A stretch of DNA of 64,000 bases from contig NC_022664.1 in the NCBI RefSeq assembly GCF_000485905.1, positions 1,116,001-1,180,000 on the forward strand. Reading direction: 5' to 3'. The notes beneath the pieces were generated by a model. It worked only from the letters and a program-made list of their open reading frames with translations. It was not told the origin of the DNA and did not search any database. The position numbers and the translations under genes are program-made. The stretch comes from Spiribacter curvatus (GTDB taxonomy: Bacteria > Pseudomonadota > Gammaproteobacteria > Nitrococcales > Nitrococcaceae). This document shows, piece by piece, positions 1 through 64,000 of the stretch (its first letter is position 1; each line of letters opens with the position of its first letter).

Positions 1-1
1 C

Positions 2-514
2 GGTTCGCGACTCATGGTGGGCGGGTTTATGTTGAACAATCAACTGACGGATTTCCGTTTCGATCCCGAGGCGGCCGATGGACGCCCGCATCCCAACCGG
101 GTTCAGCCCGGCAAGCGGCCTCTGTCCTCCATGTCGCCCGTTATCGCACTCGACAGTGACGACCAACCCCGGCTGATCATCGGCTCACCGGGCGGGACGC
201 GCATCATTGGCTATGTGGCACAGCGCGTGGCCGATGTGCTGATGCGGGGCAAGGGCGTTGAAGCGGCGATCGAGGCCGGGAACCGGGTCAACCGTAATAG
301 CCGAACGCAGGTGGAGGCGGATACCGATGCACAAGCGCTGGCCCCCGGTCTTGAAGGACTGGGCCATGAGGTCGAGATCGAATCCATGACCAGCGGACTC
401 CATGGCATCGAGCGTCTGCCCGATGGCGTGATCCGGGGCGCTGCTGATCCGCGCCGGGAAGGTTCGGTCGGTCGTTCCACCAGCCCATCATTGATTGACA
501 GCGTCAATCATTAG
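2..514 (+). CDS. gamma-glutamyltransferase, C-terminal part (cut by window start)
   Basis: The 5' end lies outside the window; the frame is open from base 2. The visible part matches the small-subunit end of the gamma-glutamyltransferase/cephalosporin acylase family: the stretch GFMLNNQLTDF, then GKRPLSSMSP (the Ser-Ser pair that binds the gamma-glutamyl group) and GSPGGTRII (oxyanion region). In this family the precursor cleaves itself before a catalytic Thr, which would be upstream and is not seen here. The enzyme acts in the periplasm on glutathione and gamma-glutamyl peptides. It ends with TAG at 512-514, and nothing downstream looks co-transcribed. The call is firm at family level; substrate preference cannot be judged from this piece. 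Confidence 0.9.
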   Translation, partial: GSRLMVGGFMLNNQLTDFRFDPEAADGRPHPNRVQPGKRPLSSMSPVIALDSDDQPRLIIGSPGGTRIIGYVAQRVADVLMRGKGVEAAIEAGNRVNRNSRTQVEADTDAQALAPGLEGLGHEVEIESMTSGLHGIERLPDGVIRGAADPRREGSVGRSTSPSLIDSVNH

Positions 515-546
515 AAATGTTGCGCCGCGTCATACGAGTTGCTATA

Positions 547-557
547 TTGCATTGCAA
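547..557. promoter_or_regulatory. TTGC-N3-GCAA palindrome upstream of the phasin gene
   Basis: TTGCATTGCAA is a perfect inverted repeat with a 3-base centre, about 50 bases upstream of the phasin start. PhaR-type repressors of phasin genes are known to bind TGC-rich palindromes of this shape, so an operator is plausible. No phaR gene is in the window, so the link is inference. Confidence 0.35.
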
Positions 558-607
558 CAAAACGGGAAAGCCGTTGGATACCCTAAACGACCGATGAGGA
601 AAACATC

Positions 608-1003
608 ATGATCAACGATATGTTTGCCAAGTACACCGAGCAGGCCGAGAACCTTTTCATGGCCCCTACCCGCAACTACGCCAAGCTGGCCATGGACTAT
701 ACGCAGAAGCTGATTGACGCCCAGATGGAGGCGACGCGCACCTATACGGAGCTTGGCATGCAGCAGGCCCGCGCCGCGCTGGCGATCAAGGACACCAACG
801 CGCTTCAGCAGTACGCCGAGAAGCAGCAGGCGGTCGCCAAGGACCTGGGCGAGCGCGTCAAGGCGGACGGTGAGAAGGTTGTCGCCCTGAATCAGGACTT
901 CGCCAACGAGGCCCGCAAGCTGGTCGAGTCCAGCGCCCAGAGTGCCTCGGAGACCGCCTCGGAAACCGTCGAGGCCGCCAAGAAGGCCACTAAGGCCGGC
1001 TGA
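608..1003 (+). CDS. phasin family protein
   Basis: 131 aa, soluble and almost entirely helical. It starts MINDMFAKYTEQ and carries long amphipathic helices rich in Ala, Gln, Glu and Lys, then an Ala/Ser/Glu tail, as in PhaP/phasin_2 proteins that coat polyhydroxyalkanoate granules. GATGAGGAAAA sits just upstream of the ATG as ribosome binding site. No PHA synthase, depolymerase or phaR is in the window, so the gene stands alone, with a TTGC-N3-GCAA palindrome in its upstream region. The 3' end overlaps the convergent membrane protein gene by 14 bases. Low-complexity helical proteins are easy to over-assign; phasin is the best match but a general helical stress protein is possible. Confidence 0.75.
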   Translation: MINDMFAKYTEQAENLFMAPTRNYAKLAMDYTQKLIDAQMEATRTYTELGMQQARAALAIKDTNALQQYAEKQQAVAKDLGERVKADGEKVVALNQDFANEARKLVESSAQSASETASETVEAAKKATKAG

Positions 1004-1862
1004 TACCGGCCTGCCCTTCCGGCCCTGGGTTCGGAGCACCTGAATCGCTGCCCGCCATACGGCGGCGGCGATTCCAGTTGTCATCTGACATCACCAGACC
1101 AGAATCCGCACACGCGATATCAAACTCTAAGTGGTTCCAGTGACCGCCTCGATGGTCATACTCAATGACTCGCCACTCGCCCGGACGATTCCAGAAGATA
1201 ATGAACGAGCGCAGCGTAGGCGCGTGGGGCCCGAGCAACTTCCTGAGCTGCCGGCTGCTTCGCACATCGCCGGCCGAGGGCGCCGTCCCGCCGTCGTGGA
1301 CGGGATGATTGTGGTACTGACGAACCTCGTCGCAGCCAAGTCGATCGATGTGGTCGCGCCACTTGGCTGGATCATCAGCCGGCCGGCATCGATACAAGGA
1401 GCCGATCGACGCCGTCGCCCGGACAACAACGCCTGAGCGCACGAACGCGGTGACAAACACCTCGCGGCCCTCTCGATACATCCCCACGGCCAGGGCCTCC
1501 TCCAGACTCGAGACATCCCGCCCGGCAAGCCCGTACGCCTTTTTAAACGCTTCACCTTTACGCCGGCCACGAAAGGCATCGAAGCGCGCGGTGAGGGCCT
1601 CCTCAAGTCTTTGGACTTCGGCACGGACGACCGATGCGCGATGCCATGCCGCCTGATACCGCCGAGACACCAGCAGCAAGGCCCCGTGAGCGATCACAGG
1701 GGTGACCGTGATTGCCAGAGCGCCATAGAGGCGCCCCTGCATGGCGCGTTCCGCCAGACCATACGCGACGACCACGACGGGCAGCGTCACCACAGCCAGC
1801 ACCAGAGTTCGTTGCTTGCGAAGGGTCAATGCCTCGGCACTGAGGCGTTCGTACTGGGACAA
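990..1862 (-). CDS. membrane-anchored JAMM/MPN-like (RadC-type) metalloprotease-fold protein
   Basis: 290 aa. Two membrane segments (about residues 18-36 and 44-66) are followed by a charged helical linker and then a soluble domain. That domain carries QYHNHPVHDGGTAPSAGD, with H184, H186, S196 and D199, which matches the HxHP-(x)n-SxxD zinc signature of JAMM/MPN proteins and RadC. The spacing between the second His and the Asp is two residues longer than in RadC, so the fold call is good but catalysis is unproven. The start is TTG at 1862; an in-frame TGA lies a few codons upstream and no ATG fits. The C-terminal tail is Gly/Pro-rich and low complexity. It overlaps the phasin gene tail-to-tail. 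I do not recognise a named family with this membrane-JAMM layout. Confidence 0.7.
   Translation of the reverse strand: MSQYERLSAEALTLRKQRTLVLAVVTLPVVVVAYGLAERAMQGRLYGALAITVTPVIAHGALLLVSRRYQAAWHRASVVRAEVQRLEEALTARFDAFRGRRKGEAFKKAYGLAGRDVSSLEEALAVGMYREGREVFVTAFVRSGVVVRATASIGSLYRCRPADDPAKWRDHIDRLGCDEVRQYHNHPVHDGGTAPSAGDVRSSRQLRKLLGPHAPTLRSFIIFWNRPGEWRVIEYDHRGGHWNHLEFDIACADSGLVMSDDNWNRRRRMAGSDSGAPNPGPEGQAGISRP
993..1012. terminator. possible hairpin between convergent genes
   Basis: AGGCCGG at 993-999 pairs with CCGGCCT at 1006-1012 (7 bp, 6-base loop holding the phasin stop codon). It lies where the phasin gene and the opposing gene overlap. No U-tract follows, so termination is only a suggestion. 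Confidence 0.3.
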
Positions 1863-1911
1863 GGGATGGTTCCGTCAGGCTAGTGAATGGCGGCGCCATA
1901 GACACAGCGCT

Positions 1912-2043
1912 TCAAGATAGTGACAGCTCGATGACCACCACGACCAGCAACCCCGGTCGCGGCCATTACCCGGGCCCGAACGGCCCCCAGCCCCCCAGCA
2001 GAAGAGCCGGCCAGACGTTGCGATTGTTGATCAGTGATGACAT
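1912..2043 (-). pseudogene. degenerate paralogue of the small membrane protein encoded at 4857-5087
   Basis: Reading from ATG at 2043 gives MSSLINNRNVWPALLLGG, then an in-frame TAA, then LLVVVVIELSLS and TGA. The intact 76-aa protein at 4857-5087 begins MQSLMQNRSVWLGLVLG and ends LLIVVVIELSLS. Both ends therefore match while about 30 central residues are missing, and a stop interrupts the frame. The DNA around the 3' ends is also similar (GACAG-TC-ATGAC-AC-ACGA-CAGCA). This looks like a decayed duplicate with an internal deletion. It lies in the 235-base gap before the CsaA-like gene. Confidence 0.7.
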
Positions 2044-2097
2044 GAAAGCCCTGATATTGGGGTATTCAATGAAAGCACTACACTTCGGGACCCCGCC

Positions 2098-2436
2098 ATG
2101 GAAACCGTCGAGTCCGAGGACTTCACCCGGGTCGAGCTGTGTGTCGGCACTGTCGTGGACGTCGAGGCATTTCCCGAGGCGCGCCGCCCGGCGTGGCGTC
2201 TGCGCATCGACTTTGGTCCGGGGTTCGGCATGCGCAAGTCCAGCGCCCAGATCACCGACCTCTACGACCCTGACAACCTGATCGGACGACAGGTGATCGC
2301 AATGGTCAATTTCCCGCCCAAACAAATCGGCCCGTTCATGTCCGGATGCCTGGTCACCGGCTTTCACGGAGAAGACGGGGCCATCGTCCTATGCGCCCCG
2401 GATGCGCCCGCCCCCAATGGCAGTCGCCTGATCTGA
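2098..2436 (+). CDS. csaA: CsaA-like tRNA-binding (EMAP/OB-fold) protein
   Basis: 112 aa, full length for CsaA-type single-domain proteins. It has the OB-fold features of the family: RVELCVGTVVDVEAFPEAR at the start, then RIDFG, the KSSAQIT segment, and the C-terminal VNFPPKQIGPFMSG and VTGFH pieces. The family binds the tRNA elbow and in Bacillus acts as an export-linked chaperone; here the role is inferred from homology only. It starts at the ATG at 2098 (an alanine-rich upstream frame is not needed). The lipoprotein gene follows 80 bases downstream on the same strand. Confidence 0.85.
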   Translation: METVESEDFTRVELCVGTVVDVEAFPEARRPAWRLRIDFGPGFGMRKSSAQITDLYDPDNLIGRQVIAMVNFPPKQIGPFMSGCLVTGFHGEDGAIVLCAPDAPAPNGSRLI

Positions 2437-2516
2437 CATCGCTGGATTGCTCCGACACTAGTGGTCGGTGGTCGCCCGCACCCTCGGCGTTCCATATGCG
2501 AACCAAGGAAAAGGCA

Positions 2517-3026
2517 ATGCGAGTTCTCCCATTCATGACCATCGTTCTTGCGATTGGTATCACCGGCTGCGCATCTATCGTCGGCGAGCGCGAGCAGGCC
2601 GTCACCATCAACAGCTCCCCCGACGAGGCGCAAATCACCATTACCGACGAGACAAGCGAGGAAATTCACTCCGGCAGAACACCGATCACGGTACAGCTGG
2701 CCAAGTCTGATGGCAGCTACTTTGGGGGCAAAACCTACATAGTCGATGTCAGCAAGGCGGGGTTCGAATCCCGAGAGGTTCGTATCGAATCCCGGCCCAA
2801 TGGCTGGTATGTCGCCGGTAATCTGGTCTTTGGTGGCTTGATCGGATGGCTGGTCGTCGACCCGCTGACAGGCGCGATGTACAACCTGAGCCCTGACTCG
2901 ATTGATACCTCGCTCGGCGACAACGTCAGCCTCGACAATTCGGGTAAGCGGACCATGAAGGTGGCGCTGGTCAAGGACGTTCCCACATCCATGCGCTCCA
3001 AAATGGAGTATATCGGACAGCTGTAG
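2517..3026 (+). CDS. lipoprotein with PEGA-like beta domain and Gly-rich hydrophobic segment
   Basis: 169 aa. The N-terminus MRVLPFMTIVLAIGITGC is a lipoprotein signal with the lipid-modified Cys at residue 18. The following domain (VTINSSPDEAQITITDE, then GRTPITVQL) resembles PEGA-type surface domains; then comes a hydrophobic stretch, NLVFGGLIGWLVVDPLTG, ending MYNLSPD. I chose the ATG at 2517 because AAGGAAAAGG lies directly upstream; the ATG at 2496 would put a charged extension ahead of the signal. The function is unknown. Proteins of this build are usually anchored to the inner leaflet of the outer membrane. A strong hairpin follows the stop codon. Confidence 0.75.
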   Translation: MRVLPFMTIVLAIGITGCASIVGEREQAVTINSSPDEAQITITDETSEEIHSGRTPITVQLAKSDGSYFGGKTYIVDVSKAGFESREVRIESRPNGWYVAGNLVFGGLIGWLVVDPLTGAMYNLSPDSIDTSLGDNVSLDNSGKRTMKVALVKDVPTSMRSKMEYIGQL

Positions 3027-3047
3027 GGCGCATTCCCACTCATCAGC

Positions 3048-3072
3048 ACTGGGGAGCGCCCTGCTCCCCAGT
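3048..3072. terminator. hairpin between convergent genes, probable bidirectional terminator
   Basis: ACTGGGGAGC (3048-3057) pairs perfectly with GCTCCCCAGT (3063-3072): a 10-bp GC-rich stem with a 5-base loop. It sits 21 bases after the lipoprotein stop and 18 before the end of the opposing outer-membrane gene. There is no clear U-tract on either strand. Confidence 0.6.
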
Positions 3073-3089
3073 CAGGCGATCGCTGCCGC

Positions 3090-3743
3090 TTAGAAAGCGT
3101 AGCGATAGCCGAGCGACCATCCCGTCGCGTCAGAACTGCGACTGAGTGACGTGGTGATCGACGAATGGCCATCTAACCAGTAGGCCCCACCGGCTCCGAC
3201 CGATGTCGTGTCGCCAAGGTCACCGAGATCCGCGTATGAGACATTGGCATTAATCTCGATACTTTCGGACACCCACCGCCGCATTCCAGCCGTTGCCCCA
3301 TACCCCGAATCTTCGACGGTCGAACAACGAGTCAGATTACAGATTTGGACTTCTGCATCGACAAACTCGAGCGCAAACAACAAGTCCGTCCGCGTACCGA
3401 TGGGCGTTACATAACCAAGCCCCAGGGACCCTGACGACTCTTCGATTTCGACGCCATAGCCCTCGTCCGACAGAGCACTTCCCGCCACGCTCACAATGAG
3501 GTTATCGCTGAATTGCAGGATACCGCCCACCGATGCGCCAGCGACTCCGGAGAAGCGGACCACTTCTCCAGTCCCACCACCGCGCCTGACGACGACGTCA
3601 TCGTCATCGTCATAACTGACCACGTTGGCAGCCAGAGACAAAGATGAGTAATTGAAATTTGGAGTCTCAGCGACAGCGTCAGCGCCACCAAGGGCCAGAA
3701 AAAGTGATGTAGAAATCAGCCGAAGGCGTTGTTGAGTTTTCAT
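3090..3743 (-). CDS. outer membrane beta-barrel protein
   Basis: 217 aa. It has a signal peptide (MKTQQRLRLISTSLFLALGG, cleavage near ADAVAE), then alternating hydrophobic/polar beta strands, and it ends SLGYRYAF with a terminal Phe, the usual BAM recognition end of outer membrane barrels. Residues about 45-55 contain an acidic run of five Asp, consistent with a halophile surface. The ATG at 3743 is chosen because AAGGAG stands 8 bases upstream; the GTG at 3752 would overlap that site. A Cys pair (QICNLTRC) may form a periplasmic or surface disulfide. No specific substrate is evident. Confidence 0.75.
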   Translation of the reverse strand: MKTQQRLRLISTSLFLALGGADAVAETPNFNYSSLSLAANVVSYDDDDDVVVRRGGGTGEVVRFSGVAGASVGGILQFSDNLIVSVAGSALSDEGYGVEIEESSGSLGLGYVTPIGTRTDLLFALEFVDAEVQICNLTRCSTVEDSGYGATAGMRRWVSESIEINANVSYADLGDLGDTTSVGAGGAYWLDGHSSITTSLSRSSDATGWSLGYRYAF

Positions 3744-3801
3744 AAGGGTCACTCCTTGATTAGCGGAGATCGGCGACCTCCACCCCTAGTGAACCCTCGA
3801 G

Positions 3802-3839
3802 GCGCGGCATTTGGTGTCGGAGCAGTTCACATGCCGCGC
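3802..3839. repeat. 9-bp inverted repeat with 20-base loop upstream of the barrel gene
   Basis: GCGCGGCAT (3802-3810) and ATGCCGCGC (3831-3839) form an inverted repeat. It lies between the stop of the methyltransferase gene and the start of the outer-membrane gene, both on the minus strand. It could be a weak terminator for the first or an operator for the second. Confidence 0.35.
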
Positions 3840-3871
3840 TAAAAACTGGACGCTGTATTAACCGCGCAGCC

Positions 3872-4714
3872 TCACGGCTTACGAAAAACGAAAATCCCCC
3901 AGGTCAGGTCGCCGCGACGGCCACCATCCACCCAATGCTGCAGGCCGCGCTTCATACGCTCGATGTACGCCGTGCTCACGGCCCGGGCGATCTGCTGCTC
4001 TTCCTCAATCAACACTTCAAGCACCCGGCCGTAATGCGCGGCGATCATGTCGCCTCGCTGATCAAAGCCGAGTTCTTCAAGGCCGAGGGCTTCGAGCGTG
4101 TCGCGATAGAAAGCCGGTGAACCGAGGGATTCAAGGTGCAGGCGATCAAGGATGGGCTGCAGCCCTTCATTACTGCGGTCATCGGCCTGCATCGGGTCGG
4201 TGAAGATGAGGATTCCGCCCGGGCGCAGCACACGCACCGCCTCCTCCATCACGCGGCGCCGGTCACCACTATGCAGAAACGCCTCCTGCGAGCGCACGAC
4301 ATCAAAACTGTCATCGGCGTAGGGCACCTCTTCGAAATTGCCACCGACAATCTCGATGCGCTCGTCGAGGCCCTGTTCGACATTCTTGCGCCGCGCACGC
4401 GCATTTTCCCGCGCGCTGAGGTTCAGGCCGACGCCCGAGCACCCGTAATGGCGAGCGAGGTAGCGCAGCGCACCGCCATAGCCCGACCCCAGATCGATCA
4501 CCCGGGTGCTGGCATCAAGCCCGGGGGTTTGCTCGGCCATGACCTGATTGCTGCGGCGGCTTGCGGTATCAATCGCCTCCTGCGGATAGTCGTACAGACC
4601 GACATGGATATCCTCACCGCCCCACACGAGCGCATAGAAATTGTCGGCGTCCTCACTATCGTAGTAGTCGTGCGCGGTCTGAACCGCTGCGCTGTAAGGC
4701 TTCTCGTGCATCAT
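3872..4714 (-). CDS. sarcosine/dimethylglycine N-methyltransferase-like enzyme
   Basis: 280 aa, the usual length for the sarcosine/dimethylglycine methyltransferase of halophilic Ectothiorhodospiraceae. These enzymes use S-adenosylmethionine to turn sarcosine and dimethylglycine into glycine betaine, a compatible solute. The N-terminus (AHDYYDSEDADNFYALVWGG, then EDIHVGLY) is typical; motif I is VIDLGSGYGGALRYLA; later come NFEEVPYADDSFDVV and the post-II VLRPGGILIFTDPM. CAGGAGACC precedes two adjacent ATGs, so translation may begin at 4714 or 4711. The glycine/sarcosine methyltransferase that normally performs the first step is not next to it. A different small-amine methyltransferase cannot be excluded. 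Confidence 0.75.
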   Translation of the reverse strand: MMHEKPYSAAVQTAHDYYDSEDADNFYALVWGGEDIHVGLYDYPQEAIDTASRRSNQVMAEQTPGLDASTRVIDLGSGYGGALRYLARHYGCSGVGLNLSARENARARRKNVEQGLDERIEIVGGNFEEVPYADDSFDVVRSQEAFLHSGDRRRVMEEAVRVLRPGGILIFTDPMQADDRSNEGLQPILDRLHLESLGSPAFYRDTLEALGLEELGFDQRGDMIAAHYGRVLEVLIEEEQQIARAVSTAYIERMKRGLQHWVDGGRRGDLTWGIFVFRKP

Positions 4715-4856
4715 GGTCTCCTGTCACTCAAGCAATCGCTCGGTATTGGTCTGCCTTACGACAAACCCATGACGCCAGTCTACAGAATGATCGGTTTGGA
4801 GCACGGCGAGCCAGCGGCCTGTCAGGCGTATGACGACCGACGCCGCATACCCGACT

Positions 4857-5087
4857 TCAGGAGAGAGACAGTTCTATGACAACGACGATCAGCAGGCCAA
4901 CGGCGCCGGGCCAGGCGCTACGGGTCATCACCCCGAACACCGTTAACGGGATAAGCACCGTCAGCGCCGCCAGAATATGAGGCAGGGCCGCGACGCCCGT
5001 TGCCGCCATCGTCCATATACGGACACCACCCAGGGCGCCGAGCACCAGTCCCAGCCATACACTCCGGTTTTGCATCAGTGATTGCAT
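4857..5087 (-). CDS. small integral membrane protein, intact parent of the 1912-2043 relic
   Basis: 76 aa, about three hydrophobic segments: SVWLGLVLGALGG, LPHILAALTVLIPLTVFGVM and AVGLLIVVVIEL. The ATG at 5087 is preceded by CTGGGGGC. A longer open frame extends upstream into the HD gene but gives Arg-rich sequence and is rejected. It starts 20 bases after the HD gene on the same strand, so the two are probably co-transcribed. No family is recognised. A degraded second copy lies at 1912-2043, which shows that this gene has been duplicated locally. Confidence 0.65.
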   Translation of the reverse strand: MQSLMQNRSVWLGLVLGALGGVRIWTMAATGVAALPHILAALTVLIPLTVFGVMTRSAWPGAVGLLIVVVIELSLS

Positions 5088-5107
5088 GACAGCCCCCAGG
5101 TCGCTGA

Positions 5108-5635
5108 TCACTCCGGAAACCGGGGTTCCCGGCTTTTGGCCCGTGCCTCCGCCGCTGCAATCACCTGCGGATCGCGCGCGGCCGTCGTACATAGATAATC
5201 GGGATTGACGGTGATTCCGACCCGCGGCAGATCCAGCCGGTCGGCATCCCAGCAGGTCGCGATCGTTGGATCGGCATGGCTGCGCTCGACTGTATGCCCC
5301 TGGCACGCAACCACCAGCAGATCGAGCTCCGCCTGACTGGCCGGCAGCCGGCCCTTTGTGAACGCCGCCAACGCCAGATCGGCACCCCGCGGCCCGTGCT
5401 CAATGTCCCAGCCATCGGTCTCGCGACAACTGTCGTGGAAGAACGCGAACAGCTCGATGACGCGCGGATTGGCGCCAGTGGTCTCGGCGAGCAGCAGACC
5501 GTTATGACGGACCCGATGCCAGTGATCCGGCCCATGCGGGCTGTGCGGGGGCAGTGCGAAGCAGCCGGTCGTATGTTCGAGAACGGCCTGCCGCTCCTCG
5601 GTGGAGAGCAGGACGGGAGGTGTGGTCTGGTTCAC
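5108..5635 (-). CDS. HD-domain phosphohydrolase family protein
   Basis: 175 aa. It carries the H...HD...D metal-site pattern: HGPDHWHRVRHNG, then ELFAFFHDSCRE, and later TCWDADRLDLPRVG. HD proteins hydrolyse phosphate esters or nucleotides; the closest relatives in size are uncharacterised ones. I chose the GTG at 5635 because AGGAAG lies 6 bases upstream; the frame extends further upstream into the divergent lipoprotein promoter with non-protein-like sequence. It is followed at once by the small membrane protein gene. The substrate is unknown. Confidence 0.8.
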   Translation of the reverse strand: MNQTTPPVLLSTEERQAVLEHTTGCFALPPHSPHGPDHWHRVRHNGLLLAETTGANPRVIELFAFFHDSCRETDGWDIEHGPRGADLALAAFTKGRLPASQAELDLLVVACQGHTVERSHADPTIATCWDADRLDLPRVGITVNPDYLCTTAARDPQVIAAAEARAKSREPRFPE

Positions 5636-5721
5636 GGAAGACTTCCTGTGCCTTGTCTGCGAGTGGAAATCGAGTCGGCGCTGTCGATGGTAGTATAGCA
5701 ATAAGCGATTGGAGACAGACA

Positions 5722-6375
5722 TTGCTCGGGAATCTTTTCAAGCGCGCACGGCGGATCACCGCGCTGGCGGCGATGGCGATGGTCCTCGTCGGCTGCAAGG
5801 CCGATGAGCTCGAGGTTCGCATCGACCTTACCCAGCTACGCTCGGCGGCGGCCGGCAACGAGGTCGTCGCCCCTTTCACAGTGGTCTTCACCCATCCGCG
5901 GCCACTGAACACCCGGCAGAGTGCCCAGGTGGATGACGTGTGGAGTGCACTCAAGGAATACGTCCGGATCACGGATTTCGAGCGCGAGAACGTCGACGGT
6001 GGGCTACGCGTGAGCGTTGATGGCGAGGTCCCTGTGCGGACCACGCGGACCGCGAACGACGCCTTGTTCGTGTCGTTTACCGAATCAACTGCTTTCGGGG
6101 GGTTCCATCGGGTCACGCTGGAGACCGGGGAGCGTTTCGACGCCCTCCAGGAGACACTGGCATCGATTAACTTCGCCCTGGATCTGGCCGAATTCCATCC
6201 GACCGCCATGGAGATCACCGGACGCTCATCGCGGCTTCTGGCACCGGCTGCCACAGTGGAGGGTGAGAGCCATCTGCTCTACGACGGTGTGTTGAACGAC
6301 TCGATCACAATCCGCCAGGCCGGCGGTGCCTTTCAGCACACCGGCCCGGGATTTTTCGTCCGCATGGACGGTTGA
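5722..6375 (+). CDS. predicted lipoprotein of unknown function
   Basis: 217 aa from a TTG start at 5722 that has GGAG 7 bases upstream. The N-terminus is LLGNLFKRARRITALAAMAM followed by VLVGC, a clear lipobox, so it should be lipid-anchored. The mature part is mixed beta/alpha, with no cysteine pattern or metal site that I can recognise. It is transcribed divergently from the HD gene with 86 bases between the starts. It ends 15 bases before the tail of the broken alcohol dehydrogenase. I do not recognise a family. Confidence 0.65.
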   Translation: MLGNLFKRARRITALAAMAMVLVGCKADELEVRIDLTQLRSAAAGNEVVAPFTVVFTHPRPLNTRQSAQVDDVWSALKEYVRITDFERENVDGGLRVSVDGEVPVRTTRTANDALFVSFTESTAFGGFHRVTLETGERFDALQETLASINFALDLAEFHPTAMEITGRSSRLLAPAATVEGESHLLYDGVLNDSITIRQAGGAFQHTGPGFFVRMDG

Positions 6376-6390
6376 GCGTGCCGGCAATAC

Positions 6391-7267
6391 CTATTGGGCG
6401 GTCAGGATCATCTTAATGGCCTTTTCATTCGCGGCGTCACCGAAAACGTCATAGGCCTTTTCAATGTCGTTCAGCGGGAAGTGGTGAGTGATGAGGCTTT
6501 TCGCATCGACACCTCCCGCCTGCAGGGTGCGCATCAGCACCGTAATGGTGTTGGTGTTCACCAGCCCGGTCCGGACCGTGACGTTCTTGATCCAGAGATT
6601 CTCGAGGTGGAACTCCACACTGGTGCCATGCACCCCGATATTAGCGATGTGACCGCCGGCTTTGACGATGCTCTGGCAGGTGTCGAAGGTTTCGGGGATG
6701 CCGACCGCCTCCATGGCCACATCAACGCCCTCTCCGTCCGTCATTTGCATGATCTGCTCGACGGCACTGCCACTGATGGTGTCGGTGGCACCCAGGGACC
6801 GGGCCGTGGCAAGACGGTTTTCGTCGGGATCGATCATGATCAGACGCGCCGGTGAGTAGAACCGGGCGGTGAGCAGTGCGGCAAGCCCGATGGGTCCGGA
6901 CCCCACGATGGCGACGGTGTCACCGAGGTTGACCTCACCGTTCAGTGCACCGATTTCATGCCCGGTCGGCATGAGGAATGCGAACCGCCTCTGCCTGCGT
7001 CCCATCGATCCGATGGCCCAGAATCCAGCCCCCATCGCGGCATTGCGGGTACATGCCCTGTTTGCAGTAGTCACAACGTCCGCAGGAGGTAATGCAGGAA
7101 ATGAGCACACGGTCACCGGGCTGAAGGGTTGAGACCCCATCGCCGATCGACTCGACAATCCCCACGCCCTCATGGCCGAGTGCACGGCCCGGTTCGCAGG
7201 TCGGCACATCGCCCTTGAGGATATGCAGATCGGTCCCGCAGATCGTGGTGTGGGTCATACGCACTGC
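6391..7267 (-). pseudogene. zinc-dependent alcohol dehydrogenase, main fragment (5' end missing, internal deletion and frameshift)
   Basis: In one frame, 6956-7267 encodes AVRMTHTTICGTDLHILKGD, then the GHEGVG zinc-site region, the four-Cys structural zinc loop (CGRCDYCKQGMYPQC) and ends IPHADRA-stop. A second frame from about 6975 down to 6391 continues MPTGHEIGALNGEV, the Rossmann motif VGSGPIGLAALL and the rest of a medium-chain dehydrogenase. About 21 residues between the two halves are missing. The DNA CTCATGCCGAC (6965-6975) reads HAD in one frame and LMPT in the other, so the loss probably happened between two copies of that word. The first 30 codons are also absent; a matching fragment lies at 29241-29333. 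Surely non-functional as an alcohol dehydrogenase. Confidence 0.88.
7262..7267. repeat. CACTGC junction word, left side of the 22-kb block
   Basis: The hexamer CACTGC marks the point where the main dehydrogenase fragment starts and directly abuts the stop codon of adenine deaminase (7268-7270). The same hexamer occurs at the other break (29247-29252). Six bases could be a target duplication, microhomology or chance. Confidence 0.5.
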
Positions 7268-8932
7268 TCAGTCTGTGAGCAGGGACACGAATTCGAATCG
7301 CTCACCGTCGAAAAGGCCGCGATCGCTGAGCTTGAGTGCCGGAATGACCAGCAGTGCCATGAATGACAGCGTCATGAAAGGCGCTGACAGCGGCGTGCCG
7401 AGCGCATGTGCCAGTGAGACCAGCGCCTCGTGGCGATGCGCCATCGTGTCGCCGTCGACGTTGCTCATCAACCCAGCGACCGGTAATGCGAGTTGATCGC
7501 TGCCGGCCGCCCCAACGGCGGCGATACCGCCCTGCATGTCGATCACCTGGTTCAGTGCCTCGCTCACCCATTCCGCACTGCTGCCGACTGCAATGACATT
7601 GTGCGAGTCATGGGCGATCGAGCCCGCGATCGCCCCATCGCGCAAACCGAAACCGTGGATGAACGCCACGGCGGGTGGCGTGACCCGATAGCGGTTCACG
7701 ACCGCCAGCATGAGGACATCATTGGCCGGGTCGGGCGTCGGGCGGTTGGCTTTCCAGGTCGGTTTCAGGCGTGACTCCGTTGTATCCAGCGCGCCGTCCC
7801 GGCAGTTGATCACGCGCAGTCTCAGTGATGGATTGTCGGGATCGCCTTCCGGTAGCGCAGCTTCAAGTGCCGACGCCGTCACGGGTCGCGCGTTGAAGCG
7901 ATTGATGGTCGGTGACGGCCGATAGGTCTGTTGGCTCTCGCCATGCCCGGCCACCCTTTCGCCGCCGATCCAGGTCGCGAGGACATTCAACCGGTCGGGG
8001 TGGTCGACCCGAATCGCGTCCATCCGATCGCCGATCCGCAGCTGGCCGACCGGGAGGCTGTAGTGCGACACGGGATGGCTGCAGGCGGCGCGGAGTACAT
8101 CGAAACGGTCGTGGCCCGCGGCGATGGCACGGGCGGCGATGACATTGATATGCCCCGCTGCCAGATCATCGGGATGGAGGTCGTCGGTACAGAACATGAT
8201 CCGCTGGGGATGGGTATCGAGCAGTTCGTGCAGCGCCTCGAAGTTGCGGGCGGCAGAGCCCTCGCGAATGCTGATCCACATCCCCGCCGCGAGCTTGTCC
8301 TCAGCCTCTGCGCGGGTCGCGCACTCATGATCGTTATCGATCCCCGCATCGGCATAGCACTGCGCGGCGTCGCTGCGAAGCCCCGGTGCATGGCCATCAA
8401 CCGTTCGACCGAAGCGCCTGGCAACCGCGATCTTGTCCATGACTCCGGTCTCGCGCTTGAGCACGCCGGAGAAGTCCATGACCTCTGCAAGATGCCCAGT
8501 CGTGTCGTCGCCGATCAGCCGCTTGATGTGCGCCGCGTTGAGTTCTGCGCCAGCCGTCTCATACGCGGTAGCGGGTACACAGGCAGGGGCACCGAAATGG
8601 ATCTGGATGGGGCTCCACCGTGCATCCGAGGCCATGTAATGGATGCCCTCGGTGCCTAGAATATTGGCGATCTCATGGGGGTCGGCCACTGCCGCCACAG
8701 TGCCATGACGACTGGCAACGCGGCCGAACTCGGCGGGCGTGAGCATAGTGCTCTCGACATGTACATGAGCATCCACAAACCCGGGTAGGACGTAGTCCAG
8801 CGTCTCATCCGGTGGTCCGAGTATGGCCACGGCGACGATACGCCCGCCCGCCCAGTGGATGGACGCGGCATGGATGCGCCGCGCCTCAAGATCGACCAGA
8901 TTGGCCTGGATCATACCTTCGTCCATCGTCAT
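7268..8932 (-). CDS. ade: adenine deaminase
   Basis: 554 aa, close to the usual 570-590 for Ade. It hydrolyses adenine to hypoxanthine plus ammonia in purine salvage, using a binuclear metal site of the amidohydrolase superfamily. Visible motifs are LPGFVDAHVHVESTML (first metal His pair), AVADPHEIANILG, VDGHAPG, the DNDHE segment and FCTDDLHPDDL (catalytic Asp region); the C-terminal adenine deaminase domain holds SIAHDSHNVIAVG. Several Met codons are available near 8932 (MTMDEGM). The stop codon touches the rearrangement junction at 7267. It lies divergent from fabI. Confidence 0.93.
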   Translation of the reverse strand: MTMDEGMIQANLVDLEARRIHAASIHWAGGRIVAVAILGPPDETLDYVLPGFVDAHVHVESTMLTPAEFGRVASRHGTVAAVADPHEIANILGTEGIHYMASDARWSPIQIHFGAPACVPATAYETAGAELNAAHIKRLIGDDTTGHLAEVMDFSGVLKRETGVMDKIAVARRFGRTVDGHAPGLRSDAAQCYADAGIDNDHECATRAEAEDKLAAGMWISIREGSAARNFEALHELLDTHPQRIMFCTDDLHPDDLAAGHINVIAARAIAAGHDRFDVLRAACSHPVSHYSLPVGQLRIGDRMDAIRVDHPDRLNVLATWIGGERVAGHGESQQTYRPSPTINRFNARPVTASALEAALPEGDPDNPSLRLRVINCRDGALDTTESRLKPTWKANRPTPDPANDVLMLAVVNRYRVTPPAVAFIHGFGLRDGAIAGSIAHDSHNVIAVGSSAEWVSEALNQVIDMQGGIAAVGAAGSDQLALPVAGLMSNVDGDTMAHRHEALVSLAHALGTPLSAPFMTLSFMALLVIPALKLSDRGLFDGERFEFVSLLTD

Positions 8933-9043
8933 CCCCGGATTATAGGCCGCGTGGATTGGCGACAGATACCCCGGTCACGATTGCGGATGACCAGCGGTTA
9001 TTGTTAAGTGTGCAGCGCAACATTGGTTAACAGGGAGTCATCC

Positions 9044-9832
9044 ATGACTGATCAAGTCGCCGGTGGCGCGTTCTCGCTCAATGGTCGGGTGGGTGTCATC
9101 ACCGGCCTCGCCAACGAAAACAGTATTGCCTTCGGCTGCGCGCGGGCGCTTTCCGCCCAAGGCGCGGAATTTATTGTGTCGTATGCCAGTGAAAAGGCCG
9201 AGCGCTTTGTCATGCCGCTCGCGGCAGCCATGGGTAACCCGGAATACCAGCTCGCGGACGTCCAGGATCCGGCATCGCTCGAGGCGCTGTTCGACCGGGC
9301 GCGTCAGCGCTGGGGACGTCTCGATTTCGTGATCCACTCGATAGCCTTTGCGCCGCTCAGCGAGTTGCAGGGACGGCTCACGGATACAACTCGGGACGGG
9401 TTTGCGTTGGCCATGGATGTCTCTTGCCACTCATTCATGCGCATGGCGAGGCTTGCCGAGCCACTGATGAGTGAGGGCGGCAGTCTGATCTGCATGACCT
9501 ACCACGGCGCCGATCAGGCCGTTGAGAATTACAATCTCATGGGGCCGGTCAAGGCGGCGCTGGAGTCATCCACGCGCTATATGGCGGCGGAGCTTGGGCC
9601 CAGGGGGATCCGGGTCAATGCCATATCGCCTGGGCCGATTCGCACACGGGCCGCTTCCGGGCTCAAGGATTTCGAGGCACTGGCACAGGATGGTGAAGCC
9701 CACTCGCCCCTTCGTCGCCTTGTGACGGTGGATGACATCGGCCACACGGCGGCCTACCTCATCGCTGATGCTGGCGCCGGCGTTACGGGCGGGATTCACT
9801 ACGTGGATGCAGGTCACCATGTCCAGTTCTGA
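9044..9832 (+). CDS. fabI: enoyl-[acyl-carrier-protein] reductase (NADH), FabI type
   Basis: 262 aa short-chain dehydrogenase-like enzyme that reduces trans-2-enoyl-ACP in the last step of fatty-acid elongation. The cofactor motif is GLANENSIAFG (FabI form of the glycine motif). The active site NYNLMGPVKAALE gives the Tyr-x6-Lys pair typical of FabI, and ISPGPIRTRAASG follows. AACAGGGAGTCATCC supplies a good ribosome binding site for the ATG at 9044; an open frame extends upstream but is not needed. The stop codon overlaps the next gene by 14 bases, so translation is likely coupled. The 111 bases upstream should carry the promoter shared with the genes that follow. Confidence 0.93.
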   Translation: MTDQVAGGAFSLNGRVGVITGLANENSIAFGCARALSAQGAEFIVSYASEKAERFVMPLAAAMGNPEYQLADVQDPASLEALFDRARQRWGRLDFVIHSIAFAPLSELQGRLTDTTRDGFALAMDVSCHSFMRMARLAEPLMSEGGSLICMTYHGADQAVENYNLMGPVKAALESSTRYMAAELGPRGIRVNAISPGPIRTRAASGLKDFEALAQDGEAHSPLRRLVTVDDIGHTAAYLIADAGAGVTGGIHYVDAGHHVQF

Positions 9833-11246
9833 AGCAACAATCGAAAACCGGACCTTTGACGAGATCGCGGTGGGTGACTCTGCAACGCTCGAAAAGCGTC
9901 TCACGATGGAAGACATCAAGCTTTTCGCGGTGATGTCCGGTGACGTCAATCCAGCCCATGTCGATGAGGAATTCGCACGCAGCAGCTTTTTCCATGAGCT
10001 GATCGCCCATGGCATGTGGGGCGGGGCATTGATCTCAACCGTGCTGGGCACAAAGCTGCCCGGGCCGGGGACGATCTATCTGGGACAGACGCTGCGATTT
10101 CGCGGGCCGGTCACGCTGGGCGATCAGATCCGGATTACGGTAACGGCGACGGAAAAGGATGAGCGTAAGGGCCAGGTTGTCTTCGACTGCGAATGCCGCA
10201 ATCAGGAGGATGCCCTTGTGCTTGACGGTGAGGCGCGGGTGCTCGCGCCTAAGGAAAAGGTCAGCCGTCCGCGAGCGGTCATGCCAACGATCCGGATGGC
10301 TGAACAGGGGAAGCTCTCGGAGATGCTGGCCGCCGCGGATGACCCTGAGCCGATGACCGCAGCGGTGGTCCATCCCGTGGATATCGAGAGCATCCAGGCC
10401 GTCGACCAGGCGGTCGGGCGGGGGCTGATCCGGCCGATCCTGATCGGGCCGATGGCGCGCATGCAGTCAGCGGCGGACGATGCCGGTGTCGATATCAGTG
10501 GGTTCGAACAGGTCGCTGTCCGCCACAGTCATGGCGCCGCCGAGACCGCGGTGGGCATGGCCGAGGCCGGTGATGTCGGTGCGGTGATCAAGGGGGGACT
10601 GTCCACCGATGAACTGCTCGGCAAGCTGGTGGATCCGGGCAATGGCTTGCGCACCGAGCGGATCCCCAGTCAGGTGATGGCCTTCGATGTGCCGACTTAC
10701 CCGCGTCCGCTGATGATTTCCGACCCGCTGGTGAATATTCACCCAGGGCTGTTCGAGAAACGCGATATCGTGCGCAACGCCGTGGAGCTCGCCCACGCAC
10801 TGAAAATCCACGAGCCGCGTGTTGCGATGCTTTCATCCTCCGAATCCATCGATCCCAAGCTCTCCTCAACGCTGGATGCCGCGGCAATCTGCAAGATGGC
10901 CGACCGCGGGCAGGTGGCAGGGGCGGTCATCGATGGACCGATGGCGTTTGATGCCGCCATTTCTGCGGCCACCGCCCGGGCTCGGGCGCTTGAATCGCCC
11001 GTGGCGGGGCGGGCCGATGTGCTGGTCGCACCGGATCTTGAGGCGGCGAGTATGCTGGTCAAGCAGCTCAGCCATCTCGCGGATGCCCGCGGTTCCGGGC
11101 TATTGGTCGGGTTGCGGGTGCCGGTGGTGATGAGCGGTCGTGACGACAATGTCCCCAGCCGGTTGACGGGCATACGTCTTGCCCATCGCTATCTTGCCTA
11201 CCTGCAGCATGCGGGACGTGACGCCATGGCCGCTGCGGTCAGCTGA
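9819..11246 (+). CDS. MaoC-like enoyl-CoA hydratase fused to phosphate acetyl/butyryltransferase
   Basis: 475 aa. Residues 1-150 are a MaoC/(R)-hydratase hot-dog domain, with AVMSGDVNPAHVDEEFA as the catalytic Asp/His loop and FFHELIAHGMWGGALIST. Residues 165-475 are a phosphate acyltransferase domain (AVVHPVDIESIQAV, GAVIKGGLSTDELLG, RPLMISDPLVNIHPG, VLVAPDLEAASML). This fusion is known as bifunctional enoyl-CoA hydratase/phosphate acetyltransferase. It probably links hydroxyacyl-CoA or short-chain acyl-CoA metabolism with acyl phosphate. The ATG at 9819 lies inside the end of fabI. The rhodopsin gene starts 25 bases after the stop. Confidence 0.88.
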   Translation: MSSSEATIENRTFDEIAVGDSATLEKRLTMEDIKLFAVMSGDVNPAHVDEEFARSSFFHELIAHGMWGGALISTVLGTKLPGPGTIYLGQTLRFRGPVTLGDQIRITVTATEKDERKGQVVFDCECRNQEDALVLDGEARVLAPKEKVSRPRAVMPTIRMAEQGKLSEMLAAADDPEPMTAAVVHPVDIESIQAVDQAVGRGLIRPILIGPMARMQSAADDAGVDISGFEQVAVRHSHGAAETAVGMAEAGDVGAVIKGGLSTDELLGKLVDPGNGLRTERIPSQVMAFDVPTYPRPLMISDPLVNIHPGLFEKRDIVRNAVELAHALKIHEPRVAMLSSSESIDPKLSSTLDAAAICKMADRGQVAGAVIDGPMAFDAAISAATARARALESPVAGRADVLVAPDLEAASMLVKQLSHLADARGSGLLVGLRVPVVMSGRDDNVPSRLTGIRLAHRYLAYLQHAGRDAMAAAVS

Positions 11247-11252
11247 CCGCAC

Positions 11253-11271
11253 GGGCGCGCCGGCCGCGCCC
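11253..11271 (+). promoter_or_regulatory. GC hairpin abutting the rhodopsin start codon
   Basis: GGGCGCG (11253-11259) pairs with CGCGCCC (11265-11271) around CCGGC, and the ATG follows at once. No Shine-Dalgarno sequence is visible in the 25 bases between the previous stop codon and this ATG. It could restrain initiation unless the ribosome arrives from the upstream gene. Confidence 0.45.
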
Positions 11272-12033
11272 ATGGACCTTTCGACACTCAGCGTTGGTCA
11301 GTACGACTTCATTGCAAATGCCTTTTCCTTTGGCCTTGCAGTGATGGTCGCCACGACCATTTTCCTGTGGTTCTCGCGCAGCCACGTTGCTCCCGCCTAC
11401 AAGATGGCGATCACCATCTCAGGCCTTGTCACCGCCATTGCCGGCTACCACTACCTGCAGATCATGCTGTCGTGGGAATCGGCCTTCTCCGTTACGAACG
11501 GCACCATCGAGACCACCGGATATGCCTACAACCAGGCTTATCGGTACGTCGACTGGCTGCTGACCGTGCCGCTGCTGCTCGTTGAGCTGATCCTCGTCAT
11601 GCGGCTTTCGCGGAGCGAGACCGTGTCCAAGAGCGTCACGCTCGGTGGTGCGGCAGCCCTCATGATCATCCTCGGTTATCCGGGTGAGGTCGCTGAAGGC
11701 GGCGCAACGCGCTTCCTCTTCTGGGTTCTGTCGATGATTCCGTTCGTGTACATCGTCTACCAGCTCGTGGTGGGCCTGAAGGGCTCGATCAGCAAGCAGC
11801 CTGAAAACGTGCGCGGACTGATCAACGGTGCGGCGACGCTCGTTGTCGTGTCCTGGCTGTTCTACCCGATCGTCTATCTGTTCCCGCTCATCGGCCTGAC
11901 CGGCGGCGCCGCCGTCACGGCAGTCGAGGTGGGCTATACGGTCGCGGACATCGTCGCCAAGGCCGTGTTCGGTATCCTCATCCTGACGATCGCCATGCGT
12001 AAGTCAGAGGCTGAGAGCAACGCCAGCGCCTGA
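11272..12033 (+). CDS. light-driven proton-pumping microbial rhodopsin
   Basis: 253 aa, seven membrane helices. Helix C reads RYVDWLLTVPLLLVELIL, so the counter-ion/acceptor is D94, the Thr of the motif is T98 and the donor is E105: the DTE pattern of outward proton pumps. L102 at the colour-tuning site predicts green absorption. H60 (AGYHYLQ) is the usual partner of the counter-ion. Helix G has D226 and the retinal Lys K230 (ADIVAKAVFG). In helix E, aligned with bacteriorhodopsin, W151 stands where antenna-binding xanthorhodopsins have Gly, so a bound carotenoid antenna is not expected. It is followed by carotenoid genes that supply beta-carotene, but no 15,15'-dioxygenase gene is nearby. 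The start at 11272 gives a XR-like N-terminus (MDLSTLSVGQYDF). Confidence 0.95.
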   Translation: MDLSTLSVGQYDFIANAFSFGLAVMVATTIFLWFSRSHVAPAYKMAITISGLVTAIAGYHYLQIMLSWESAFSVTNGTIETTGYAYNQAYRYVDWLLTVPLLLVELILVMRLSRSETVSKSVTLGGAAALMIILGYPGEVAEGGATRFLFWVLSMIPFVYIVYQLVVGLKGSISKQPENVRGLINGAATLVVVSWLFYPIVYLFPLIGLTGGAAVTAVEVGYTVADIVAKAVFGILILTIAMRKSEAESNASA

Positions 12034-12050
12034 TCGGTCTGAACCGATCA
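12031..12050 (+). terminator. hairpin at the rhodopsin stop codon
   Basis: TGATCGGT (12031-12038, including the stop codon) pairs with ACCGATCA (12043-12050) around CTGA. It is the first of two hairpins between rhodopsin and crtE. There is no U-tract, so mRNA stabilisation or partial attenuation is as likely as termination. Confidence 0.45.
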
Positions 12051-12074
12051 GCTGGCATTGCCAGTGCTGAACCC

Positions 12075-12103
12075 GTGGATGCCGGGCGCCGTCCGGCATC
12101 CAC
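12075..12103 (+). terminator. 11-bp perfect hairpin between rhodopsin and crtE
   Basis: GTGGATGCCGG (12075-12085) pairs perfectly with CCGGCATCCAC (12093-12103) with a 7-base loop. It lies 30 bases before the crtE start. It could reduce read-through from rhodopsin into the carotenoid genes or protect the upstream transcript. No U-run follows. Confidence 0.55.
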
Positions 12104-12132
12104 TTCACCGGAAAAGCGTGAGGAACAACTCC

Positions 12133-13101
12133 GTGGCCGCAGCCGACGTCAGTCAATCACCGATACCTAGCGCAGGCGCGAACGCCTGGCAGGCCAGTCT
12201 GGCGCCCGAGGTCACCCTCCCGTCTCTCTCATCAGTCGACCAACTCATGATCGACTGCCTCGCCGGCATGCGAGCCACACCGGCTCGGGATGCTGCGATC
12301 TATCATCTTCAAACCGGCGGTCATCGGATGCGTGCGAAACTGGCCTTGGCCAGTAGCGCCGGCCGGATGGACGTCGGTGACGGCAGAGCGGCGGCCGCCG
12401 CCTGCGAGTTATTGCATAACGCGTCTCTTATTCACGACGACATCAGCGATCACGATCAGTATCGCCGGGGCCAGCACTCCGTGCGTGCCCTGTATGGCGA
12501 CGATGTCGCCCTCTGCGCGGGGGATCTGCTCCTCACGGCGGCATTCCAGACCGCCGCAGGTATCCATGAACCGGGTGTCGCCCAGCGACTCACCGGCTTC
12601 ATGGCTGACACAGCCGCGCGTGTCATCGGTGGGCAGAGCGTTGAGCTCGACGCTCGCAGCAACCGTCGGGGGATGGGCGTTGCTGACTACCTTGCCGCCA
12701 CCCGCGAGAAAACGGCACCGCTCATCGAGCTGGCGCTGAATGTCGGGATCAGTAACGCGACTGAGGCACCCTACCCGGCAGCGCTGGGCCGACAGCTCGC
12801 GGAAGCGATTGGGCTTGCCTACCAGATTCTTGATGATCTCGACGATCTGGAGGCGGTGGAGGATCTGGAGCACCTGCATCCACTGCACGCCTGGTGGCAG
12901 CATCAGCCTCGTCCACTCGTCCGCCAGGGGCATCACCGGAAAACCCGCCAGCGCTGCCTGACGCATGTCCAGGCCGCACTGGCGCGGGCACAACGCCTGG
13001 CCGGTCGACTCCCCGAACCACTCGCAACCGACGTTTTGCAACTGATCCATCGACTGTCCCGCCAATCGCGGATAGTCTCCGATCGAGCCCTGACACGCTA
13101 A
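12133..13101 (+). CDS. crtE: geranylgeranyl diphosphate synthase
   Basis: 322 aa polyprenyl synthase that condenses isopentenyl diphosphate to the C20 precursor of carotenoids. It has HNASLIHDDISDHDQYRRG (first Asp-rich region, DDxxD) and LAYQILDDLDDLEA (second Asp-rich region), plus the Lys of LQTGGHRMRAKLALA for diphosphate binding. The GTG at 12133 is favoured because GAGGAA precedes it by 7 bases; an upstream ATG at 12058 would run through the hairpin. The C-terminal third is less conserved. It is the first gene of a tight crtE-crtI-crtB-crtY operon. Confidence 0.9.
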   Translation: MAAADVSQSPIPSAGANAWQASLAPEVTLPSLSSVDQLMIDCLAGMRATPARDAAIYHLQTGGHRMRAKLALASSAGRMDVGDGRAAAAACELLHNASLIHDDISDHDQYRRGQHSVRALYGDDVALCAGDLLLTAAFQTAAGIHEPGVAQRLTGFMADTAARVIGGQSVELDARSNRRGMGVADYLAATREKTAPLIELALNVGISNATEAPYPAALGRQLAEAIGLAYQILDDLDDLEAVEDLEHLHPLHAWWQHQPRPLVRQGHHRKTRQRCLTHVQAALARAQRLAGRLPEPLATDVLQLIHRLSRQSRIVSDRALTR

Positions 13102-13118
13102 AAAGGGGTGAAGCCCGA

Positions 13119-14591
13119 ATGCATTCCCTGATCATGGGCGGCGGTTTCGGCGGCATCGCCGCTGCACTGCGGCTGCGGGCACGCGGTCACGACGTCACGC
13201 TTATCGATCGTTGTCCGCGACTGGGCGGACGGGCTCAGGTCTTCGAGCGCGACGGCTATCGACACGACGCCGGCCCGACGGTCATTACCGCCCCGTTCCT
13301 GTTTGCTGAACTCTTCGAGCTTTTCGGTGAATCACTGCATGATCACCTCGAGCTGCGCCCGCTCGATCCGTGGTACCGGTTCCGTTTCCCGGACCATTCA
13401 CAGTTCGACTATGCCCCCGGCATGGAGCGGATGGAGTCGGAGATCGCACGCTTCAATCCGGATGATGTCGCCGGGTATCACGGGTTACTCGCCGAGTCCC
13501 GCGAGCTGTTTGAGATCGGTTTCCGCGAACTCGGCGATCAGCCGTTCCACCGGGCCTCGTTCATGGCGCGTCAGGCCCCCCGGCTTCTGCGTCTGCGCTT
13601 CGATCGCAGCGTCTGGACAATGGTGTCGCGGCACATCAAGCACCCCTACCTCCGGCGGGCGCTGTCATTACAGCCCCTGCTGGTCGGCGGCAACCCGTTT
13701 GATACCACCTGCATCTACGGCCTGATCCACTATCTCGAGCGTGAGTGGGGCGTCCACTTCGCGATGGGCGGGACCGGCGCACTGGTCGACGTCCTTGCCA
13801 ATCTTCTCGAACGTCAGGGCGTCCGGGTTGAGAACGGTCGGAGCATCACCGCGGTCCACCGCGATGGTCGACGCATCACTGGCGCGAGTCTCGACGACGG
13901 CCGCCGGATCTCGGCCGATCATTTCATCTCTAACCTCGACCCCATGCATCTCTACGGTGAGCTCATGGACCCGGCCCCCATGGCCGCCCGGATCAAGCGT
14001 CGCATGGCGCAGACCTCGATGGGGCTGTTCGTGCTCTACTTTGGTACCGATTGCCAGTACCCGGATGTGGCCCATCACACGATCTGGCTGGGTGATCGCT
14101 ACAAGGAACTGCTGCGGGATATCTTCGACCGACGCGTCCTCTCGGACGATTTCTCGCTCTATCTACACCGCCCCACCGCGACCGATTCGAGCTTCGCGCC
14201 GGCCGGCCATGACAGCTTCTATGTGCTCGCGCCGGTGCCCAACCAGCTCGGCAACATCGACTGGTCAGTGGAGGGGCCGAAGCTGCAGGCGCGTATCGTT
14301 GAGGCGCTGGAGGCAACCATCATGCCTGGGCTGAGCCAGCATATCCGCGCCGAATTCCATATGACGCCGGACAATTTCCGGGAGAACTACCAGAGCGTGC
14401 ACGGCAGTGGCTTCAGCGTTGCGCCGCTGTTCCGGCAATCGGCCTGGTTCCGATTCCACAATCAGGCCGAGGGTCTGGACAACCTCTACCTGGTCGGTGC
14501 CGGCACACACCCAGGCGCGGGAATGCCCGGTGTTCTCTCCAGCGCCAAGGTCCTTGAACGGCTGTTCCCCGAGGGCACGGAGGCGGCGTGA
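13119..14591 (+). CDS. crtI: phytoene desaturase
   Basis: 490 aa FAD enzyme that introduces double bonds into phytoene to give lycopene. The N-terminal dinucleotide fold is MGGGFGGIAAALRLRARGH, followed by the acidic residue of TLIDR; RLGGRAQVFERDGYRHDAGP is the bacterial CrtI signature, and the C-terminal FAD motif is YLVGAGTHPGAGMPGVLSSA. AAGGGGTGA lies before the ATG at 13119. It overlaps crtB by the four bases GTGA. It probably performs four desaturations because a lycopene cyclase follows, though the step number cannot be read from the sequence. Confidence 0.95.
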   Translation: MHSLIMGGGFGGIAAALRLRARGHDVTLIDRCPRLGGRAQVFERDGYRHDAGPTVITAPFLFAELFELFGESLHDHLELRPLDPWYRFRFPDHSQFDYAPGMERMESEIARFNPDDVAGYHGLLAESRELFEIGFRELGDQPFHRASFMARQAPRLLRLRFDRSVWTMVSRHIKHPYLRRALSLQPLLVGGNPFDTTCIYGLIHYLEREWGVHFAMGGTGALVDVLANLLERQGVRVENGRSITAVHRDGRRITGASLDDGRRISADHFISNLDPMHLYGELMDPAPMAARIKRRMAQTSMGLFVLYFGTDCQYPDVAHHTIWLGDRYKELLRDIFDRRVLSDDFSLYLHRPTATDSSFAPAGHDSFYVLAPVPNQLGNIDWSVEGPKLQARIVEALEATIMPGLSQHIRAEFHMTPDNFRENYQSVHGSGFSVAPLFRQSAWFRFHNQAEGLDNLYLVGAGTHPGAGMPGVLSSAKVLERLFPEGTEAA

Positions 14592-15421
14592 ACCCACGTG
14601 AGGTACTGGCGCGCCATGGGAGCAGCTTCCACATGGCGAGCCGGCTCCTGCGCCGCGACGATGCCAACGACGTCGCCACGCTCTATGCCGCATGCCGACT
14701 GATCGATGACATCGCGGACGAGTCGGCGAATGGTGCGGGACGAATCGACACCTTTATTGAGGCACTCACCACCGGCGATCCGGCGATGCTCCCGGTCGAC
14801 GGGTTCGCGGCGATGGTCGAGCGCCGGCGGATGCGACTTGACCCGTTGGTGACGCTGGCGCGCACGGCTGCCCATGAGGCGCGTTACGGCCGCTTGATCG
14901 AATCCGAATCAGAGCTGATCGATTATTGCTACGGCGTGGCCGGCACGGTCGGCGAGCTGATGTGTCCACTGCTGGGCGCCGATCCGGTACGCGGACGTGA
15001 CGCGGCGGTGGCCCTCGGTATTGGTATGCAGCTCACCAACATCGCCCGCGATGTGCTTGAGGATGCCGGGCGTGGTCGCCGGTATCTGCCCGGTGAGTGG
15101 ATTGACGGACGGAGCGCGGCGACCATCGCGAACGCCGATCCAGCCGATCGTCGCGCGATGCAGACAGCGATCGCCCGGCTGATCGAAACCGCCGAACAGC
15201 ACTACGCCCTCGCCGAGACCGGCTTTGCGCTGATCCCGCTGCGCAATCGCCTGTCCATCCGCGTCGCCGCAAGGCTCTATCGGGCCATCGGGCTGCGCGT
15301 TCGAGACGACGGCTGCCAGTACTGGCTCGGACGCACCTCCCTCAGCCATCCGGAACGCCGACAGATCGCGCTACGCACCCTGCTCCGCCCAGCCAGTAAC
15401 GCCCCGCAACCGTCCGCATGA
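14588..15421 (+). CDS. crtB: phytoene synthase
   Basis: 277 aa head-to-head prenyl synthase that joins two geranylgeranyl diphosphates. The two Asp-rich motifs are visible: ACRLIDDIADE near residue 40 and GMQLTNIARDVLEDAGRGR near residue 155, together with the signature YCYGVAGTVGELM. It uses a GTG start overlapping the crtI stop and itself overlaps crtY by ATGA, so translation of the three genes is coupled. Somewhat shorter at the C-terminus than plant-type enzymes but normal for bacteria. Confidence 0.95.
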   Translation: MNPREVLARHGSSFHMASRLLRRDDANDVATLYAACRLIDDIADESANGAGRIDTFIEALTTGDPAMLPVDGFAAMVERRRMRLDPLVTLARTAAHEARYGRLIESESELIDYCYGVAGTVGELMCPLLGADPVRGRDAAVALGIGMQLTNIARDVLEDAGRGRRYLPGEWIDGRSAATIANADPADRRAMQTAIARLIETAEQHYALAETGFALIPLRNRLSIRVAARLYRAIGLRVRDDGCQYWLGRTSLSHPERRQIALRTLLRPASNAPQPSA

Positions 15422-16572
15422 CGCATTTCGATATCGCACTGATCGGTTTTGGTGCTGCGACCATGAGCCTGGCCGTCCGCCTTGCCAGCGACTACCCGGG
15501 TCGGGTCGCGGTCATCGAGCCACGCGAGCTGCCCAGCGACGACCGGACCTGGTGTGGCTGGCGCCTCGCGGATCATCCCTTTACCGATCAGGCCGCACAG
15601 ACCTGGTCAGCCTGGGCGGTGAGTCATGGCGGTCGCGAGCTCGTGTGCCGCAGTGACCACATCCCCTATGAAATGCTGCGCGCCTCGGCGGTGCAGGCGC
15701 GGGCACTCGACGCCGTTGCATCGCGGCCCGACTGGCAGTTTTTCAGTCGACAGACGCTACAGACGGCGACGTATGAAAAAGCCCACTGGCGACTCAGCCT
15801 CAGCAGCGGGGCGACCATCACCGCAGACTGCGTCATGGATTCAAGACCGCCCGGCATTGGCCTTGATCGGCCGTGGTTGTGGCAGAGCTTCGTGGGCCGC
15901 GAGCTGGTCGGCCCCGATCTCCCCGCGACCGGCCCGGTTCGTTTGATGGATTTCATCGATGACGATGCCCCGCTACTGACCTTTGTCTATGAGCTCCCGA
16001 TCAGCGACGGGCGCCGACTCATCGAACTCACGCGTTTCGCCCCGCAACGGCCATCGCTCGCGGAGCTCGGCACATCACTGGATCGCTTACTGGATGCCCG
16101 CGGACTGGCCACTCATACGATCGATCGTGAGGAATCGAGCCATCTGCCGATGGCGCCGATACCGCCCACGAGCCGGAGTGGCTGGATGCGCGTGGGCACG
16201 GCGGGGGGGAGCATGCGCCCGGCGACCGGCTATGCGTTCCATGGCATCCAGCGCTGGGCCGATGCCTGCGCCCGATCATTGATCGCCGGGAATAACGCCT
16301 CTCCGCCTTCCCGCAGCCGCTGGATGGACTGGCTGGACGGGGTGTTTCTCGAATCACTGTGGGCCGGCGGCAATGCCGATGCGCCGGGGGCACGGTTCCA
16401 TCGGCTCTTCGAGTGCACGCCCCCTGAGTCAATGGCCCGCTTTCTGATGAGTCGTCCGCGCCTCGGCGATATCGGTCATGTTCTGCGGGCCCTGCCCATG
16501 CTGCCGATGCTGGGCGCGGCTGGTCGCTACAGCATCCGCCGCCGGCGCCCCGTCACCCTGGATCAGCCCTGA
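15418..16572 (+). CDS. crtY: lycopene beta-cyclase
   Basis: 384 aa flavoprotein of the bacterial CrtY family that closes both ends of lycopene to beta-carotene. It begins FDIALIGFGAATMSLAVRL (dinucleotide fold), has RTWCGWRL, the family motif DSRPPG (residues 140-145) and VGTAGGSMRPATGYAF near residue 262. Beta-carotene would be the retinal precursor for the rhodopsin upstream. The stop codon overlaps the end of the opposing ABC exporter gene by 10 bases, so no dioxygenase (blh) or ketolase gene extends the operon. Confidence 0.93.
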   Translation: MTHFDIALIGFGAATMSLAVRLASDYPGRVAVIEPRELPSDDRTWCGWRLADHPFTDQAAQTWSAWAVSHGGRELVCRSDHIPYEMLRASAVQARALDAVASRPDWQFFSRQTLQTATYEKAHWRLSLSSGATITADCVMDSRPPGIGLDRPWLWQSFVGRELVGPDLPATGPVRLMDFIDDDAPLLTFVYELPISDGRRLIELTRFAPQRPSLAELGTSLDRLLDARGLATHTIDREESSHLPMAPIPPTSRSGWMRVGTAGGSMRPATGYAFHGIQRWADACARSLIAGNNASPPSRSRWMDWLDGVFLESLWAGGNADAPGARFHRLFECTPPESMARFLMSRPRLGDIGHVLRALPMLPMLGAAGRYSIRRRRPVTLDQP

Positions 16573-18305
16573 GTAAACTGCAGCGCAGCGAGGTGGGCGT
16601 AGAGGCGATCGGTCTCGAGCAGCTGGTCATGGGTTCCGATTGCCCGGATCCGCCCCCTTTCCAGAACCGCGATCCGGTCGGCATTACGCACCGTCGCCAG
16701 ACGATGGGCAATGACAATGCTGGTCCGCTGGGCCATCAAACGCGTCAGTGCAACCTGCACATGCCGCTCACTTTCCGCATCAAGGCTACTGGTGGCCTCA
16801 TCGAGCAGCAGCAGTGCGGGATTACGCAGAATCGCCCGGGCAATCGCGACACGCTGGCGCTGGCCGCCCGATAACTGCACGCCGCCCGAGCCGATGTGGG
16901 TTGCCATACCCTGTGGCAGCGCGTCGACGAATTCCCGGCAGTTTGCGGAAACCGCGGCTGCCTCAAGGCGCTCGGCGTCGGCTGACGGATCACCAAAACG
17001 AATGTTGTCCGCCACTGTACCGGTGAAGAGCACCGGTTCCTGCGCGACCAACGCCATTCGTCGGCGGAGCGCCGACGGATCGGCATCGCGCAGATCCACT
17101 CCGTCCAGGGTGATACGGCCCGAGGTCGGATCATAAAAGCGCAGCAAAAGGCTGATCAACGTGCTCTTCCCCGCGCCCGATGGTCCCACTAGGGCGACGG
17201 TCTCACCGGCATTGACGCTCAGATCAACGCCGGTCAATGCCGGCGGTTCAGGACGGGTCGGATAGCAGAACCCCACTGACTGCAGCTGGACTTCGCCACG
17301 CGCCGGATCGGGCAGCATCACTGGCTTGGCCGGTGGTTGGATCGCGGCAACGGCGTCGAGCAGTTCGAATAATCGCTCAGCCGCGCCAGAGGCGCGAAAG
17401 AGCTCACCAGCCACTTCAGAGAGCACACCCACCGCGCCGGCCGCAAGCACCGCATAGAAGATGAACGCAGAGAGCTCACCGGCACTCATCGCTCCCGCAA
17501 TGACCGCATTGCCACCGCGCCAGAGCACGAATGCCACTCCGCTAAAGGCGAGCAGCAGCGCGACGGCATTCAGGCCCGCACGCTGGCGGATCCGCCGTAC
17601 GGCGATCGCGAACGCATCCTCAACGCGATGATCGAACACCTGGCGATCGACCGGCTCATGCACGAACGCCTGCACCGTTTCGATGCCGCCGAGTGTCTCG
17701 CCAGCGTAGCTGCCAACATCGGCGATGCGGTCCTGGCTGAGCCGGGAGAGCCGACGCACACGCCGCCCCACAATAAGCATGGGAGCAACCACCACGGGGA
17801 TTCCGATGACCACCAGGGCACTGAGTGCCGGTTGGGTTACAACCAGCATGACCAACGTCCCCATTAGCAGCAGCGCGTTGCGCAGGGCCATGGAGAAGGT
17901 CGATCCAAGCACGCTCTGCAGTAACGCGGTGTCCGTGGTCATCCGTGACTGGATTTCACCCACGCCGTTTCGCAGATAGAAACCCGGGTCGAGATCGAGC
18001 AACCGAGCGAAAACGTCGCGGCGCAGATCGGCCGCGACCCGCTCACCGATCCACATCACCCAGTAGAACCGCAGCGCCGAGGCGACGGAGAGCACCAGGA
18101 CCACCACGCCAGTCATCAGCAACGCACGGTCGAGTGCAGCGCCGGTCCCACCCGTGAAGCCCTGATCGATGACCATACGCAGGCCCTGACCAATGGCCAG
18201 GACACTGCCAGCCGCTACGATCAGCGCCGTGCCGGCGATCAGCGCCTGCCGCCAGTAGGGCCGAATATAGCCCGCCAGACGCAGCAAACCAGAAAAGCGT
18301 GTCAA
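16563..18305 (-). CDS. ABC exporter, fused permease and ATPase (MsbA/BmrA type)
   Basis: 580 aa half-transporter working as a dimer. Residues 1-320 are six membrane helices of the exporter type-1 fold. Residues 340-580 are the ATPase, with Walker A GPSGAGKST, the Q-loop VAQEPVLF, signature LSGGQRQRVAIARA, Walker B LLLLDEATSSLD and H-loop IVIAHRL. Multidrug or lipid export is typical for this class; the substrate is not readable. The start at 18305 (GTG) is the first plausible one, but an ATG may lie slightly further in. It converges on crtY and is divergent from panD. Confidence 0.88.
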   Translation of the reverse strand: MTRFSGLLRLAGYIRPYWRQALIAGTALIVAAGSVLAIGQGLRMVIDQGFTGGTGAALDRALLMTGVVVLVLSVASALRFYWVMWIGERVAADLRRDVFARLLDLDPGFYLRNGVGEIQSRMTTDTALLQSVLGSTFSMALRNALLLMGTLVMLVVTQPALSALVVIGIPVVVAPMLIVGRRVRRLSRLSQDRIADVGSYAGETLGGIETVQAFVHEPVDRQVFDHRVEDAFAIAVRRIRQRAGLNAVALLLAFSGVAFVLWRGGNAVIAGAMSAGELSAFIFYAVLAAGAVGVLSEVAGELFRASGAAERLFELLDAVAAIQPPAKPVMLPDPARGEVQLQSVGFCYPTRPEPPALTGVDLSVNAGETVALVGPSGAGKSTLISLLLRFYDPTSGRITLDGVDLRDADPSALRRRMALVAQEPVLFTGTVADNIRFGDPSADAERLEAAAVSANCREFVDALPQGMATHIGSGGVQLSGGQRQRVAIARAILRNPALLLLDEATSSLDAESERHVQVALTRLMAQRTSIVIAHRLATVRNADRIAVLERGRIRAIGTHDQLLETDRLYAHLAALQFTQG

Positions 18306-18409
18306 TTTTCGCCCCTCTCGACGATTGCAGCGGCATGCAGAGGGATTACCTCGTCAGCCATGGATGTGTGCATTACCATGAGATCGTAATCCACTGAAAA
18401 AGGTGACAA

Positions 18410-18778
18410 GTGACAGCAATGATGATTTCGGTACTACAGGCCAAAATCCATCGCGCGACGGTGACCGACGCCAATCTCGAATACGAGGGCAGCATCACCA
18501 TCGATTCGACACTGCTCGAGGCCTCGGGTTTGCTGCCGCATCAGCATGTGCACGTCTACAACATCACCAACGGCAATCGCTTCGAGACCTATATCATCAA
18601 AGGACCAGCAGACAGCGGCGCAGTCACCATCAATGGTGCTGCTGCGCATATGGCAGGGCATGGTGACAAAGTCATCATCGCCGCTTATGCGCAGATTGAT
18701 GCGGCCGAGGCGTCGGCGTGGGAGCCCGTCCGAGTATTCGTGGACGACCATAACCGGACCAGACCGCTCAACGGCTGA
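18410..18778 (+). CDS. panD: aspartate 1-decarboxylase (pyruvoyl enzyme)
   Basis: 122 aa, normal size for the PanD precursor. It makes beta-alanine for pantothenate and coenzyme A. The self-cleavage site is LEYEGSIT, where the Ser becomes the pyruvoyl group; ISVLQAKIHRATVTDANL and GRPL-like end residues are typical, as is the helix AAHMAGHGDKVIIAAYA. The GTG at 18410 has AAAGGTG upstream; ATG at 18419 or 18422 is equally compatible with the family. Other pan genes are not near. Confidence 0.93.
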   Translation: MTAMMISVLQAKIHRATVTDANLEYEGSITIDSTLLEASGLLPHQHVHVYNITNGNRFETYIIKGPADSGAVTINGAAAHMAGHGDKVIIAAYAQIDAAEASAWEPVRVFVDDHNRTRPLNG

Positions 18779-18847
18779 TGGTGATTTCCTCCTTTTGGAA
18801 TCATGACGAAAGATACGCCCGGCTCTGAGGCAGGTCAATCGGGCATA

Positions 18848-18864
18848 TGCACCACGGTGGTGCA
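18848..18864. promoter_or_regulatory. palindrome between panD and tonB
   Basis: TGCACCAC and GTGGTGCA surround a single G in the 190-base space between the ends of panD and the opposing tonB gene. Both genes end here, so it may be part of a terminator structure rather than an operator. The rest of this gap shows no gene. Confidence 0.3.
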
Positions 18865-18968
18865 GAGTGCGCCGCTGCCGTTGAATTGACCACGCTAACC
18901 CTCTGAGGTTCGGACACCTTATTGATTTGCGTCAAATTCAGGGCTTTGAATCATTGCGCTGGGGACCC

Positions 18969-19691
18969 TCAGCGATCGCTCGCGAGAGAGAAGCTGATGG
19001 GGATCTCGATATGGCGTCCGGCGATCGCCGCATCATCGGGCGGAGAGGGCAGTGGCCGTGCCCGGCTGAGCATGGCCTTGACCGCGTTGTCGAGACTGGC
19101 ATGTCCACTGCCCTGTGAGACATGACCGGATGTCAATGCACCATTGGCATTGAAATGCAGTGTCAGTACTGCTTCGCCCTCCACTCCCCGAAGCCTCGCG
19201 CGGCGCGGGTAGCGCCGATGCTCCGCCAGCCATGCGCGCAGCGTCAGCAGATAGTCGCGCCTGGCCTCCGCATCGCCAGCTTCGGGCGTTGTCTCACCCG
19301 TCGAGTCGGTCGAGTCGGTCGTTGGTGGTGCGGTGGGCTGATGAGGGTCGCTTGATTGCGGTTCAGTGGCAGCGCCTGCGTCCGGCGCCTCAACGGACGG
19401 ATCGGGTTCAGTCGGGACGGGCGACTCCATTGCTTTAGCTGAGGCAGTGGCCGTCTCCGGTACAGACGGCTCAGCCGGTTGCGTCGGCTCCGGCCGCTCG
19501 GGCTGTGGTGTCTGCTCCGCCGTCTGTGGTGTGTCCACCGGCACGCTCCCCAATTGGATGCGCAGCGTATCGTTTCGTGTCCCTGGCTGTGCCGGCGACC
19601 GCGTCTCTGGAAGAAACGCGAATACGGCGGCGTGCAACGCGGCGGCGGCCAGCAATGCCGCGATCCATCCCACCGCACGTCCCCCCATCAT
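18969..19691 (-). CDS. tonB: TonB energy transducer
   Basis: 240 aa. N-terminal anchor GWIAALLAAAALHAAVFAFL, then a long Pro/Glu/Thr-rich periplasmic spacer (about residues 35-140), and a C-terminal TonB domain (YLLTLRAWLAEHRRYPRRAR, GVEGEAVLTLHFNANGAL, then SLDNAVKAML). It carries proton-motive energy from ExbB/ExbD to outer-membrane receptors. It is last in the order exbB-exbD-exbD-tonB, overlapping the preceding exbD by four bases. No TonB-dependent receptor gene is adjacent, so the cargo (iron siderophore, vitamin B12 or other) is open. Confidence 0.9.
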   Translation of the reverse strand: MMGGRAVGWIAALLAAAALHAAVFAFLPETRSPAQPGTRNDTLRIQLGSVPVDTPQTAEQTPQPERPEPTQPAEPSVPETATASAKAMESPVPTEPDPSVEAPDAGAATEPQSSDPHQPTAPPTTDSTDSTGETTPEAGDAEARRDYLLTLRAWLAEHRRYPRRARLRGVEGEAVLTLHFNANGALTSGHVSQGSGHASLDNAVKAMLSRARPLPSPPDDAAIAGRHIEIPISFSLASDR

Positions 19692-20095
19692 GGTTCGCGG
19701 GTAGTCAGGTGTACGCGCTCCCGGCCTTCTTCCCTCAGGCGCTCGAGTAGTGTGATCACTCGGGTTGCATCGGCCCTGGCATCGGCGATCAGTCGAAGCG
19801 GCTGAGTATTCGCAGATCCGTGCTCAGCAATGGCCGTACCGAGCGCATCGAGGATGACCGGTTGCGATTCGACGGCGATCGTCCCGTCCGCGGCCACATG
19901 GATGACCGTTGCTGGCTGATCGGCAAGCGGCTCGCCATCGAGCGTTGGCGGTGCCACTGGAAACGGTGCGGTCTGTGTCAGCTGCGCTGTGATGAGGAAA
20001 AACGCAAGGAGCAGGAAAACCACATTGATCAGCGGCAGTAGACCGGTCTCGGAATCGCTTCGGGGCAGTGCCTTATCAGGAGTCAGACCGATCAT
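19688..20095 (-). CDS. exbD: ExbD/TolR family protein, second copy
   Basis: 135 aa. One N-terminal membrane segment, LLPLINVVFLLLAFFLITAQ, with the functional Asp position of the family replaced by Asn (LINVVF, where ExbD has D-x-x-F). The periplasmic domain has VIHVAADGTIAVESQPV. The loss of the proton-path Asp suggests this copy may play a structural part beside the first copy, which keeps LIDVIFILL. It overlaps both neighbours by four bases. Confidence 0.85.
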   Translation of the reverse strand: MIGLTPDKALPRSDSETGLLPLINVVFLLLAFFLITAQLTQTAPFPVAPPTLDGEPLADQPATVIHVAADGTIAVESQPVILDALGTAIAEHGSANTQPLRLIADARADATRVITLLERLREEGRERVHLTTREP

Positions 20096-20508
20096 TGCGA
20101 TGCATCGATCCCGGTGAGTGAGACTGTCAGCCCCGATGCGCGGAGCGTGGCCAGCACGTTCAGGGTTCGTTGAAGGGAGACCCCCGGTTGTGGCTGCAGC
20201 CGGATGGTTGTCTCGTCCGCCGCTGACAGCCGTTGGTTGAGGACGGTGACGAGGCGGTCGGTGGATAGGCGCTGGCTGCCGACAACCGCGGCCGATGACT
20301 CGAGCTGCACCCGCTCGGTTGATGGGTCGGAATCGGTCCCGTCGGCATCAGCGGCGAGCGCGACCGGCAGCCGCTCCCGTGTCTCCAGCGTTGATGCGAG
20401 CATGAAGAAAATCAGCAATATGAAAATGACATCGATCAGCGGTGTTAACCGGATCATCGAGACGCCGCGACGCCGGGGAGCAGCAATTGCCGGTGGCGGA
20501 CTGCTCAT
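20092..20508 (-). CDS. exbD: ExbD/TolR family protein, first copy
   Basis: 138 aa. The membrane helix MIRLTPLIDVIFILLIFFML contains the Asp that carries protons in ExbD/TolR. A short periplasmic domain follows. It lies between exbB and the second exbD with ATGA-type overlaps, so the four genes form one transcript. The pairing of one Asp-bearing and one Asn-bearing ExbD in the same operon resembles heteromeric ExbD systems (inference). Confidence 0.9.
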   Translation of the reverse strand: MSSPPPAIAAPRRRGVSMIRLTPLIDVIFILLIFFMLASTLETRERLPVALAADADGTDSDPSTERVQLESSAAVVGSQRLSTDRLVTVLNQRLSAADETTIRLQPQPGVSLQRTLNVLATLRASGLTVSLTGIDASQ

Positions 20509-21158
20509 GGCTCACTGCGGTTCTGTGCCGGTGCCGGGCGCTGCGTGAAGATCTGTGTGATCAGGCTGTCCATCTCCTCGCCAAGCCGCTGAATGCGCGC
20601 CTCGATCCAGCTCACAGCGGCGACCGCGGGGATTGCGACTGCGAGGCCGACCGCAGTGGTGGACAGAGCCTGCCAGATGCCCGCGGACAGCACGGCCGGA
20701 TCGACGCCAGAGCGGCTATTCTCCAGTGCCTGAAAGGCATCGATCATCCCAAGCACGGTTCCGAGAAGACCGAGCAGGGGGGCCAGGCTGGCGATCAACT
20801 CCAGCGGGCGAAGACCGCCGCGGAGCGCGCGTAGCTGATCATTGCCGAGCCGCGCGATTTCCTCACGCAACCGGGCCTCGTCCGTGGTGCTGTCGCGCAG
20901 CCCATCAATGGCGCGGCCGGCGAGTCGGGCGACGGGGGTACCGGCCGTCCTTGCCAGATCGCTCGCGCGGCTTGGATCGCCGCTGGTGAAGGCGGATACG
21001 GCGGCTCGTGCCGCGGCCAGTCGATGGCTGCGGGTGAATGCGAACTGGCCGAATTTAGCGATCACGATGCCAAGAGCGATCACCGACATCGCGACAAGGA
21101 TCGCGATCACCGGACCACCCACTGAATAGAGCGCGATGAATCGATCAATAGCTGTCAT
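20505..21158 (-). CDS. exbB: ExbB/TolQ/MotA family proton channel
   Basis: 217 aa, three membrane helices. The first is GGPVIAILVAMSVIALGIVIA; the second and third are in the conserved block LELIASLAPLLGLLGTVLGMIDAF and ALSTTAVGLAVAIPAVAAVSWI. It forms the pentameric channel around the ExbD helices that energises TonB. It is the first gene of the four-gene operon. The promoter should lie in the 76 bases before it toward uup. TolQ is the alternative, but the tonB gene in the operon favours ExbB. Confidence 0.9.
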   Translation of the reverse strand: MTAIDRFIALYSVGGPVIAILVAMSVIALGIVIAKFGQFAFTRSHRLAAARAAVSAFTSGDPSRASDLARTAGTPVARLAGRAIDGLRDSTTDEARLREEIARLGNDQLRALRGGLRPLELIASLAPLLGLLGTVLGMIDAFQALENSRSGVDPAVLSAGIWQALSTTAVGLAVAIPAVAAVSWIEARIQRLGEEMDSLITQIFTQRPAPAQNRSEP

Positions 21159-21234
21159 GAGAAAAGCATACGTCAGCGTGACGCTGTCATGAAATTGCCT
21201 CTGTTAGACTGATGGCTTGTCCTAAGGAGCCGGA

Positions 21235-23091
<1,857 letters not shown>

Positions 23092-23126
23092 GGAAAACTC
23101 GATTTCATCAAGGCGAATCAGACTCT

Positions 23127-24563
23127 ATGGCCCGTGAACATGAATATGACCTGATCATCGTCGGCGGCGGCGTCGGCGGACTGGTCACAGCGAGCGTCGC
23201 CGGCCAACTCGGTCTTGATGTCGTGCTCGTCGAGCGTGGCCCTCGACTCGGCGGTGACTGTCTCCATCATGGCTGCATCCCCAGCAAGTCGCTCATCCAC
23301 TCCGCGGCAGTGGCTCATGCGGCCCGCGACGCAGGTCGTCTGGGCATTGACGCACGGCTTGGTGAAACCGATCTGGGCGCGGTCATGGATCGAGTGCAGT
23401 CGGTGATCGACGAGATTCAGGTCCATGACGATCCAACCCGCTTCCGGGATTACGGGGTCGATGTGCGATTCGGCGAGGCGCATTTCATCGATGCACGCAC
23501 CATTCGCGTCAAGGGTCAGCGCCTGCGCGCTCGGCGCTTTGTCATCGCAACCGGGTCACGCCCCCGCATCCCGGATATACCCGGGATTGAGACGATCCCG
23601 GTACTGACCAACGAGACGCTCTTCGCCGAACGCAGTCTCCCCGGCCATCTGGCCGTTGTGGGTGGTGGGCCGATTGGCACGGAGATGGCACAGGCGTTCT
23701 CGCGACTTGGCAGTCGTGTCACCCTGCTCGAGGCAGGACCGCAGATACTGCCTCGCGATGATGCCGGACTCGCTGCATCGCTGGCCGAGCACCTTCGCGG
23801 CGAGGGGGTCGATCTGCGCCTGTCGACCCACGTCAGTCGCGCTGAACCCATCGATGGCGGCGCGCGCCTGACGCTTTCCGGCAGCGCCGATGACACCACC
23901 GCGCTGGACGTCAACCGCGTCCTGATCGCCGCCGGGCGGCGTGCCAATACCGACTCACTCAACATTGAAGCCGCCGGCCTCGCCTGCGGCGACGACGGCC
24001 GTCTCAGCGTCGACCCGCGTCTGCGGACCAGTCGACATCACATTTATGCGATTGGCGATTGCGCCGGGCCTTATCCGTTCACCCACATGGCGGAATACCA
24101 GGCTGGCATCGTCATCAGTAATGCCCTGTTCCGGCTGCCGCAGCGGGTCGATTACCGGGCGGTGCCGTGGGTGACCTACACCGATCCCGAGCTGGCCCAT
24201 GTGGGGATGAGCGCCGCCGATGCCAAAGCCGCCGGGATTGACTGCCAGTGCGTTGACTTCCCGCTCGCCGGTGTCGATCGAGCCATCGCCCAGGGGGCAA
24301 CCACCGGTGAGCTGAAACTGGTGATCCGACGCGGACGGATCATCGGCGCCAGTCTGCTCGCCCCGCATGCCGGTGAGATCATCCACGAGCTGGCGCTCGC
24401 CATTGCCGCGCGCATTCCGCTGCGACGGCTCGCGGGAATGGTGCATGCCTACCCCACCCTCGCCCAGATCACCAAACGGGCAGCAGGTCGCCATTTCGCG
24501 ACCCAACTGTTCTCGCCTGGCACGCGCCGACTGGTGCGCTGGATAAACCGGATCCTGCCATGA
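23127..24563 (+). CDS. FAD-dependent disulfide oxidoreductase (mercuric reductase-like), left copy
   Basis: 478 aa class I flavin disulfide reductase. N-terminal FAD motif LIIVGGGVGGLVTAS; redox-active pair in RLGGDCLHHGCIPSKSLIHS; NAD(P)H motif VVGGGPIGTEMAQAF; second FAD motif IYAIGDCAGPYPFTHMAEYQ; C-terminal HAYPTLAQITK with the His that serves the dimer partner. It is neither a typical lipoamide dehydrogenase nor a MerA (no N-terminal HMA domain, no C-terminal Cys pair). Such enzymes are commonly paired with TVP38/TMEM64 proteins, as here (4-base overlap). This copy has no recognisable ribosome binding site because the sequence before the ATG belongs to the old uup start. Confidence 0.9.
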   Translation: MAREHEYDLIIVGGGVGGLVTASVAGQLGLDVVLVERGPRLGGDCLHHGCIPSKSLIHSAAVAHAARDAGRLGIDARLGETDLGAVMDRVQSVIDEIQVHDDPTRFRDYGVDVRFGEAHFIDARTIRVKGQRLRARRFVIATGSRPRIPDIPGIETIPVLTNETLFAERSLPGHLAVVGGGPIGTEMAQAFSRLGSRVTLLEAGPQILPRDDAGLAASLAEHLRGEGVDLRLSTHVSRAEPIDGGARLTLSGSADDTTALDVNRVLIAAGRRANTDSLNIEAAGLACGDDGRLSVDPRLRTSRHHIYAIGDCAGPYPFTHMAEYQAGIVISNALFRLPQRVDYRAVPWVTYTDPELAHVGMSAADAKAAGIDCQCVDFPLAGVDRAIAQGATTGELKLVIRRGRIIGASLLAPHAGEIIHELALAIAARIPLRRLAGMVHAYPTLAQITKRAAGRHFATQLFSPGTRRLVRWINRILP

Positions 24564-25225
24564 TGAGTCGATCGGCACGCCGCGTCCTGCTCCTCGCCGG
24601 AGTCGCGATCGTTATTATTGCCGGCCTTTTGATGCGGGATAACCTGAGTCGTGAGGCCCTCACCCACTGGCTCAATGGCCTCGGCCCGTGGGCGGGTGTT
24701 GTCTTTATCGCAAGCTACGCCGCCGGCGCTGTCGCGTTTCTGCCCGGACTGGTCTTCACCATCGCCGGTGGTGCCCTGTTCGGTCCATTATGGGGAACGG
24801 TCTATAGCCTCATCGGAGCGACCAGTGGCGCCACACTCGCGTTCCTCGCCGCACGGCATGGCGTGGGAGACTGGGTAGCGCAGCGAACCGGTGCGCGCCT
24901 CGGGCGCTTACAGGCAGGAATCGATCGGGAGGGGTGGCGCTTCGTTGCTTTAATGCGCCTCGTGCCGCTGGTCCCCTTCAACCTCCTCAACTACGCGCTT
25001 GGCCTGACCCGGATCCGCCTTTCCGTGTATGCGCTGACCAGCTTCATCACCATGTCACCCGGCGCCCTTGCCTATGTCTGGGTGGGCCATGCGGGCCGTC
25101 AGGCCATCGCCGGTGGCGACAATCGACTCCAGGCTGGACTCATCGCGATCGCGCTGATCGCCACGCTCGCACTGCTGCCACGGATTATCCGCAGCATTCG
25201 CGGCGGCGATCCGGCGGAGCGCTGA
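24560..25225 (+). CDS. TVP38/TMEM64 (DedA-like) membrane protein, left copy
   Basis: 221 aa, about five to six membrane segments. The SNARE-associated/VTT core is visible: VAFLPGLVFTIAGGALFGPLWGT (split in two pieces in the helix-loop), then ATSGATLAFLAARHGVGDWV and the motif RLVPLVPFNLLNYALGLTRI. Proteins of this family are thought to move or scramble lipids and to be important for membrane potential or stress. It overlaps the reductase gene by ATGA. In this orientation it is followed after 28 bases by the hydrolase-OsmC gene, which is probably the original operon order. Confidence 0.9.
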   Translation: MMSRSARRVLLLAGVAIVIIAGLLMRDNLSREALTHWLNGLGPWAGVVFIASYAAGAVAFLPGLVFTIAGGALFGPLWGTVYSLIGATSGATLAFLAARHGVGDWVAQRTGARLGRLQAGIDREGWRFVALMRLVPLVPFNLLNYALGLTRIRLSVYALTSFITMSPGALAYVWVGHAGRQAIAGGDNRLQAGLIAIALIATLALLPRIIRSIRGGDPAER

Positions 25226-25253
25226 ATATGATCACCCCCGCGGGAGAGCGCCC

Positions 25254-26609
25254 ATGAGCACTGAGAAAATCACCTTCACCGGTCATAACGGTGACACCCT
25301 CAACGCCAGACTCGATGTGCCGGATGGCCCGATCCGCGCCGCCGCGCTATTCGCGCACTGCTTTACCTGCTCAAAGGACATCCCCGCTGCGCGCCGGATT
25401 GCCGGTCGGCTGGCCGCCCAGGGCATCGCAGTGCTGCGTTTCGATTTCACCGGGCTGGGTCACTCCGAGGGCGAGTTTGAGAACACCAACTTCAGCTCCA
25501 ATGTCGAAGATCTGCAGCGTGCGGCGAGCTATCTCGCCGATCATGTCGCCGCCCCACAGCTTTTGATCGGTCATTCCCTGGGTGGCTCAGCGGTGATCAA
25601 GGCCGCGCCCCTGATCGATGCCGCCCGTGCTGTGGTGACCATCGCTGCACCGGCGGATCCAAGCCATGTCTCCAAGCTTTTCGCCGATCAGCTGGCGACA
25701 ATCGACGCGCAGGGCGAGGCCGAAGTCAATCTGGCCGGACGGCCATTCCGTATCCGCCAGCAGTTTATCGAGGATATTACTGAAGCGAAGCTCGACGATG
25801 CCCTGAAACACCTGGATGCCGCGCTGCTCGTGCTCCACTCGCCGCAGGACACGATGGTCGGAATCCGCAACGCTGCGGAAATCTTCCAGGGCGCGATGCA
25901 CCCGAAGAGCTTCATCACCCTGGATCATGCCGATCACCTGATCACCCGCGGCACCGACGCTGACTATGCCGCCGATGTGATTGGCGCCTGGGCGGTGCGG
26001 TACCTACAGATGGCGCAGGAGCCCGCCTCCGCCGAGACACCGGAGGGAGTGACGCGGGTCTCGGAGGTGGATCCGGCAGGTTTCCGTCAGGCGATTACCG
26101 TGTCCGGACAGCATCTGCTGACCGCGGATGAGCCAGTCAAGATGGGGGGCAGCGATAAGGGGCCTTCCCCCTATCAGCTGGTCGCCGCGGGACTGGGCGC
26201 ATGCACCAGCATGACGATCCGCATGTATGCCCGACGCAAGCGGATCGCTCTCGATCACGTCTTTACCGATGTCACCCACAATAAGGAACATCGCACCGAC
26301 TGCGATCACTGTGATGAATCCGGGGCAAGAGTCGACGTGTTCCAGCGAAGGATCCATCTGAGCGGCGATCTTGGCGCAGAGGATCGTCAGCGCCTGCTCG
26401 AGATCGCCGACAAATGCCCGGTCCACCGGACGCTGGAATCGAGCATAGTCATCGACACGGAGCTGATCGACGATATTGAACGTCAGCGCTCCGCCGGATC
26501 GCCGCCGCGAATGCTGCGGATAATCCGTGGCAGCAGTGCGAGCGTGGCGATCAGCGCGATCGCGATGAGTCCAGCCTGGAGTCGATTGTCGCCACCGGCG
26601 ATGGCCTGA
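25254..26609 (+). CDS. alpha/beta hydrolase-OsmC fusion protein with chimeric C-terminal tail
   Basis: 451 aa. Residues 1-260 are an alpha/beta hydrolase (nucleophile elbow LIGHSLGGSAVIKA, later LDHADHLI with the catalytic His). Residues 275-405 are an OsmC peroxiredoxin-like domain, with the two active Cys in GLGACTSMTIRM and DKCPVHRTLE. Known fusions of this type end about here (near 405-410 aa). The reading frame crosses into the right repeat arm at 26483, so residues 410-451 (from RQRSAGSPPRML onward) are antisense of the TVP38 gene and not family sequence. GGGAGAGCGCCC is a good ribosome binding site. Probably active in peroxide or thiol stress. Confidence 0.88.
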   Translation: MSTEKITFTGHNGDTLNARLDVPDGPIRAAALFAHCFTCSKDIPAARRIAGRLAAQGIAVLRFDFTGLGHSEGEFENTNFSSNVEDLQRAASYLADHVAAPQLLIGHSLGGSAVIKAAPLIDAARAVVTIAAPADPSHVSKLFADQLATIDAQGEAEVNLAGRPFRIRQQFIEDITEAKLDDALKHLDAALLVLHSPQDTMVGIRNAAEIFQGAMHPKSFITLDHADHLITRGTDADYAADVIGAWAVRYLQMAQEPASAETPEGVTRVSEVDPAGFRQAITVSGQHLLTADEPVKMGGSDKGPSPYQLVAAGLGACTSMTIRMYARRKRIALDHVFTDVTHNKEHRTDCDHCDESGARVDVFQRRIHLSGDLGAEDRQRLLEIADKCPVHRTLESSIVIDTELIDDIERQRSAGSPPRMLRIIRGSSASVAISAIAMSPAWSRLSPPAMA

Positions 26610-27148
26610 CGGCCCGCATGGCCCACCCAGACATAGGCAAGGGCGCCGGGTGACATGGTGATGAAGCTGGTCAGCGCATACACGGAAAGGCGGATCCGGG
26701 TCAGGCCAAGCGCGTAGTTGAGGAGGTTGAAGGGGACCAGCGGCACGAGGCGCATTAAAGCAACGAAGCGCCACCCCTCCCGATCGATTCCTGCCTGTAA
26801 GCGCCCGAGGCGCGCACCGGTTCGCTGCGCTACCCAGTCTCCCACGCCATGCCGTGCGGCGAGGAACGCGAGTGTGGCGCCACTGGTCGCTCCGATGAGG
26901 CTATAGACCGTTCCCCATAATGGACCGAACAGGGCACCACCGGCGATGGTGAAGACCAGTCCGGGCAGAAACGCGACAGCGCCGGCGGCGTAGCTTGCGA
27001 TAAAGACAACACCCGCCCACGGGCCGAGGCCATTGAGCCAGTGGGTGAGGGCCTCACGACTCAGGTTATCCCGCATCAAAAGGCCGGCAATAATAACGAT
27101 CGCGACTCCGGCGAGGAGCAGGACGCGGCGTGCCGATCGACTCATCAT
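26483..27148 (-). CDS. TVP38/TMEM64 membrane protein, right copy
   Basis: 221 aa, identical in sequence to the copy at 24560-25225. It overlaps the reductase start-wise by ATGA and is the last gene of the DUF3047-reductase-TVP38 operon in this orientation. Its stop codon is the exact end of the duplicated segment; in the other orientation this end is followed by the hydrolase-OsmC gene. Two identical copies would double the dose if both are transcribed, but the left copy may lack translation signals. Confidence 0.9.
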   Translation of the reverse strand: MMSRSARRVLLLAGVAIVIIAGLLMRDNLSREALTHWLNGLGPWAGVVFIASYAAGAVAFLPGLVFTIAGGALFGPLWGTVYSLIGATSGATLAFLAARHGVGDWVAQRTGARLGRLQAGIDREGWRFVALMRLVPLVPFNLLNYALGLTRIRLSVYALTSFITMSPGALAYVWVGHAGRQAIAGGDNRLQAGLIAIALIATLALLPRIIRSIRGGDPAER

Positions 27149-28581
27149 GGCAGGATCCGGTTTATCCAGCGCACCAGTCGGCGCGTGCCAGGCGAGAACA
27201 GTTGGGTCGCGAAATGGCGACCTGCTGCCCGTTTGGTGATCTGGGCGAGGGTGGGGTAGGCATGCACCATTCCCGCGAGCCGTCGCAGCGGAATGCGCGC
27301 GGCAATGGCGAGCGCCAGCTCGTGGATGATCTCACCGGCATGCGGGGCGAGCAGACTGGCGCCGATGATCCGTCCGCGTCGGATCACCAGTTTCAGCTCA
27401 CCGGTGGTTGCCCCCTGGGCGATGGCTCGATCGACACCGGCGAGCGGGAAGTCAACGCACTGGCAGTCAATCCCGGCGGCTTTGGCATCGGCGGCGCTCA
27501 TCCCCACATGGGCCAGCTCGGGATCGGTGTAGGTCACCCACGGCACCGCCCGGTAATCGACCCGCTGCGGCAGCCGGAACAGGGCATTACTGATGACGAT
27601 GCCAGCCTGGTATTCCGCCATGTGGGTGAACGGATAAGGCCCGGCGCAATCGCCAATCGCATAAATGTGATGTCGACTGGTCCGCAGACGCGGGTCGACG
27701 CTGAGACGGCCGTCGTCGCCGCAGGCGAGGCCGGCGGCTTCAATGTTGAGTGAGTCGGTATTGGCACGCCGCCCGGCGGCGATCAGGACGCGGTTGACGT
27801 CCAGCGCGGTGGTGTCATCGGCGCTGCCGGAAAGCGTCAGGCGCGCGCCGCCATCGATGGGTTCAGCGCGACTGACGTGGGTCGACAGGCGCAGATCGAC
27901 CCCCTCGCCGCGAAGGTGCTCGGCCAGCGATGCAGCGAGTCCGGCATCATCGCGAGGCAGTATCTGCGGTCCTGCCTCGAGCAGGGTGACACGACTGCCA
28001 AGTCGCGAGAACGCCTGTGCCATCTCCGTGCCAATCGGCCCACCACCCACAACGGCCAGATGGCCGGGGAGACTGCGTTCGGCGAAGAGCGTCTCGTTGG
28101 TCAGTACCGGGATCGTCTCAATCCCGGGTATATCCGGGATGCGGGGGCGTGACCCGGTTGCGATGACAAAGCGCCGAGCGCGCAGGCGCTGACCCTTGAC
28201 GCGAATGGTGCGTGCATCGATGAAATGCGCCTCGCCGAATCGCACATCGACCCCGTAATCCCGGAAGCGGGTTGGATCGTCATGGACCTGAATCTCGTCG
28301 ATCACCGACTGCACTCGATCCATGACCGCGCCCAGATCGGTTTCACCAAGCCGTGCGTCAATGCCCAGACGACCTGCGTCGCGGGCCGCATGAGCCACTG
28401 CCGCGGAGTGGATGAGCGACTTGCTGGGGATGCAGCCATGATGGAGACAGTCACCGCCGAGTCGAGGGCCACGCTCGACGAGCACGACATCAAGACCGAG
28501 TTGGCCGGCGACGCTCGCTGTGACCAGTCCGCCGACGCCGCCGCCGACGATGATCAGGTCATATTCATGTTCACGGGCCAT
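27145..28581 (-). CDS. FAD-dependent disulfide oxidoreductase (mercuric reductase-like), right copy
   Basis: 478 aa, identical to the copy at 23127-24563. The ATG at 28581 lies 6 bases after the DUF3047 stop codon, with GGGAGAAT overlapping that stop as ribosome binding site. This is the copy with intact expression signals. Together with TVP38 it may form a membrane-associated redox unit; what it reduces is unknown. Confidence 0.9.
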   Translation of the reverse strand: MAREHEYDLIIVGGGVGGLVTASVAGQLGLDVVLVERGPRLGGDCLHHGCIPSKSLIHSAAVAHAARDAGRLGIDARLGETDLGAVMDRVQSVIDEIQVHDDPTRFRDYGVDVRFGEAHFIDARTIRVKGQRLRARRFVIATGSRPRIPDIPGIETIPVLTNETLFAERSLPGHLAVVGGGPIGTEMAQAFSRLGSRVTLLEAGPQILPRDDAGLAASLAEHLRGEGVDLRLSTHVSRAEPIDGGARLTLSGSADDTTALDVNRVLIAAGRRANTDSLNIEAAGLACGDDGRLSVDPRLRTSRHHIYAIGDCAGPYPFTHMAEYQAGIVISNALFRLPQRVDYRAVPWVTYTDPELAHVGMSAADAKAAGIDCQCVDFPLAGVDRAIAQGATTGELKLVIRRGRIIGASLLAPHAGEIIHELALAIAARIPLRRLAGMVHAYPTLAQITKRAAGRHFATQLFSPGTRRLVRWINRILP

Positions 28582-28587
28582 AGCGGG

Positions 28588-29244
28588 TTATTCTCCCAGT
28601 AATCGGATGGTCCCGTAGATCGCCTCGGCGCGATCGTCGGTGTCGTCACAGTCGGTCATGATCGCCAGTGTATCGATTTCGGTGATGTCGCGATCATGAA
28701 AACGTGCGAAATCCTCCCGTAAGTTGCGCCGATGAGTCCGCCAGCCAGCACCCTCGTCGCTGCCGTCAACGGCAACCATTGTCGCCTGATCGGCATAGGC
28801 GTTGGACCAGTGATCGCCCACTCCGGCCTGAGTGGTTGAGACATAGTTCATTGCCCGGGTCCGCCAGCGCAGGATGGGGTGTTCATCCACGGCGTAGAGT
28901 CGTGCGGCATAATCATCGCCGGATTTCTGGCGCGGGGTACCGCGACTGATCGGTTCAACAATACGCCAGCGCCACTCGATGATCGGCGTGCGGGTCAGGT
29001 CGATCCCCTCGCGGTAGACGAGTCCCGACGCGCTACCCTCATCACATTCGGCGCGCACGCCTCGATGTGCGTTGCGCTGCGAGAGCGTGTAGCCGGTCTC
29101 GCCGCTGAAGGAGTGGCGCTCCCAGCCGATGATGGTCGCGGGGTCGAAGGATGTCGGTGTCTGTGCCAGTGCCGTCGTCGGTAGGATTGCCGGGATCGAC
29201 AGGATGACGGTCAACGCGCGGATAACGAATCGTCTGCGACTCAT
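28588..29244 (-). CDS. DUF3047 family exported protein
   Basis: 218 aa. Tat-like or Sec signal: MSRRRFVIRALTVILSIPAI, cleavage near ALAQTP. The mature part has the DUF3047 pattern: IIEWRWRI, GDDYAARLYAVDE, NYVSTTQAG, then TDCDDTDDRAEAIYGTIRL at the end. Members are beta-rich periplasmic proteins of unknown role. The ATG overlaps the stop codon of a 30-codon alcohol dehydrogenase fragment (GCATGA), and the only good ribosome binding site is that of the fragment, so DUF3047 is probably translated by coupling to it. It heads the operon with the reductase and TVP38 genes. Confidence 0.85.
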   Translation of the reverse strand: MSRRRFVIRALTVILSIPAILPTTALAQTPTSFDPATIIGWERHSFSGETGYTLSQRNAHRGVRAECDEGSASGLVYREGIDLTRTPIIEWRWRIVEPISRGTPRQKSGDDYAARLYAVDEHPILRWRTRAMNYVSTTQAGVGDHWSNAYADQATMVAVDGSDEGAGWRTHRRNLREDFARFHDRDITEIDTLAIMTDCDDTDDRAEAIYGTIRLLGE

Positions 29245-29333
29245 GCCACTGCGTCGGTTGGCCGCTCGACAGCGGGTTCCGGTTTATCTTCCCATTGACG
29301 GGCATTTGCGCCGTGAAAAACGAGTGCTTTCAT
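29241..29333 (-). pseudogene. 5' fragment of the zinc-dependent alcohol dehydrogenase
   Basis: From ATG at 29333 the frame reads MKALVFHGANARQWEDKPEP, then AVERPTDAVA and TGA. This is the standard first strand and loop of class-III-like zinc alcohol dehydrogenases, whose next residues would be RMTHTTICGTDL, and exactly those are found at the truncated 5' end of the fragment at 6391-7267. AAGGA lies upstream of the ATG, so its own translation signal is intact. Both breaks lie at the word CACTGC (plus strand). The peptide now acts at most as a leader for DUF3047. Confidence 0.85.
29247..29252. repeat. CACTGC junction word, right side of the 22-kb block
   Basis: Same hexamer as at 7262-7267. 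It ends the match between the alcohol dehydrogenase fragment and its other half, and lies 2 bases from the DUF3047 start codon. Confidence 0.5.
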
Positions 29334-29396
29334 GTCAACGATCCTTCGTTGTGGATCACGTGATTGCTCGTATCACCCTGCGCTTAGTCTCCCGCA

Positions 29397-29726
29397 TTAC
29401 TCAATGACATATTCAACGACGATCGCCTCCGGTACCGGCGCGTTCAGTGAAATCTCGAAGTCACCATCCATGATGTAGGTGAAATCACTGGCCAGTTCCT
29501 CACCGGATGCATCGTCGTAAACGGTCAGCTCCAGCCTGGCTTCGCTGCAGGTTGCCGCGCCGGTGATATAGAGCTGGCCCCGACGTTCCTCGTAGCTGTA
29601 GTCCTCGATCTGGCATTCCTCAACGATCCCCTCCTGCGCCGATGCAACGGGGGGGAGACCGATCAGAAACGGCAACGTAATCAGCGCCAGCCAGTGGCGC
29701 CGATTTGAATGAGCCATGTGATGCAT
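29397..29726 (-). CDS. small exported protein of unknown function
   Basis: 109 aa. A signal peptide ends near GLPPVASAQE; the mature part of about 75 residues is strongly acidic with two Cys (EECQIEDY and ATCSEARL), probably one disulfide in an immunoglobulin-like beta fold (YITGAATC, LTVYDDASGEEL, YVIE). AGGAG lies 7 bases before the first ATG at 29726. It is placed between the dehydrogenase fragment and a DUF4168 gene, all on the minus strand. I do not recognise a named family. Confidence 0.6.
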   Translation of the reverse strand: MHHMAHSNRRHWLALITLPFLIGLPPVASAQEGIVEECQIEDYSYEERRGQLYITGAATCSEARLELTVYDDASGEELASDFTYIMDGDFEISLNAPVPEAIVVEYVIE

Positions 29727-29754
29727 GGAACAACTCCTGGTTATAGGCCGATGA

Positions 29755-29778
29755 GGGAGCGACCGCCGGGCCGCTCCC
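29755..29778. terminator. hairpin downstream of the DUF4168 gene
   Basis: GGGAGCG (29755-29761) pairs with CGCTCCC (29772-29778) with a 10-base GC-rich loop, 20 bases after the DUF4168 stop codon. No U-tract is visible. Confidence 0.4.
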
Positions 29779-29797
29779 CCCTGAGCAGCGCGCGGGA

Positions 29798-30142
29798 TCA
29801 GTCCATCATCGACTGAATACGCTCGGCGAGCTCAGGATTCTCCGAGGCAGCCTGAGCGATCGAGCTGTAGGTGTCGACATTCAGACCCGTGTCCTCGACG
29901 GCCTCGACCATCATCTCGTTGCCCTCCTGCTCGAGCGCCATGGCCTCTTCACGGTCCTCGGTCGACTCGATGCGCTGGACGTACTCGTTGCGGATCTCCA
30001 TAACCTCGTTCTGGGCCTCAACGAACTGATCAATCTGATCGTCAGAGAAGTCCGTGCCGCCATCGCTCTGCGCACCCGCTGTCATTGACGCCGCCATCAG
30101 GGCGGCCAGGCTCAGGGACATGAGGGGTGTTGTGATTCGCAT
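29798..30142 (-). CDS. DUF4168 domain exported protein
   Basis: 114 aa. Signal peptide MRITTPLMSLSLAALMAASM with cleavage after TAGA; the mature domain is helical and acidic (FSDDQIDQFVEAQNEVMEIR, later YSSIAQAASENPELAERIQ), matching DUF4168. Members are small periplasmic proteins without known activity. Preceded by a usual upstream spacer; a hairpin follows. Confidence 0.8.
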   Translation of the reverse strand: MRITTPLMSLSLAALMAASMTAGAQSDGGTDFSDDQIDQFVEAQNEVMEIRNEYVQRIESTEDREEAMALEQEGNEMMVEAVEDTGLNVDTYSSIAQAASENPELAERIQSMMD

Positions 30143-30259
30143 TGGTTGACTCCTGATCTTGCGGATTAACGTGCCCGGCTATCCGGGTCACCCAAAACAG
30201 TGCAAACACCCTGCCAACTGATTCAGACTGGGCGTGATGGGATTTTCAGGAGGTCGCTC

Positions 30260-30301
30260 ATGCGAATATGTGCCGAAATGACCCACTCTCTGCCATGCTG
30301 A
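30260..30301 (+). CDS. possible 13-codon leader peptide upstream of the histidine kinase
   Basis: ATG at 30260 stands 6 bases after AGGAGG, the best ribosome binding site in the area, and encodes MRICAEMTHSLPC. Its TGA (30299-30301) overlaps the kinase ATG at 30295 in the arrangement ATGCTGA. It may couple kinase translation to leader translation. No other evidence supports it as a functional peptide. Confidence 0.4.
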   Translation: MRICAEMTHSLPC

Positions 30302-31788
30302 CACGGCCAGAATGGCCGAGCTTCAGCGAGATGCGGCTGCGTACCGCGATCATCGTACTGATCGTGCTGCCGGTGACGCTCGCCGTTGGGCTGGTCGGGT
30401 GGCTGGGGATCGGCTGGCTGGAGCGTGAGGCGGAATCACGCATGCGCGAGGACATTGAGCTTATCGCGCGTACCCTGCAGCGCCCACTCAACCGCGCGAT
30501 CCGGCGACGCGAGCCGGCCCTGCTGCAGGACTCGCTGCGCTCCGCCTTTGAATTCGGGCGGGTCTATGGCGCTCATATTTACGGGCGCGAGGGCGAGCTG
30601 CTAGCCGGTGCCGGTGTTGGCGAGCGCCGCTTCAGCACCGAGCGCGCCGAGGCGTTCAACACGCTGGAGCCACGCAGCGAGGGCTATGCGGCCCTGGGCG
30701 AGGACCCGACCTATGCGTACTTTCTGCCACTGACCACCCAGGGCGGCCGCATCGCCGCCATTCTCCAGATCACCCGTCAGCCGGACAGTCTCCGCCATAT
30801 GCTCGGGCGCATCCGTGTCACCGGCACAGCCGCACTTGCCGGCCTTGCGCTGTTATTGTCGCTGATCGTCATCGTCGGTCATCGGCGCGCGATCGGCTCG
30901 CCGCTCAATACCCTGGCGCGGGGGATGGACCAGGTCGCGGATGGGCAGCTGGACTATCGGATCAACCCCACCGGCCCACGCGAAACCCGTGAGCTCGGCG
31001 AGGGGTTTAACACCATGCTCGATCGCATCGAGCGCGCGGCGGACGAAATCGCTGAGCGCCGCAGCACGCAGGCCGACCTCCAGGCGGATCTGCAGGCCTC
31101 GCGCAAGCTCGCAGCGGTGGGTGAGCTCTCGGCCGGCGTGGCTCATCAGCTGGGCACGCCGCTGAGCGTACTCGATGGCCGCGCCCAGGGGCTGCTGCGG
31201 CGCGACGATCTCGACCCCCGGACGCGGCAGACACTGGAGGATATGCGCACTGAGGTGACGCGTATCAGCCAGACCGTCCGTCAGCTCATGGATTTCGCCC
31301 GCAGCCGCCCGCTGCAGCGTCGCAATACACAACTCTCCCGCGTGATTGCCAGTGCCGTCGATCGCATCCGCGAGGATCCGGCCGCCGCTGGCGTCACCAT
31401 TGAGCAGAACGGTGCGCTGGACGAGGCGGAGGAACCGGTTCTCGCCATCGACGGACCGCGCATTGAGGAGGCACTCTGCAATCTCCTCGGCAACGCGGTT
31501 CAGGCAACGCCCCACGGCACGATCCGGGTGGGCCTCCACATTGATGCCGATGCCTGTCATATCCGGGTCGAGGATGACGGCCCCGGTATTCCCGAAGCGG
31601 AACGCGCCCGGCTTTTCGAACCATTCCATACCACCAAGCCGGTCGGATCGGGGACCGGACTCGGCCTGGCGGTGGCCCATGGCGTCGCCCGCAGCCATGG
31701 GGGTGGACTCACTCTATCGGCGGGCGACCCGCCCGGTGCATGCTTTGTCATGCGGCTCCCGCGACGCGAGACGGAGGCACCCGTTTGA
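30295..31788 (+). CDS. membrane sensor histidine kinase
   Basis: 497 aa from the ATG at 30295 (an in-frame ATG at 30268 is possible but lies 14 bases from the AGGAGG site, which better fits the leader ORF). Topology: membrane helix near residues 16-36, periplasmic sensor domain of about 130 residues, second helix near 185, HAMP (GLRRAI-like linker, QVADGQLDYRI), then the kinase core: H-box GVAHQLGTPLSVL, N-box EALCNLLGNAVQAT, G1 VEDDGPGIPEAE and G2 GTGLGLAVAHGV. It pairs with the adjacent NtrC-type regulator. The signal is unknown; the lactate permease fusion downstream is a candidate target. Confidence 0.88.
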   Translation: MLTRPEWPSFSEMRLRTAIIVLIVLPVTLAVGLVGWLGIGWLEREAESRMREDIELIARTLQRPLNRAIRRREPALLQDSLRSAFEFGRVYGAHIYGREGELLAGAGVGERRFSTERAEAFNTLEPRSEGYAALGEDPTYAYFLPLTTQGGRIAAILQITRQPDSLRHMLGRIRVTGTAALAGLALLLSLIVIVGHRRAIGSPLNTLARGMDQVADGQLDYRINPTGPRETRELGEGFNTMLDRIERAADEIAERRSTQADLQADLQASRKLAAVGELSAGVAHQLGTPLSVLDGRAQGLLRRDDLDPRTRQTLEDMRTEVTRISQTVRQLMDFARSRPLQRRNTQLSRVIASAVDRIREDPAAAGVTIEQNGALDEAEEPVLAIDGPRIEEALCNLLGNAVQATPHGTIRVGLHIDADACHIRVEDDGPGIPEAERARLFEPFHTTKPVGSGTGLGLAVAHGVARSHGGGLTLSAGDPPGACFVMRLPRRETEAPV

Positions 31789-33152
31789 GCGACCCATCAA
31801 CGGCCATCACTCTTGTCGTGGAGGATGACCGCAGCCTCCGAGGGCTGCTGCGCGATGAGCTCGAGCGCCTGGGCCATCGCATCGTCACCGCGCAGGGGGA
31901 GACGGAAGCGCGCGCCGCGCTCGACGAGCATCAACCCGCGTTGGTGGTCAGCGATCTGCGCCTACCGGATGGCGACGGCATTCAGCTGCTCGAGCATGTC
32001 CGTGGCGCCACCGGCGGCCGCGAAATCGGGTTCATCGTGATCACCGGCTTCGGGACCATCGAGCAGGCCGTCGATGCACTGGAAAAGGACGCGGACGACT
32101 TTCTGACCAAGCCGCTCGATCTGGATCATCTCGGCCTGAGCGTGGGCCGTGTTCTCGAGAACATCCAGTTACGCCGGCGTCTGAGCGGCTACGAGGCACT
32201 CCATGGCCGCGAAAGCTTTCATGGCATGGTCGGGCAGAGCGCGCCCATGCAACAGCTCTATCGCAGCATTGAGCGCATCGCCACCACCGACAGCCCGGTC
32301 CTCATCCATGGCGAGAGCGGCACCGGCAAAGAGCTGGTTGCCGCCGCCGTCCATGCTGAAAGCGCGCGTGCCGGCAAGCCCTTCATCGCCGTCAACTGCG
32401 CGGGCGTACCGGCCGAGCTCCTCGAAAGCGAGTTCTTCGGCCATGTCCGCGGTGCCTTCACGGGCGCCGATTCCGCGCGGCGCGGTCTACTCCAGGCCGC
32501 CGACACGGGAACACTGTTTCTCGACGAGATCGGCGAAATGCCGATGCCTTTGCAGGCAAAGCTGCTGCGTGTCCTCGAGGACGGCTCACTGCGGCCGGTC
32601 GGCGCCGACACCGAATTCCAGGTGGATGTACGCATTGTCGCCGCCACTAACCGGGATCTGACGCAACGCGTCGCCGACGGCGACTTCCGGGAGGATCTTT
32701 TCTACCGCATCGACACATTCACTGTGACCGTGCCGCCGCTGCGCCAGCGCGGTACGGACATTGATCGACTCGCGGTCGGGTTCCTCACTGCGGCGGCCCG
32801 CCGCCAGGGCCGCGAACCGCCAGCGCTGACCCCCGAGGCCCGTGCCGAGCTCGCCGCGCATGACTGGCCCGGTAATGTCCGCGAGCTTGCCAACGCTATG
32901 GAACGCGCCCTCGCGTTCGCCAATGGCCAGCAGATCGAGGCAGTCGATCTGCCTGGACGGATCGGCCGGGCACCCGATGCGCCGACACTGACACGCGGCC
33001 ATGAGGAGCGCTCCTTTGCGACGCTGGCCGAGGTCGAGGCGAGTCATATCCGCCAGGTACTGGATGCCGTCGGCGGTAATCGCAGCCGCGCGGCCGATAT
33101 TCTCGGGATCGGCCGCCGCACTCTGTACCGCAAACTCGACGACTCGGAATAG
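31785..33152 (+). CDS. sigma-54 dependent response regulator (NtrC family)
   Basis: 455 aa. REC domain with acidic pocket VVEDDRS, phospho-acceptor D57 (SDLRLPDGDG) and Lys in FLTKPLDL; AAA+ domain with Walker A GESGTGKEL, the sigma-54 contact loop GAFTGA and Walker B TGTLFLDEIGEMP; C-terminal Fis-type helix-turn-helix NRSRAADILGIGRRTLYRKL. It starts with TTG at 31785 overlapping the kinase stop (TTGA). It should activate sigma-54 promoters when phosphorylated. I could not find a convincing -24/-12 element before the permease gene. Confidence 0.92.
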   Translation: MSDPSTAITLVVEDDRSLRGLLRDELERLGHRIVTAQGETEARAALDEHQPALVVSDLRLPDGDGIQLLEHVRGATGGREIGFIVITGFGTIEQAVDALEKDADDFLTKPLDLDHLGLSVGRVLENIQLRRRLSGYEALHGRESFHGMVGQSAPMQQLYRSIERIATTDSPVLIHGESGTGKELVAAAVHAESARAGKPFIAVNCAGVPAELLESEFFGHVRGAFTGADSARRGLLQAADTGTLFLDEIGEMPMPLQAKLLRVLEDGSLRPVGADTEFQVDVRIVAATNRDLTQRVADGDFREDLFYRIDTFTVTVPPLRQRGTDIDRLAVGFLTAAARRQGREPPALTPEARAELAAHDWPGNVRELANAMERALAFANGQQIEAVDLPGRIGRAPDAPTLTRGHEERSFATLAEVEASHIRQVLDAVGGNRSRAADILGIGRRTLYRKLDDSE

Positions 33153-33287
33153 GTTGAGGACCGGCCTGCGCGGGTTTGCGCCGCTCTGGGAACATGTCCA
33201 AACTATTACGGTCATCCCGACATGATCTCTGAATAACGAAGACGCTGTAGAAACGGACACTGACTGACTGGCGGAGGAGAACACGCC

Positions 33288-35990
33288 GTGAATCTGGGCC
33301 TGATCGTTCTTATGGCACTGTTACCCCTGGTAACGGTTGCCGTTTTCCTTGTCATGCTGCGCTGGCCGGCGAAACATGCCATGCCCCTCGCCTACGGCGT
33401 CGCAGTGGTCGTCGCCCTCGGTTTCTGGGGCACCGATCTGAATATCGTCGCCGGCGCGTCGGTCAACGGCGTTGTCACCGCGCTGAACATTCTGTTCATC
33501 GTCTTTGGCGCCATCCTCCTGCTCTACACCCTGCGTGAGAGCGGTGCGATCAGCGTGATCCAGAAGGGTTTTGAGGACATCTCGCCAGATCGGCGCGTCC
33601 AGGCGATTATCGTCGCCTGGCTGTTCGGGGCATTGATCGAGGGTGCATCCGGGTTCGGTACGCCCGCCGCGATCGCCGCACCGTTACTGGTCGCGCTCGG
33701 TTTCCCGGCCATGGCGGCGGTCGTCTCGGCCATGATCATCCAGTCCACGCCGGTGTCGTTCGGTGCGATCGGTACGCCGATCATCGTCGGCGTCAACGCG
33801 GGGCTGTCCGGCCAGTCGGTCACCGATCGCATGGTCGAAGCCGCGGGAACGCCCTACGCACAGTATCTCGACCAGATCGGCATGCAGGTCGCGATGCTCC
33901 ACGCCCTGGTCGGAGTGTTCATCCCACTGATCATGGTCGGCATGCTCACCCGCTTTTTCGGCGAGAAGCGCTCGTTCATCGAGGGGCTGCGGGCATGGCG
34001 CTTCGCGCTGTTCGCCGGTGTGGTCTTTGTGGTGCCTTACTATGCGGTCGCCGCGCTGCTGGGACCGGAATTTCCAGCGCTGTTCGGCGGCCTGATCGGA
34101 CTGGCCATCGTTATCCCCGCGGCGCGGCGCGGTTGGTTCCTGCCCAGGGACACCTTTGATTTCGAGGCCCGTGAGCACTGGCAGCCAGAGTGGATCAGCA
34201 CGCTGCAGGAAGCGGCCCAGCCAGCGCGGGATGAGAGTCAACCGCTCTCCCAGCTCCAGGCGTGGATGCCCTACATCATTGTCGCTGTCCTGCTGGTGCT
34301 GACCCGCGTCATCCCGCCGGTCACCGATGCACTGCGGGCTGACGCCGTTACGCTATCCATCCCCAACGTCTTTGGCTCCGGCATCACGGCCGCCTCGCAG
34401 CCGCTGTATCTTCCCGGCTTTATCCTGCTGGTGACCTCGCTGATCACCTATTTCCTGCATCAGATGTGGGATCACGGTAGTTATCTGCGGGCCTGGAAGA
34501 CCGCCGGCCGCACGATTGTCTCGGCTGGATCGGCGCTGATCTTTGCGGTGCCGATGGTGCAGGTGTTCATCAACTCCGCGCCTGATGGCCATGACACCGT
34601 GACCGCCATTCAGACGGCACTCGATAATGGTATTGCCCTGGGCACGCTCGATCGGGTGGCGAGCATGCCGGAGATGCTGGCTCAGGGCGTCGCCGCGCTG
34701 ACCGGGCAACTCTGGCCGCTGTTTGCGCCCACCGTCGGCGGACTGGGCGCCTTTCTCGCAGGCAGCAACACCATCAGCAACATGATGTTCTCGTTCTTCC
34801 AGATCTCCACCGCCGAGCAGATCGGTCTGGGCTCGTTCGGCGCGTCGATGGTCGTCTCGCTGCAGGCGGTTGGCGGTGCCGGTGGCAACATGGTCACGGT
34901 CCATAACGTCGTCGCAGCCTCGGCCACCGTCGGCCTCCTCGGCCGGGAAGGCGATGTCATCCGTAAGACGCTGATCCCAATGGCCTATTACATGATCGCT
35001 GCAGGTCTGCTGGGTATGGCGATCATCACCGGTGGCACCAACCTCTGGTATGCCGGATGGCTCGGCTTCCTTGGCGTTGCGCTCGTGTTCATGCGCGCGG
35101 ACATGCCAGGCCTGACAGGGGTACCCACATTGATCGTCAACACGATCCGCGTGGTGGTGGAGGCCGGACGGCTCTGGCAGATCCATAACGCCCTTGGGAG
35201 TGCTGGCGCCCTCGCCTTCTACACACTCTTCTCACTCGCGCCGATCCTGATCTTCGTGATCGCGGGCATCGGCGTTGTACTCGGGCCCGAGGCCGCGGAG
35301 AGCCGCATCGTCGCCCGATTACAGACGTTCATCGGCCCAGAGGCCGCGCAGGCCGCCCGTCAGATTGTCGCCAACACCCGTATTGAGCGCGCTGGCTGGA
35401 TTCCCACCGTCGCTGGACTGGTGGCCATGACGGTGGGAGCGACAGCGGTCTTTGCACAGCTAAAGCGATCATTGAATGCAATCTGGGACGTTACCCACCA
35501 GCCACCCCGTCATGGGCGCATGCTGGAGTTAATCCGCAACCGGTTGCTTTCGCTTCTCATCGTCGGCCTTTTCGGTCTGAGCCTGCTGGTATCACTGATC
35601 TCGACCGTCGTATTGCGCGCGATTGGCCGCTTCGCCTCGGACTGGCTGCCCTTCAACGCGGTACTGCTCTCACAACTCGAGACCACGACCACACTGTTGG
35701 TCATGACCGTCCTGTTCGCCGCCATCTTCCGTATCCTGCCCGACGTCCGGCTTCGCTGGAGCGATGTCCTGCCGGGTGGGTTTCTGACCGCAGTGCTGTT
35801 TATGCCGGGCCGCCAATTGATGGCGAGCTATCTCACGCTCATGGCGCCGGGATCGGCGTACGGGGCCGCCGGCTCGCTGGTTGTACTGCTCCTATGGATT
35901 TATGGATCGGCGCTCATCGTGCTGTTCGGTGCCGCATTGACCCGTGCCATCCACACACAGGCGTGGCGGTCAGATCATTGGCCGGAGTGA
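33288..35990 (+). CDS. fusion of L-lactate permease (LctP family) with YihY/BrkB-type membrane protein
   Basis: 900 aa in one uninterrupted frame. Residues 1-600 are a complete LctP-type permease: [40 protein letters not shown], the long loop, [13 protein letters not shown] and [15 protein letters not shown]. From about residue 605, the sequence is a complete YihY (UPF0761) protein: [39 protein letters not shown], later [20 protein letters not shown]. There is no stop, shift or linker between them, and no ribosome binding site before Met602. Lactate or glycolate uptake is expected from the first half; the second half is of unknown role. It ends 21 bases inside the opposing Hpt gene. Confidence 0.85.
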
Positions 35991-36308
35991 CTCCGCCGCG
36001 GATCGCAGGGCAGCATCGAGCTCGTCAATCAGAGCTTCCTCCAGAGGCCATTGGTCGGCTTTGAGGCGCCGGTCGATAGCGCTCGCCGCAGCCTCGAGGC
36101 GTTTCGCACCGACTGACCCTGCAGATCCCTTGAGGGTGTGTACCTGTCGGGCAACCGGCGCATCCCGGCCATCACGGAGCGCCGCCGGGAGCTCGGCGAA
36201 CTCCTCGGTAATCTGCTGATGGAAGACGGTCAGAACAGCTTCGTAAAGCGCCTCATCGCCCTCGACGCAAGCCAGACCCGCCTCTTTGTCGAAATCATCG
36301 GCATTCAT
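35970..36308 (-). CDS. Hpt-domain phosphotransfer protein
   Basis: 112 aa, a single four-helix histidine phosphotransfer domain. The phospho-accepting His is H57 in [20 protein letters not shown]. It is transcribed opposite to the signalling genes that follow and could be the phosphorelay partner of the two hybrid kinases at 39540 and 42209, which lack an Hpt domain of their own. The start region ([11 protein letters not shown]) is normal for free Hpt proteins. The tail overlaps the permease fusion gene by 21 bases. Confidence 0.88.
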
Positions 36309-36353
36309 GCGTTTACCGTCTACACTGCCCGTGAAAGATGACAGGAATACCCG

Positions 36354-38432
36354 ATGATGGACGCGCAGACAATCCTAATCGTCGACGATGATCCAACAAT
36401 CCGGCTGATGACGTCAGCGGGACTCGGCAAGCAGGGCTATCAGACCGTGCTGGCCACGGATGTGGACACGGCGATCGAACAGGTCATCTCGGCGTCACCG
36501 GACCTGGTTCTTGCAAGCGTCAGTCTGGCCGAGCGTGACGGGTTCGATTTCATCGAAGCGGTCCGCGCTGGTAGTGCGGGGACCGTCAATCAGGATAAGC
36601 CCATCCTCGTATTAACCGCCCTGAGCGACGTCACCTCCATCAACCGGGCGTTCGCCGCCGGCGCCACCGATTTCATCACTAAACCGGTGAACCTCACGAT
36701 CCTCGCCGAGCGGGTCAAGTACTCCCTTGCCGCAGCGGCGCGTGCCACAGCGCTTCGCGATGCACAGATGGAACAGGCCAGTGCCTGTCGGATGGCGCGG
36801 CTCGGTTTCTGGCGACTTGATCTGACGACGTCGGCGCTGAGCTGGTCAGACGGCGCGGAGGCTATCCTCGGATGCGCCCGCCTGCCCGATACGCGCGAAG
36901 CGCTGATCAGCCTGACGGCTGGGCATGATAGCTACCGTCTCGAGGAGGCACTCAACACCGCGGCGGCCGATCACCAGGGCGTTGATGTGGAGATCACGCT
37001 CCACCTTGGCGGGGCCCAGCCAGCCATCATTCGGCTGCAAAGCGAGGTAAGGACCGAGAAATCGACACTGATCGGCGCGTTTCAGGACGTCACCGCACTG
37101 CGTGAGTTCGAGTATCGGGCGTACTACCTGAGCGAGCATGACGAGCTGACCGATCTGCCTCACCGCCGGCTTTTTAAAAGCCTGTTCAACGAACGCGTGG
37201 CGAATGCCGCTTATACGGCCTGGTCGATCACCGTCATCGACATCACCGGGCTTTTTCGGGTCAACGCACTCCTCGGTATTGCGGCCGGCGACCAGGTCGT
37301 CGCTGCATTCGCGCAGCGGCTCAGACAGAGCCTCGGCGCCGATGACCTCATCGCCCGCCTCGAGGCCGACACATTCGCTGTTGCGTCACCGGTCGATGAC
37401 CGGGAACGACTGATGGAGCGCCATCACCAATGGCTCGCGCCGCTCGCACGTTCACACTCAATCGCAGGACAGGAGTTGTTCACTGACTTCTCGGCCGGTG
37501 CCAGTCTCTATCCAGACGATGCCACCGACGCGGACGTGCTCATCCGCAATGCGCAGCTCGCGCAGCAATTCAACCGCGCCCGACGCGACCGACGGCGAGT
37601 GATTCTCTATCAGGACACAGAGGCGTTCGACGACACGGGGCTGCTCGGTCTCGAAAACGATATCCGCAAAGCACTGGCGCATCATCAGTTTTTCCTTGTC
37701 TATCAATTGCAGCAAGCGCTTACCAGCGGCGAGTTCACCGGCGCTGAGGCGCTCCTGCGCTGGCACCACCCTGTCCATGGCATCGTCTCACCCGGTCAGT
37801 TCATTCCGATGCTCGAGGAAAACGGCCTGATCATTGAGGTCGGAGAGTGGGTGATTGAAAGCGTCTGTCGTCAATTGGCGATCTGGCAGCGTGCGGGTGT
37901 AACAGTTGCGATGGGCGTCAACCTCTCGGCGAAGCAGTTCGAACAGGACAATCTCGCTGAGCGAATCATGGAAATCGCCAGTCATCACGGAATTGATCCC
38001 GGCGCGCTCGAACTCGAGATCACTGAGAACATGGCGATGCGCAATCCCAAAGCGGCCCTCCGAGCGCTACAACAGCTTCGGTCCGCCGGATTTCGGTTGG
38101 CCATGGACGATTTCGGGACCGGACAGGCGTCGTATGAGTATCTGCTGCGGTTCCCAATCAATACAATCAAGATCGATCGCATGTTTATCACGTCGGTCGC
38201 GGAAAACCGGCGGAACCGTGCGGTCATTCGATCGATCACTTCCCTTGCGCTAGGGCTTGGCCTTCTGACCATTGCGGAGGGTGTCGAGACCGAACGACAG
38301 CACGACTACCTGGATGCACTGGATGTCGATGAAGTCCAGGGCTTTCTCATCAGTCAGCCTGTGGATGCAGACCACTGCTTCAGTCTGCTTCAGAAAAAAG
38401 CTTCGAGGAGGGGAAATGCGGCTGGCATTTGA
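36354..38432 (+). CDS. REC-sensor-GGDEF(degenerate)-EAL cyclic-di-GMP phosphodiesterase
   Basis: 692 aa. The N-terminal REC domain has the acidic cluster VDDDPT and the Lys of ITKPV, but the phospho-acceptor site reads LVLASVSLAERDG: Ser55 in place of Asp. A PAS-like domain follows (about 150-260). The GGDEF domain is degenerate (RLEADTFAVAS at the catalytic loop). The EAL domain is intact: GAEALLRWHHP, VNLSAKQF, LELEITENM, AMDDFGTGQAS, TIKIDRMF and AEGVETE. It should therefore degrade c-di-GMP without phosphorylation control. The last 17 bases overlap the FIST gene. Confidence 0.9.
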   Translation: MMDAQTILIVDDDPTIRLMTSAGLGKQGYQTVLATDVDTAIEQVISASPDLVLASVSLAERDGFDFIEAVRAGSAGTVNQDKPILVLTALSDVTSINRAFAAGATDFITKPVNLTILAERVKYSLAAAARATALRDAQMEQASACRMARLGFWRLDLTTSALSWSDGAEAILGCARLPDTREALISLTAGHDSYRLEEALNTAAADHQGVDVEITLHLGGAQPAIIRLQSEVRTEKSTLIGAFQDVTALREFEYRAYYLSEHDELTDLPHRRLFKSLFNERVANAAYTAWSITVIDITGLFRVNALLGIAAGDQVVAAFAQRLRQSLGADDLIARLEADTFAVASPVDDRERLMERHHQWLAPLARSHSIAGQELFTDFSAGASLYPDDATDADVLIRNAQLAQQFNRARRDRRRVILYQDTEAFDDTGLLGLENDIRKALAHHQFFLVYQLQQALTSGEFTGAEALLRWHHPVHGIVSPGQFIPMLEENGLIIEVGEWVIESVCRQLAIWQRAGVTVAMGVNLSAKQFEQDNLAERIMEIASHHGIDPGALELEITENMAMRNPKAALRALQQLRSAGFRLAMDDFGTGQASYEYLLRFPINTIKIDRMFITSVAENRRNRAVIRSITSLALGLGLLTIAEGVETERQHDYLDALDVDEVQGFLISQPVDADHCFSLLQKKASRRGNAAGI

Positions 38433-39537
38433 CAGCACCGGCACCGCTGATGGACTGACAGAGGCGGTCCATCGACTCACCGGAAATCCGGAGATCGAGG
38501 CGGCGATTGTTCTGGCGGCGGACGGGAACGTCTGGTCGACGGATGCCGCCAACGCCGCTATCCGCCAGTCACCCCTGCCGCTGGTGGGCGGGGTATTCCC
38601 ACAAATCGCCTACGACAGCGAGAGCCTCGAACGCGGGACACTGCTCATCGGTCTGGAGCACACCCCCGATGTCGGCGTGGTCGAGGCACTGAGCAATCCC
38701 GACACAGCATTTGAGACAGCCATCGGTGAATTCGCCGATCAATGGCCGGAGGACAACGCGGATCGCACCTACTTCGTGGTGGTTGACGGCCTTGCGGCGC
38801 GGATCAGCGACCTGATTGAGGGGCTTTTCTTCAGGCTCGGTCTTGAGCATAACTTCATCGGCGGCGGCGCCGGTTCGTTGAGTCTCGAGCGGCGCCCCTG
38901 CATCATCACACCGGCCGGGCTCCATCAGGATGCGGCCCTGGTCGCCCGTCTGGCGCTACCCAGTTCGATCGGCGTCAGTCATGGCTGGACACCAATCAGC
39001 GACACTTTCACCGTCACCGAGAGCGCCGGCAACACCGTCAAGTCGATTGACTGGGAGCGCGCGGCTGACCTTTATGCGCGGGAGGTCTATGCACACAGTG
39101 CCCAGATCGTCACTGAGGACGATTTCTTCTCGATCGCCAAGTCCTATCCACTCGGTATCGCTCGCTACGGCGCAGAGGTGGTCGTTCGCGATCCGCTGAT
39201 GATGAACGCGGAAGGCAAGCTGGTGTGTGTCGGTGAGGTACCGGCCGGCTGTCGGATCCGGCTGCTCAACGGTGATACCAATACACTCATTCAGGCCGCC
39301 GGCAATGCACGCGACCAGGTCATGCCGCAGGGCAGCACCCGCTCGGGTGCGCACAGCCTGCTTTTTGACTGCATATCACGGGTACTCTTCCTTGACGACG
39401 ATCTGCATCGGGAGCTGAGCGCCGTTGGTGGTGACCGCCCGGTCTGTGGCGCCTTCACCCTTGGCGAAGTCGCTAACAGCGGCCGTGAATACCTCGACTT
39501 CCTCAACAAAAGCATCGTCTTCGCCGTCCTTGAGTAA
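38416..39537 (+). CDS. FIST-domain signal-sensing protein
   Basis: 373 aa with an N-terminal FIST domain (about 20-210; [30 protein letters not shown]) and a C-terminal FIST_C domain ([28 protein letters not shown]). FIST proteins are intracellular sensors thought to bind small molecules such as amino acids and work with kinases or cyclic nucleotide enzymes. GAGGGGAA precedes the ATG at 38416, inside the EAL gene. The hybrid kinase follows after only 2 bases, so sensor and kinase are surely co-translated. Confidence 0.85.
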
Positions 39538-39539
39538 GC

Positions 39540-41678
39540 ATGCGTCACACCGGCGACAGTCATACCAGCCCCATCGCCGAGTCGGATCTCCTCTACGAGA
39601 TCTCAATCGCCATCGGCCAGAGCCTGCAGCTCGATGAGATGCTCACTGAGAGCCTGCGCAAGATGCTGCGGGTGCTCAACTGCGTCAGTGGGTGTGTGCT
39701 TCAGTATACCCGTCAATCGCCGGTCGGCGACGATGGGCCGCCGACCATTCTCTGGCGCTACTCTCTCGCCCTGCCACGTACGCTCACCCGCCAGTCCGAT
39801 TTCCAGTCCCTGATCGACCGGATCGACCTGCCGGCGACAGACAGCGCCCTGGATGTGTTCTACGACGGGCTACCGGCCCGCGTCGGGAATGAATCCGGCG
39901 ACGGGGAAGACTATGTCTTTGGGCTCCCGAATTTCGGCGTCCTTCTGTTGCGCCGCCGCGGGACGGGCTTCACGCATAGTCTTTTCATGTCGCTGGCGCG
40001 GCTGATGGATAAGCTCGCCAACGCGGCCCGCGCCTGCCTCTATGAAAGCGAGCTGCAGCACCAGATCCATCAGGCGGAGGCCGCGAACCGCGCCAAAAGT
40101 CAGTTTCTCGCGAAAATGAGTCACGAGATCCGGACACCGATGAACGGCGTCCTCGGAATGCTCGACCTTCTCTCCGAGACGACCCTTCAGACCTATCAGC
40201 AGCAGTACATTGACCTGGCGCAGAACAGCGCCACACACCTGCTCGAGATCATCAACCTTCTGCTCGATATCTCCAAGATCGAGGCCGGCAAGCTTGAGCT
40301 GCAGCCGACGGTCCGTGATTTTCCCGCCTTCATCGCGCAGATACTCAAGGCACAGACACCAAGGGCGATGAGCAAAGGCGTCCGTCTCTACAGCTCGCTC
40401 GACCCTGAGCTGCCCCGCTATCTCACGCTCGACCCTGTCCGCATGCAGCAGATCCTAGACAACCTGCTCAGCAACGCCGTGAAGTTCACGGACCGAGGGC
40501 ATGTGCAGCTCGAGGCCGAACTCGATCGGGATCCAACCAACAGCCAGCCCGATCGTGGGGTGCAGGTCATCCTGACAGTGACCGATACGGGCGTTGGTAT
40601 CCCCGAGGATCGCCTACCGCATATCTTCGAGACATTCGAGCAGGCGAACAACGCCAGCAATCGCTCGTTCGAGGGCACTGGACTCGGACTGGCCATCACG
40701 CGTCAGCTGGCAAGGTTGATGGGTGGGACTGTGTCCGCCCACAGCCGAGTCGGTGAGGGCACGACGATGCGCGTCGCTGTGCCACTCGCGGCGGCGCCTG
40801 AGACCACAGAAGTACGCCAGCCTCCCCTGCCCCGGACAAAGCAGCAGGTCCTGTATGTCGACGACGACCGCCGTGATCGCGAACTCATGCGGGCGATTCT
40901 GGAAATACTGGGCGTGGATGCGACTGACGCTCAGGATAACGTGCAGGCATCGAAGATACTGCGAGCCAAGGCGACTCAGTCCCGGGCCTTTGACCTGATC
41001 ATACTCGACGCCAGCGTGATCGCCGGTGATCAATCAACCGACCTACACAACCTGATCGAGCGCGCCATGGCGCGAGGCACGCTTGTCCGCCTCGTGACAG
41101 CAGAGTTGAACGCCGATATCGCCACCGAGACCGATCAGCTCGGGCTGCGACGGCCAATCACCAAACCGCTGTCCATTACCGATATCGAAGCGCTGCTGAG
41201 GCAAACCGATCCAAACGATACCGATCACGACCCGTCAGCCTCGCCAATGAGCCAGCGTCTGGCGGGGCTCAAGGCGTTGCTGGTAGAGGATAACGCGGTC
41301 AATCGGATGCTCGCGGAAAAACTACTGGAGCGGAACGCGATCCAGTATGAAGCGGTGACCAACGGTGAGGCAGCACTGGAGCGCTTTCACGCGTGCCGAT
41401 ACGACTTCATCCTGATGGACGTTATGATGCCAGTGATGGATGGTGTGGAGGCAACGCAGCGCATCCGCACCGTGGAACGGGACAACGCACAGGCCCGAAC
41501 CCCGATCATCGCCTTGACCGCCAACGCCATGAACGGCGATCAGACCTACTATGCGGCCAAAGGCATGGAAGGGTATGTCGCCAAACCGCTCAAAGCGGAG
41601 CGATTAAGGGAAGAGATCGATCGTGTCTGCCACGCAGCCACTTCCAAAACGCAACCAGAAGGTTCTGAGAATGAATAA
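39540..41678 (+). CDS. soluble hybrid histidine kinase with two receiver domains
   Basis: 712 aa. An N-terminal GAF-like region (about 15-180), then HisKA with H195 in [17 protein letters not shown], HATPase (N-box [38 protein letters not shown]), first REC with D490 (LIILDAS) and second REC with D627 ([17 protein letters not shown]). No membrane segment is seen. The upstream FIST protein is the likely input; the Hpt protein at 35970 could pass on the phosphate. It overlaps the next gene by 8 bases. Confidence 0.9.
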
Positions 41679-42183
41679 TGACTGGCGCGCAATGGCGATA
41701 GCGCTCGCCCTGATCCTGCTCAGTCTCGGAAGCGGCGCCGCAGGTGCACTGGAGCCACCAACCGGCACGCCAATACTGACCGTCAGCGGCGATATCGGCG
41801 TCACCAATCAGGGGGATCAGGCCGTTTTCGACTATGAGATGCTCGAATCACTCGGGACCCACACCACCCGAACCAGCACACCCTGGCATGACGGCACACA
41901 GACCTTCACCGGCCCCCTCATCCGGTCACTCCTTGACACCGTTGATGCCGAGGGTGAGCGCATCATCGCCAAGGCGCTGAATGATTACGAGTCCGAGATC
42001 CCCATCGAGGATTTCACAACCTATGACGTCATACTGGCGACCCACCAGAACGGGGAGCGGATGAGCGTCAGGGATCGGGGGCCGATCTTCGTCATCTATC
42101 CGTTCGACAGTGATCCGGCGCTCTACCAGGAAACGATCATCTCCCGCTCTGTCTGGCAGGTGAATCGTATTCAGGTGCCCTGA
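41671..42183 (+). CDS. exported molybdopterin-binding-fold protein (sulfite oxidase-like small domain)
   Basis: 170 aa. The signal peptide [20 protein letters not shown], cleavage after GAAGA, is followed by a single domain with the oxidoreductase molybdopterin-binding-fold features: [40 protein letters not shown] and [11 protein letters not shown]. The Cys that binds molybdenum in true sulfite oxidases is not visible, so it is probably a sensor rather than an enzyme. It lies between two hybrid kinases, overlapping the first, and may be the periplasmic input for the second. The start at 41671 has AAGG upstream. Confidence 0.75.
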
Positions 42184-42208
42184 GGACCCCTAGAGGAGGA
42201 TCACGCGG

Positions 42209-43978
42209 GTGCAGTGGATTCCCGGGCGGGTATCATCGTTTCTGGTCGTGGGGCTGCTTATCCTGGCCTCGATGGGGGCGGGATCGCTTGCGCTACTGAA
42301 ACTCCAGGCACTGGATGATCTACTCATTGAGGATGCGGTCTGGGCGACCTTCCAGCTCGACCGGGAACTCAAGAGCCTGCGGATCGCTCTCCTCGACGCG
42401 ACGCCGGAGACGCTCCCGGAGGTCAGGCTGACTTATGACATCCTCTACAGCCGGATCAGCGTACTCGAATCGGGACAGGTAGCCGAGCTGATCCAGCAGA
42501 TCGAGCTCCGGGACTACAACATTGACGACCTGCTTGCGAGCATCAAGGCGCTGGACGACGATATCCACGGACTGACTGCCGAGACGCTGGGATCGATGCG
42601 GGATCCGATCAATCAGGCATTGGGCGAGATCCAGGCTGGGACCGGCACCCTCGTGGTGGCAACCAATCTGCATTTCGGACGTGAGCGCCAGGAGAACCGG
42701 GAAGCACAGGCGACGCTGATTAGAGCCGTTCTCAGCCTCGCCTCGCTCACCATGGTGGCGGGTCTGTTTCTCATTCGTCAGCTCCGTCAGCAGCAGAAAT
42801 CACTGCGATCCCGCCAGGCGGCGCTGAGCGCATCCAATGACCAGCTCGAACAGGCCCGCCAGGCAGCGGAAGAGGCCAGCCAGGCGAAGACGGACTTCAT
42901 GGCGGTGTTGAGCCATGAGGTTCGCACGCCGCTCAACGGCATTTTCGGCCTCACCAATCTGCTCGAGTATGAAGTGGCCGACACGCCGCGGGCGCGACGC
43001 TACCTCGAGACACTCCGCGCCAGCACCGACGCGGTGTTCACCGTGGTCAACGACATCCTCGACTACTCTCACCTCCAGGCTGGCAAACTCTCCCTCGCAC
43101 CGCGTCCCTTCTCGCTTGATGATTTCCTGCGAACACTCTGCCAGGGGTATGAGTTACAGGCGCGGGAGCGCTCCGCCGCCTTCGAATGCTATATACCGGA
43201 GGCATTGGGGACGGTTGACGCCGATCCCGATCGGTTGCGCCAGGTGCTCATGAACCTGCTGAACAATGCCTTTAAGTTCACCGACAGCGGTCGGGTCACG
43301 CTGAGTGTCGATGCCGAGTCGCAGGATGATGTTCTAGCGATCCGGTTCGATGTCATCGACACCGGTTGCGGGATCAGTGACGAGGCTCAGGCCAGGCTGT
43401 TCCAGCCCTTCTCCCAAGTCGACAAATCACTGACCCGGCGACGTCAGGGATCGGGCCTCGGCCTTGTCATCAGCGAAGAGCTTGTCGAAGCGATGGGCAG
43501 CCGCATCGAGCTCGACAGCCAGCCCGGAAAAGGCAGCCGATTCAGCTTTCGATTAGCGTTACCCCGCACCGACCCCGTTGCCGGATCCAAGCCACCGAGG
43601 TCGGAAAACGCCGATCTCGATGCACGTTTGCTGCTGGTCGAGGACAATCCCGTCAACCAGATGGTGGCCCGCGAGCAGCTGACGCGCATCGGCCATGACG
43701 TCAGTGTTGTGGCGGACGGCGCGCAGGCCCTTGACTATCTCGGTCACGAGCGATTCGACCTGGTTCTCATGGACATGCAGATGCCGGTGATGGACGGCCT
43801 GGAAGCTACACGCCGTCTACGGGCGCGAGGTGAGACGCTGCCGATCCTTGCCATGACCGCCAACGCTACCGCAGAGGATGCGCAGCGCTGTCTCGAGTCG
43901 GGGATGCAGGCGGTCATCAAAAAGCCCGTTGATATCGCCGAGCTGCAAGATAAGATCCAGCGCCATCTAGCCACCTGA
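42209..43978 (+). CDS. membrane-bound hybrid histidine kinase
   Basis: 589 aa. A membrane helix near residues 10-30, a periplasmic helical sensor (30-165), a second helix near 172-190 and a coiled-coil linker; then HisKA with H236 (VLSHEVRTPLNGIFGL), HATPase (QVLMNLLNNAFKFT, DTGCGISDEA, GSGLGLVISEEL) and REC with D522 (LVLMDMQMPVMDG). It uses a GTG start at 42209 after GAGGAGG. The co-transcribed exported molybdopterin-fold protein may be its partner in the periplasm. No Hpt domain is present. Confidence 0.92.
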   Translation: MQWIPGRVSSFLVVGLLILASMGAGSLALLKLQALDDLLIEDAVWATFQLDRELKSLRIALLDATPETLPEVRLTYDILYSRISVLESGQVAELIQQIELRDYNIDDLLASIKALDDDIHGLTAETLGSMRDPINQALGEIQAGTGTLVVATNLHFGRERQENREAQATLIRAVLSLASLTMVAGLFLIRQLRQQQKSLRSRQAALSASNDQLEQARQAAEEASQAKTDFMAVLSHEVRTPLNGIFGLTNLLEYEVADTPRARRYLETLRASTDAVFTVVNDILDYSHLQAGKLSLAPRPFSLDDFLRTLCQGYELQARERSAAFECYIPEALGTVDADPDRLRQVLMNLLNNAFKFTDSGRVTLSVDAESQDDVLAIRFDVIDTGCGISDEAQARLFQPFSQVDKSLTRRRQGSGLGLVISEELVEAMGSRIELDSQPGKGSRFSFRLALPRTDPVAGSKPPRSENADLDARLLLVEDNPVNQMVAREQLTRIGHDVSVVADGAQALDYLGHERFDLVLMDMQMPVMDGLEATRRLRARGETLPILAMTANATAEDAQRCLESGMQAVIKKPVDIAELQDKIQRHLAT

Positions 43979-44007
43979 TCCAGGGATCCCATCGAACGGA
44001 TGACTCA

Positions 44008-45003
44008 TCAGCGGTACTGACGCAGCGCCTGGGCCAGGTACTCAGCGATTTCGCCACGAAGCCGATCCGGCCCGACCACCTCGACCTGATCGCCCAGTCC
44101 GAGCAACCACCACCGTAGCTGAGCGGTATCAGCGACGGTCGCCGTCAGGTGGATGCGACCGTCGTCAGCCTCGCTGAGTGACTGACTCTCGCTCAGCGGT
44201 GTTTCCTCGAGGTGAACGGCCGTGCGCGGCTCGAGCAGCAACGCCAGCTCAAGCGGCGCCTCGGACAGCCGAAAATCCAGTCCACCGGACTGGACGTATT
44301 GCGATAGGTCGAACCCTTCTGGCCGCTCCACCGCTGCCTGACCCGACGCTGCCGACTCCATGCGGTGGAGCGCCATCTGAACAATCCCATCGCGCCCGTC
44401 GCGGGTGCAGATGAGATAGACCACACCGTCGCGGAAGACGATGCCCAACGGATGGAGGATGTAATCGCGCCGGGCACCATCGTAGCGGCGACGATACCGG
44501 GCCTCGAGCTGACAGTCATTGAAGAGCGCATCATAAACGGTCTCGAGGATCATCGGATCAATCACCGGCGCCATTAGTGTCTGACCACGGGGCACGACCT
44601 GGATCTTGTCTGGCCACGTCCGCACCGGACTGGGCGTTTCCGCGAGCACATTCGCTGCCTGGCGCAGGTAGGGCGCGAGCGCGTTCAGCGTTGCCGGTGC
44701 CATGAGCTCGCCAGAGAAATGCTCGGCGAGTTTGAACGCGAGAGCGGTCTGCGGCTCCATTCCGGGAATATCGAGCTGTCCAGCATCACGATCCCAGGAC
44801 CAGCCATGGGGGCGTGAGCGATCATCGAGCAATAGCCCGAACAGCTCGCCCGAGAGGCGCAGCAGATCACGCTGGATGGTGCGCTCAGTGGTGGAATAGC
44901 CTTGATCAGCGAGTCGGTCGCGGAGCGCCTGGGCCGTTATCTTTCGCGGCTGGCGCGGAATATGACGGAGCATGAGCCATTGGCGCAAAAGGGTATCGGT
45001 CAT
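44008..45003 (-). CDS. WYL-domain transcriptional regulator
   Basis: 331 aa from the ATG at 45003 (an ATG at 45018 is in frame but has no ribosome binding site). N-terminal winged helix with ITAQALRDRLADQGYSTTER and TIQRDLLRL; central WYL domain (LEARYRRRYDGARRDYILHP, then GIVFRDGVVYLIC) and a C-terminal WCX region. WYL proteins regulate DNA-damage or phage-defence genes by binding nucleic acid pieces. Here no defence genes are adjacent; the divergent neighbour is an asparaginase. The target is unknown. Confidence 0.87.
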   Translation of the reverse strand: MTDTLLRQWLMLRHIPRQPRKITAQALRDRLADQGYSTTERTIQRDLLRLSGELFGLLLDDRSRPHGWSWDRDAGQLDIPGMEPQTALAFKLAEHFSGELMAPATLNALAPYLRQAANVLAETPSPVRTWPDKIQVVPRGQTLMAPVIDPMILETVYDALFNDCQLEARYRRRYDGARRDYILHPLGIVFRDGVVYLICTRDGRDGIVQMALHRMESAASGQAAVERPEGFDLSQYVQSGGLDFRLSEAPLELALLLEPRTAVHLEETPLSESQSLSEADDGRIHLTATVADTAQLRWWLLGLGDQVEVVGPDRLRGEIAEYLAQALRQYR

Positions 45004-45123
45004 CTCGATTCCATCCATGAATCGGGTTTCAGTGGAGATAGACTACGCCCGGGTGCCGGCGGTATCGATCCCCCGCGTTATACTCTGCCACCAACCCGCA
45101 TCACCAATGGAACGGACGACTGC

Positions 45124-46119
45124 ATGATCCACCTACTCACCACCGGCGGAACCATCGCCAGCACCCCCGGCGACCAGGGCCGTCACGTCGCCGGTGCGCT
45201 CAGCGCTGACCACCTGCTCGCACAGGTCGGCACAGCAATGGGTGATGAACAGGCCGTCCGGAGCGAGTCACTGCTCCAGAAACCCAGCAACGCCATTGGG
45301 ATCGAGGATATGTGCGCCATCGCTGACCGTTGCGAGGCCAGTCTGGAGACACCGGAGACAGCAGGGATCGTCATCACCCATGGTACCGACACCCTCGAGG
45401 AGACGGCCTGGTTCCTTCAGCAGGCACTCGGCGACTGCCGCCGACCCGTGGTCGTGACCGGCTCGCAACGCGCCCTGCATGAGGCAGGCTCAGATGCCCC
45501 GCGGAACCTGGTGGACGCGGTCCGGGTGGCGGGTGCGCCCGAATCCTGTGGACAGGGCGTGCTGGTGGTGTTCGATGAAGAAATCCATAGCGCGGCGCTG
45601 GTCCGAAAGCTGAGCAGCTATCGGCTGAAAGGCTTTGGATCGCCGGGCTTCGGTCCAATCGGGCAGATCGATGGGTCAGCGCTGAATTATGCACTCCGTG
45701 CCTGTCCCGCCGAGCCCGTTCCACGGGGCACAGTCATGCCTCGCGTTGACATCCTGACCGCGGCAGCGAGCAGTGCCTGCCTGATCGACGCGGCGGTGGC
45801 CGATGGCGCCAGCGGGCTTGTGATCGATGCCCTGGGTCGTGGTCAGGTACCGCCTGACTGGGTGCCGGTCATCGAGCGCGCCAGCGACGCGGGCATCCCG
45901 ATTGCTGTGACATCAAGCACCGGATCGGGCCCTGTCGGAGCGGTGTATGAGTACGCCGGCAGTCTCGACTCCATCATCGCCGTGGGCGCCCTGCCCGCGG
46001 GAGCGCTCACTGCGCGGCAGACGCGGATTTTGATGATGATGATGCTATCAACCGGCACATCCCGCTCTGGGCTGGCGGCTGGACTGACTCAAGCCGGCGG
46101 CTGGCCAGGGGCTGGCTGA
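45124..46119 (+). CDS. L-asparaginase (type I/II family)
   Basis: 331 aa. The first active-site Thr is in LLTTGGTIAST and the second in ITHGTDTLEETAWFL (Thr-Asp pair), with VVVTGSQRALHEAGSDAP and the Gly-rich SSTGSGPV further on. It hydrolyses asparagine to aspartate and ammonia. No signal peptide is seen, so it is cytoplasmic. The ATG at 45124 is chosen because the reading frame upstream overlaps the regulator gene with unrelated sequence. It ends inside the opposing GIY-YIG gene by 31 bases. Confidence 0.9.
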   Translation: MIHLLTTGGTIASTPGDQGRHVAGALSADHLLAQVGTAMGDEQAVRSESLLQKPSNAIGIEDMCAIADRCEASLETPETAGIVITHGTDTLEETAWFLQQALGDCRRPVVVTGSQRALHEAGSDAPRNLVDAVRVAGAPESCGQGVLVVFDEEIHSAALVRKLSSYRLKGFGSPGFGPIGQIDGSALNYALRACPAEPVPRGTVMPRVDILTAAASSACLIDAAVADGASGLVIDALGRGQVPPDWVPVIERASDAGIPIAVTSSTGSGPVGAVYEYAGSLDSIIAVGALPAGALTARQTRILMMMMLSTGTSRSGLAAGLTQAGGWPGAG

Positions 46120-46946
46120 CCGACTGGGCGCTGAAGCCGATCAGTGACCCGGCGGATTGCCCGGACAAGCCCAACCAGGTCGTCAATCGGGAGCTGCCCC
46201 TTGCGATCAATCTCGGGGCTTAACGAACGGCCGATCGGCGCGTAGCAGCGATAACACGTGCCGCTGTTGATCGCGCAGGTCGAATCGATTCGCTGCATTG
46301 CCTCTGTCATCGCCTGGCGACTGCCACCGCGGGCCGGAATCGCCTGCAGCCGCATTGATCGGCCGTTCAGCGGCAGGCGGATCATGAGCCTTAGCGCCGT
46401 ACTGAACCCACTGACCAGTACATGCGGATCCTGCGCGACGCTCAGATCCGGTTCGTGGGTGTGATGACGCCGATCGTCGCCGAAAGCTCCACGCAGATAG
46501 TCGTGGATCGCCCAGAGTTTTTCGACAATGCCGTTATCAAGAATCTGGTCGCGCTGATTCTGCGTGTAGGTGCCATCCCGCAGCCCGGCAGGCACGCGCT
46601 CGACATCAATTCCCGGCATTGTGGTGTAGACCTGTTGCCGCCATTCGGTGGCTGGCCGCACAAAGCTGGCGCGATGACCGTGGATGGCGTTCGTGAGCTG
46701 ATCGAAGCCGTAGTTCCACTTAATCAGCACCGTTTCCACGGCGAAGGCTTCAGCCTCGGTCTCGAAACGGGCGATCACCACGCGGGTGACGTCATAGCCC
46801 GACGCCTTGATCGCCGCGATGCGGCGCTGCTTATCGCTCTCGTCGCCCTCATCGTGGTAATCCACGCGGTCACGTGTGCCCTTACCGACATAGAACACCC
46901 CGTTGTCGCGTGGATCACGGAGCTCATAGACATAGTAAGGCAGCAT
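46089..46946 (-). CDS. GIY-YIG domain protein similar to the LEM-3 nuclease
   Basis: 285 aa from the ATG at 46946. N-terminal GIY-YIG domain: LPYYVYELRDPRDNGVFYVG, followed by KGTRDRV, with the Arg and Glu of the active centre in YDVTRVVIARFETEAEAFAVE. This form is like the LEM-3/ANKLE1 nuclease module of animals. The second half (about 100-285) shows no domain that I recognise; its end is basic. Upstream start codons overlap the yigZ gene. It may be a structure-specific DNA nuclease (inference). Confidence 0.7.
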   Translation of the reverse strand: MLPYYVYELRDPRDNGVFYVGKGTRDRVDYHDEGDESDKQRRIAAIKASGYDVTRVVIARFETEAEAFAVETVLIKWNYGFDQLTNAIHGHRASFVRPATEWRQQVYTTMPGIDVERVPAGLRDGTYTQNQRDQILDNGIVEKLWAIHDYLRGAFGDDRRHHTHEPDLSVAQDPHVLVSGFSTALRLMIRLPLNGRSMRLQAIPARGGSRQAMTEAMQRIDSTCAINSGTCYRCYAPIGRSLSPEIDRKGQLPIDDLVGLVRAIRRVTDRLQRPVGQPAPGQPPA

Positions 46947-47002
46947 GTGGTCAGGATCGGTCGAGGCGCTGTCGTCGGCCAATGAATCACTCTTGCCAGG
47001 AA

Positions 47003-47587
47003 TCAATCCGCGCAATGACAACACAGGCCACGTGCGCCGCACCATGCCTCGAACTCAGTCAATGCAGTCTCGGGCAGCCTCAGCGTTACGGTGACCGCCT
47101 CGCCGTAATCGATCGCCCGAAGATCGGCCGCCGGCTCGCCGGACAGCCAGTGACGCAGCGGCTGCTCGTCGGCAAATGCCATGCTCAGTGAGCGCTCCAC
47201 CATCGGCTGCTCAATACCGCTCGGCAACGCCGACAGAACCGCCTCTGCGGCCCCCGCATACGCCCTCACGAGGCCACCCGCGCCAAGCTTGATACCGCCA
47301 AAATAGCGGGTCACAACGACGGCGACATCGACCAGGTCCTTATGACCGATGACGCCCAGTATCGGTCTCCCCGCCGTACCACTCGGCTCGCCATCATCGC
47401 TTGACGCCGCACTGTTGCGTCCCTGCCAGGCCCAACAATGATGTTGTGCCGCCGGATGCCCGAGCCGCGCTGCCTCGACCGCGGCAAGCGCTGCCTCGCG
47501 GTCGGCTGCGGGCGCTGCAACGGCGATGAACCGACTCCGCTTGAGGGTGATCTCGGTGGTGTGGGTTGTCGTGGGTACGCGGTGCAT
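47003..47587 (-). CDS. yigZ: YigZ/IMPACT family protein (UPF0029)
   Basis: 194 aa with the two-domain IMPACT layout: ITLKRSRFIAVAAPAADREA, then SDDGEPSGTAGRPIL, VVVTRYFGGIKLGAGGLVRA, and a C-terminal ferredoxin-like domain. Members bind ribosomes or regulate translation and proteolysis; the exact role in bacteria is not settled. It has no Shine-Dalgarno but a perfect palindrome directly before its ATG. It overlaps a possible longer start of the GIY-YIG gene, so the two form one transcript. Confidence 0.92.
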   Translation of the reverse strand: MHRVPTTTHTTEITLKRSRFIAVAAPAADREAALAAVEAARLGHPAAQHHCWAWQGRNSAASSDDGEPSGTAGRPILGVIGHKDLVDVAVVVTRYFGGIKLGAGGLVRAYAGAAEAVLSALPSGIEQPMVERSLSMAFADEQPLRHWLSGEPAADLRAIDYGEAVTVTLRLPETALTEFEAWCGARGLCCHCAD

Positions 47588-47599
47588 GACTGATCAGTC
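47588..47599. promoter_or_regulatory. 12-bp perfect palindrome at the yigZ start
   Basis: GACTGATCAGTC directly precedes the yigZ ATG (minus strand). A palindrome at this place could be an operator or just a dyad hiding the start. The remaining 210 bases to recC show no gene and no clear promoter boxes. Confidence 0.3.
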
Positions 47600-47809
47600 G
47601 GTGAAAACCCTGTCATTATGCGGATCAGTGCGCGGATTCGCATCCCGGGTCGCGCGCATCCCTGTAACGATCCGTACAATCCATCTTATGAGCATCGGCC
47701 TGCCTGCACCGCTTTTCCGGCTCACCAACGGCGGTTCACTCCGTCAGCGTCTGTCGCGCAGGCGCTTTAAGCTTTTATCATTCGATCACCCCGCAGGGAA
47801 TGCGATTGC

Positions 47810-50800
47810 ATGACAGAGACATTTACGCCCGGGTTCGCCGCCATCCATGCCAATCGGCTGGAGACACAGCGCGACATCATCGTCAGTCACCTGCATGCGC
47901 ATCCCCCTGAGCCGCTCGAGCAGGAAACCTTCCTGGTACAGTCCAACGGCATGGCGCAGTGCTCAAACATCCCTTCCCCCCCCGCCGATATCGGCGGCGG
48001 CAGCGGCATCGCCGCTGCCCAGCGCTTTGTCCTGCCGCAGTCCTTTCTCTGGCAGGCCTATCGGACGGTGCTGGGGGCCAGTGAGGTCCCCGAAACCTCG
48101 CCATTCGACAAAACCCGCCTGAAATGGCGAATCCATCGACTCATTCCCGATCAGCTCAGCGTCGATCCCGAAACCTTTGCGCCACTCGGTGACTACCTCG
48201 ACGATGACATCGATCAGCGTAAGCGCTATCAGCTCTCAGGCCGCCTGGCCGACCTCTATGATCAGTATCAGGTCTATCGGCCTGACTGGCTGGCCGACTG
48301 GCTGGATGGCCATGACACGGTGCGTGATGCGCGCCACCGGATCGCACCGCTTGGCGCAACGCTGCGCTGGCAGGCGGCGCTGTGGCGTGCCATCCATCGC
48401 GACGTCGGCCCCGATGCCCGGCGACTGTCGCGGCCGGGGATTCAGGAGCGGTTCATCGACGCCCTCAAAACCGCTGAACCGGGAGCTTTTCCGGCCCTGC
48501 CGCGGCGCATCACCGTATTCGGCGTCACCTCCATGCCACGCCCAGTACTGGATGCGCTCTATGCCCTCTCCCAGCACTGCCAGATCCTGCAACTGGTGCA
48601 GAATCCATCGGGTTATTTCTGGGCTGATCTGGTCGAGGACCGGGAGCTGCTCAAGCTCGATCAGCGCCGTCACCAGCGCCACTTCGGCACGCCGGGTCAG
48701 CCGCTGCTGGCCGCCTGGGGCAAACAGGGCCGCGATTTCATCGCCCTGCTGAACGAGATCGATGACCCCGACCACTACCGGGACTGGTTTCAATCCATCG
48801 ATGCCTTCGAGCCGCCCATCAACGATACGACCGCGATTTCCCAGCATCCGCTGCTCCAGCAGATCCAGCAGGACATCTTCGATCTCACCCCGCTACCGCA
48901 GCCAGGCGCTGAACGGCCGTTATCGGCCGATGGATCGATCCGCTTCCACCGGGCGCACAGCCGCCAGCGCGAGGTTGAGGTCCTCCACGACCGGCTGCTC
49001 GACGCCTTTCAGCGTGCCGACGACGCCGGTCACCCCCTGCGCCCGCGGGATATCCTCGTCATGGTGCCCGATGTGGATGCCTACGCACCGGCTGTGGAGG
49101 CCGTATTCGGCACCCTCGAGCCGCACGACCCGCGCTACATCCCCTATACCATCGGCGATCGTCGCAGCCGCAGCGAGGCGCCGGTGGCAACGGCGCTTGA
49201 GCGACTCACCGATCTGCCTAACGCTCGGCTGACGCTGGGGGACGTGCTCGACCTGCTGGAAGTGGCGGCCTTTCGGCGCCGGTTCGGCCTCAGTGAGGAC
49301 GATCGAGTGGTGTTACGTGAGTGGTGTCGGGACGCCGGGGTCCGCTGGGGGCTCGACAGCAATCAGCGCCAGCACCTCGACCTCGACAGCGGATTCGAGC
49401 AGAACAGCTGGCGTTTCGGGCTACGCCGACTGCTACTGGGCTATGCGGTCGGCACCGGCGAGGCCTGGCAGGGGATCGAGCCCTACCCCGAGGTGGGCAG
49501 TCTCGATGCCGCGCTCCTCGGACCACTCCGCGCGTTGCTCGACACCCTCGAGGCCCAGCTTGACGCCCTCAGTCAGCCAGGCCGCCCGGTGGACTGGGTG
49601 CGACGGGTGGAAACGCTGCTTGCGGATTGTTTCGAGCTGCGCGGCAATGACGAGCTGGCACTGGAGGCGCGGATCAACGAGGCCCTCAACGAGTGGCTGA
49701 ACGCCTGCGAGGAGGCCGGTTTCGACGCGGCCATTCCGCTGTCGGTCGCCCGCGATGCCTGGCTTGACGCCCTCGAGGATGAGGGACCCGCACAGCGCTT
49801 CCTCGCCGGTCGTGTCAACATCTGCACCATGATGCCCATGCGCAGCATCCCCTTCCGGCAGGTCTGCCTACTGGGGATGAACGATGGCGATTACCCGCGC
49901 ACTCAACCGCCGGTGGATTTCGATCTGATGGCCATGAAGGGGCAATATCGGCCCGGCGACCGCTCAGGACGCGAGGACGATCGCTATCTATTCCTCGAAG
50001 CACTGCTCGCCACGCGCGAGCATCTGCACATTAGCTGGATCGGGCGGAATCCGCGCGATGACAGCGAGCAGCCGCCATCGGTACTGGTCAACCAGCTGCG
50101 CGACCATCTCGACCGGGGCTGGCGGGTCACTGATCCAATCAACCAGATGGAGAGCACCACTCATCGATTGACGGTGGATCACCCCTTGCAGCCTTTCAGT
50201 GCGATCTATGACGGCGCCGGCGAGCACTTCACCTACGCCACCGAGTGGCAGTGCGGAGAACCCCCCAACAGCGCTGATGCGGCATTGGCGGAACCCGACC
50301 TTGATGACCCCCAGTCTGTCGGCCTCGCCGATCTGCATGCCTTCCTCACCGATGCCGCGCGGCATTTCATCGGCGAGCGCCTCAAGCTGCGTTTCGATGA
50401 GACGCGTGATGCCACCCCCGAAAGCGAGCCCTTCGAGCTTTCCGGGCTGGCGGCTCACCGCGTGCGCGAGGCCCTGTTGACCCCGCTGCGTCAGGGCGCC
50501 GCAAGCGCAGATCCACAGGCCGCTGTTGAAGCCGCCGGTGCCCGACTCGAGCGCAGCGGTCAGCTACCCGTGGCCGGAGTGGGTCGGCTTGCCCTGGATC
50601 GGTCCATTGCCGAGGCCCTGCGAGCCGGCCAGCGCTGGCAGGCGTGGCAGGCCAGAGATCCGCAGCGTGAGCCACCGCAGGAACTGCGTCTCGAACGCTG
50701 CGTCGGCGGTCAGCGGTTCATGATCGAGGACTGGACGACTGATCTCTACCGACTGGACGGGGAGTGGCGGCGGCTGGTCCTCAAGGCCGGTGATACGCTC

Positions 50801-51268
50801 AAGGATAAACGCCCCCACGATCCCCGCCTGCTCAATGACTGGCTCCATCATCTGGCGGTCAATGCCAGTGGACTGTACTGCCCGACGACCATCGTTGCTC
50901 ACGACGCCGAGCATCGGCTGCCGGCGCTCTCTGCCCCAACCGCGGCGGCGCACCTCGATGCCATACTCGCGGGCTGGCATGCGGGACTGGAACGCCCCCT
51001 GCCGCTGCCCGTCAGGACGGTCTTCAAGCTGCTTCGCGAACATCCCGATAAGCCGCTGACAGCGGAGGCCGCCCGACCGTACTACGAGGGCTCGGGTCAC
51101 CAGACCGGCGAGGTCGAATACGCGGGGAGTGGCGCATTGCGGCGTTGCTTTCCCACCGCCGCGGCGCTTTTTGAAGCGCAGACGGATAAGGGGCCCCTAC
51201 TCGCTCACTGGGCTCACCGACTCTATCAACCGCTCATCGAGCAGCTCTCGCAGGAGGACGAATCGTGA
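47810..51268 (+). CDS. recC: exodeoxyribonuclease V subunit gamma (RecC)
   Basis: 1152 aa, near the 1120 of E. coli. It is the inactive helicase-like subunit that guides the 3' strand and recognises Chi. Typical segments are FLVQSNGMAQ, LPQSFLWQAYR, FGVTSMPRPVLDALYALSQH, DILVMVPDVDAYAP, YTIGDRRSRSEAP and MMPMRSIPFRQVCLLGMNDG. It has no Walker motifs. AGGGAA lies before the ATG at 47810. It overlaps recB by GTGA. The gene order recC-recB-recD without ptrA is common outside enterics. Confidence 0.96.
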   Translation: MTETFTPGFAAIHANRLETQRDIIVSHLHAHPPEPLEQETFLVQSNGMAQCSNIPSPPADIGGGSGIAAAQRFVLPQSFLWQAYRTVLGASEVPETSPFDKTRLKWRIHRLIPDQLSVDPETFAPLGDYLDDDIDQRKRYQLSGRLADLYDQYQVYRPDWLADWLDGHDTVRDARHRIAPLGATLRWQAALWRAIHRDVGPDARRLSRPGIQERFIDALKTAEPGAFPALPRRITVFGVTSMPRPVLDALYALSQHCQILQLVQNPSGYFWADLVEDRELLKLDQRRHQRHFGTPGQPLLAAWGKQGRDFIALLNEIDDPDHYRDWFQSIDAFEPPINDTTAISQHPLLQQIQQDIFDLTPLPQPGAERPLSADGSIRFHRAHSRQREVEVLHDRLLDAFQRADDAGHPLRPRDILVMVPDVDAYAPAVEAVFGTLEPHDPRYIPYTIGDRRSRSEAPVATALERLTDLPNARLTLGDVLDLLEVAAFRRRFGLSEDDRVVLREWCRDAGVRWGLDSNQRQHLDLDSGFEQNSWRFGLRRLLLGYAVGTGEAWQGIEPYPEVGSLDAALLGPLRALLDTLEAQLDALSQPGRPVDWVRRVETLLADCFELRGNDELALEARINEALNEWLNACEEAGFDAAIPLSVARDAWLDALEDEGPAQRFLAGRVNICTMMPMRSIPFRQVCLLGMNDGDYPRTQPPVDFDLMAMKGQYRPGDRSGREDDRYLFLEALLATREHLHISWIGRNPRDDSEQPPSVLVNQLRDHLDRGWRVTDPINQMESTTHRLTVDHPLQPFSAIYDGAGEHFTYATEWQCGEPPNSADAALAEPDLDDPQSVGLADLHAFLTDAARHFIGERLKLRFDETRDATPESEPFELSGLAAHRVREALLTPLRQGAASADPQAAVEAAGARLERSGQLPVAGVGRLALDRSIAEALRAGQRWQAWQARDPQREPPQELRLERCVGGQRFMIEDWTTDLYRLDGEWRRLVLKAGDTLKDKRPHDPRLLNDWLHHLAVNASGLYCPTTIVAHDAEHRLPALSAPTAAAHLDAILAGWHAGLERPLPLPVRTVFKLLREHPDKPLTAEAARPYYEGSGHQTGEVEYAGSGALRRCFPTAAALFEAQTDKGPLLAHWAHRLYQPLIEQLSQEDES

Positions 51269-54200
51269 GCGATCCGCAACCGCTTGACGTGCTGGCCACC
51301 CCACTCAACGGGCAGCAGCTCATTGAGGCGAGTGCCGGCACCGGGAAGACCTTCACCCTCGCGGCGCTCTATCTACGCCTCGTCCTTGGCCATGATCCCA
51401 CTGACCCAGAGCGGCGGCCGATGCTCCCGCCCGAGATCCTGGTGATGACGTTTACGCGCGATGCCACCCGGGAACTCCGCGACCGGATTCGGGCGCGCCT
51501 TGCCGAGGCGGCGCGCTGCTTCGTCGGTGCCCGCGATCCCGATCCTGATGATTCCATCCTGACCGGACTGCTGGATGCCTATCCTGACACCGAGACGAGG
51601 CAGCGCCACGCCGATCATCTTCGCGCGGCGGCGGACTGGATGGACGAGGCGGCGATCTACACCATCCACAGCTTCTGCCACCGCATGCTCCAGCAGCATG
51701 CGTTTGACGCCGGCAACCCTTTCGCCCTCGAGCTCAGCGATGATGAGGGCCTGATCACCCGCGAGGCGATTGAAGACTACTGGCGAGAGACGATTTACCC
51801 ACTCAGTGACGACGCGCTGGCGGCGCTGGGGGCGACGCTGAGCGGCAGGGGGGATGGAGCGAAGCCCTCAATCAAGCGTTTCGCCCACACCCTCAAGCCC
51901 CTGCTCGCCAGCAGTGAGCAACTGGGCGTCGACGCCTCACAGCCCCCCGGCCCGGTCATCGAGCGCCAGGCGGCACGGCAGGCACAGGCGATCGAGTCAC
52001 TACGAACCGCCGTCCACGCCGATCTTGAGGGCTTTGACGAGGCGCTCGCCGAGGCCTGGGCGAGCAAACGTCTCGCCGCCAGCAAAAACCCTGTCCCTAA
52101 AACCTGGATGAACGCCCTCAGGCCCGCTCTCGAGGCATGGCGGCGCAATCCGGCCCAGCGACTGCCCGAGATCGATCCGGCCAAGATCGCGCGCGCGACG
52201 CTCGAAAAAGGCGTCACGAAAGGCAATACATTGCCGGAGGCGCTGGCCGAACACCCCATCGCGCTGGCCGCTGACGAGCTGGGCGAAGCACAGGCGGCAC
52301 TGGCCGAAACCGCCGGTCCGTTCTACGCGCATGCCGCGCAGTGGGTCGCACGGCGGATTGTGGCGACACGGCGTCAGCGCGGCGTCATCGGGTTCAACGA
52401 TATGCTCACCCGGCTGCGCGATGCGCTCCGGCAACCCGAAGCCGGCGAGCGCCTGGCCTCGGTCATCCGTTATCAGTTCCCAGTGGCGCTGGTGGATGAA
52501 TTCCAGGACACCGACCCGATCCAGTACCGAATCCTGCAGGCCATCTACCCGCCGGATGCCGACGCGGGTCTGGTCCTGATTGGCGATCCGAAGCAGGCGA
52601 TCTACAGCTTTCGCGGTGCAGACCTCGCGACCTATCTGCAGGCGGCGTGGCGCATTCCCGAGACCCGGCGTTATACCCTTGCCCGCAACTTCCGCTCCGC
52701 GAGGAGCATGGTCGATGCGGTCAATACGCTATTCGGGCAATCCCCGCTGGGTTCCGAGCCATTCCAGCCTGATGCCATCGACTTCCAGCGGGTCAGCGCG
52801 AACGGCCGCAGCGAGACACTGTCCATCGACGGCCAACCGGCACCGGGGATGACGCTCTGGCAGCTGCAGGCCGGCGACGAGGCGCCCGAGGGTCTGCCCA
52901 TGGCCGACTACCGCCGACAGATGGCGACCATCGGCGCACGGCGAATCCGTCGGCTCCTCGATCAGGCGCAGGAGGGTAAGGCCGGGTTCGGCAATGGCGC
53001 CGATCAGCGACCGGTCCGTCCAGCGGATATCGCCATCCTTGTGCGCACCGGCGAGGAGGCCGGGCTCATTCGCGCGGCACTGCGCGAGCACGGGTTGGCC
53101 TCGGTCTATCTATCGGATCGGGACAACGTCCTACAGACCGTCGAGGCCGGTGACGTGCTTCGTTGGCTACAGGCCATGGCCGAGCCGGAATCGGAGCGTC
53201 GCGTGCGGACCGCGGTGGGCACCGCCAGCCTCGCCTATGACTGGGCCACCCTGGATGGGCTTTTCAGCGACGACGCGCGCTGGGAGGCCGTCCTCGAGCA
53301 GTTCCGCGACTACGCCGATCGCTGGCGGCGCCGCGGCGTCCTGCCCGCCCTGCGCCAGCTCATTCATGACCATGCGCTCGCGCATCGACTCCTCATGCGC
53401 CCCGGCGGAGAACGGGCACTGAGCAACCTGTTGCAGATCAGTGAGCTCCTGCAGGAGACCGCCGCTACGCTGGACGGGCCGGCGGGTCTGGTGCGCTGGC
53501 TCGATGAGGAAATGCAGCGCGAGGGAGATACCCCGGCCGACGACCGTATCCTGCGCCTGGAAAGCGATGCAGCGCTGATCAAGGTGATCACCATCCACAA
53601 ATCCAAGGGCCTCGAATACCCACTGGTTTTTCTGCCGTTCATCTGCAGCTATCGCCCCGCGAGGGCTGCTCCCCCGCTGATCCGCGAGAACGGTGACGAC
53701 TCGGTCATCGCCTTCAAGGCAACCGAGGCAGACACGCAAGCCGCACGTGACCGCCAGCAGGCGGAAGACATGCGCCTGCTCTACGTCGCCGTCACCCGCG
53801 CGGTGCATGCCTGCTGGCTGGGTCTTGCACCGATCCGGCAGGCTGGGAAAACCAAGGGATCGGGGATTCACTTGCAGGAATCCGCGATTGGCCGATTGAT
53901 CGGCTGCCCGAGCGATGCGACCGCGGCCGATCTGGGTCCACTTCTCACGGCGCTCGCCAATCGCAGTCCGGCGATCATCCGCGAGCCGGTCGAGCGCCCC
54001 ACCCCATCGGATGGCACGGCACGGGTTGCCACCACGCCGCCCGCGATGGCCGTTGCCCGGACCTACACCGCCCGGGCGCCTGGCGCAGAGCGCTGGTGGA
54101 TCGCAAGCTATAGCGCCCTCCTCGAGGATGGACCGCGTGCCGCTATCCCCGGTACGGCACAGGCCGACATCCTTGCCGAGGAGAGTCAACAGACAACCCA

Positions 54201-54972
54201 GGCACCGGCCGCGCGCAGCGAGACGGCCACCGACGCGCTGCATGCCATCCCCGCCGGTCCCGCGACGGGCACCCTCATCCATTACCTGCTCGAGGCACTC
54301 GCCAACCGTCAGTTCCCGGCGAGTGATGAGACGGTTTTCAGGCAGATCGTCGAGCGCGGCCTACGTGGGCAGCGCTGGCGCGACTGGGCTCCGCTCCTGC
54401 GTGACTGGCTGGCAACCCTCGTCGAGACGCCACTGCCCCTGCCGAACGCCACACCCATACGGCTCAACGCGCTGCCGGGGGACGCGTTCATTGCCGAGCT
54501 TGAATTCCTGATTTCAGTGGGCCGCGTCCGGGCGAGTCGCATCGATGCCATTATCCGCCGCTACACCCTTGACGGCGCGAGTCGGCCGGGCCTGGGCGAA
54601 AGCGACCTCAACGGGATGGTGAAAGGCTATATCGACCTGGTCATCCGCCATGAAGGCCGGTACTGGGTGATCGACTACAAATCCAATGCCCTCGGTCCGT
54701 CCAACATGCACTACGACTCCGCAACGCTCCGGCAAGCGGTTATGGACAAACGCTATGACGCCCAGTACGCCCTCTACCTGCTCGCCCTCCATCGTTTGCT
54801 GCGTGCCCGTCTAGGGCCGGATTACGACTACGACACCCATGTCGGTGGCGCGGTCTGCTTTTTCCTGCGTGGGATCGGCCATAGCGGCGGCGGCCTCCAT
54901 GCCGAGCGTCCTGACCGCGCGCTGGTGGAGGAGCTGGATGCCCTTTTCAGCGAGGAAGTCGATCATGCCTGA
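51265..54972 (+). CDS. recB: exodeoxyribonuclease V subunit beta (RecB)
   Basis: 1235 aa. N-terminal superfamily 1A helicase: Walker A LIEASAGTGKTFTLAALYLR, MTFTRDATRELRDRIRARL, YTIHSFCHRMLQQHAFD, LVDEFQDTDPIQYRI, LIGDPKQAIYSFRGAD, ITIHKSKGLEYPLVFLP and YVAVTRA. C-terminal nuclease domain with GYIDLVIRHEGRYWVIDYKS: the Asp and Lys residues of the catalytic centre are intact. It moves on the 3'-ended strand and cuts DNA until Chi. The start is GTG at 51265. Confidence 0.97.
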   Translation: MSDPQPLDVLATPLNGQQLIEASAGTGKTFTLAALYLRLVLGHDPTDPERRPMLPPEILVMTFTRDATRELRDRIRARLAEAARCFVGARDPDPDDSILTGLLDAYPDTETRQRHADHLRAAADWMDEAAIYTIHSFCHRMLQQHAFDAGNPFALELSDDEGLITREAIEDYWRETIYPLSDDALAALGATLSGRGDGAKPSIKRFAHTLKPLLASSEQLGVDASQPPGPVIERQAARQAQAIESLRTAVHADLEGFDEALAEAWASKRLAASKNPVPKTWMNALRPALEAWRRNPAQRLPEIDPAKIARATLEKGVTKGNTLPEALAEHPIALAADELGEAQAALAETAGPFYAHAAQWVARRIVATRRQRGVIGFNDMLTRLRDALRQPEAGERLASVIRYQFPVALVDEFQDTDPIQYRILQAIYPPDADAGLVLIGDPKQAIYSFRGADLATYLQAAWRIPETRRYTLARNFRSARSMVDAVNTLFGQSPLGSEPFQPDAIDFQRVSANGRSETLSIDGQPAPGMTLWQLQAGDEAPEGLPMADYRRQMATIGARRIRRLLDQAQEGKAGFGNGADQRPVRPADIAILVRTGEEAGLIRAALREHGLASVYLSDRDNVLQTVEAGDVLRWLQAMAEPESERRVRTAVGTASLAYDWATLDGLFSDDARWEAVLEQFRDYADRWRRRGVLPALRQLIHDHALAHRLLMRPGGERALSNLLQISELLQETAATLDGPAGLVRWLDEEMQREGDTPADDRILRLESDAALIKVITIHKSKGLEYPLVFLPFICSYRPARAAPPLIRENGDDSVIAFKATEADTQAARDRQQAEDMRLLYVAVTRAVHACWLGLAPIRQAGKTKGSGIHLQESAIGRLIGCPSDATAADLGPLLTALANRSPAIIREPVERPTPSDGTARVATTPPAMAVARTYTARAPGAERWWIASYSALLEDGPRAAIPGTAQADILAEESQQTTQAPAARSETATDALHAIPAGPATGTLIHYLLEALANRQFPASDETVFRQIVERGLRGQRWRDWAPLLRDWLATLVETPLPLPNATPIRLNALPGDAFIAELEFLISVGRVRASRIDAIIRRYTLDGASRPGLGESDLNGMVKGYIDLVIRHEGRYWVIDYKSNALGPSNMHYDSATLRQAVMDKRYDAQYALYLLALHRLLRARLGPDYDYDTHVGGAVCFFLRGIGHSGGGLHAERPDRALVEELDALFSEEVDHA

Positions 54973-56863
54973 CGCCGCACTGCTTCGTGCCCCAACCCTG
55001 CCTGACCGTCTCCAGCGATGGCTCACGGATGACTGGCTGCGCGGCATCGATGCAGCGTTCGCCGCCCTGCTCGCTGAACAGGGGGGCGAGACGGATGAGA
55101 CGGTCCTCATCCTCGCCGCACTCACAAGCCATATCGTTGGCGATGGCCACACACGGCTCGCGCTGGACCAGGCCATCCGTGAACCACTGACGCTCTGGAG
55201 CGACCCGCCGCCCCAGACGCCAGGCATAGAAACACCGATCGACTGGCTCGACGGACTCAACCTTGATGCCGTCCGCGACCGGCTGGCTGGCTCCCCGGCG
55301 GTGGAGACCATTGACAGCCGTCGCACTGAGTCCCGGCTGACCACACCCCTTGTCCGGCATGGCGACACACTCTACCTGCGTCGCTACTGGGCGAACGAGC
55401 AGCTCATCGAGCGGGTCCTGACCGAGCGATTGCAGGACCAGACGGCAGCGATCCCCGCCCTCCGCCAACGCCTCGATACCCTCTTCCCGCCGGCGGGTCG
55501 CGATCCCGACTGGCAGCGTGTCGCCTGCGCGCTGGCCACCCGATCGCGGTTCACCCTCATTACCGGCGGCCCGGGCACGGGCAAGACCCGCACCGTCCTG
55601 CGACTGCTGGGATTACTGCAGTCACAGCGCATGGATAGCCATCCCGGAAAGCCGCTGCGGATTCGGTTGGCTGCACCCACGGGCAAAGCTGCCGCCCGTC
55701 TGGGGGAGTCGATCAGTGCCGAGATCGATGCCCTGCCGCTGCCCGGATCGGTCCGCGATGCGATTCCGCGCAGCGTCAGCACGCTGCATCGTCTGCTCGG
55801 CCCGCGCCCGGGCAGCCGGCTCTTCCGCCATGATCGCCATGACCCGCTGCACGCTGATCTGGTGGTGGTCGACGAGGCCTCAATGATCGATCAGGAATTG
55901 ACCGCACGTCTGCTCGATGCGCTTCGCCCCGAGACCCGGCTGGTACTGCTGGGCGATAAGGACCAGCTGGCATCAGTGGAAGCCGGCGCGGTGCTCGGCG
56001 AACTCTGCGCTGGGGCCGATGCCGGCCACTACACCACGGCAACCATCGACTGGGTACGGACAATGGCCGGCGACGACATCGCCGCCTGGCAGGGCGCCGG
56101 GACCGCGCTGCAGCAGCACATCGTCAAACTCCGCGAAAGCCGGCGGTTCAGTGCCGACAGCGGCATCGGTGCCTTTGCCGAGTCGGTGCGCAGCGGTGAT
56201 CAGGCTCACGCCGCGGCCCTACTGGACGGGCCAGACCCGGATATCCAGCGACTGCCCCTCACCCATGACAGTGATTCGGCGATTGAGACAGCGGCGACCG
56301 GGGGCTATCAGCCCTACCTGGCCGCACTCAGGCAGTCACGGCCATTGGGTGATGATCGCGATGCCATCACCGAGTGGGCGCGCATCGTACTGCGGTCATT
56401 CACGCGGTTTCAGGTGCTCGCGACCATCCGCCATGGACCGCTCGGTGTCGCCCGTCTGAACGAGCGCATTGCCGCGCGACTGCAGCACGAAGGGCTGATC
56501 GATCGAGCCACCGGCTGGTTCGAGGGCCGACCCGTTATGATCACCCGCAACGACTACGAGCTGGGACTGATGAATGGCGATGTCGGGATCTGCCTGTCCA
56601 CTCGACTGCCGGGAGAGACGGCGTCCAGACTGCGGGTGGCATTCGAGCTCGCCGATCACAGCGTCCGGCTGTTGCTGCCCAGCCGACTGGATGCCGTCGA
56701 GAGTGTATTCGCGATGACTGTTCACAAATCCCAGGGCTCGGAGTTCGACCATGTGTTGGTGGTGCTGCCCACCAGCGGACCGGCGCAGACCCGCGCCGAA
56801 CTACTCTACACCGCCGCGACCCGTGCACGCTCAGGTGCAGTGATCGCCCATCCGCGCGCATAA
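54965..56863 (+). CDS. recD: exodeoxyribonuclease V subunit alpha (RecD)
   Basis: 632 aa, RecD1 type (5'-3' helicase of the complex). Walker A ITGGPGTGKTRTVLRLL, RLAAPTGKAAARL, STLHRLLG, VVVDEASMIDQELTA, LLGDKDQLASVEAGAVLGEL and the C-terminal FAMTVHKSQGSEFDHVLVVL with YTAATRAR. The ATG at 54965 overlaps the end of recB by 8 bases (ATGCCTGA). A frame extension to 54839 lies entirely in recB and is rejected. Complete and expected to be functional. Confidence 0.96.
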   Translation: MPDAALLRAPTLPDRLQRWLTDDWLRGIDAAFAALLAEQGGETDETVLILAALTSHIVGDGHTRLALDQAIREPLTLWSDPPPQTPGIETPIDWLDGLNLDAVRDRLAGSPAVETIDSRRTESRLTTPLVRHGDTLYLRRYWANEQLIERVLTERLQDQTAAIPALRQRLDTLFPPAGRDPDWQRVACALATRSRFTLITGGPGTGKTRTVLRLLGLLQSQRMDSHPGKPLRIRLAAPTGKAAARLGESISAEIDALPLPGSVRDAIPRSVSTLHRLLGPRPGSRLFRHDRHDPLHADLVVVDEASMIDQELTARLLDALRPETRLVLLGDKDQLASVEAGAVLGELCAGADAGHYTTATIDWVRTMAGDDIAAWQGAGTALQQHIVKLRESRRFSADSGIGAFAESVRSGDQAHAAALLDGPDPDIQRLPLTHDSDSAIETAATGGYQPYLAALRQSRPLGDDRDAITEWARIVLRSFTRFQVLATIRHGPLGVARLNERIAARLQHEGLIDRATGWFEGRPVMITRNDYELGLMNGDVGICLSTRLPGETASRLRVAFELADHSVRLLLPSRLDAVESVFAMTVHKSQGSEFDHVLVVLPTSGPAQTRAELLYTAATRARSGAVIAHPRA

Positions 56864-56870
56864 TGCGGCC

Positions 56871-57227
56871 ATGAATCAGCCAACACTCTATTACGATGGC
56901 AGCTGCGGGATGTGTCGGCGCGAGATCGAGCACCTCCGCCCTCGGCTGCAGCCCCATGTGCGACTCGTCGATATCAGCACGCCGGCATTCGAGCCACCCG
57001 ATGGCTATACGCTCGGCGCGATGATGGAGCGCCTGCATTTCCATGACGGTGCGCGGATGCGCATCGGCCTGCCCGCCTCACTCGGCTACTGGCGAATCGC
57101 TGGCGGCGGATTCCGCTGGCTCGCCGCCGCACTGAGCCTGCCGGGGCTGTTCCAGTGCGGCAACTGGGCCTATGACCGTTGGGCGGCCTGGCGGATGCGT
57201 CATCAGCGCTGCGAGGTGCCGCGCTAG
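56871..57227 (+). CDS. DCC-family thiol-disulfide protein (DUF393)
   Basis: 118 aa. The family motif is [18 protein letters not shown], with the CxxC pair in a thioredoxin-like fold, followed by the middle HxxxxDG-like region ([15 protein letters not shown]). The C-terminal piece [14 protein letters not shown] is typical. It is 7 bases behind recD and shares four bases with the stop region of the opposing enolase-type gene. Redox partners are unknown. Confidence 0.85.
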
Positions 57228-58336
57228 GGCATGACCCGCGTCTGTGCCAGCGTCTCCTCGTCCAGTACCAGCCCCAGCCCGGGCGCGTCGCCGAGCTGCA
57301 GATGACCGTTCTCATCCGGGCGGACCGGCGTACTGAGCGGAAAATCACGGCGCTCAGGGGTCCATTCCGGCGGATCATAGGGCAACTCGATGAAGTCCGT
57401 CCCCACACTGCCAGCGGTGAGATGGGCATTGGCGATCAAGCCAATGCCATTGCCCCAGGTATGGGGAGTGAATATGCAGCCCGCGTCGACCACCTGTTCG
57501 GCCAGTGCCCGCAGATGGGTCATTCCCAGCGAGCACACGGCATCGGGCTGGTAGACATCCAGGCAGTCACGCTCGAGCAGGGTCTGGAACTCGTGCCACT
57601 CACGGGTCATTTCCCCGCCGGCAATCGCAAGGCGCGTGTCCCGGCGCAGGCGTGTCATCCCGGCATAATCACCACGATGGAGGGGTTCTTCCATCCAGTA
57701 CACATCATGACGCTCGAGCTCCCGGGCAACCTCGAGCGCCTTTTCATACACCCAGGGTGGCTGGGTATCCCAGGGCATTCGCCAGCCCTGGTTGCAGTCC
57801 ACCATTAGCGTGAGATTGTCACCCACCGCCGCGCGAACCCGCTCAAGCACTGCGAAATCCTCCGCGAGGGTCGCCCGTCCAAAGCGGATCTTCATCGCCG
57901 GCAGGCCCTGAGCATGGATATGTCGGGCCATATCCGCCATGACCTCGGGCGAGCGATGGACACCGCTCGAGGCATAGCAGCCAATCGACGAACCGCGGCC
58001 ACCAGCCATCTGCCAGGCAGCACGCCCATCGATCCTGCCGGCAAGATCCCACAGCGCAACATCCAGTGCCCACGGACGGCCGGCGTGAAAGCCGATATTG
58101 CTAAGGACCTCGGCGTGACGCGCCAGGGCCAGCGGATCCCTACCCAGAAACAGCTCCAGGTAGTCATGCAGACCATGCATTGGATCCCCCGAGCCGATAC
58201 CAACCCGACCCTCACTATCCTCGACGCGCACCACTGTTGCCCCGAAAAAACGCCGCGGACGGGTATCCCAGGCGGCCGGGAACGGCGGATCGAGCGGCAG
58301 CCGGTGATGGCTGATACGGATATCACGGATGCTCAT
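57224..58336 (-). CDS. enolase-superfamily enzyme (mandelate racemase/muconate lactonizing group)
   Basis: 370 aa, full length. N-terminal capping domain and C-terminal barrel. Catalytic residues: MKIRFGRA (Lys of the K-x-K/R position), the metal ligands Asp in LMVDCNQGW, Glu in [11 protein letters not shown] and Glu in LAIAGGEM, and the general base area [12 protein letters not shown] and [11 protein letters not shown] (His). Such enzymes dehydrate sugar acids or racemise hydroxy/amino acids; the substrate is not readable. It overlaps the iron dehydrogenase by 4 bases and is last in a three-gene set with it and an aldehyde dehydrogenase. Confidence 0.88.
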
Positions 58337-59514
58337 GATGCACGCTCCCCGCCCGCGGTATAGTCAAGACAGTATGCAGCCACCTGATCGGCGAGCATGG
58401 CGAGGTCAGACTCCCGCGCCAGCCGCGCGTTGTTGCGGATCATGGGGCGATTGGGTTCCGCCGCCATTTCAGCCGCAAGGGCGTTCGGGTCAAGGCTCGC
58501 CGGCAGCACACGACGCGCGATCGCGGGGAAATCCACCTCCACCAGCCATTCATCGAAGGCCCGGGCCAGACCGAGCGCCTCGCCGTTGGCCACGCCAAAT
58601 GCGTTCGCCGCCGCCTGATAACGGACCGGCTCGGCATCGATACTCCAGGCAAGGCTCGCCTGAAGCCCCACGGTCACCGCAATGCCATGCGGGACATGGT
58701 TGAGACTGCCCAGTGCATGACCGATGTTATGCGCCATCCCGGTACCGCCCGCATCAATCGCGAGCCCCGCCAGCGTTGCCGCGAACTGCATGTCCGCGGC
58801 GGCATGGATGTCATGCGGATCATGCCGATAGGTCGACAGGGCGCCGCGCGCCCGACGAATCGCCTCCAGCCCGTAGGCCTCGGTGAACACACTGCCGCCC
58901 TGCCCCGTCAACGCCTCGAGACCGTGGACAAAGGCATCAAGGCCTGTCCCGACAATCATCCCCGGCGGGACGCTGCTGGTCAGTGTCGGATCGAGGATAA
59001 CCGAGTCCGGCGCCATATCGGGCGCCCAGGCCCAGAGCTTCTGGCCGTTATCGTCACTGACGATGGCGGTATGGGTGACTTCCGAACCGGTCCCCGATGT
59101 CGTGGGGATCATCACCGCGGGCCAGCGCGCCGGCGGGATGTTGCGTCCAAGGACGAAGTCCTCAGCCGGCAGCGCCGTCGCGGCGAGGCTCGCCACTAAC
59201 TTCGCACTGTCCAGCGCGCTTCCGCCGCCGAGCCCGACGATCACGGCATGCCCGAGCGCCCGCGCCTGTTCCGCGCCGGCGTTGACGGTGGCGAGTGTGG
59301 GTTCGCCGTTGGGGCAGATGCAGCGCTCGCAGGTATGCCCCGCGGGCAGAGCCGCCTCGAAACGATCCACCAGACCCGCCGATTCCATACCGGCGTCGGC
59401 GATCACGAGCACCGGCGTGGGCGTAGCCGGCAGGGCCTGACTCAGACGCTGCAGGGCATCGGCACCGGCCAGAATGCGTGGCGTTGCGGCAATATCCAGA
59501 TCGAGAGCAGTCAT
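58333..59514 (-). CDS. iron-containing alcohol dehydrogenase
   Basis: 393 aa group III dehydrogenase. It has the NAD-binding glycine stretch [13 protein letters not shown], then [19 protein letters not shown], the metal ligands Asp and three His in [12 protein letters not shown] and [18 protein letters not shown]. The C-terminal helical domain is complete. It starts with ATG at 59514, overlapping the aldehyde dehydrogenase stop by 4 bases. Together the two dehydrogenases would oxidise an alcohol to an acid by way of the aldehyde (inference). Confidence 0.9.
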
Positions 59515-61001
59515 ACGGCGATCCAGGTCGTCTTGATTTCGGTGTATTTATCAAAGGCATGCAGCGAGCGGTCGCGACCGATGCCTGATTGCTTATAACC
59601 GCCGAACGGCGTGGCCACCGTCGCCATGTCATAGCAGTTGACCCACACAGTGCCGGCGCGCAGCTGGCGCGCGGCGCGATGGGCATCGGCGAGGCGGTCC
59701 GTCCATACTGACGCGGCAAGCCCATAGTCGGAGTCATTGGCGATGCGAATGCCCTCCTCAAGGCCATCGCATTCGATCACCGCCAGCACCGGACCGAAAA
59801 TCTCCTCACGGGCGGCATCGAGGTCGTTATGGATATCGCGCAGTATTGCTGGACGCATGAACGCACCTCCCTCGGGCCGATCGACGGGCTCACCACCGAT
59901 CACTCGACCACCGTCGCGACGGACGCCGTTCAGATAGGCCTGGACGCGCTCGAGATGCCCGGTTGAGATCATCGCGCCCATCACCGTCGATTCCTCGAGG
60001 GGATGGCCGGGTTCGAACTGGGGCATCATCGCCGCTACGCGGTCCAGGAGGTCGTCGGCAACATGCCGGTCGACGATCAAGCGCGAACCGGCATGGCAGG
60101 TCTCACCCTGGTTGTACCAGATGCTCCAGGCAATGGCCTCGGCCGCGGCATCGAGGTCCTCGCATTCGCGGGTGACGATCTGCGCGGATTTGCCACCGCA
60201 CTCGAGCCCCACCTTTTTCATGTTCGACTCACCGCTCCGGACCAGCAGGCGTTTGCCGATCTCGGTGGAACCGGTGAAGGCGATCGCATCCACTCGGTCA
60301 TGGCCGGCCAGCGCATCACCGGTGATGTGACCGCGCCCCGGCAGGACCTGAAAGGCGCCCGCTGGTACGCCCGCCTCATGGGCGATCCGGCCCAGCAGCA
60401 GGCTGGCCAGCGTCGATTCCTCGGCCGGTTTGAGGATGACGCTGTTGCCGGCCGCAAGCGCGGGGCCGATCTTCCAGCCGGCAATGATCAGCGGATAGTT
60501 CCACGGCACGATCGCCGCCACCGTTCCGATCGGCTCGCGACGGATACTGATCACTGCGTCATTGCCGGCCGGTGCCATCTCGTCATAGAGCTTATCGAGC
60601 GCCTCGCCGTACCACTGAATGGTGCTGGCGCAGGCGGGGACGTCCACGGCTATGGTCTGACTGATGGGCTTGCCGGTTTCCAGGGTCTCGAGCAGTGCAA
60701 GTTGCTCGGCGTTCGCGCGGATGCCCGCTGCGAACCGCAACATGACCGTCTTGCGTTCGGAAGGATCAAGATCCGCCCATACACCCGAATGAAACCGGGC
60801 GGCGGCGATCTCTACGGCGTCATCGACGTCCTCAGCCGTCCACTCGTCCACTGTGGCGAGGGCCTCGCCCGTAGCGGGGTTGTCAGCAATGAATGTGGCG
60901 TTGTGGCGCGGCGCCCGCTCGGCGCCGTCGACGAAGGCCCGAGTGGGGCAGTCAATCGCGGCGGCGGCGGCGTGCCAGTCAGTGAGATCGGATGCGCTCA
61001 T
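59511..61001 (-). CDS. NAD(P)-dependent aldehyde dehydrogenase (PuuC-like)
   Basis: 496 aa. Family motifs are intact: VPWNYPLIIAGWKIGPALAA, GNSVILKPAE, FTGSTEIGKRLL, the general-base Glu in LECGGKSAQIV, the catalytic Cys in YNQGETCHAGSRLIV, EEIFGPVLAVIE and FGGYKQSGIGRDRS. It is closest to gamma-glutamyl-aminobutyraldehyde or betaine/aminoaldehyde types (PuuC-like); the true substrate may differ. I chose the ATG at 61001 (MSASDLTDWH); the longer start at 61040 runs through the promoter region. A LysR gene is divergent. Confidence 0.88.
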   Translation of the reverse strand: MSASDLTDWHAAAAAIDCPTRAFVDGAERAPRHNATFIADNPATGEALATVDEWTAEDVDDAVEIAAARFHSGVWADLDPSERKTVMLRFAAGIRANAEQLALLETLETGKPISQTIAVDVPACASTIQWYGEALDKLYDEMAPAGNDAVISIRREPIGTVAAIVPWNYPLIIAGWKIGPALAAGNSVILKPAEESTLASLLLGRIAHEAGVPAGAFQVLPGRGHITGDALAGHDRVDAIAFTGSTEIGKRLLVRSGESNMKKVGLECGGKSAQIVTRECEDLDAAAEAIAWSIWYNQGETCHAGSRLIVDRHVADDLLDRVAAMMPQFEPGHPLEESTVMGAMISTGHLERVQAYLNGVRRDGGRVIGGEPVDRPEGGAFMRPAILRDIHNDLDAAREEIFGPVLAVIECDGLEEGIRIANDSDYGLAASVWTDRLADAHRAARQLRAGTVWVNCYDMATVATPFGGYKQSGIGRDRSLHAFDKYTEIKTTWIAV

Positions 61002-61071
61002 GATATCGGCTTTTCCCTTGCGCTGAAGTAAACGCTGCAAGGTGTATCAGCTGGCTTGATCGGCCTTCAAT

Positions 61072-61082
61072 CGATAATATCG
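61072..61082. promoter_or_regulatory. palindrome in the divergent LysR/aldehyde dehydrogenase promoter
   Basis: CGATAATATCG is a perfect 11-base palindrome in the 129-base gap between the divergent starts. LysR-type regulators bind A/T-rich dyads in exactly this situation, so it is a likely operator for the LysR protein at 61131. Confidence 0.4.
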
Positions 61083-61130
61083 CAGTTGCTGATTGCGTTT
61101 TACTCAACTCCATTCAGGGGAGCCGAAACC

Positions 61131-62036
61131 ATGGCCACCGATCTTCCGTCCTTGAATGCCCTGAAGGCCTTCGAAGTGGTCGCGCGCTGCCGATCGATCA
61201 CCCGGGCGGCAGCGGTGCTGCATGTCACTCCCGGTGCGGTCTCACGGCAGTTAAAACAGCTCGAAGCCGAGCTCGGTGAGGCATTGGTGATCCGGGGTCC
61301 GCGTCAGGCAAGTCTCACCCCAAGCGGCGTTATGCTCATGGAAACGGTCTCCTCATCGCTCGAGCAGGTCCGCCAGACGGTCAGCGATCTGCGCGGTGGA
61401 CGACATCGGCGCCGTCTGGCGCTGAATATCCCCAGCACCCTGGCGAGTCGCTGGCTGATGCCCCGACTGCATGCACTGCGGGCCATCGATCCAACGCTGG
61501 TCGTATCAATCCGTACCGAGACCAAGGACCGGCTCTCGCAGCGGGACGGGCTGGATGCGGCGATCCGCTTCGGGACCGGGGACTGGCCAGCGCTGCACAG
61601 CAGCCACCTTTTTCAGGAAAGACATGTCGCGGTGGCGTCTCCGGCCGTCCGGCAGGCACTGACGCGCGATGATGCGCGGGTATCACTGACCGAAGCGACA
61701 CTGCTGCATGTATTGAAACGCGAGGGCCGATACCTGTCCTGGCCGCACTGGTTGGATGCGGCCGGCATTGGGGGCGTGGATGCGACCAAGGGGTTTGAGT
61801 TCGACACCCTGGACCTTGCCATCGAGGCGGCGATCGCCGGCGTGGGCGTCACCATCGCCGACTGGCATATGGTCGCCGGGGACATCGCCGCCGGCCGGCT
61901 CGTCCAGCTACTCGAAACCGTGGTACCCGGTACGCAGTCGTACTGGTGGGTCCGACCCCCCGACTCACCGCTCACCGGACCGCTCGAGACATTCGAGCAC
62001 TGGCTGCGCTCGACGCTGGAGATCCACCATGCCTGA
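61131..62036 (+). CDS. LysR-family regulator (GcvA-like)
   Basis: 301 aa. The N-terminal winged helix-turn-helix is ALKAFEVVARCRSITRAAAV, followed by TPGAVSRQLKQLE. The C-terminal substrate-binding domain resembles the GcvA group (LNIPSTLASRWLMPRL, RFGTGDWPALHS, GVGVTIADWHMV). GGGGAG precedes the ATG at 61131; the upstream frame extension has no ribosome binding site. It is probably the regulator of the divergent aldehyde dehydrogenase operon. Its last 8 bases overlap the glycosyltransferase gene. Confidence 0.92.
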   Translation: MATDLPSLNALKAFEVVARCRSITRAAAVLHVTPGAVSRQLKQLEAELGEALVIRGPRQASLTPSGVMLMETVSSSLEQVRQTVSDLRGGRHRRRLALNIPSTLASRWLMPRLHALRAIDPTLVVSIRTETKDRLSQRDGLDAAIRFGTGDWPALHSSHLFQERHVAVASPAVRQALTRDDARVSLTEATLLHVLKREGRYLSWPHWLDAAGIGGVDATKGFEFDTLDLAIEAAIAGVGVTIADWHMVAGDIAAGRLVQLLETVVPGTQSYWWVRPPDSPLTGPLETFEHWLRSTLEIHHA

Positions 62037-62742
62037 GCTTTCCGTCATCATTCCCGCCTGGAATGAGGCCGACTATCTGCCAGCAACACTCGCCTCGCTG
62101 CAGGCATCGTTGCAGACGCAATCGCTGAGCGCTGAGCTCATCGTTGTCGATAATGACTCCACCGATGCCACCGCTGACATTGCGGCGGACGCCGGTGCCC
62201 GCGTGGTGCACGAGCCGGAGCACCGGATCGCCCGGGTCCGCAATGCGGGCGCTGAGATAGCCTGTGGTGACTGGCTGCTGTTCGTCGATGCCGACACCCG
62301 CATCGAGCCTGCGCATCTTGAATGCCTGCTCGCCGCAACCGATCGATCGTGTGCTGGGGGCGGTGCAGCCATCGGATTCGATCGGCTGCAGTCGTTGCCG
62401 CAGCGCATCGGGCTCGCGGCCTGGAATAGCCTATCGCGTCGATGCCGGCTGGCGGCCGGCTGCTTTGTCTTCGCCCGCGCCGACCTGCATGCAGCGATCG
62501 GCGGGTTCAGCGAACAGCTCTACGCCGGCGATGAGATCGGCTACTCGCGTCAGCTGGATCGAGCCGGGCGACGGCAGGGCCGACGTTTCGTGATCCTTGA
62601 TGCACCGCCAGTGATCAGCTCGGCGCGCAAGATGGACTGGTTCCGACCCTGGCAGCATGCCCTGGTACTCGCCACGTTCGTCGTATTTCCCTGGGCCGGA
62701 CGTTTCAAGCGATTGAGCTGGTTCTGGTACCGACGCCCCTGA
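62029..62742 (+). CDS. glycosyltransferase family 2
   Basis: 237 aa GT-A fold enzyme. SVIIPAWNEADYLPATLASL is the nucleotide-binding start, then LIVVDNDSTDATADIA, and LLFVDADTRI holds the DxD metal motif; GDEIGYSRQL follows near the acceptor site. The C-terminus is hydrophobic (HALVLATFVVFPWAG), suggesting membrane contact. The ATG at 62029 overlaps the LysR stop (ATGCCTGA). The acceptor is unknown, and it does not obviously fit the pathway of its neighbours. Confidence 0.87.
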   Translation: MPELSVIIPAWNEADYLPATLASLQASLQTQSLSAELIVVDNDSTDATADIAADAGARVVHEPEHRIARVRNAGAEIACGDWLLFVDADTRIEPAHLECLLAATDRSCAGGGAAIGFDRLQSLPQRIGLAAWNSLSRRCRLAAGCFVFARADLHAAIGGFSEQLYAGDEIGYSRQLDRAGRRQGRRFVILDAPPVISSARKMDWFRPWQHALVLATFVVFPWAGRFKRLSWFWYRRP

Positions 62743-62748
62743 GACGAC

Positions 62749-63984
62749 CTAGCGCGCAGGACTCGCCTGCCAGGATCGGGTGGATGCAACCTCGACCGTC
62801 TCTGCGATCTGCTCGGCGGTGACCGCGGACAGGGTCCAGCCCAGATGACCGTGACCGGTGTTATAGAACACGCCCGGCCGGCGGCCCTCGCCGACGCGCG
62901 GCATCATATCGGGCATCATTGGCCGCAGACCGGCCCAGGGTACCGCATGACGGGTACTGACCGCCGGAAAGCAGTCCTTGACCCAGTCGAGCAACGGCTC
63001 GATCCGGTCATGACGGATGTTGCGGTTATAACCGTTGAATTCGGCGGTGCCGGCGACCCGGAAACGCCCCTCCCCCAGCCGGCTCGAAACCAGCTTGGTC
63101 TCGTCATCCAGCAGGCTCATCCACGGGGCGGCGTTGCGCGACGCCTCGTCATGCAGATCCACGGTGATGGAGTAGCCCTTGACCGGATAGACATTCACGC
63201 GATCCCCCAGCCGCGCCGCCAGCGGACGACTGGCAACGCCCGCGCAGACAACAATGCCATCGAACGCTTCACGATCCCCGGCGGTCTGCACCCAGGCGCC
63301 ATCATCGGCGGCACCGACATCCTCAACGGCGCAGTCGTAGCGCATCGTCGCACCGCGCCGTTCGACCGCCTGGGCCAGCCCATGCGTGAACTTGTGGATA
63401 TCGCCGGTGGAGTCGCTCTCGGTATAGAAGCCCGCATAATAATCGCCGGCAAGATTCGGCTCGATCGCCCGCATCTCCTCGGGCGACACAGCGCGTCGCT
63501 CCAGTCCGCCAGCGGCCAGCAAACGGGTGACTTCGGTGGCGTGATCGAAGCCCGCCTTGTTGCGGTAGATGTGAAGAATCCCGCGGCGCTCGAGGTCAAA
63601 GTCGATGCCCTCGCGCTGTCCCCAATCGAACAGGTAATCCCGGGCGGCGATGGCGAGTCTGGCCGTCTCTGTCGTGTTGTGTGCGTACTGCCGGGTGGCG
63701 GCGACGAACGATGCGAACCAGCTCAGCTTATGCCAGGAGGGTTTGGGATTGACCAGCAGCGGCGCATCCGCGCGCAGCATCCAGCGTAGTCCCTTGACGA
63801 TGGTGGGCCAGTGGTTCCATACCTCGGCGTTTGAGGCCGACAGCTGGCCGCCATTGGCGAACGACGTCTCCATGGCCGCGTAGCGATGTCGCTCAAAGAC
63901 CGTCACGTCGAAGCCGCGATTGATCAGCGCGTAGGCTGTGGTAATGCCGGTGATTCCGCCGCCGATGACTGCGATATGCTTCAT
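62749..63984 (-). CDS. dadA: D-amino acid dehydrogenase small subunit
   Basis: 411 aa FAD enzyme that oxidises D-amino acids to 2-oxo acids and passes electrons to the respiratory chain. FAD motif IAVIGGGITGITTAYALINR, then TSFANGGQLSASNAEVW typical of DadA; the C-terminal block is PWAGLRPMMPDMMPRVGEG and NTGHGHLGWTLSA. It starts with the ATG at 63984, 16 bases before the window end, so the promoter is outside. No alanine racemase (dadX) is next to it on this side. Confidence 0.93.
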   Translation of the reverse strand: MKHIAVIGGGITGITTAYALINRGFDVTVFERHRYAAMETSFANGGQLSASNAEVWNHWPTIVKGLRWMLRADAPLLVNPKPSWHKLSWFASFVAATRQYAHNTTETARLAIAARDYLFDWGQREGIDFDLERRGILHIYRNKAGFDHATEVTRLLAAGGLERRAVSPEEMRAIEPNLAGDYYAGFYTESDSTGDIHKFTHGLAQAVERRGATMRYDCAVEDVGAADDGAWVQTAGDREAFDGIVVCAGVASRPLAARLGDRVNVYPVKGYSITVDLHDEASRNAAPWMSLLDDETKLVSSRLGEGRFRVAGTAEFNGYNRNIRHDRIEPLLDWVKDCFPAVSTRHAVPWAGLRPMMPDMMPRVGEGRRPGVFYNTGHGHLGWTLSAVTAEQIAETVEVASTRSWQASPAR

Positions 63985-64000
63985 CGATCTACTCCCAGTC

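What the first reader, a model, noticed from the sequence alone, without database searches (positions are those of the whole stretch)
6391..29333. One zinc alcohol dehydrogenase gene split by a 22-kb block
Codons 1-30 (MKALVFHGANARQWEDKPEP...TDAV) are at 29241-29333; the continuation RMTHTTICGTDL... begins at 7264, same strand and right order. Both breaks lie at CACTGC (7262-7267 and 29247-29252). Removing 7268-29252 would nearly restore the gene. The block holds core genes (fabI, panD, uup) plus rhodopsin/carotenoid genes and no mobility gene, so this looks like a chromosomal translocation rather than an island.
Basis: partly seen in the sequence, partly recalled or inferred. Interest (0 to 1): 0.85.

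Follow-up and report, generated by a model that had tools for sequence, protein, structure and literature searches.

The report
Chromosome block moved into dehydrogenase gene
In the small genome of a salt-loving bacterium, a 22-kb stretch of ordinary genes appears to have been cut out of one place and pasted, inverted, into an alcohol dehydrogenase gene 42 kb away, leaving a healed scar at the old site and no sign of a transposon; it is a real but not fundamentally new kind of chromosome rearrangement.

Summary
Codons 1-29 of one zinc alcohol dehydrogenase (ADH) lie at 29333-29247 and the rest starts at 7264. Of 16 homologues tested, 10 match both pieces, and in 10 of 10 the pieces abut with zero gap. 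The ADH also carries a 71-nt frameshifting deletion. The genome size is that of Spiribacter UAH-SP71.

The translocation reading is supported, and I found the donor site. In the three other genus genomes with ade (G001, G012, G013; of 14 searched) the block lies between an ABC permease/ATPase pair and a small conserved gene. In the window's genome those neighbours are joined at 1,081,188, 42 kb left of the present block, and the ATPase has lost its stop codon, which overlapped the block's first gene. The three cuts lose at most 1-2 nt, with no target duplication, no shared repeats and no mobility family among 30 window genes scanned. Ku was not found in 14 genus genomes. CACTGC at both breaks is chance level.

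Inside the block, rhodopsin-panD and uup are each inverted close to start and stop codons, and a two-gene unit is duplicated as a 2.1-kb inverted repeat. No reads were available; this strain was sequenced by Illumina only.

The parts
5554..6375 (+). Left-hand neighbour gene; adjacent to the ADH in S. salinus too
   Evidence: G005 998661-999320 next to ADH at 999333; in G001 the homologue lies about 20 nt from the 29397 homologue
6391..7264 (-). ADH pseudogene, downstream part (codon 30 onward), with a 71-nt frameshifting deletion near 6966-6969
7264..7265 (.). Junction J1: ADH downstream part joined to the 3' flank of ade
7265..29246 (-). Translocated block (22.0 kb): ade ... DUF3047; inverted relative to the donor site
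7268..8932 (-). ade, adenine deaminase; end gene of the block
   Evidence: TIGR01178 above cut-off
9008..11246 (+). fabI and a bifunctional enoyl-CoA hydratase/phosphate acetyltransferase
11272..18778 (+). Rhodopsin, carotenoid genes, MsbA-type ABC transporter and panD; inverted in place relative to G001, G012 and G013, cut at the rhodopsin ATG and the panD stop
18779..18936 (-). Rhodopsin upstream region (with ribosome-binding site) left behind by that inversion
   Evidence: (77% to G001 over 160 nt, 92% to G012 over 76 nt)
18969..21158 (-). tonB, tolR, exbD, exbB-like genes, in the position and orientation seen in G012 and G013 (absent here in G001)
21190..21234 (-). uup upstream region with ribosome-binding site left behind
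21235..23125 (-). uup coding region inverted in place; its own ATG is lost, the listed open frame starts at GTG 23091
23112..25225 (+). Left arm of the inverted repeat (perfect from 23125): FAD oxidoreductase and VTT-domain gene, start codon to stop codon
   Evidence: 5 mismatches, all in the outermost 13 nt
25254..26609 (+). Hydrolase/OsmC gene between the arms; its stop codon is lost and the frame runs into the right arm
26483..28596 (-). Right arm of the inverted repeat
28588..29244 (-). DUF3047 gene; end gene of the block
   Evidence: (PF11249)
29246..29247 (.). Junction J2: DUF3047 start joined to the ADH N-terminal piece
29247..29333 (-). ADH pseudogene, codons 1-29
29397..29720 (-). Right-hand neighbour gene; about 20 nt from the 5554 homologue in G001
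33288..35990 (+). Fused frame: L-lactate permease (to about 35,094) joined to a YihY/BrkB-family membrane protein; third junction J3, from a separate rearrangement

Best explanation
A recent intrachromosomal cut-and-paste translocation. A 22.0-kb segment (DUF3047 ... ade) was released from its earlier place between an ABC ATPase gene and a small conserved gene. The two flanks were sealed at genome position 1,081,188. The fragment was joined, inverted, into a cut between codons 29 and 30 of an ADH gene 42 kb to the right. Shown by comparison: earlier location, closed donor site, target gene, loss of at most 1-2 nt at each of the three cuts, and no repeats, target duplication, Ku or (among genes scanned) mobility gene. 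Inferred: the three pairs of ends were exchanged in one three-break event repaired by Ku-independent (alternative) end joining, rather than by two successive inversions reusing the same joint. Also inferred: the internal flips and the inverted duplication of the block belong to the same period of breakage.
For: Block position: in the three non-window genomes with ade (4 of 14 genus genomes including G000) the block lies between the permease/ATPase and the 156-aa gene; in G012 and G013 the DUF3047-OsmC part is elsewhere. In G000 these neighbours are adjacent, and the scar reads ATPase ...GGCAGCCAT | GTCCAATCACA.... The ATPase stop codon, which overlaps the DUF3047 ATG in G001, is gone, so the ATPase frame now runs on into the next gene. 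An unrooted tree groups G000 with G001 (0.999) against G012+G013 and the rest, so among these four the window's position is the derived one. Target: ADH is intact with the same left neighbour in S. salinus; the halves tile 10 of 10 homologues that match both, of 16 examined. Shared sequence between J1 and J2 is at chance level. Ku 0 of 14 genomes, 9 of them at least 90% complete. No tRNA in the window; block GC 0.63-0.65, window range 0.61-0.67. Recency: ADH pieces versus S. salinus dN 0.049, dS 1.69 (near saturation); repeat arms identical over 2,101 nt.
Against: No sequencing reads could be examined. The published UAH-SP71 genome was Illumina 100-bp paired-end only, finished with primers at contig ends, so the 2.1-kb perfect repeat could not be spanned. 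Only one relative (G001) has the ATPase-DUF3047 adjacency, so the left donor cut rests on a single sequence. In the more distant G005 (S. salinus) the rhodopsin cluster starts only 2.3 kb from the intact ADH, and in G004 the lactate permease lies 1.8 kb from uup; the two loci were thus close in some lineages, and the long-term history is more complicated than a single move. A pair of inversions is not strictly excluded.
Confidence: 0.76

Rival explanations
1. Two successive inversions: the first between the ATPase/DUF3047 boundary and the ADH, the second between that new joint and the ade end, together yielding the same order.
For: Inversions are common; single-segment inversions occurred inside this block. 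The junction set is formally reachable by two inversions.
Against: The second inversion would have to cut the new ATPase/ADH joint again within 1-2 nt, because no ADH base is missing or duplicated relative to homologues and the donor scar loses almost nothing. No repeat at the joints would guide this.
Confidence: 0.13
2. Assembly artefact: contigs of a short-read assembly were ordered and oriented wrongly.
For: UAH-SP71 had Illumina paired-end reads only, and gaps were closed with oligonucleotides designed on contig ends. A 2.1-kb perfect inverted repeat is present.
Against: The three translocation junctions lie in sequence without long repeats in the 160 kb searched, and a misassembly would have to make a near base-exact closed donor site as well as a base-exact split of ADH. 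The ADH and permease deletions look like biological decay.
Confidence: 0.08
3. A mobile element or genomic island carried the block (integrase- or transposase-driven insertion).
For: A discrete block interrupts a gene, with a closed donor site.
Against: No target duplication, no shared core sequence, no tRNA, no mobility family among the 30 window genes scanned, ordinary GC, and block genes resident at a fixed site in relatives.
Confidence: 0.03

Closest known systems
Intrachromosomal translocation of gene blocks in bacteria (survey PMC12863080; abstract and passages seen)
   Same: A block of resident genes relocated within the chromosome; in that survey translocations are about as frequent as inversions.
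   Different: That survey ties most events to transposable elements and defines translocations as keeping orientation; here the block is inverted, no element was found and the closed donor site is resolved to 1-2 nt.
Illegitimate recombination / alternative end joining in bacteria (general knowledge, recalled; PMC11372144 seen only as title and start of abstract in a listing)
   Same: Joins with 0-1 nt of shared sequence and no Ku.
   Different: Recalled mostly as deletions; here three pairs of ends are exchanged with almost no loss.
Inverted duplications formed at double-strand breaks (PMC10622511, title and start of abstract in a listing only)
   Same: The FAD/VTT pair is duplicated as a 2.1-kb inverted repeat flanking 1.26 kb.

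Membership tests
Intrachromosomal translocation | Block has a different, earlier location in relatives | tested here: met
   G001, G012 and G013 (G012 and G013 lack the DUF3047-OsmC part at that place)
Intrachromosomal translocation | Earlier location is empty and sealed in the genome under study | tested here: met
   scar at G000 1,081,188
Intrachromosomal translocation | New location is uninterrupted in relatives | tested here: met
   intact ADH next to the same neighbour in S. salinus; the site without ADH and without the block in G001, G012 and G013
Intrachromosomal translocation | Physical support by reads over the joints | not testable with these tools
   no reads held
Transposon or genomic island | Integrase or transposase in or beside the block | tested here: not met
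   none among 30 distinct window genes scanned; the 1,084-1,116 kb stretch was only listed as open frames, not scanned against families
Transposon or genomic island | Target-site duplication or att core at both ends | tested here: not met
Ku-dependent non-homologous end joining | Ku gene present | tested here: not met
   0 of 14 genomes (9 at least 90% complete); among 14 control genomes it rings only in Bacillus subtilis
Homologous recombination between repeats | Repeats at the exchanged ends | tested here: not met
   six pairwise comparisons of 60-nt joints, longest shared word 8 nt (the 95th percentile of random pairs); J1 and J2 share 6 (random mean 5.9)

The most novel reading that the evidence does not exclude
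A localized shattering of a bacterial chromosome. The 22-kb move, the in-place inversions of rhodopsin-panD and uup, the start-to-stop inverted duplication of the FAD/VTT pair and the loss of the OsmC stop happened in one burst of double-strand breaks at gene starts and ends, repaired without Ku and with almost no loss of DNA: a bacterial counterpart of chromothripsis.
Probability: 0.17. Interest if true: 0.75.

Novelty: new member of a known kind. Interest (0 to 1): 0.45.

Why it matters
Bacterial translocations are usually inferred from gene order, without joints. Here the donor scar, both insertion joints and the broken target gene are all readable in one streamlined genome with few insertion sequences (5 in Table 1 of PMC3832224) and no Ku found. 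That makes it a clean test case for how gene blocks move without mobile elements. It also shows a rhodopsin gene separated from its own upstream region, which predicts altered rhodopsin expression in this strain.

Tried and rejected
Paralogue origin of the N-terminal ADH piece: rejected for the three own-genome ADH loci compared; one search found six ADH_N places, one of them the window's own, and two were not fetched. CACTGC as a target duplication or recombination core: rejected. Tandem duplication followed by deletions: rejected because ADH shows neither overlap nor loss and the donor is closed. A simple inversion: rejected because both ADH parts keep the same strand. Ku-dependent joining: not supported.

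Literature: chromothripsis with bacteria listed 12 of 855 papers, none by title on a bacterial chromosome. Spiribacter with rearrangement (11 papers) and with translocation and genome (15 papers) and Spiribacter curvatus (4 papers) were seen as listings only; no title describes this event. In PMC3832224 I read passages, which speak of high synteny. Searches were uninformative: the listed papers do not mention Spiribacter. So I know of no description, but full texts were not read.

Not settled: how rhodopsin and uup are transcribed now; whether J3 (a second, larger move of the region around 1,084-1,151 kb) was one or several events.
Full report
What is there. The window is bases 1,116,001-1,180,000 of a single-contig genome of 1,926,631 bp, the size given for Spiribacter sp. 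UAH-SP71 in Table 1 of PMC3832224 (passages read; the later name S. curvatus is recalled). G005, at 1,739,487 bp, matches S. salinus M19-40 in the same table. One zinc alcohol dehydrogenase is split: codons 1-29 at 29333-29247 and codon 30 onward from 7264. Of 16 homologous places in other genomes, 10 match both pieces, and in 10 of 10 the pieces abut with a gap of 0 nt; the 6 most distant give no N-terminal match. Three own-genome paralogues do not match the N-terminal piece; two others were not fetched. The downstream piece has in addition lost 71 nt near 6966-6969 with a shift of frame.

Where the block came from. ade occurs in 4 of 14 genus genomes. In the other three (G001, G012, G013) it ends a block that starts beside an ABC permease/ATPase pair and is followed by a 156-aa gene. 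In G001 the block runs DUF3047-OsmC-uup-rhodopsin...panD-fabI-ade; in G012 and G013 the DUF3047-OsmC part lies elsewhere. In the window's genome the permease (1,079,306-1,080,536) and the 156-aa gene (1,081,258-1,081,725) are neighbours, with the ATPase between them. The scar lies at 1,081,188, where homology to the ATPase side stops and sequence resembling the 3' flank of ade begins. The ATPase stop codon overlapped the DUF3047 start in G001; here the ATPase frame runs on to 1,081,333. The permease has lost about 437 bp relative to G001 and G013 (coordinates). An unrooted tree of 13 concatenated proteins (3 of them missing in G005) separates G000+G001 from the rest with 0.999, so among the genomes with the block the window's position is the derived one.

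Where it went. In S. salinus the homologue of gene 5554-6375 is adjacent to an intact 343-aa ADH. In G001 the homologues of 5554 and 29397 are about 20 nt apart without ADH; in G013 a different open frame lies between them. The ADH is therefore most likely the resident gene at the insertion point, lost in those relatives.

A result that complicates the picture. In S. salinus the rhodopsin cluster starts 2.3 kb from the ADH, and in G004 uup and the rhodopsin cluster follow the lactate permease by 1.8 kb. The two loci were therefore near each other in more distant lineages. The closed donor scar and the split ADH still require the local move described here, but the long-term order is not reconstructed.

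Joints. Cut a (ATPase/DUF3047), cut b (ade/156-aa gene) and cut c (ADH) each lose at most 1-2 nt, with at most 1 nt of shared sequence at the new joins. Cut a rests on one relative and cut b on diverged ones. Among six pairwise comparisons of the joints the longest shared word is 8 nt. In the 160 kb searched no long repeat other than the internal 2.1-kb one touches these places. No tRNA lies in the window, and GC of the block is like its surroundings. Ku was not found in 14 genus genomes, 9 of them at least 90% complete.

Age. The ADH pieces differ from S. salinus by dN 0.049 and dS 1.69 (319 codons; dS is near saturation). If all non-synonymous change had followed inactivation, that would be about 3% of the divergence, so the gene broke recently. 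The arms of the inverted repeat are identical over 2,101 nt, which is also recent unless gene conversion keeps them alike.

Inside the block. Relative to G001, G012 and G013, rhodopsin-panD (11272-18778) is inverted in place. The cut falls at the rhodopsin ATG, so its upstream region with the ribosome-binding site remains at 18779-18936, and at the panD stop. uup is inverted in place; its upstream region remains at 21190-21234 and its ATG is lost. The FAD oxidoreductase/VTT pair is duplicated as an inverted repeat whose edges are the FAD start codon (within 2 nt) and the VTT stop codon. The OsmC gene has lost its stop. Spacers in this genome are short (median 14-19 nt), so cuts near gene ends are expected. 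The rhodopsin and uup starts, however, have upstream regions of roughly 160 and 75 nt in G012, and both cuts fall within a few nt of the ATG. I did not test this statistically; it is noted after the fact and unexplained.

Third junction. The frame 33288-35990 is an L-lactate permease joined to a YihY/BrkB-family protein. In G001, G008, G010, G012 and G013 the permease is followed by a conserved gene of about 390 aa (lldD by recall); in G000 that gene lies at 731,423-732,580, fused in frame to another gene. The region 1,083.9-1,151.1 kb therefore appears to have been moved as well, by an earlier or separate event.

Mechanism. Three cuts and three joins with almost no loss are most simply one three-break exchange with end joining. 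Two inversions would need near-exact reuse of a fresh joint. Ku-independent end joining is inferred, not shown. Assembly error is the main unresolved caveat, because this strain was sequenced with 100-bp Illumina pairs only. The repeat-free joints and the matching donor scar make it unlikely.

Verdict. Most likely a real, recent, intrachromosomal translocation with a readable donor scar: a clear example of a known kind, in an unusually disturbed 22-kb block.

Noticed in passing
23112-25225 and 26483-28596: 2.1-kb inverted repeat (identical over 2,101 nt) around a 1.26-kb segment with the OsmC/hydrolase gene; could invert by recombination, and could not be spanned by the published short reads.
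   Followed up: partly
11272-18936: Rhodopsin/carotenoid/panD segment inverted so that the rhodopsin gene has lost its own upstream region and ribosome-binding site and now follows fabI and the phosphotransacetylase gene.
   Followed up: partly
21190-23125: uup coding region inverted in place, separated from its upstream region and without its ATG; it abuts the FAD oxidoreductase start head to head.
   Followed up: partly
33288-35990: In-frame fusion of an L-lactate permease with a YihY/BrkB-family protein at a rearrangement joint.
   Followed up: partly
L093 (G000 731417-733432): Counterpart fusion: a membrane-carrier-like gene (by eye) fused in frame to the ~390-aa gene that follows the lactate permease in relatives.
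   Followed up: partly
44902-47587: This three-gene segment sits in G001 between YihY and the 36354 homologue instead of after 42209, so small block moves recur in the genus.
   Followed up: no
L090-L091 (G000 1079306-1081333): Donor-side ABC transporter looks decayed: permease with a deletion of about 437 bp and ATPase without its own stop.
   Followed up: partly
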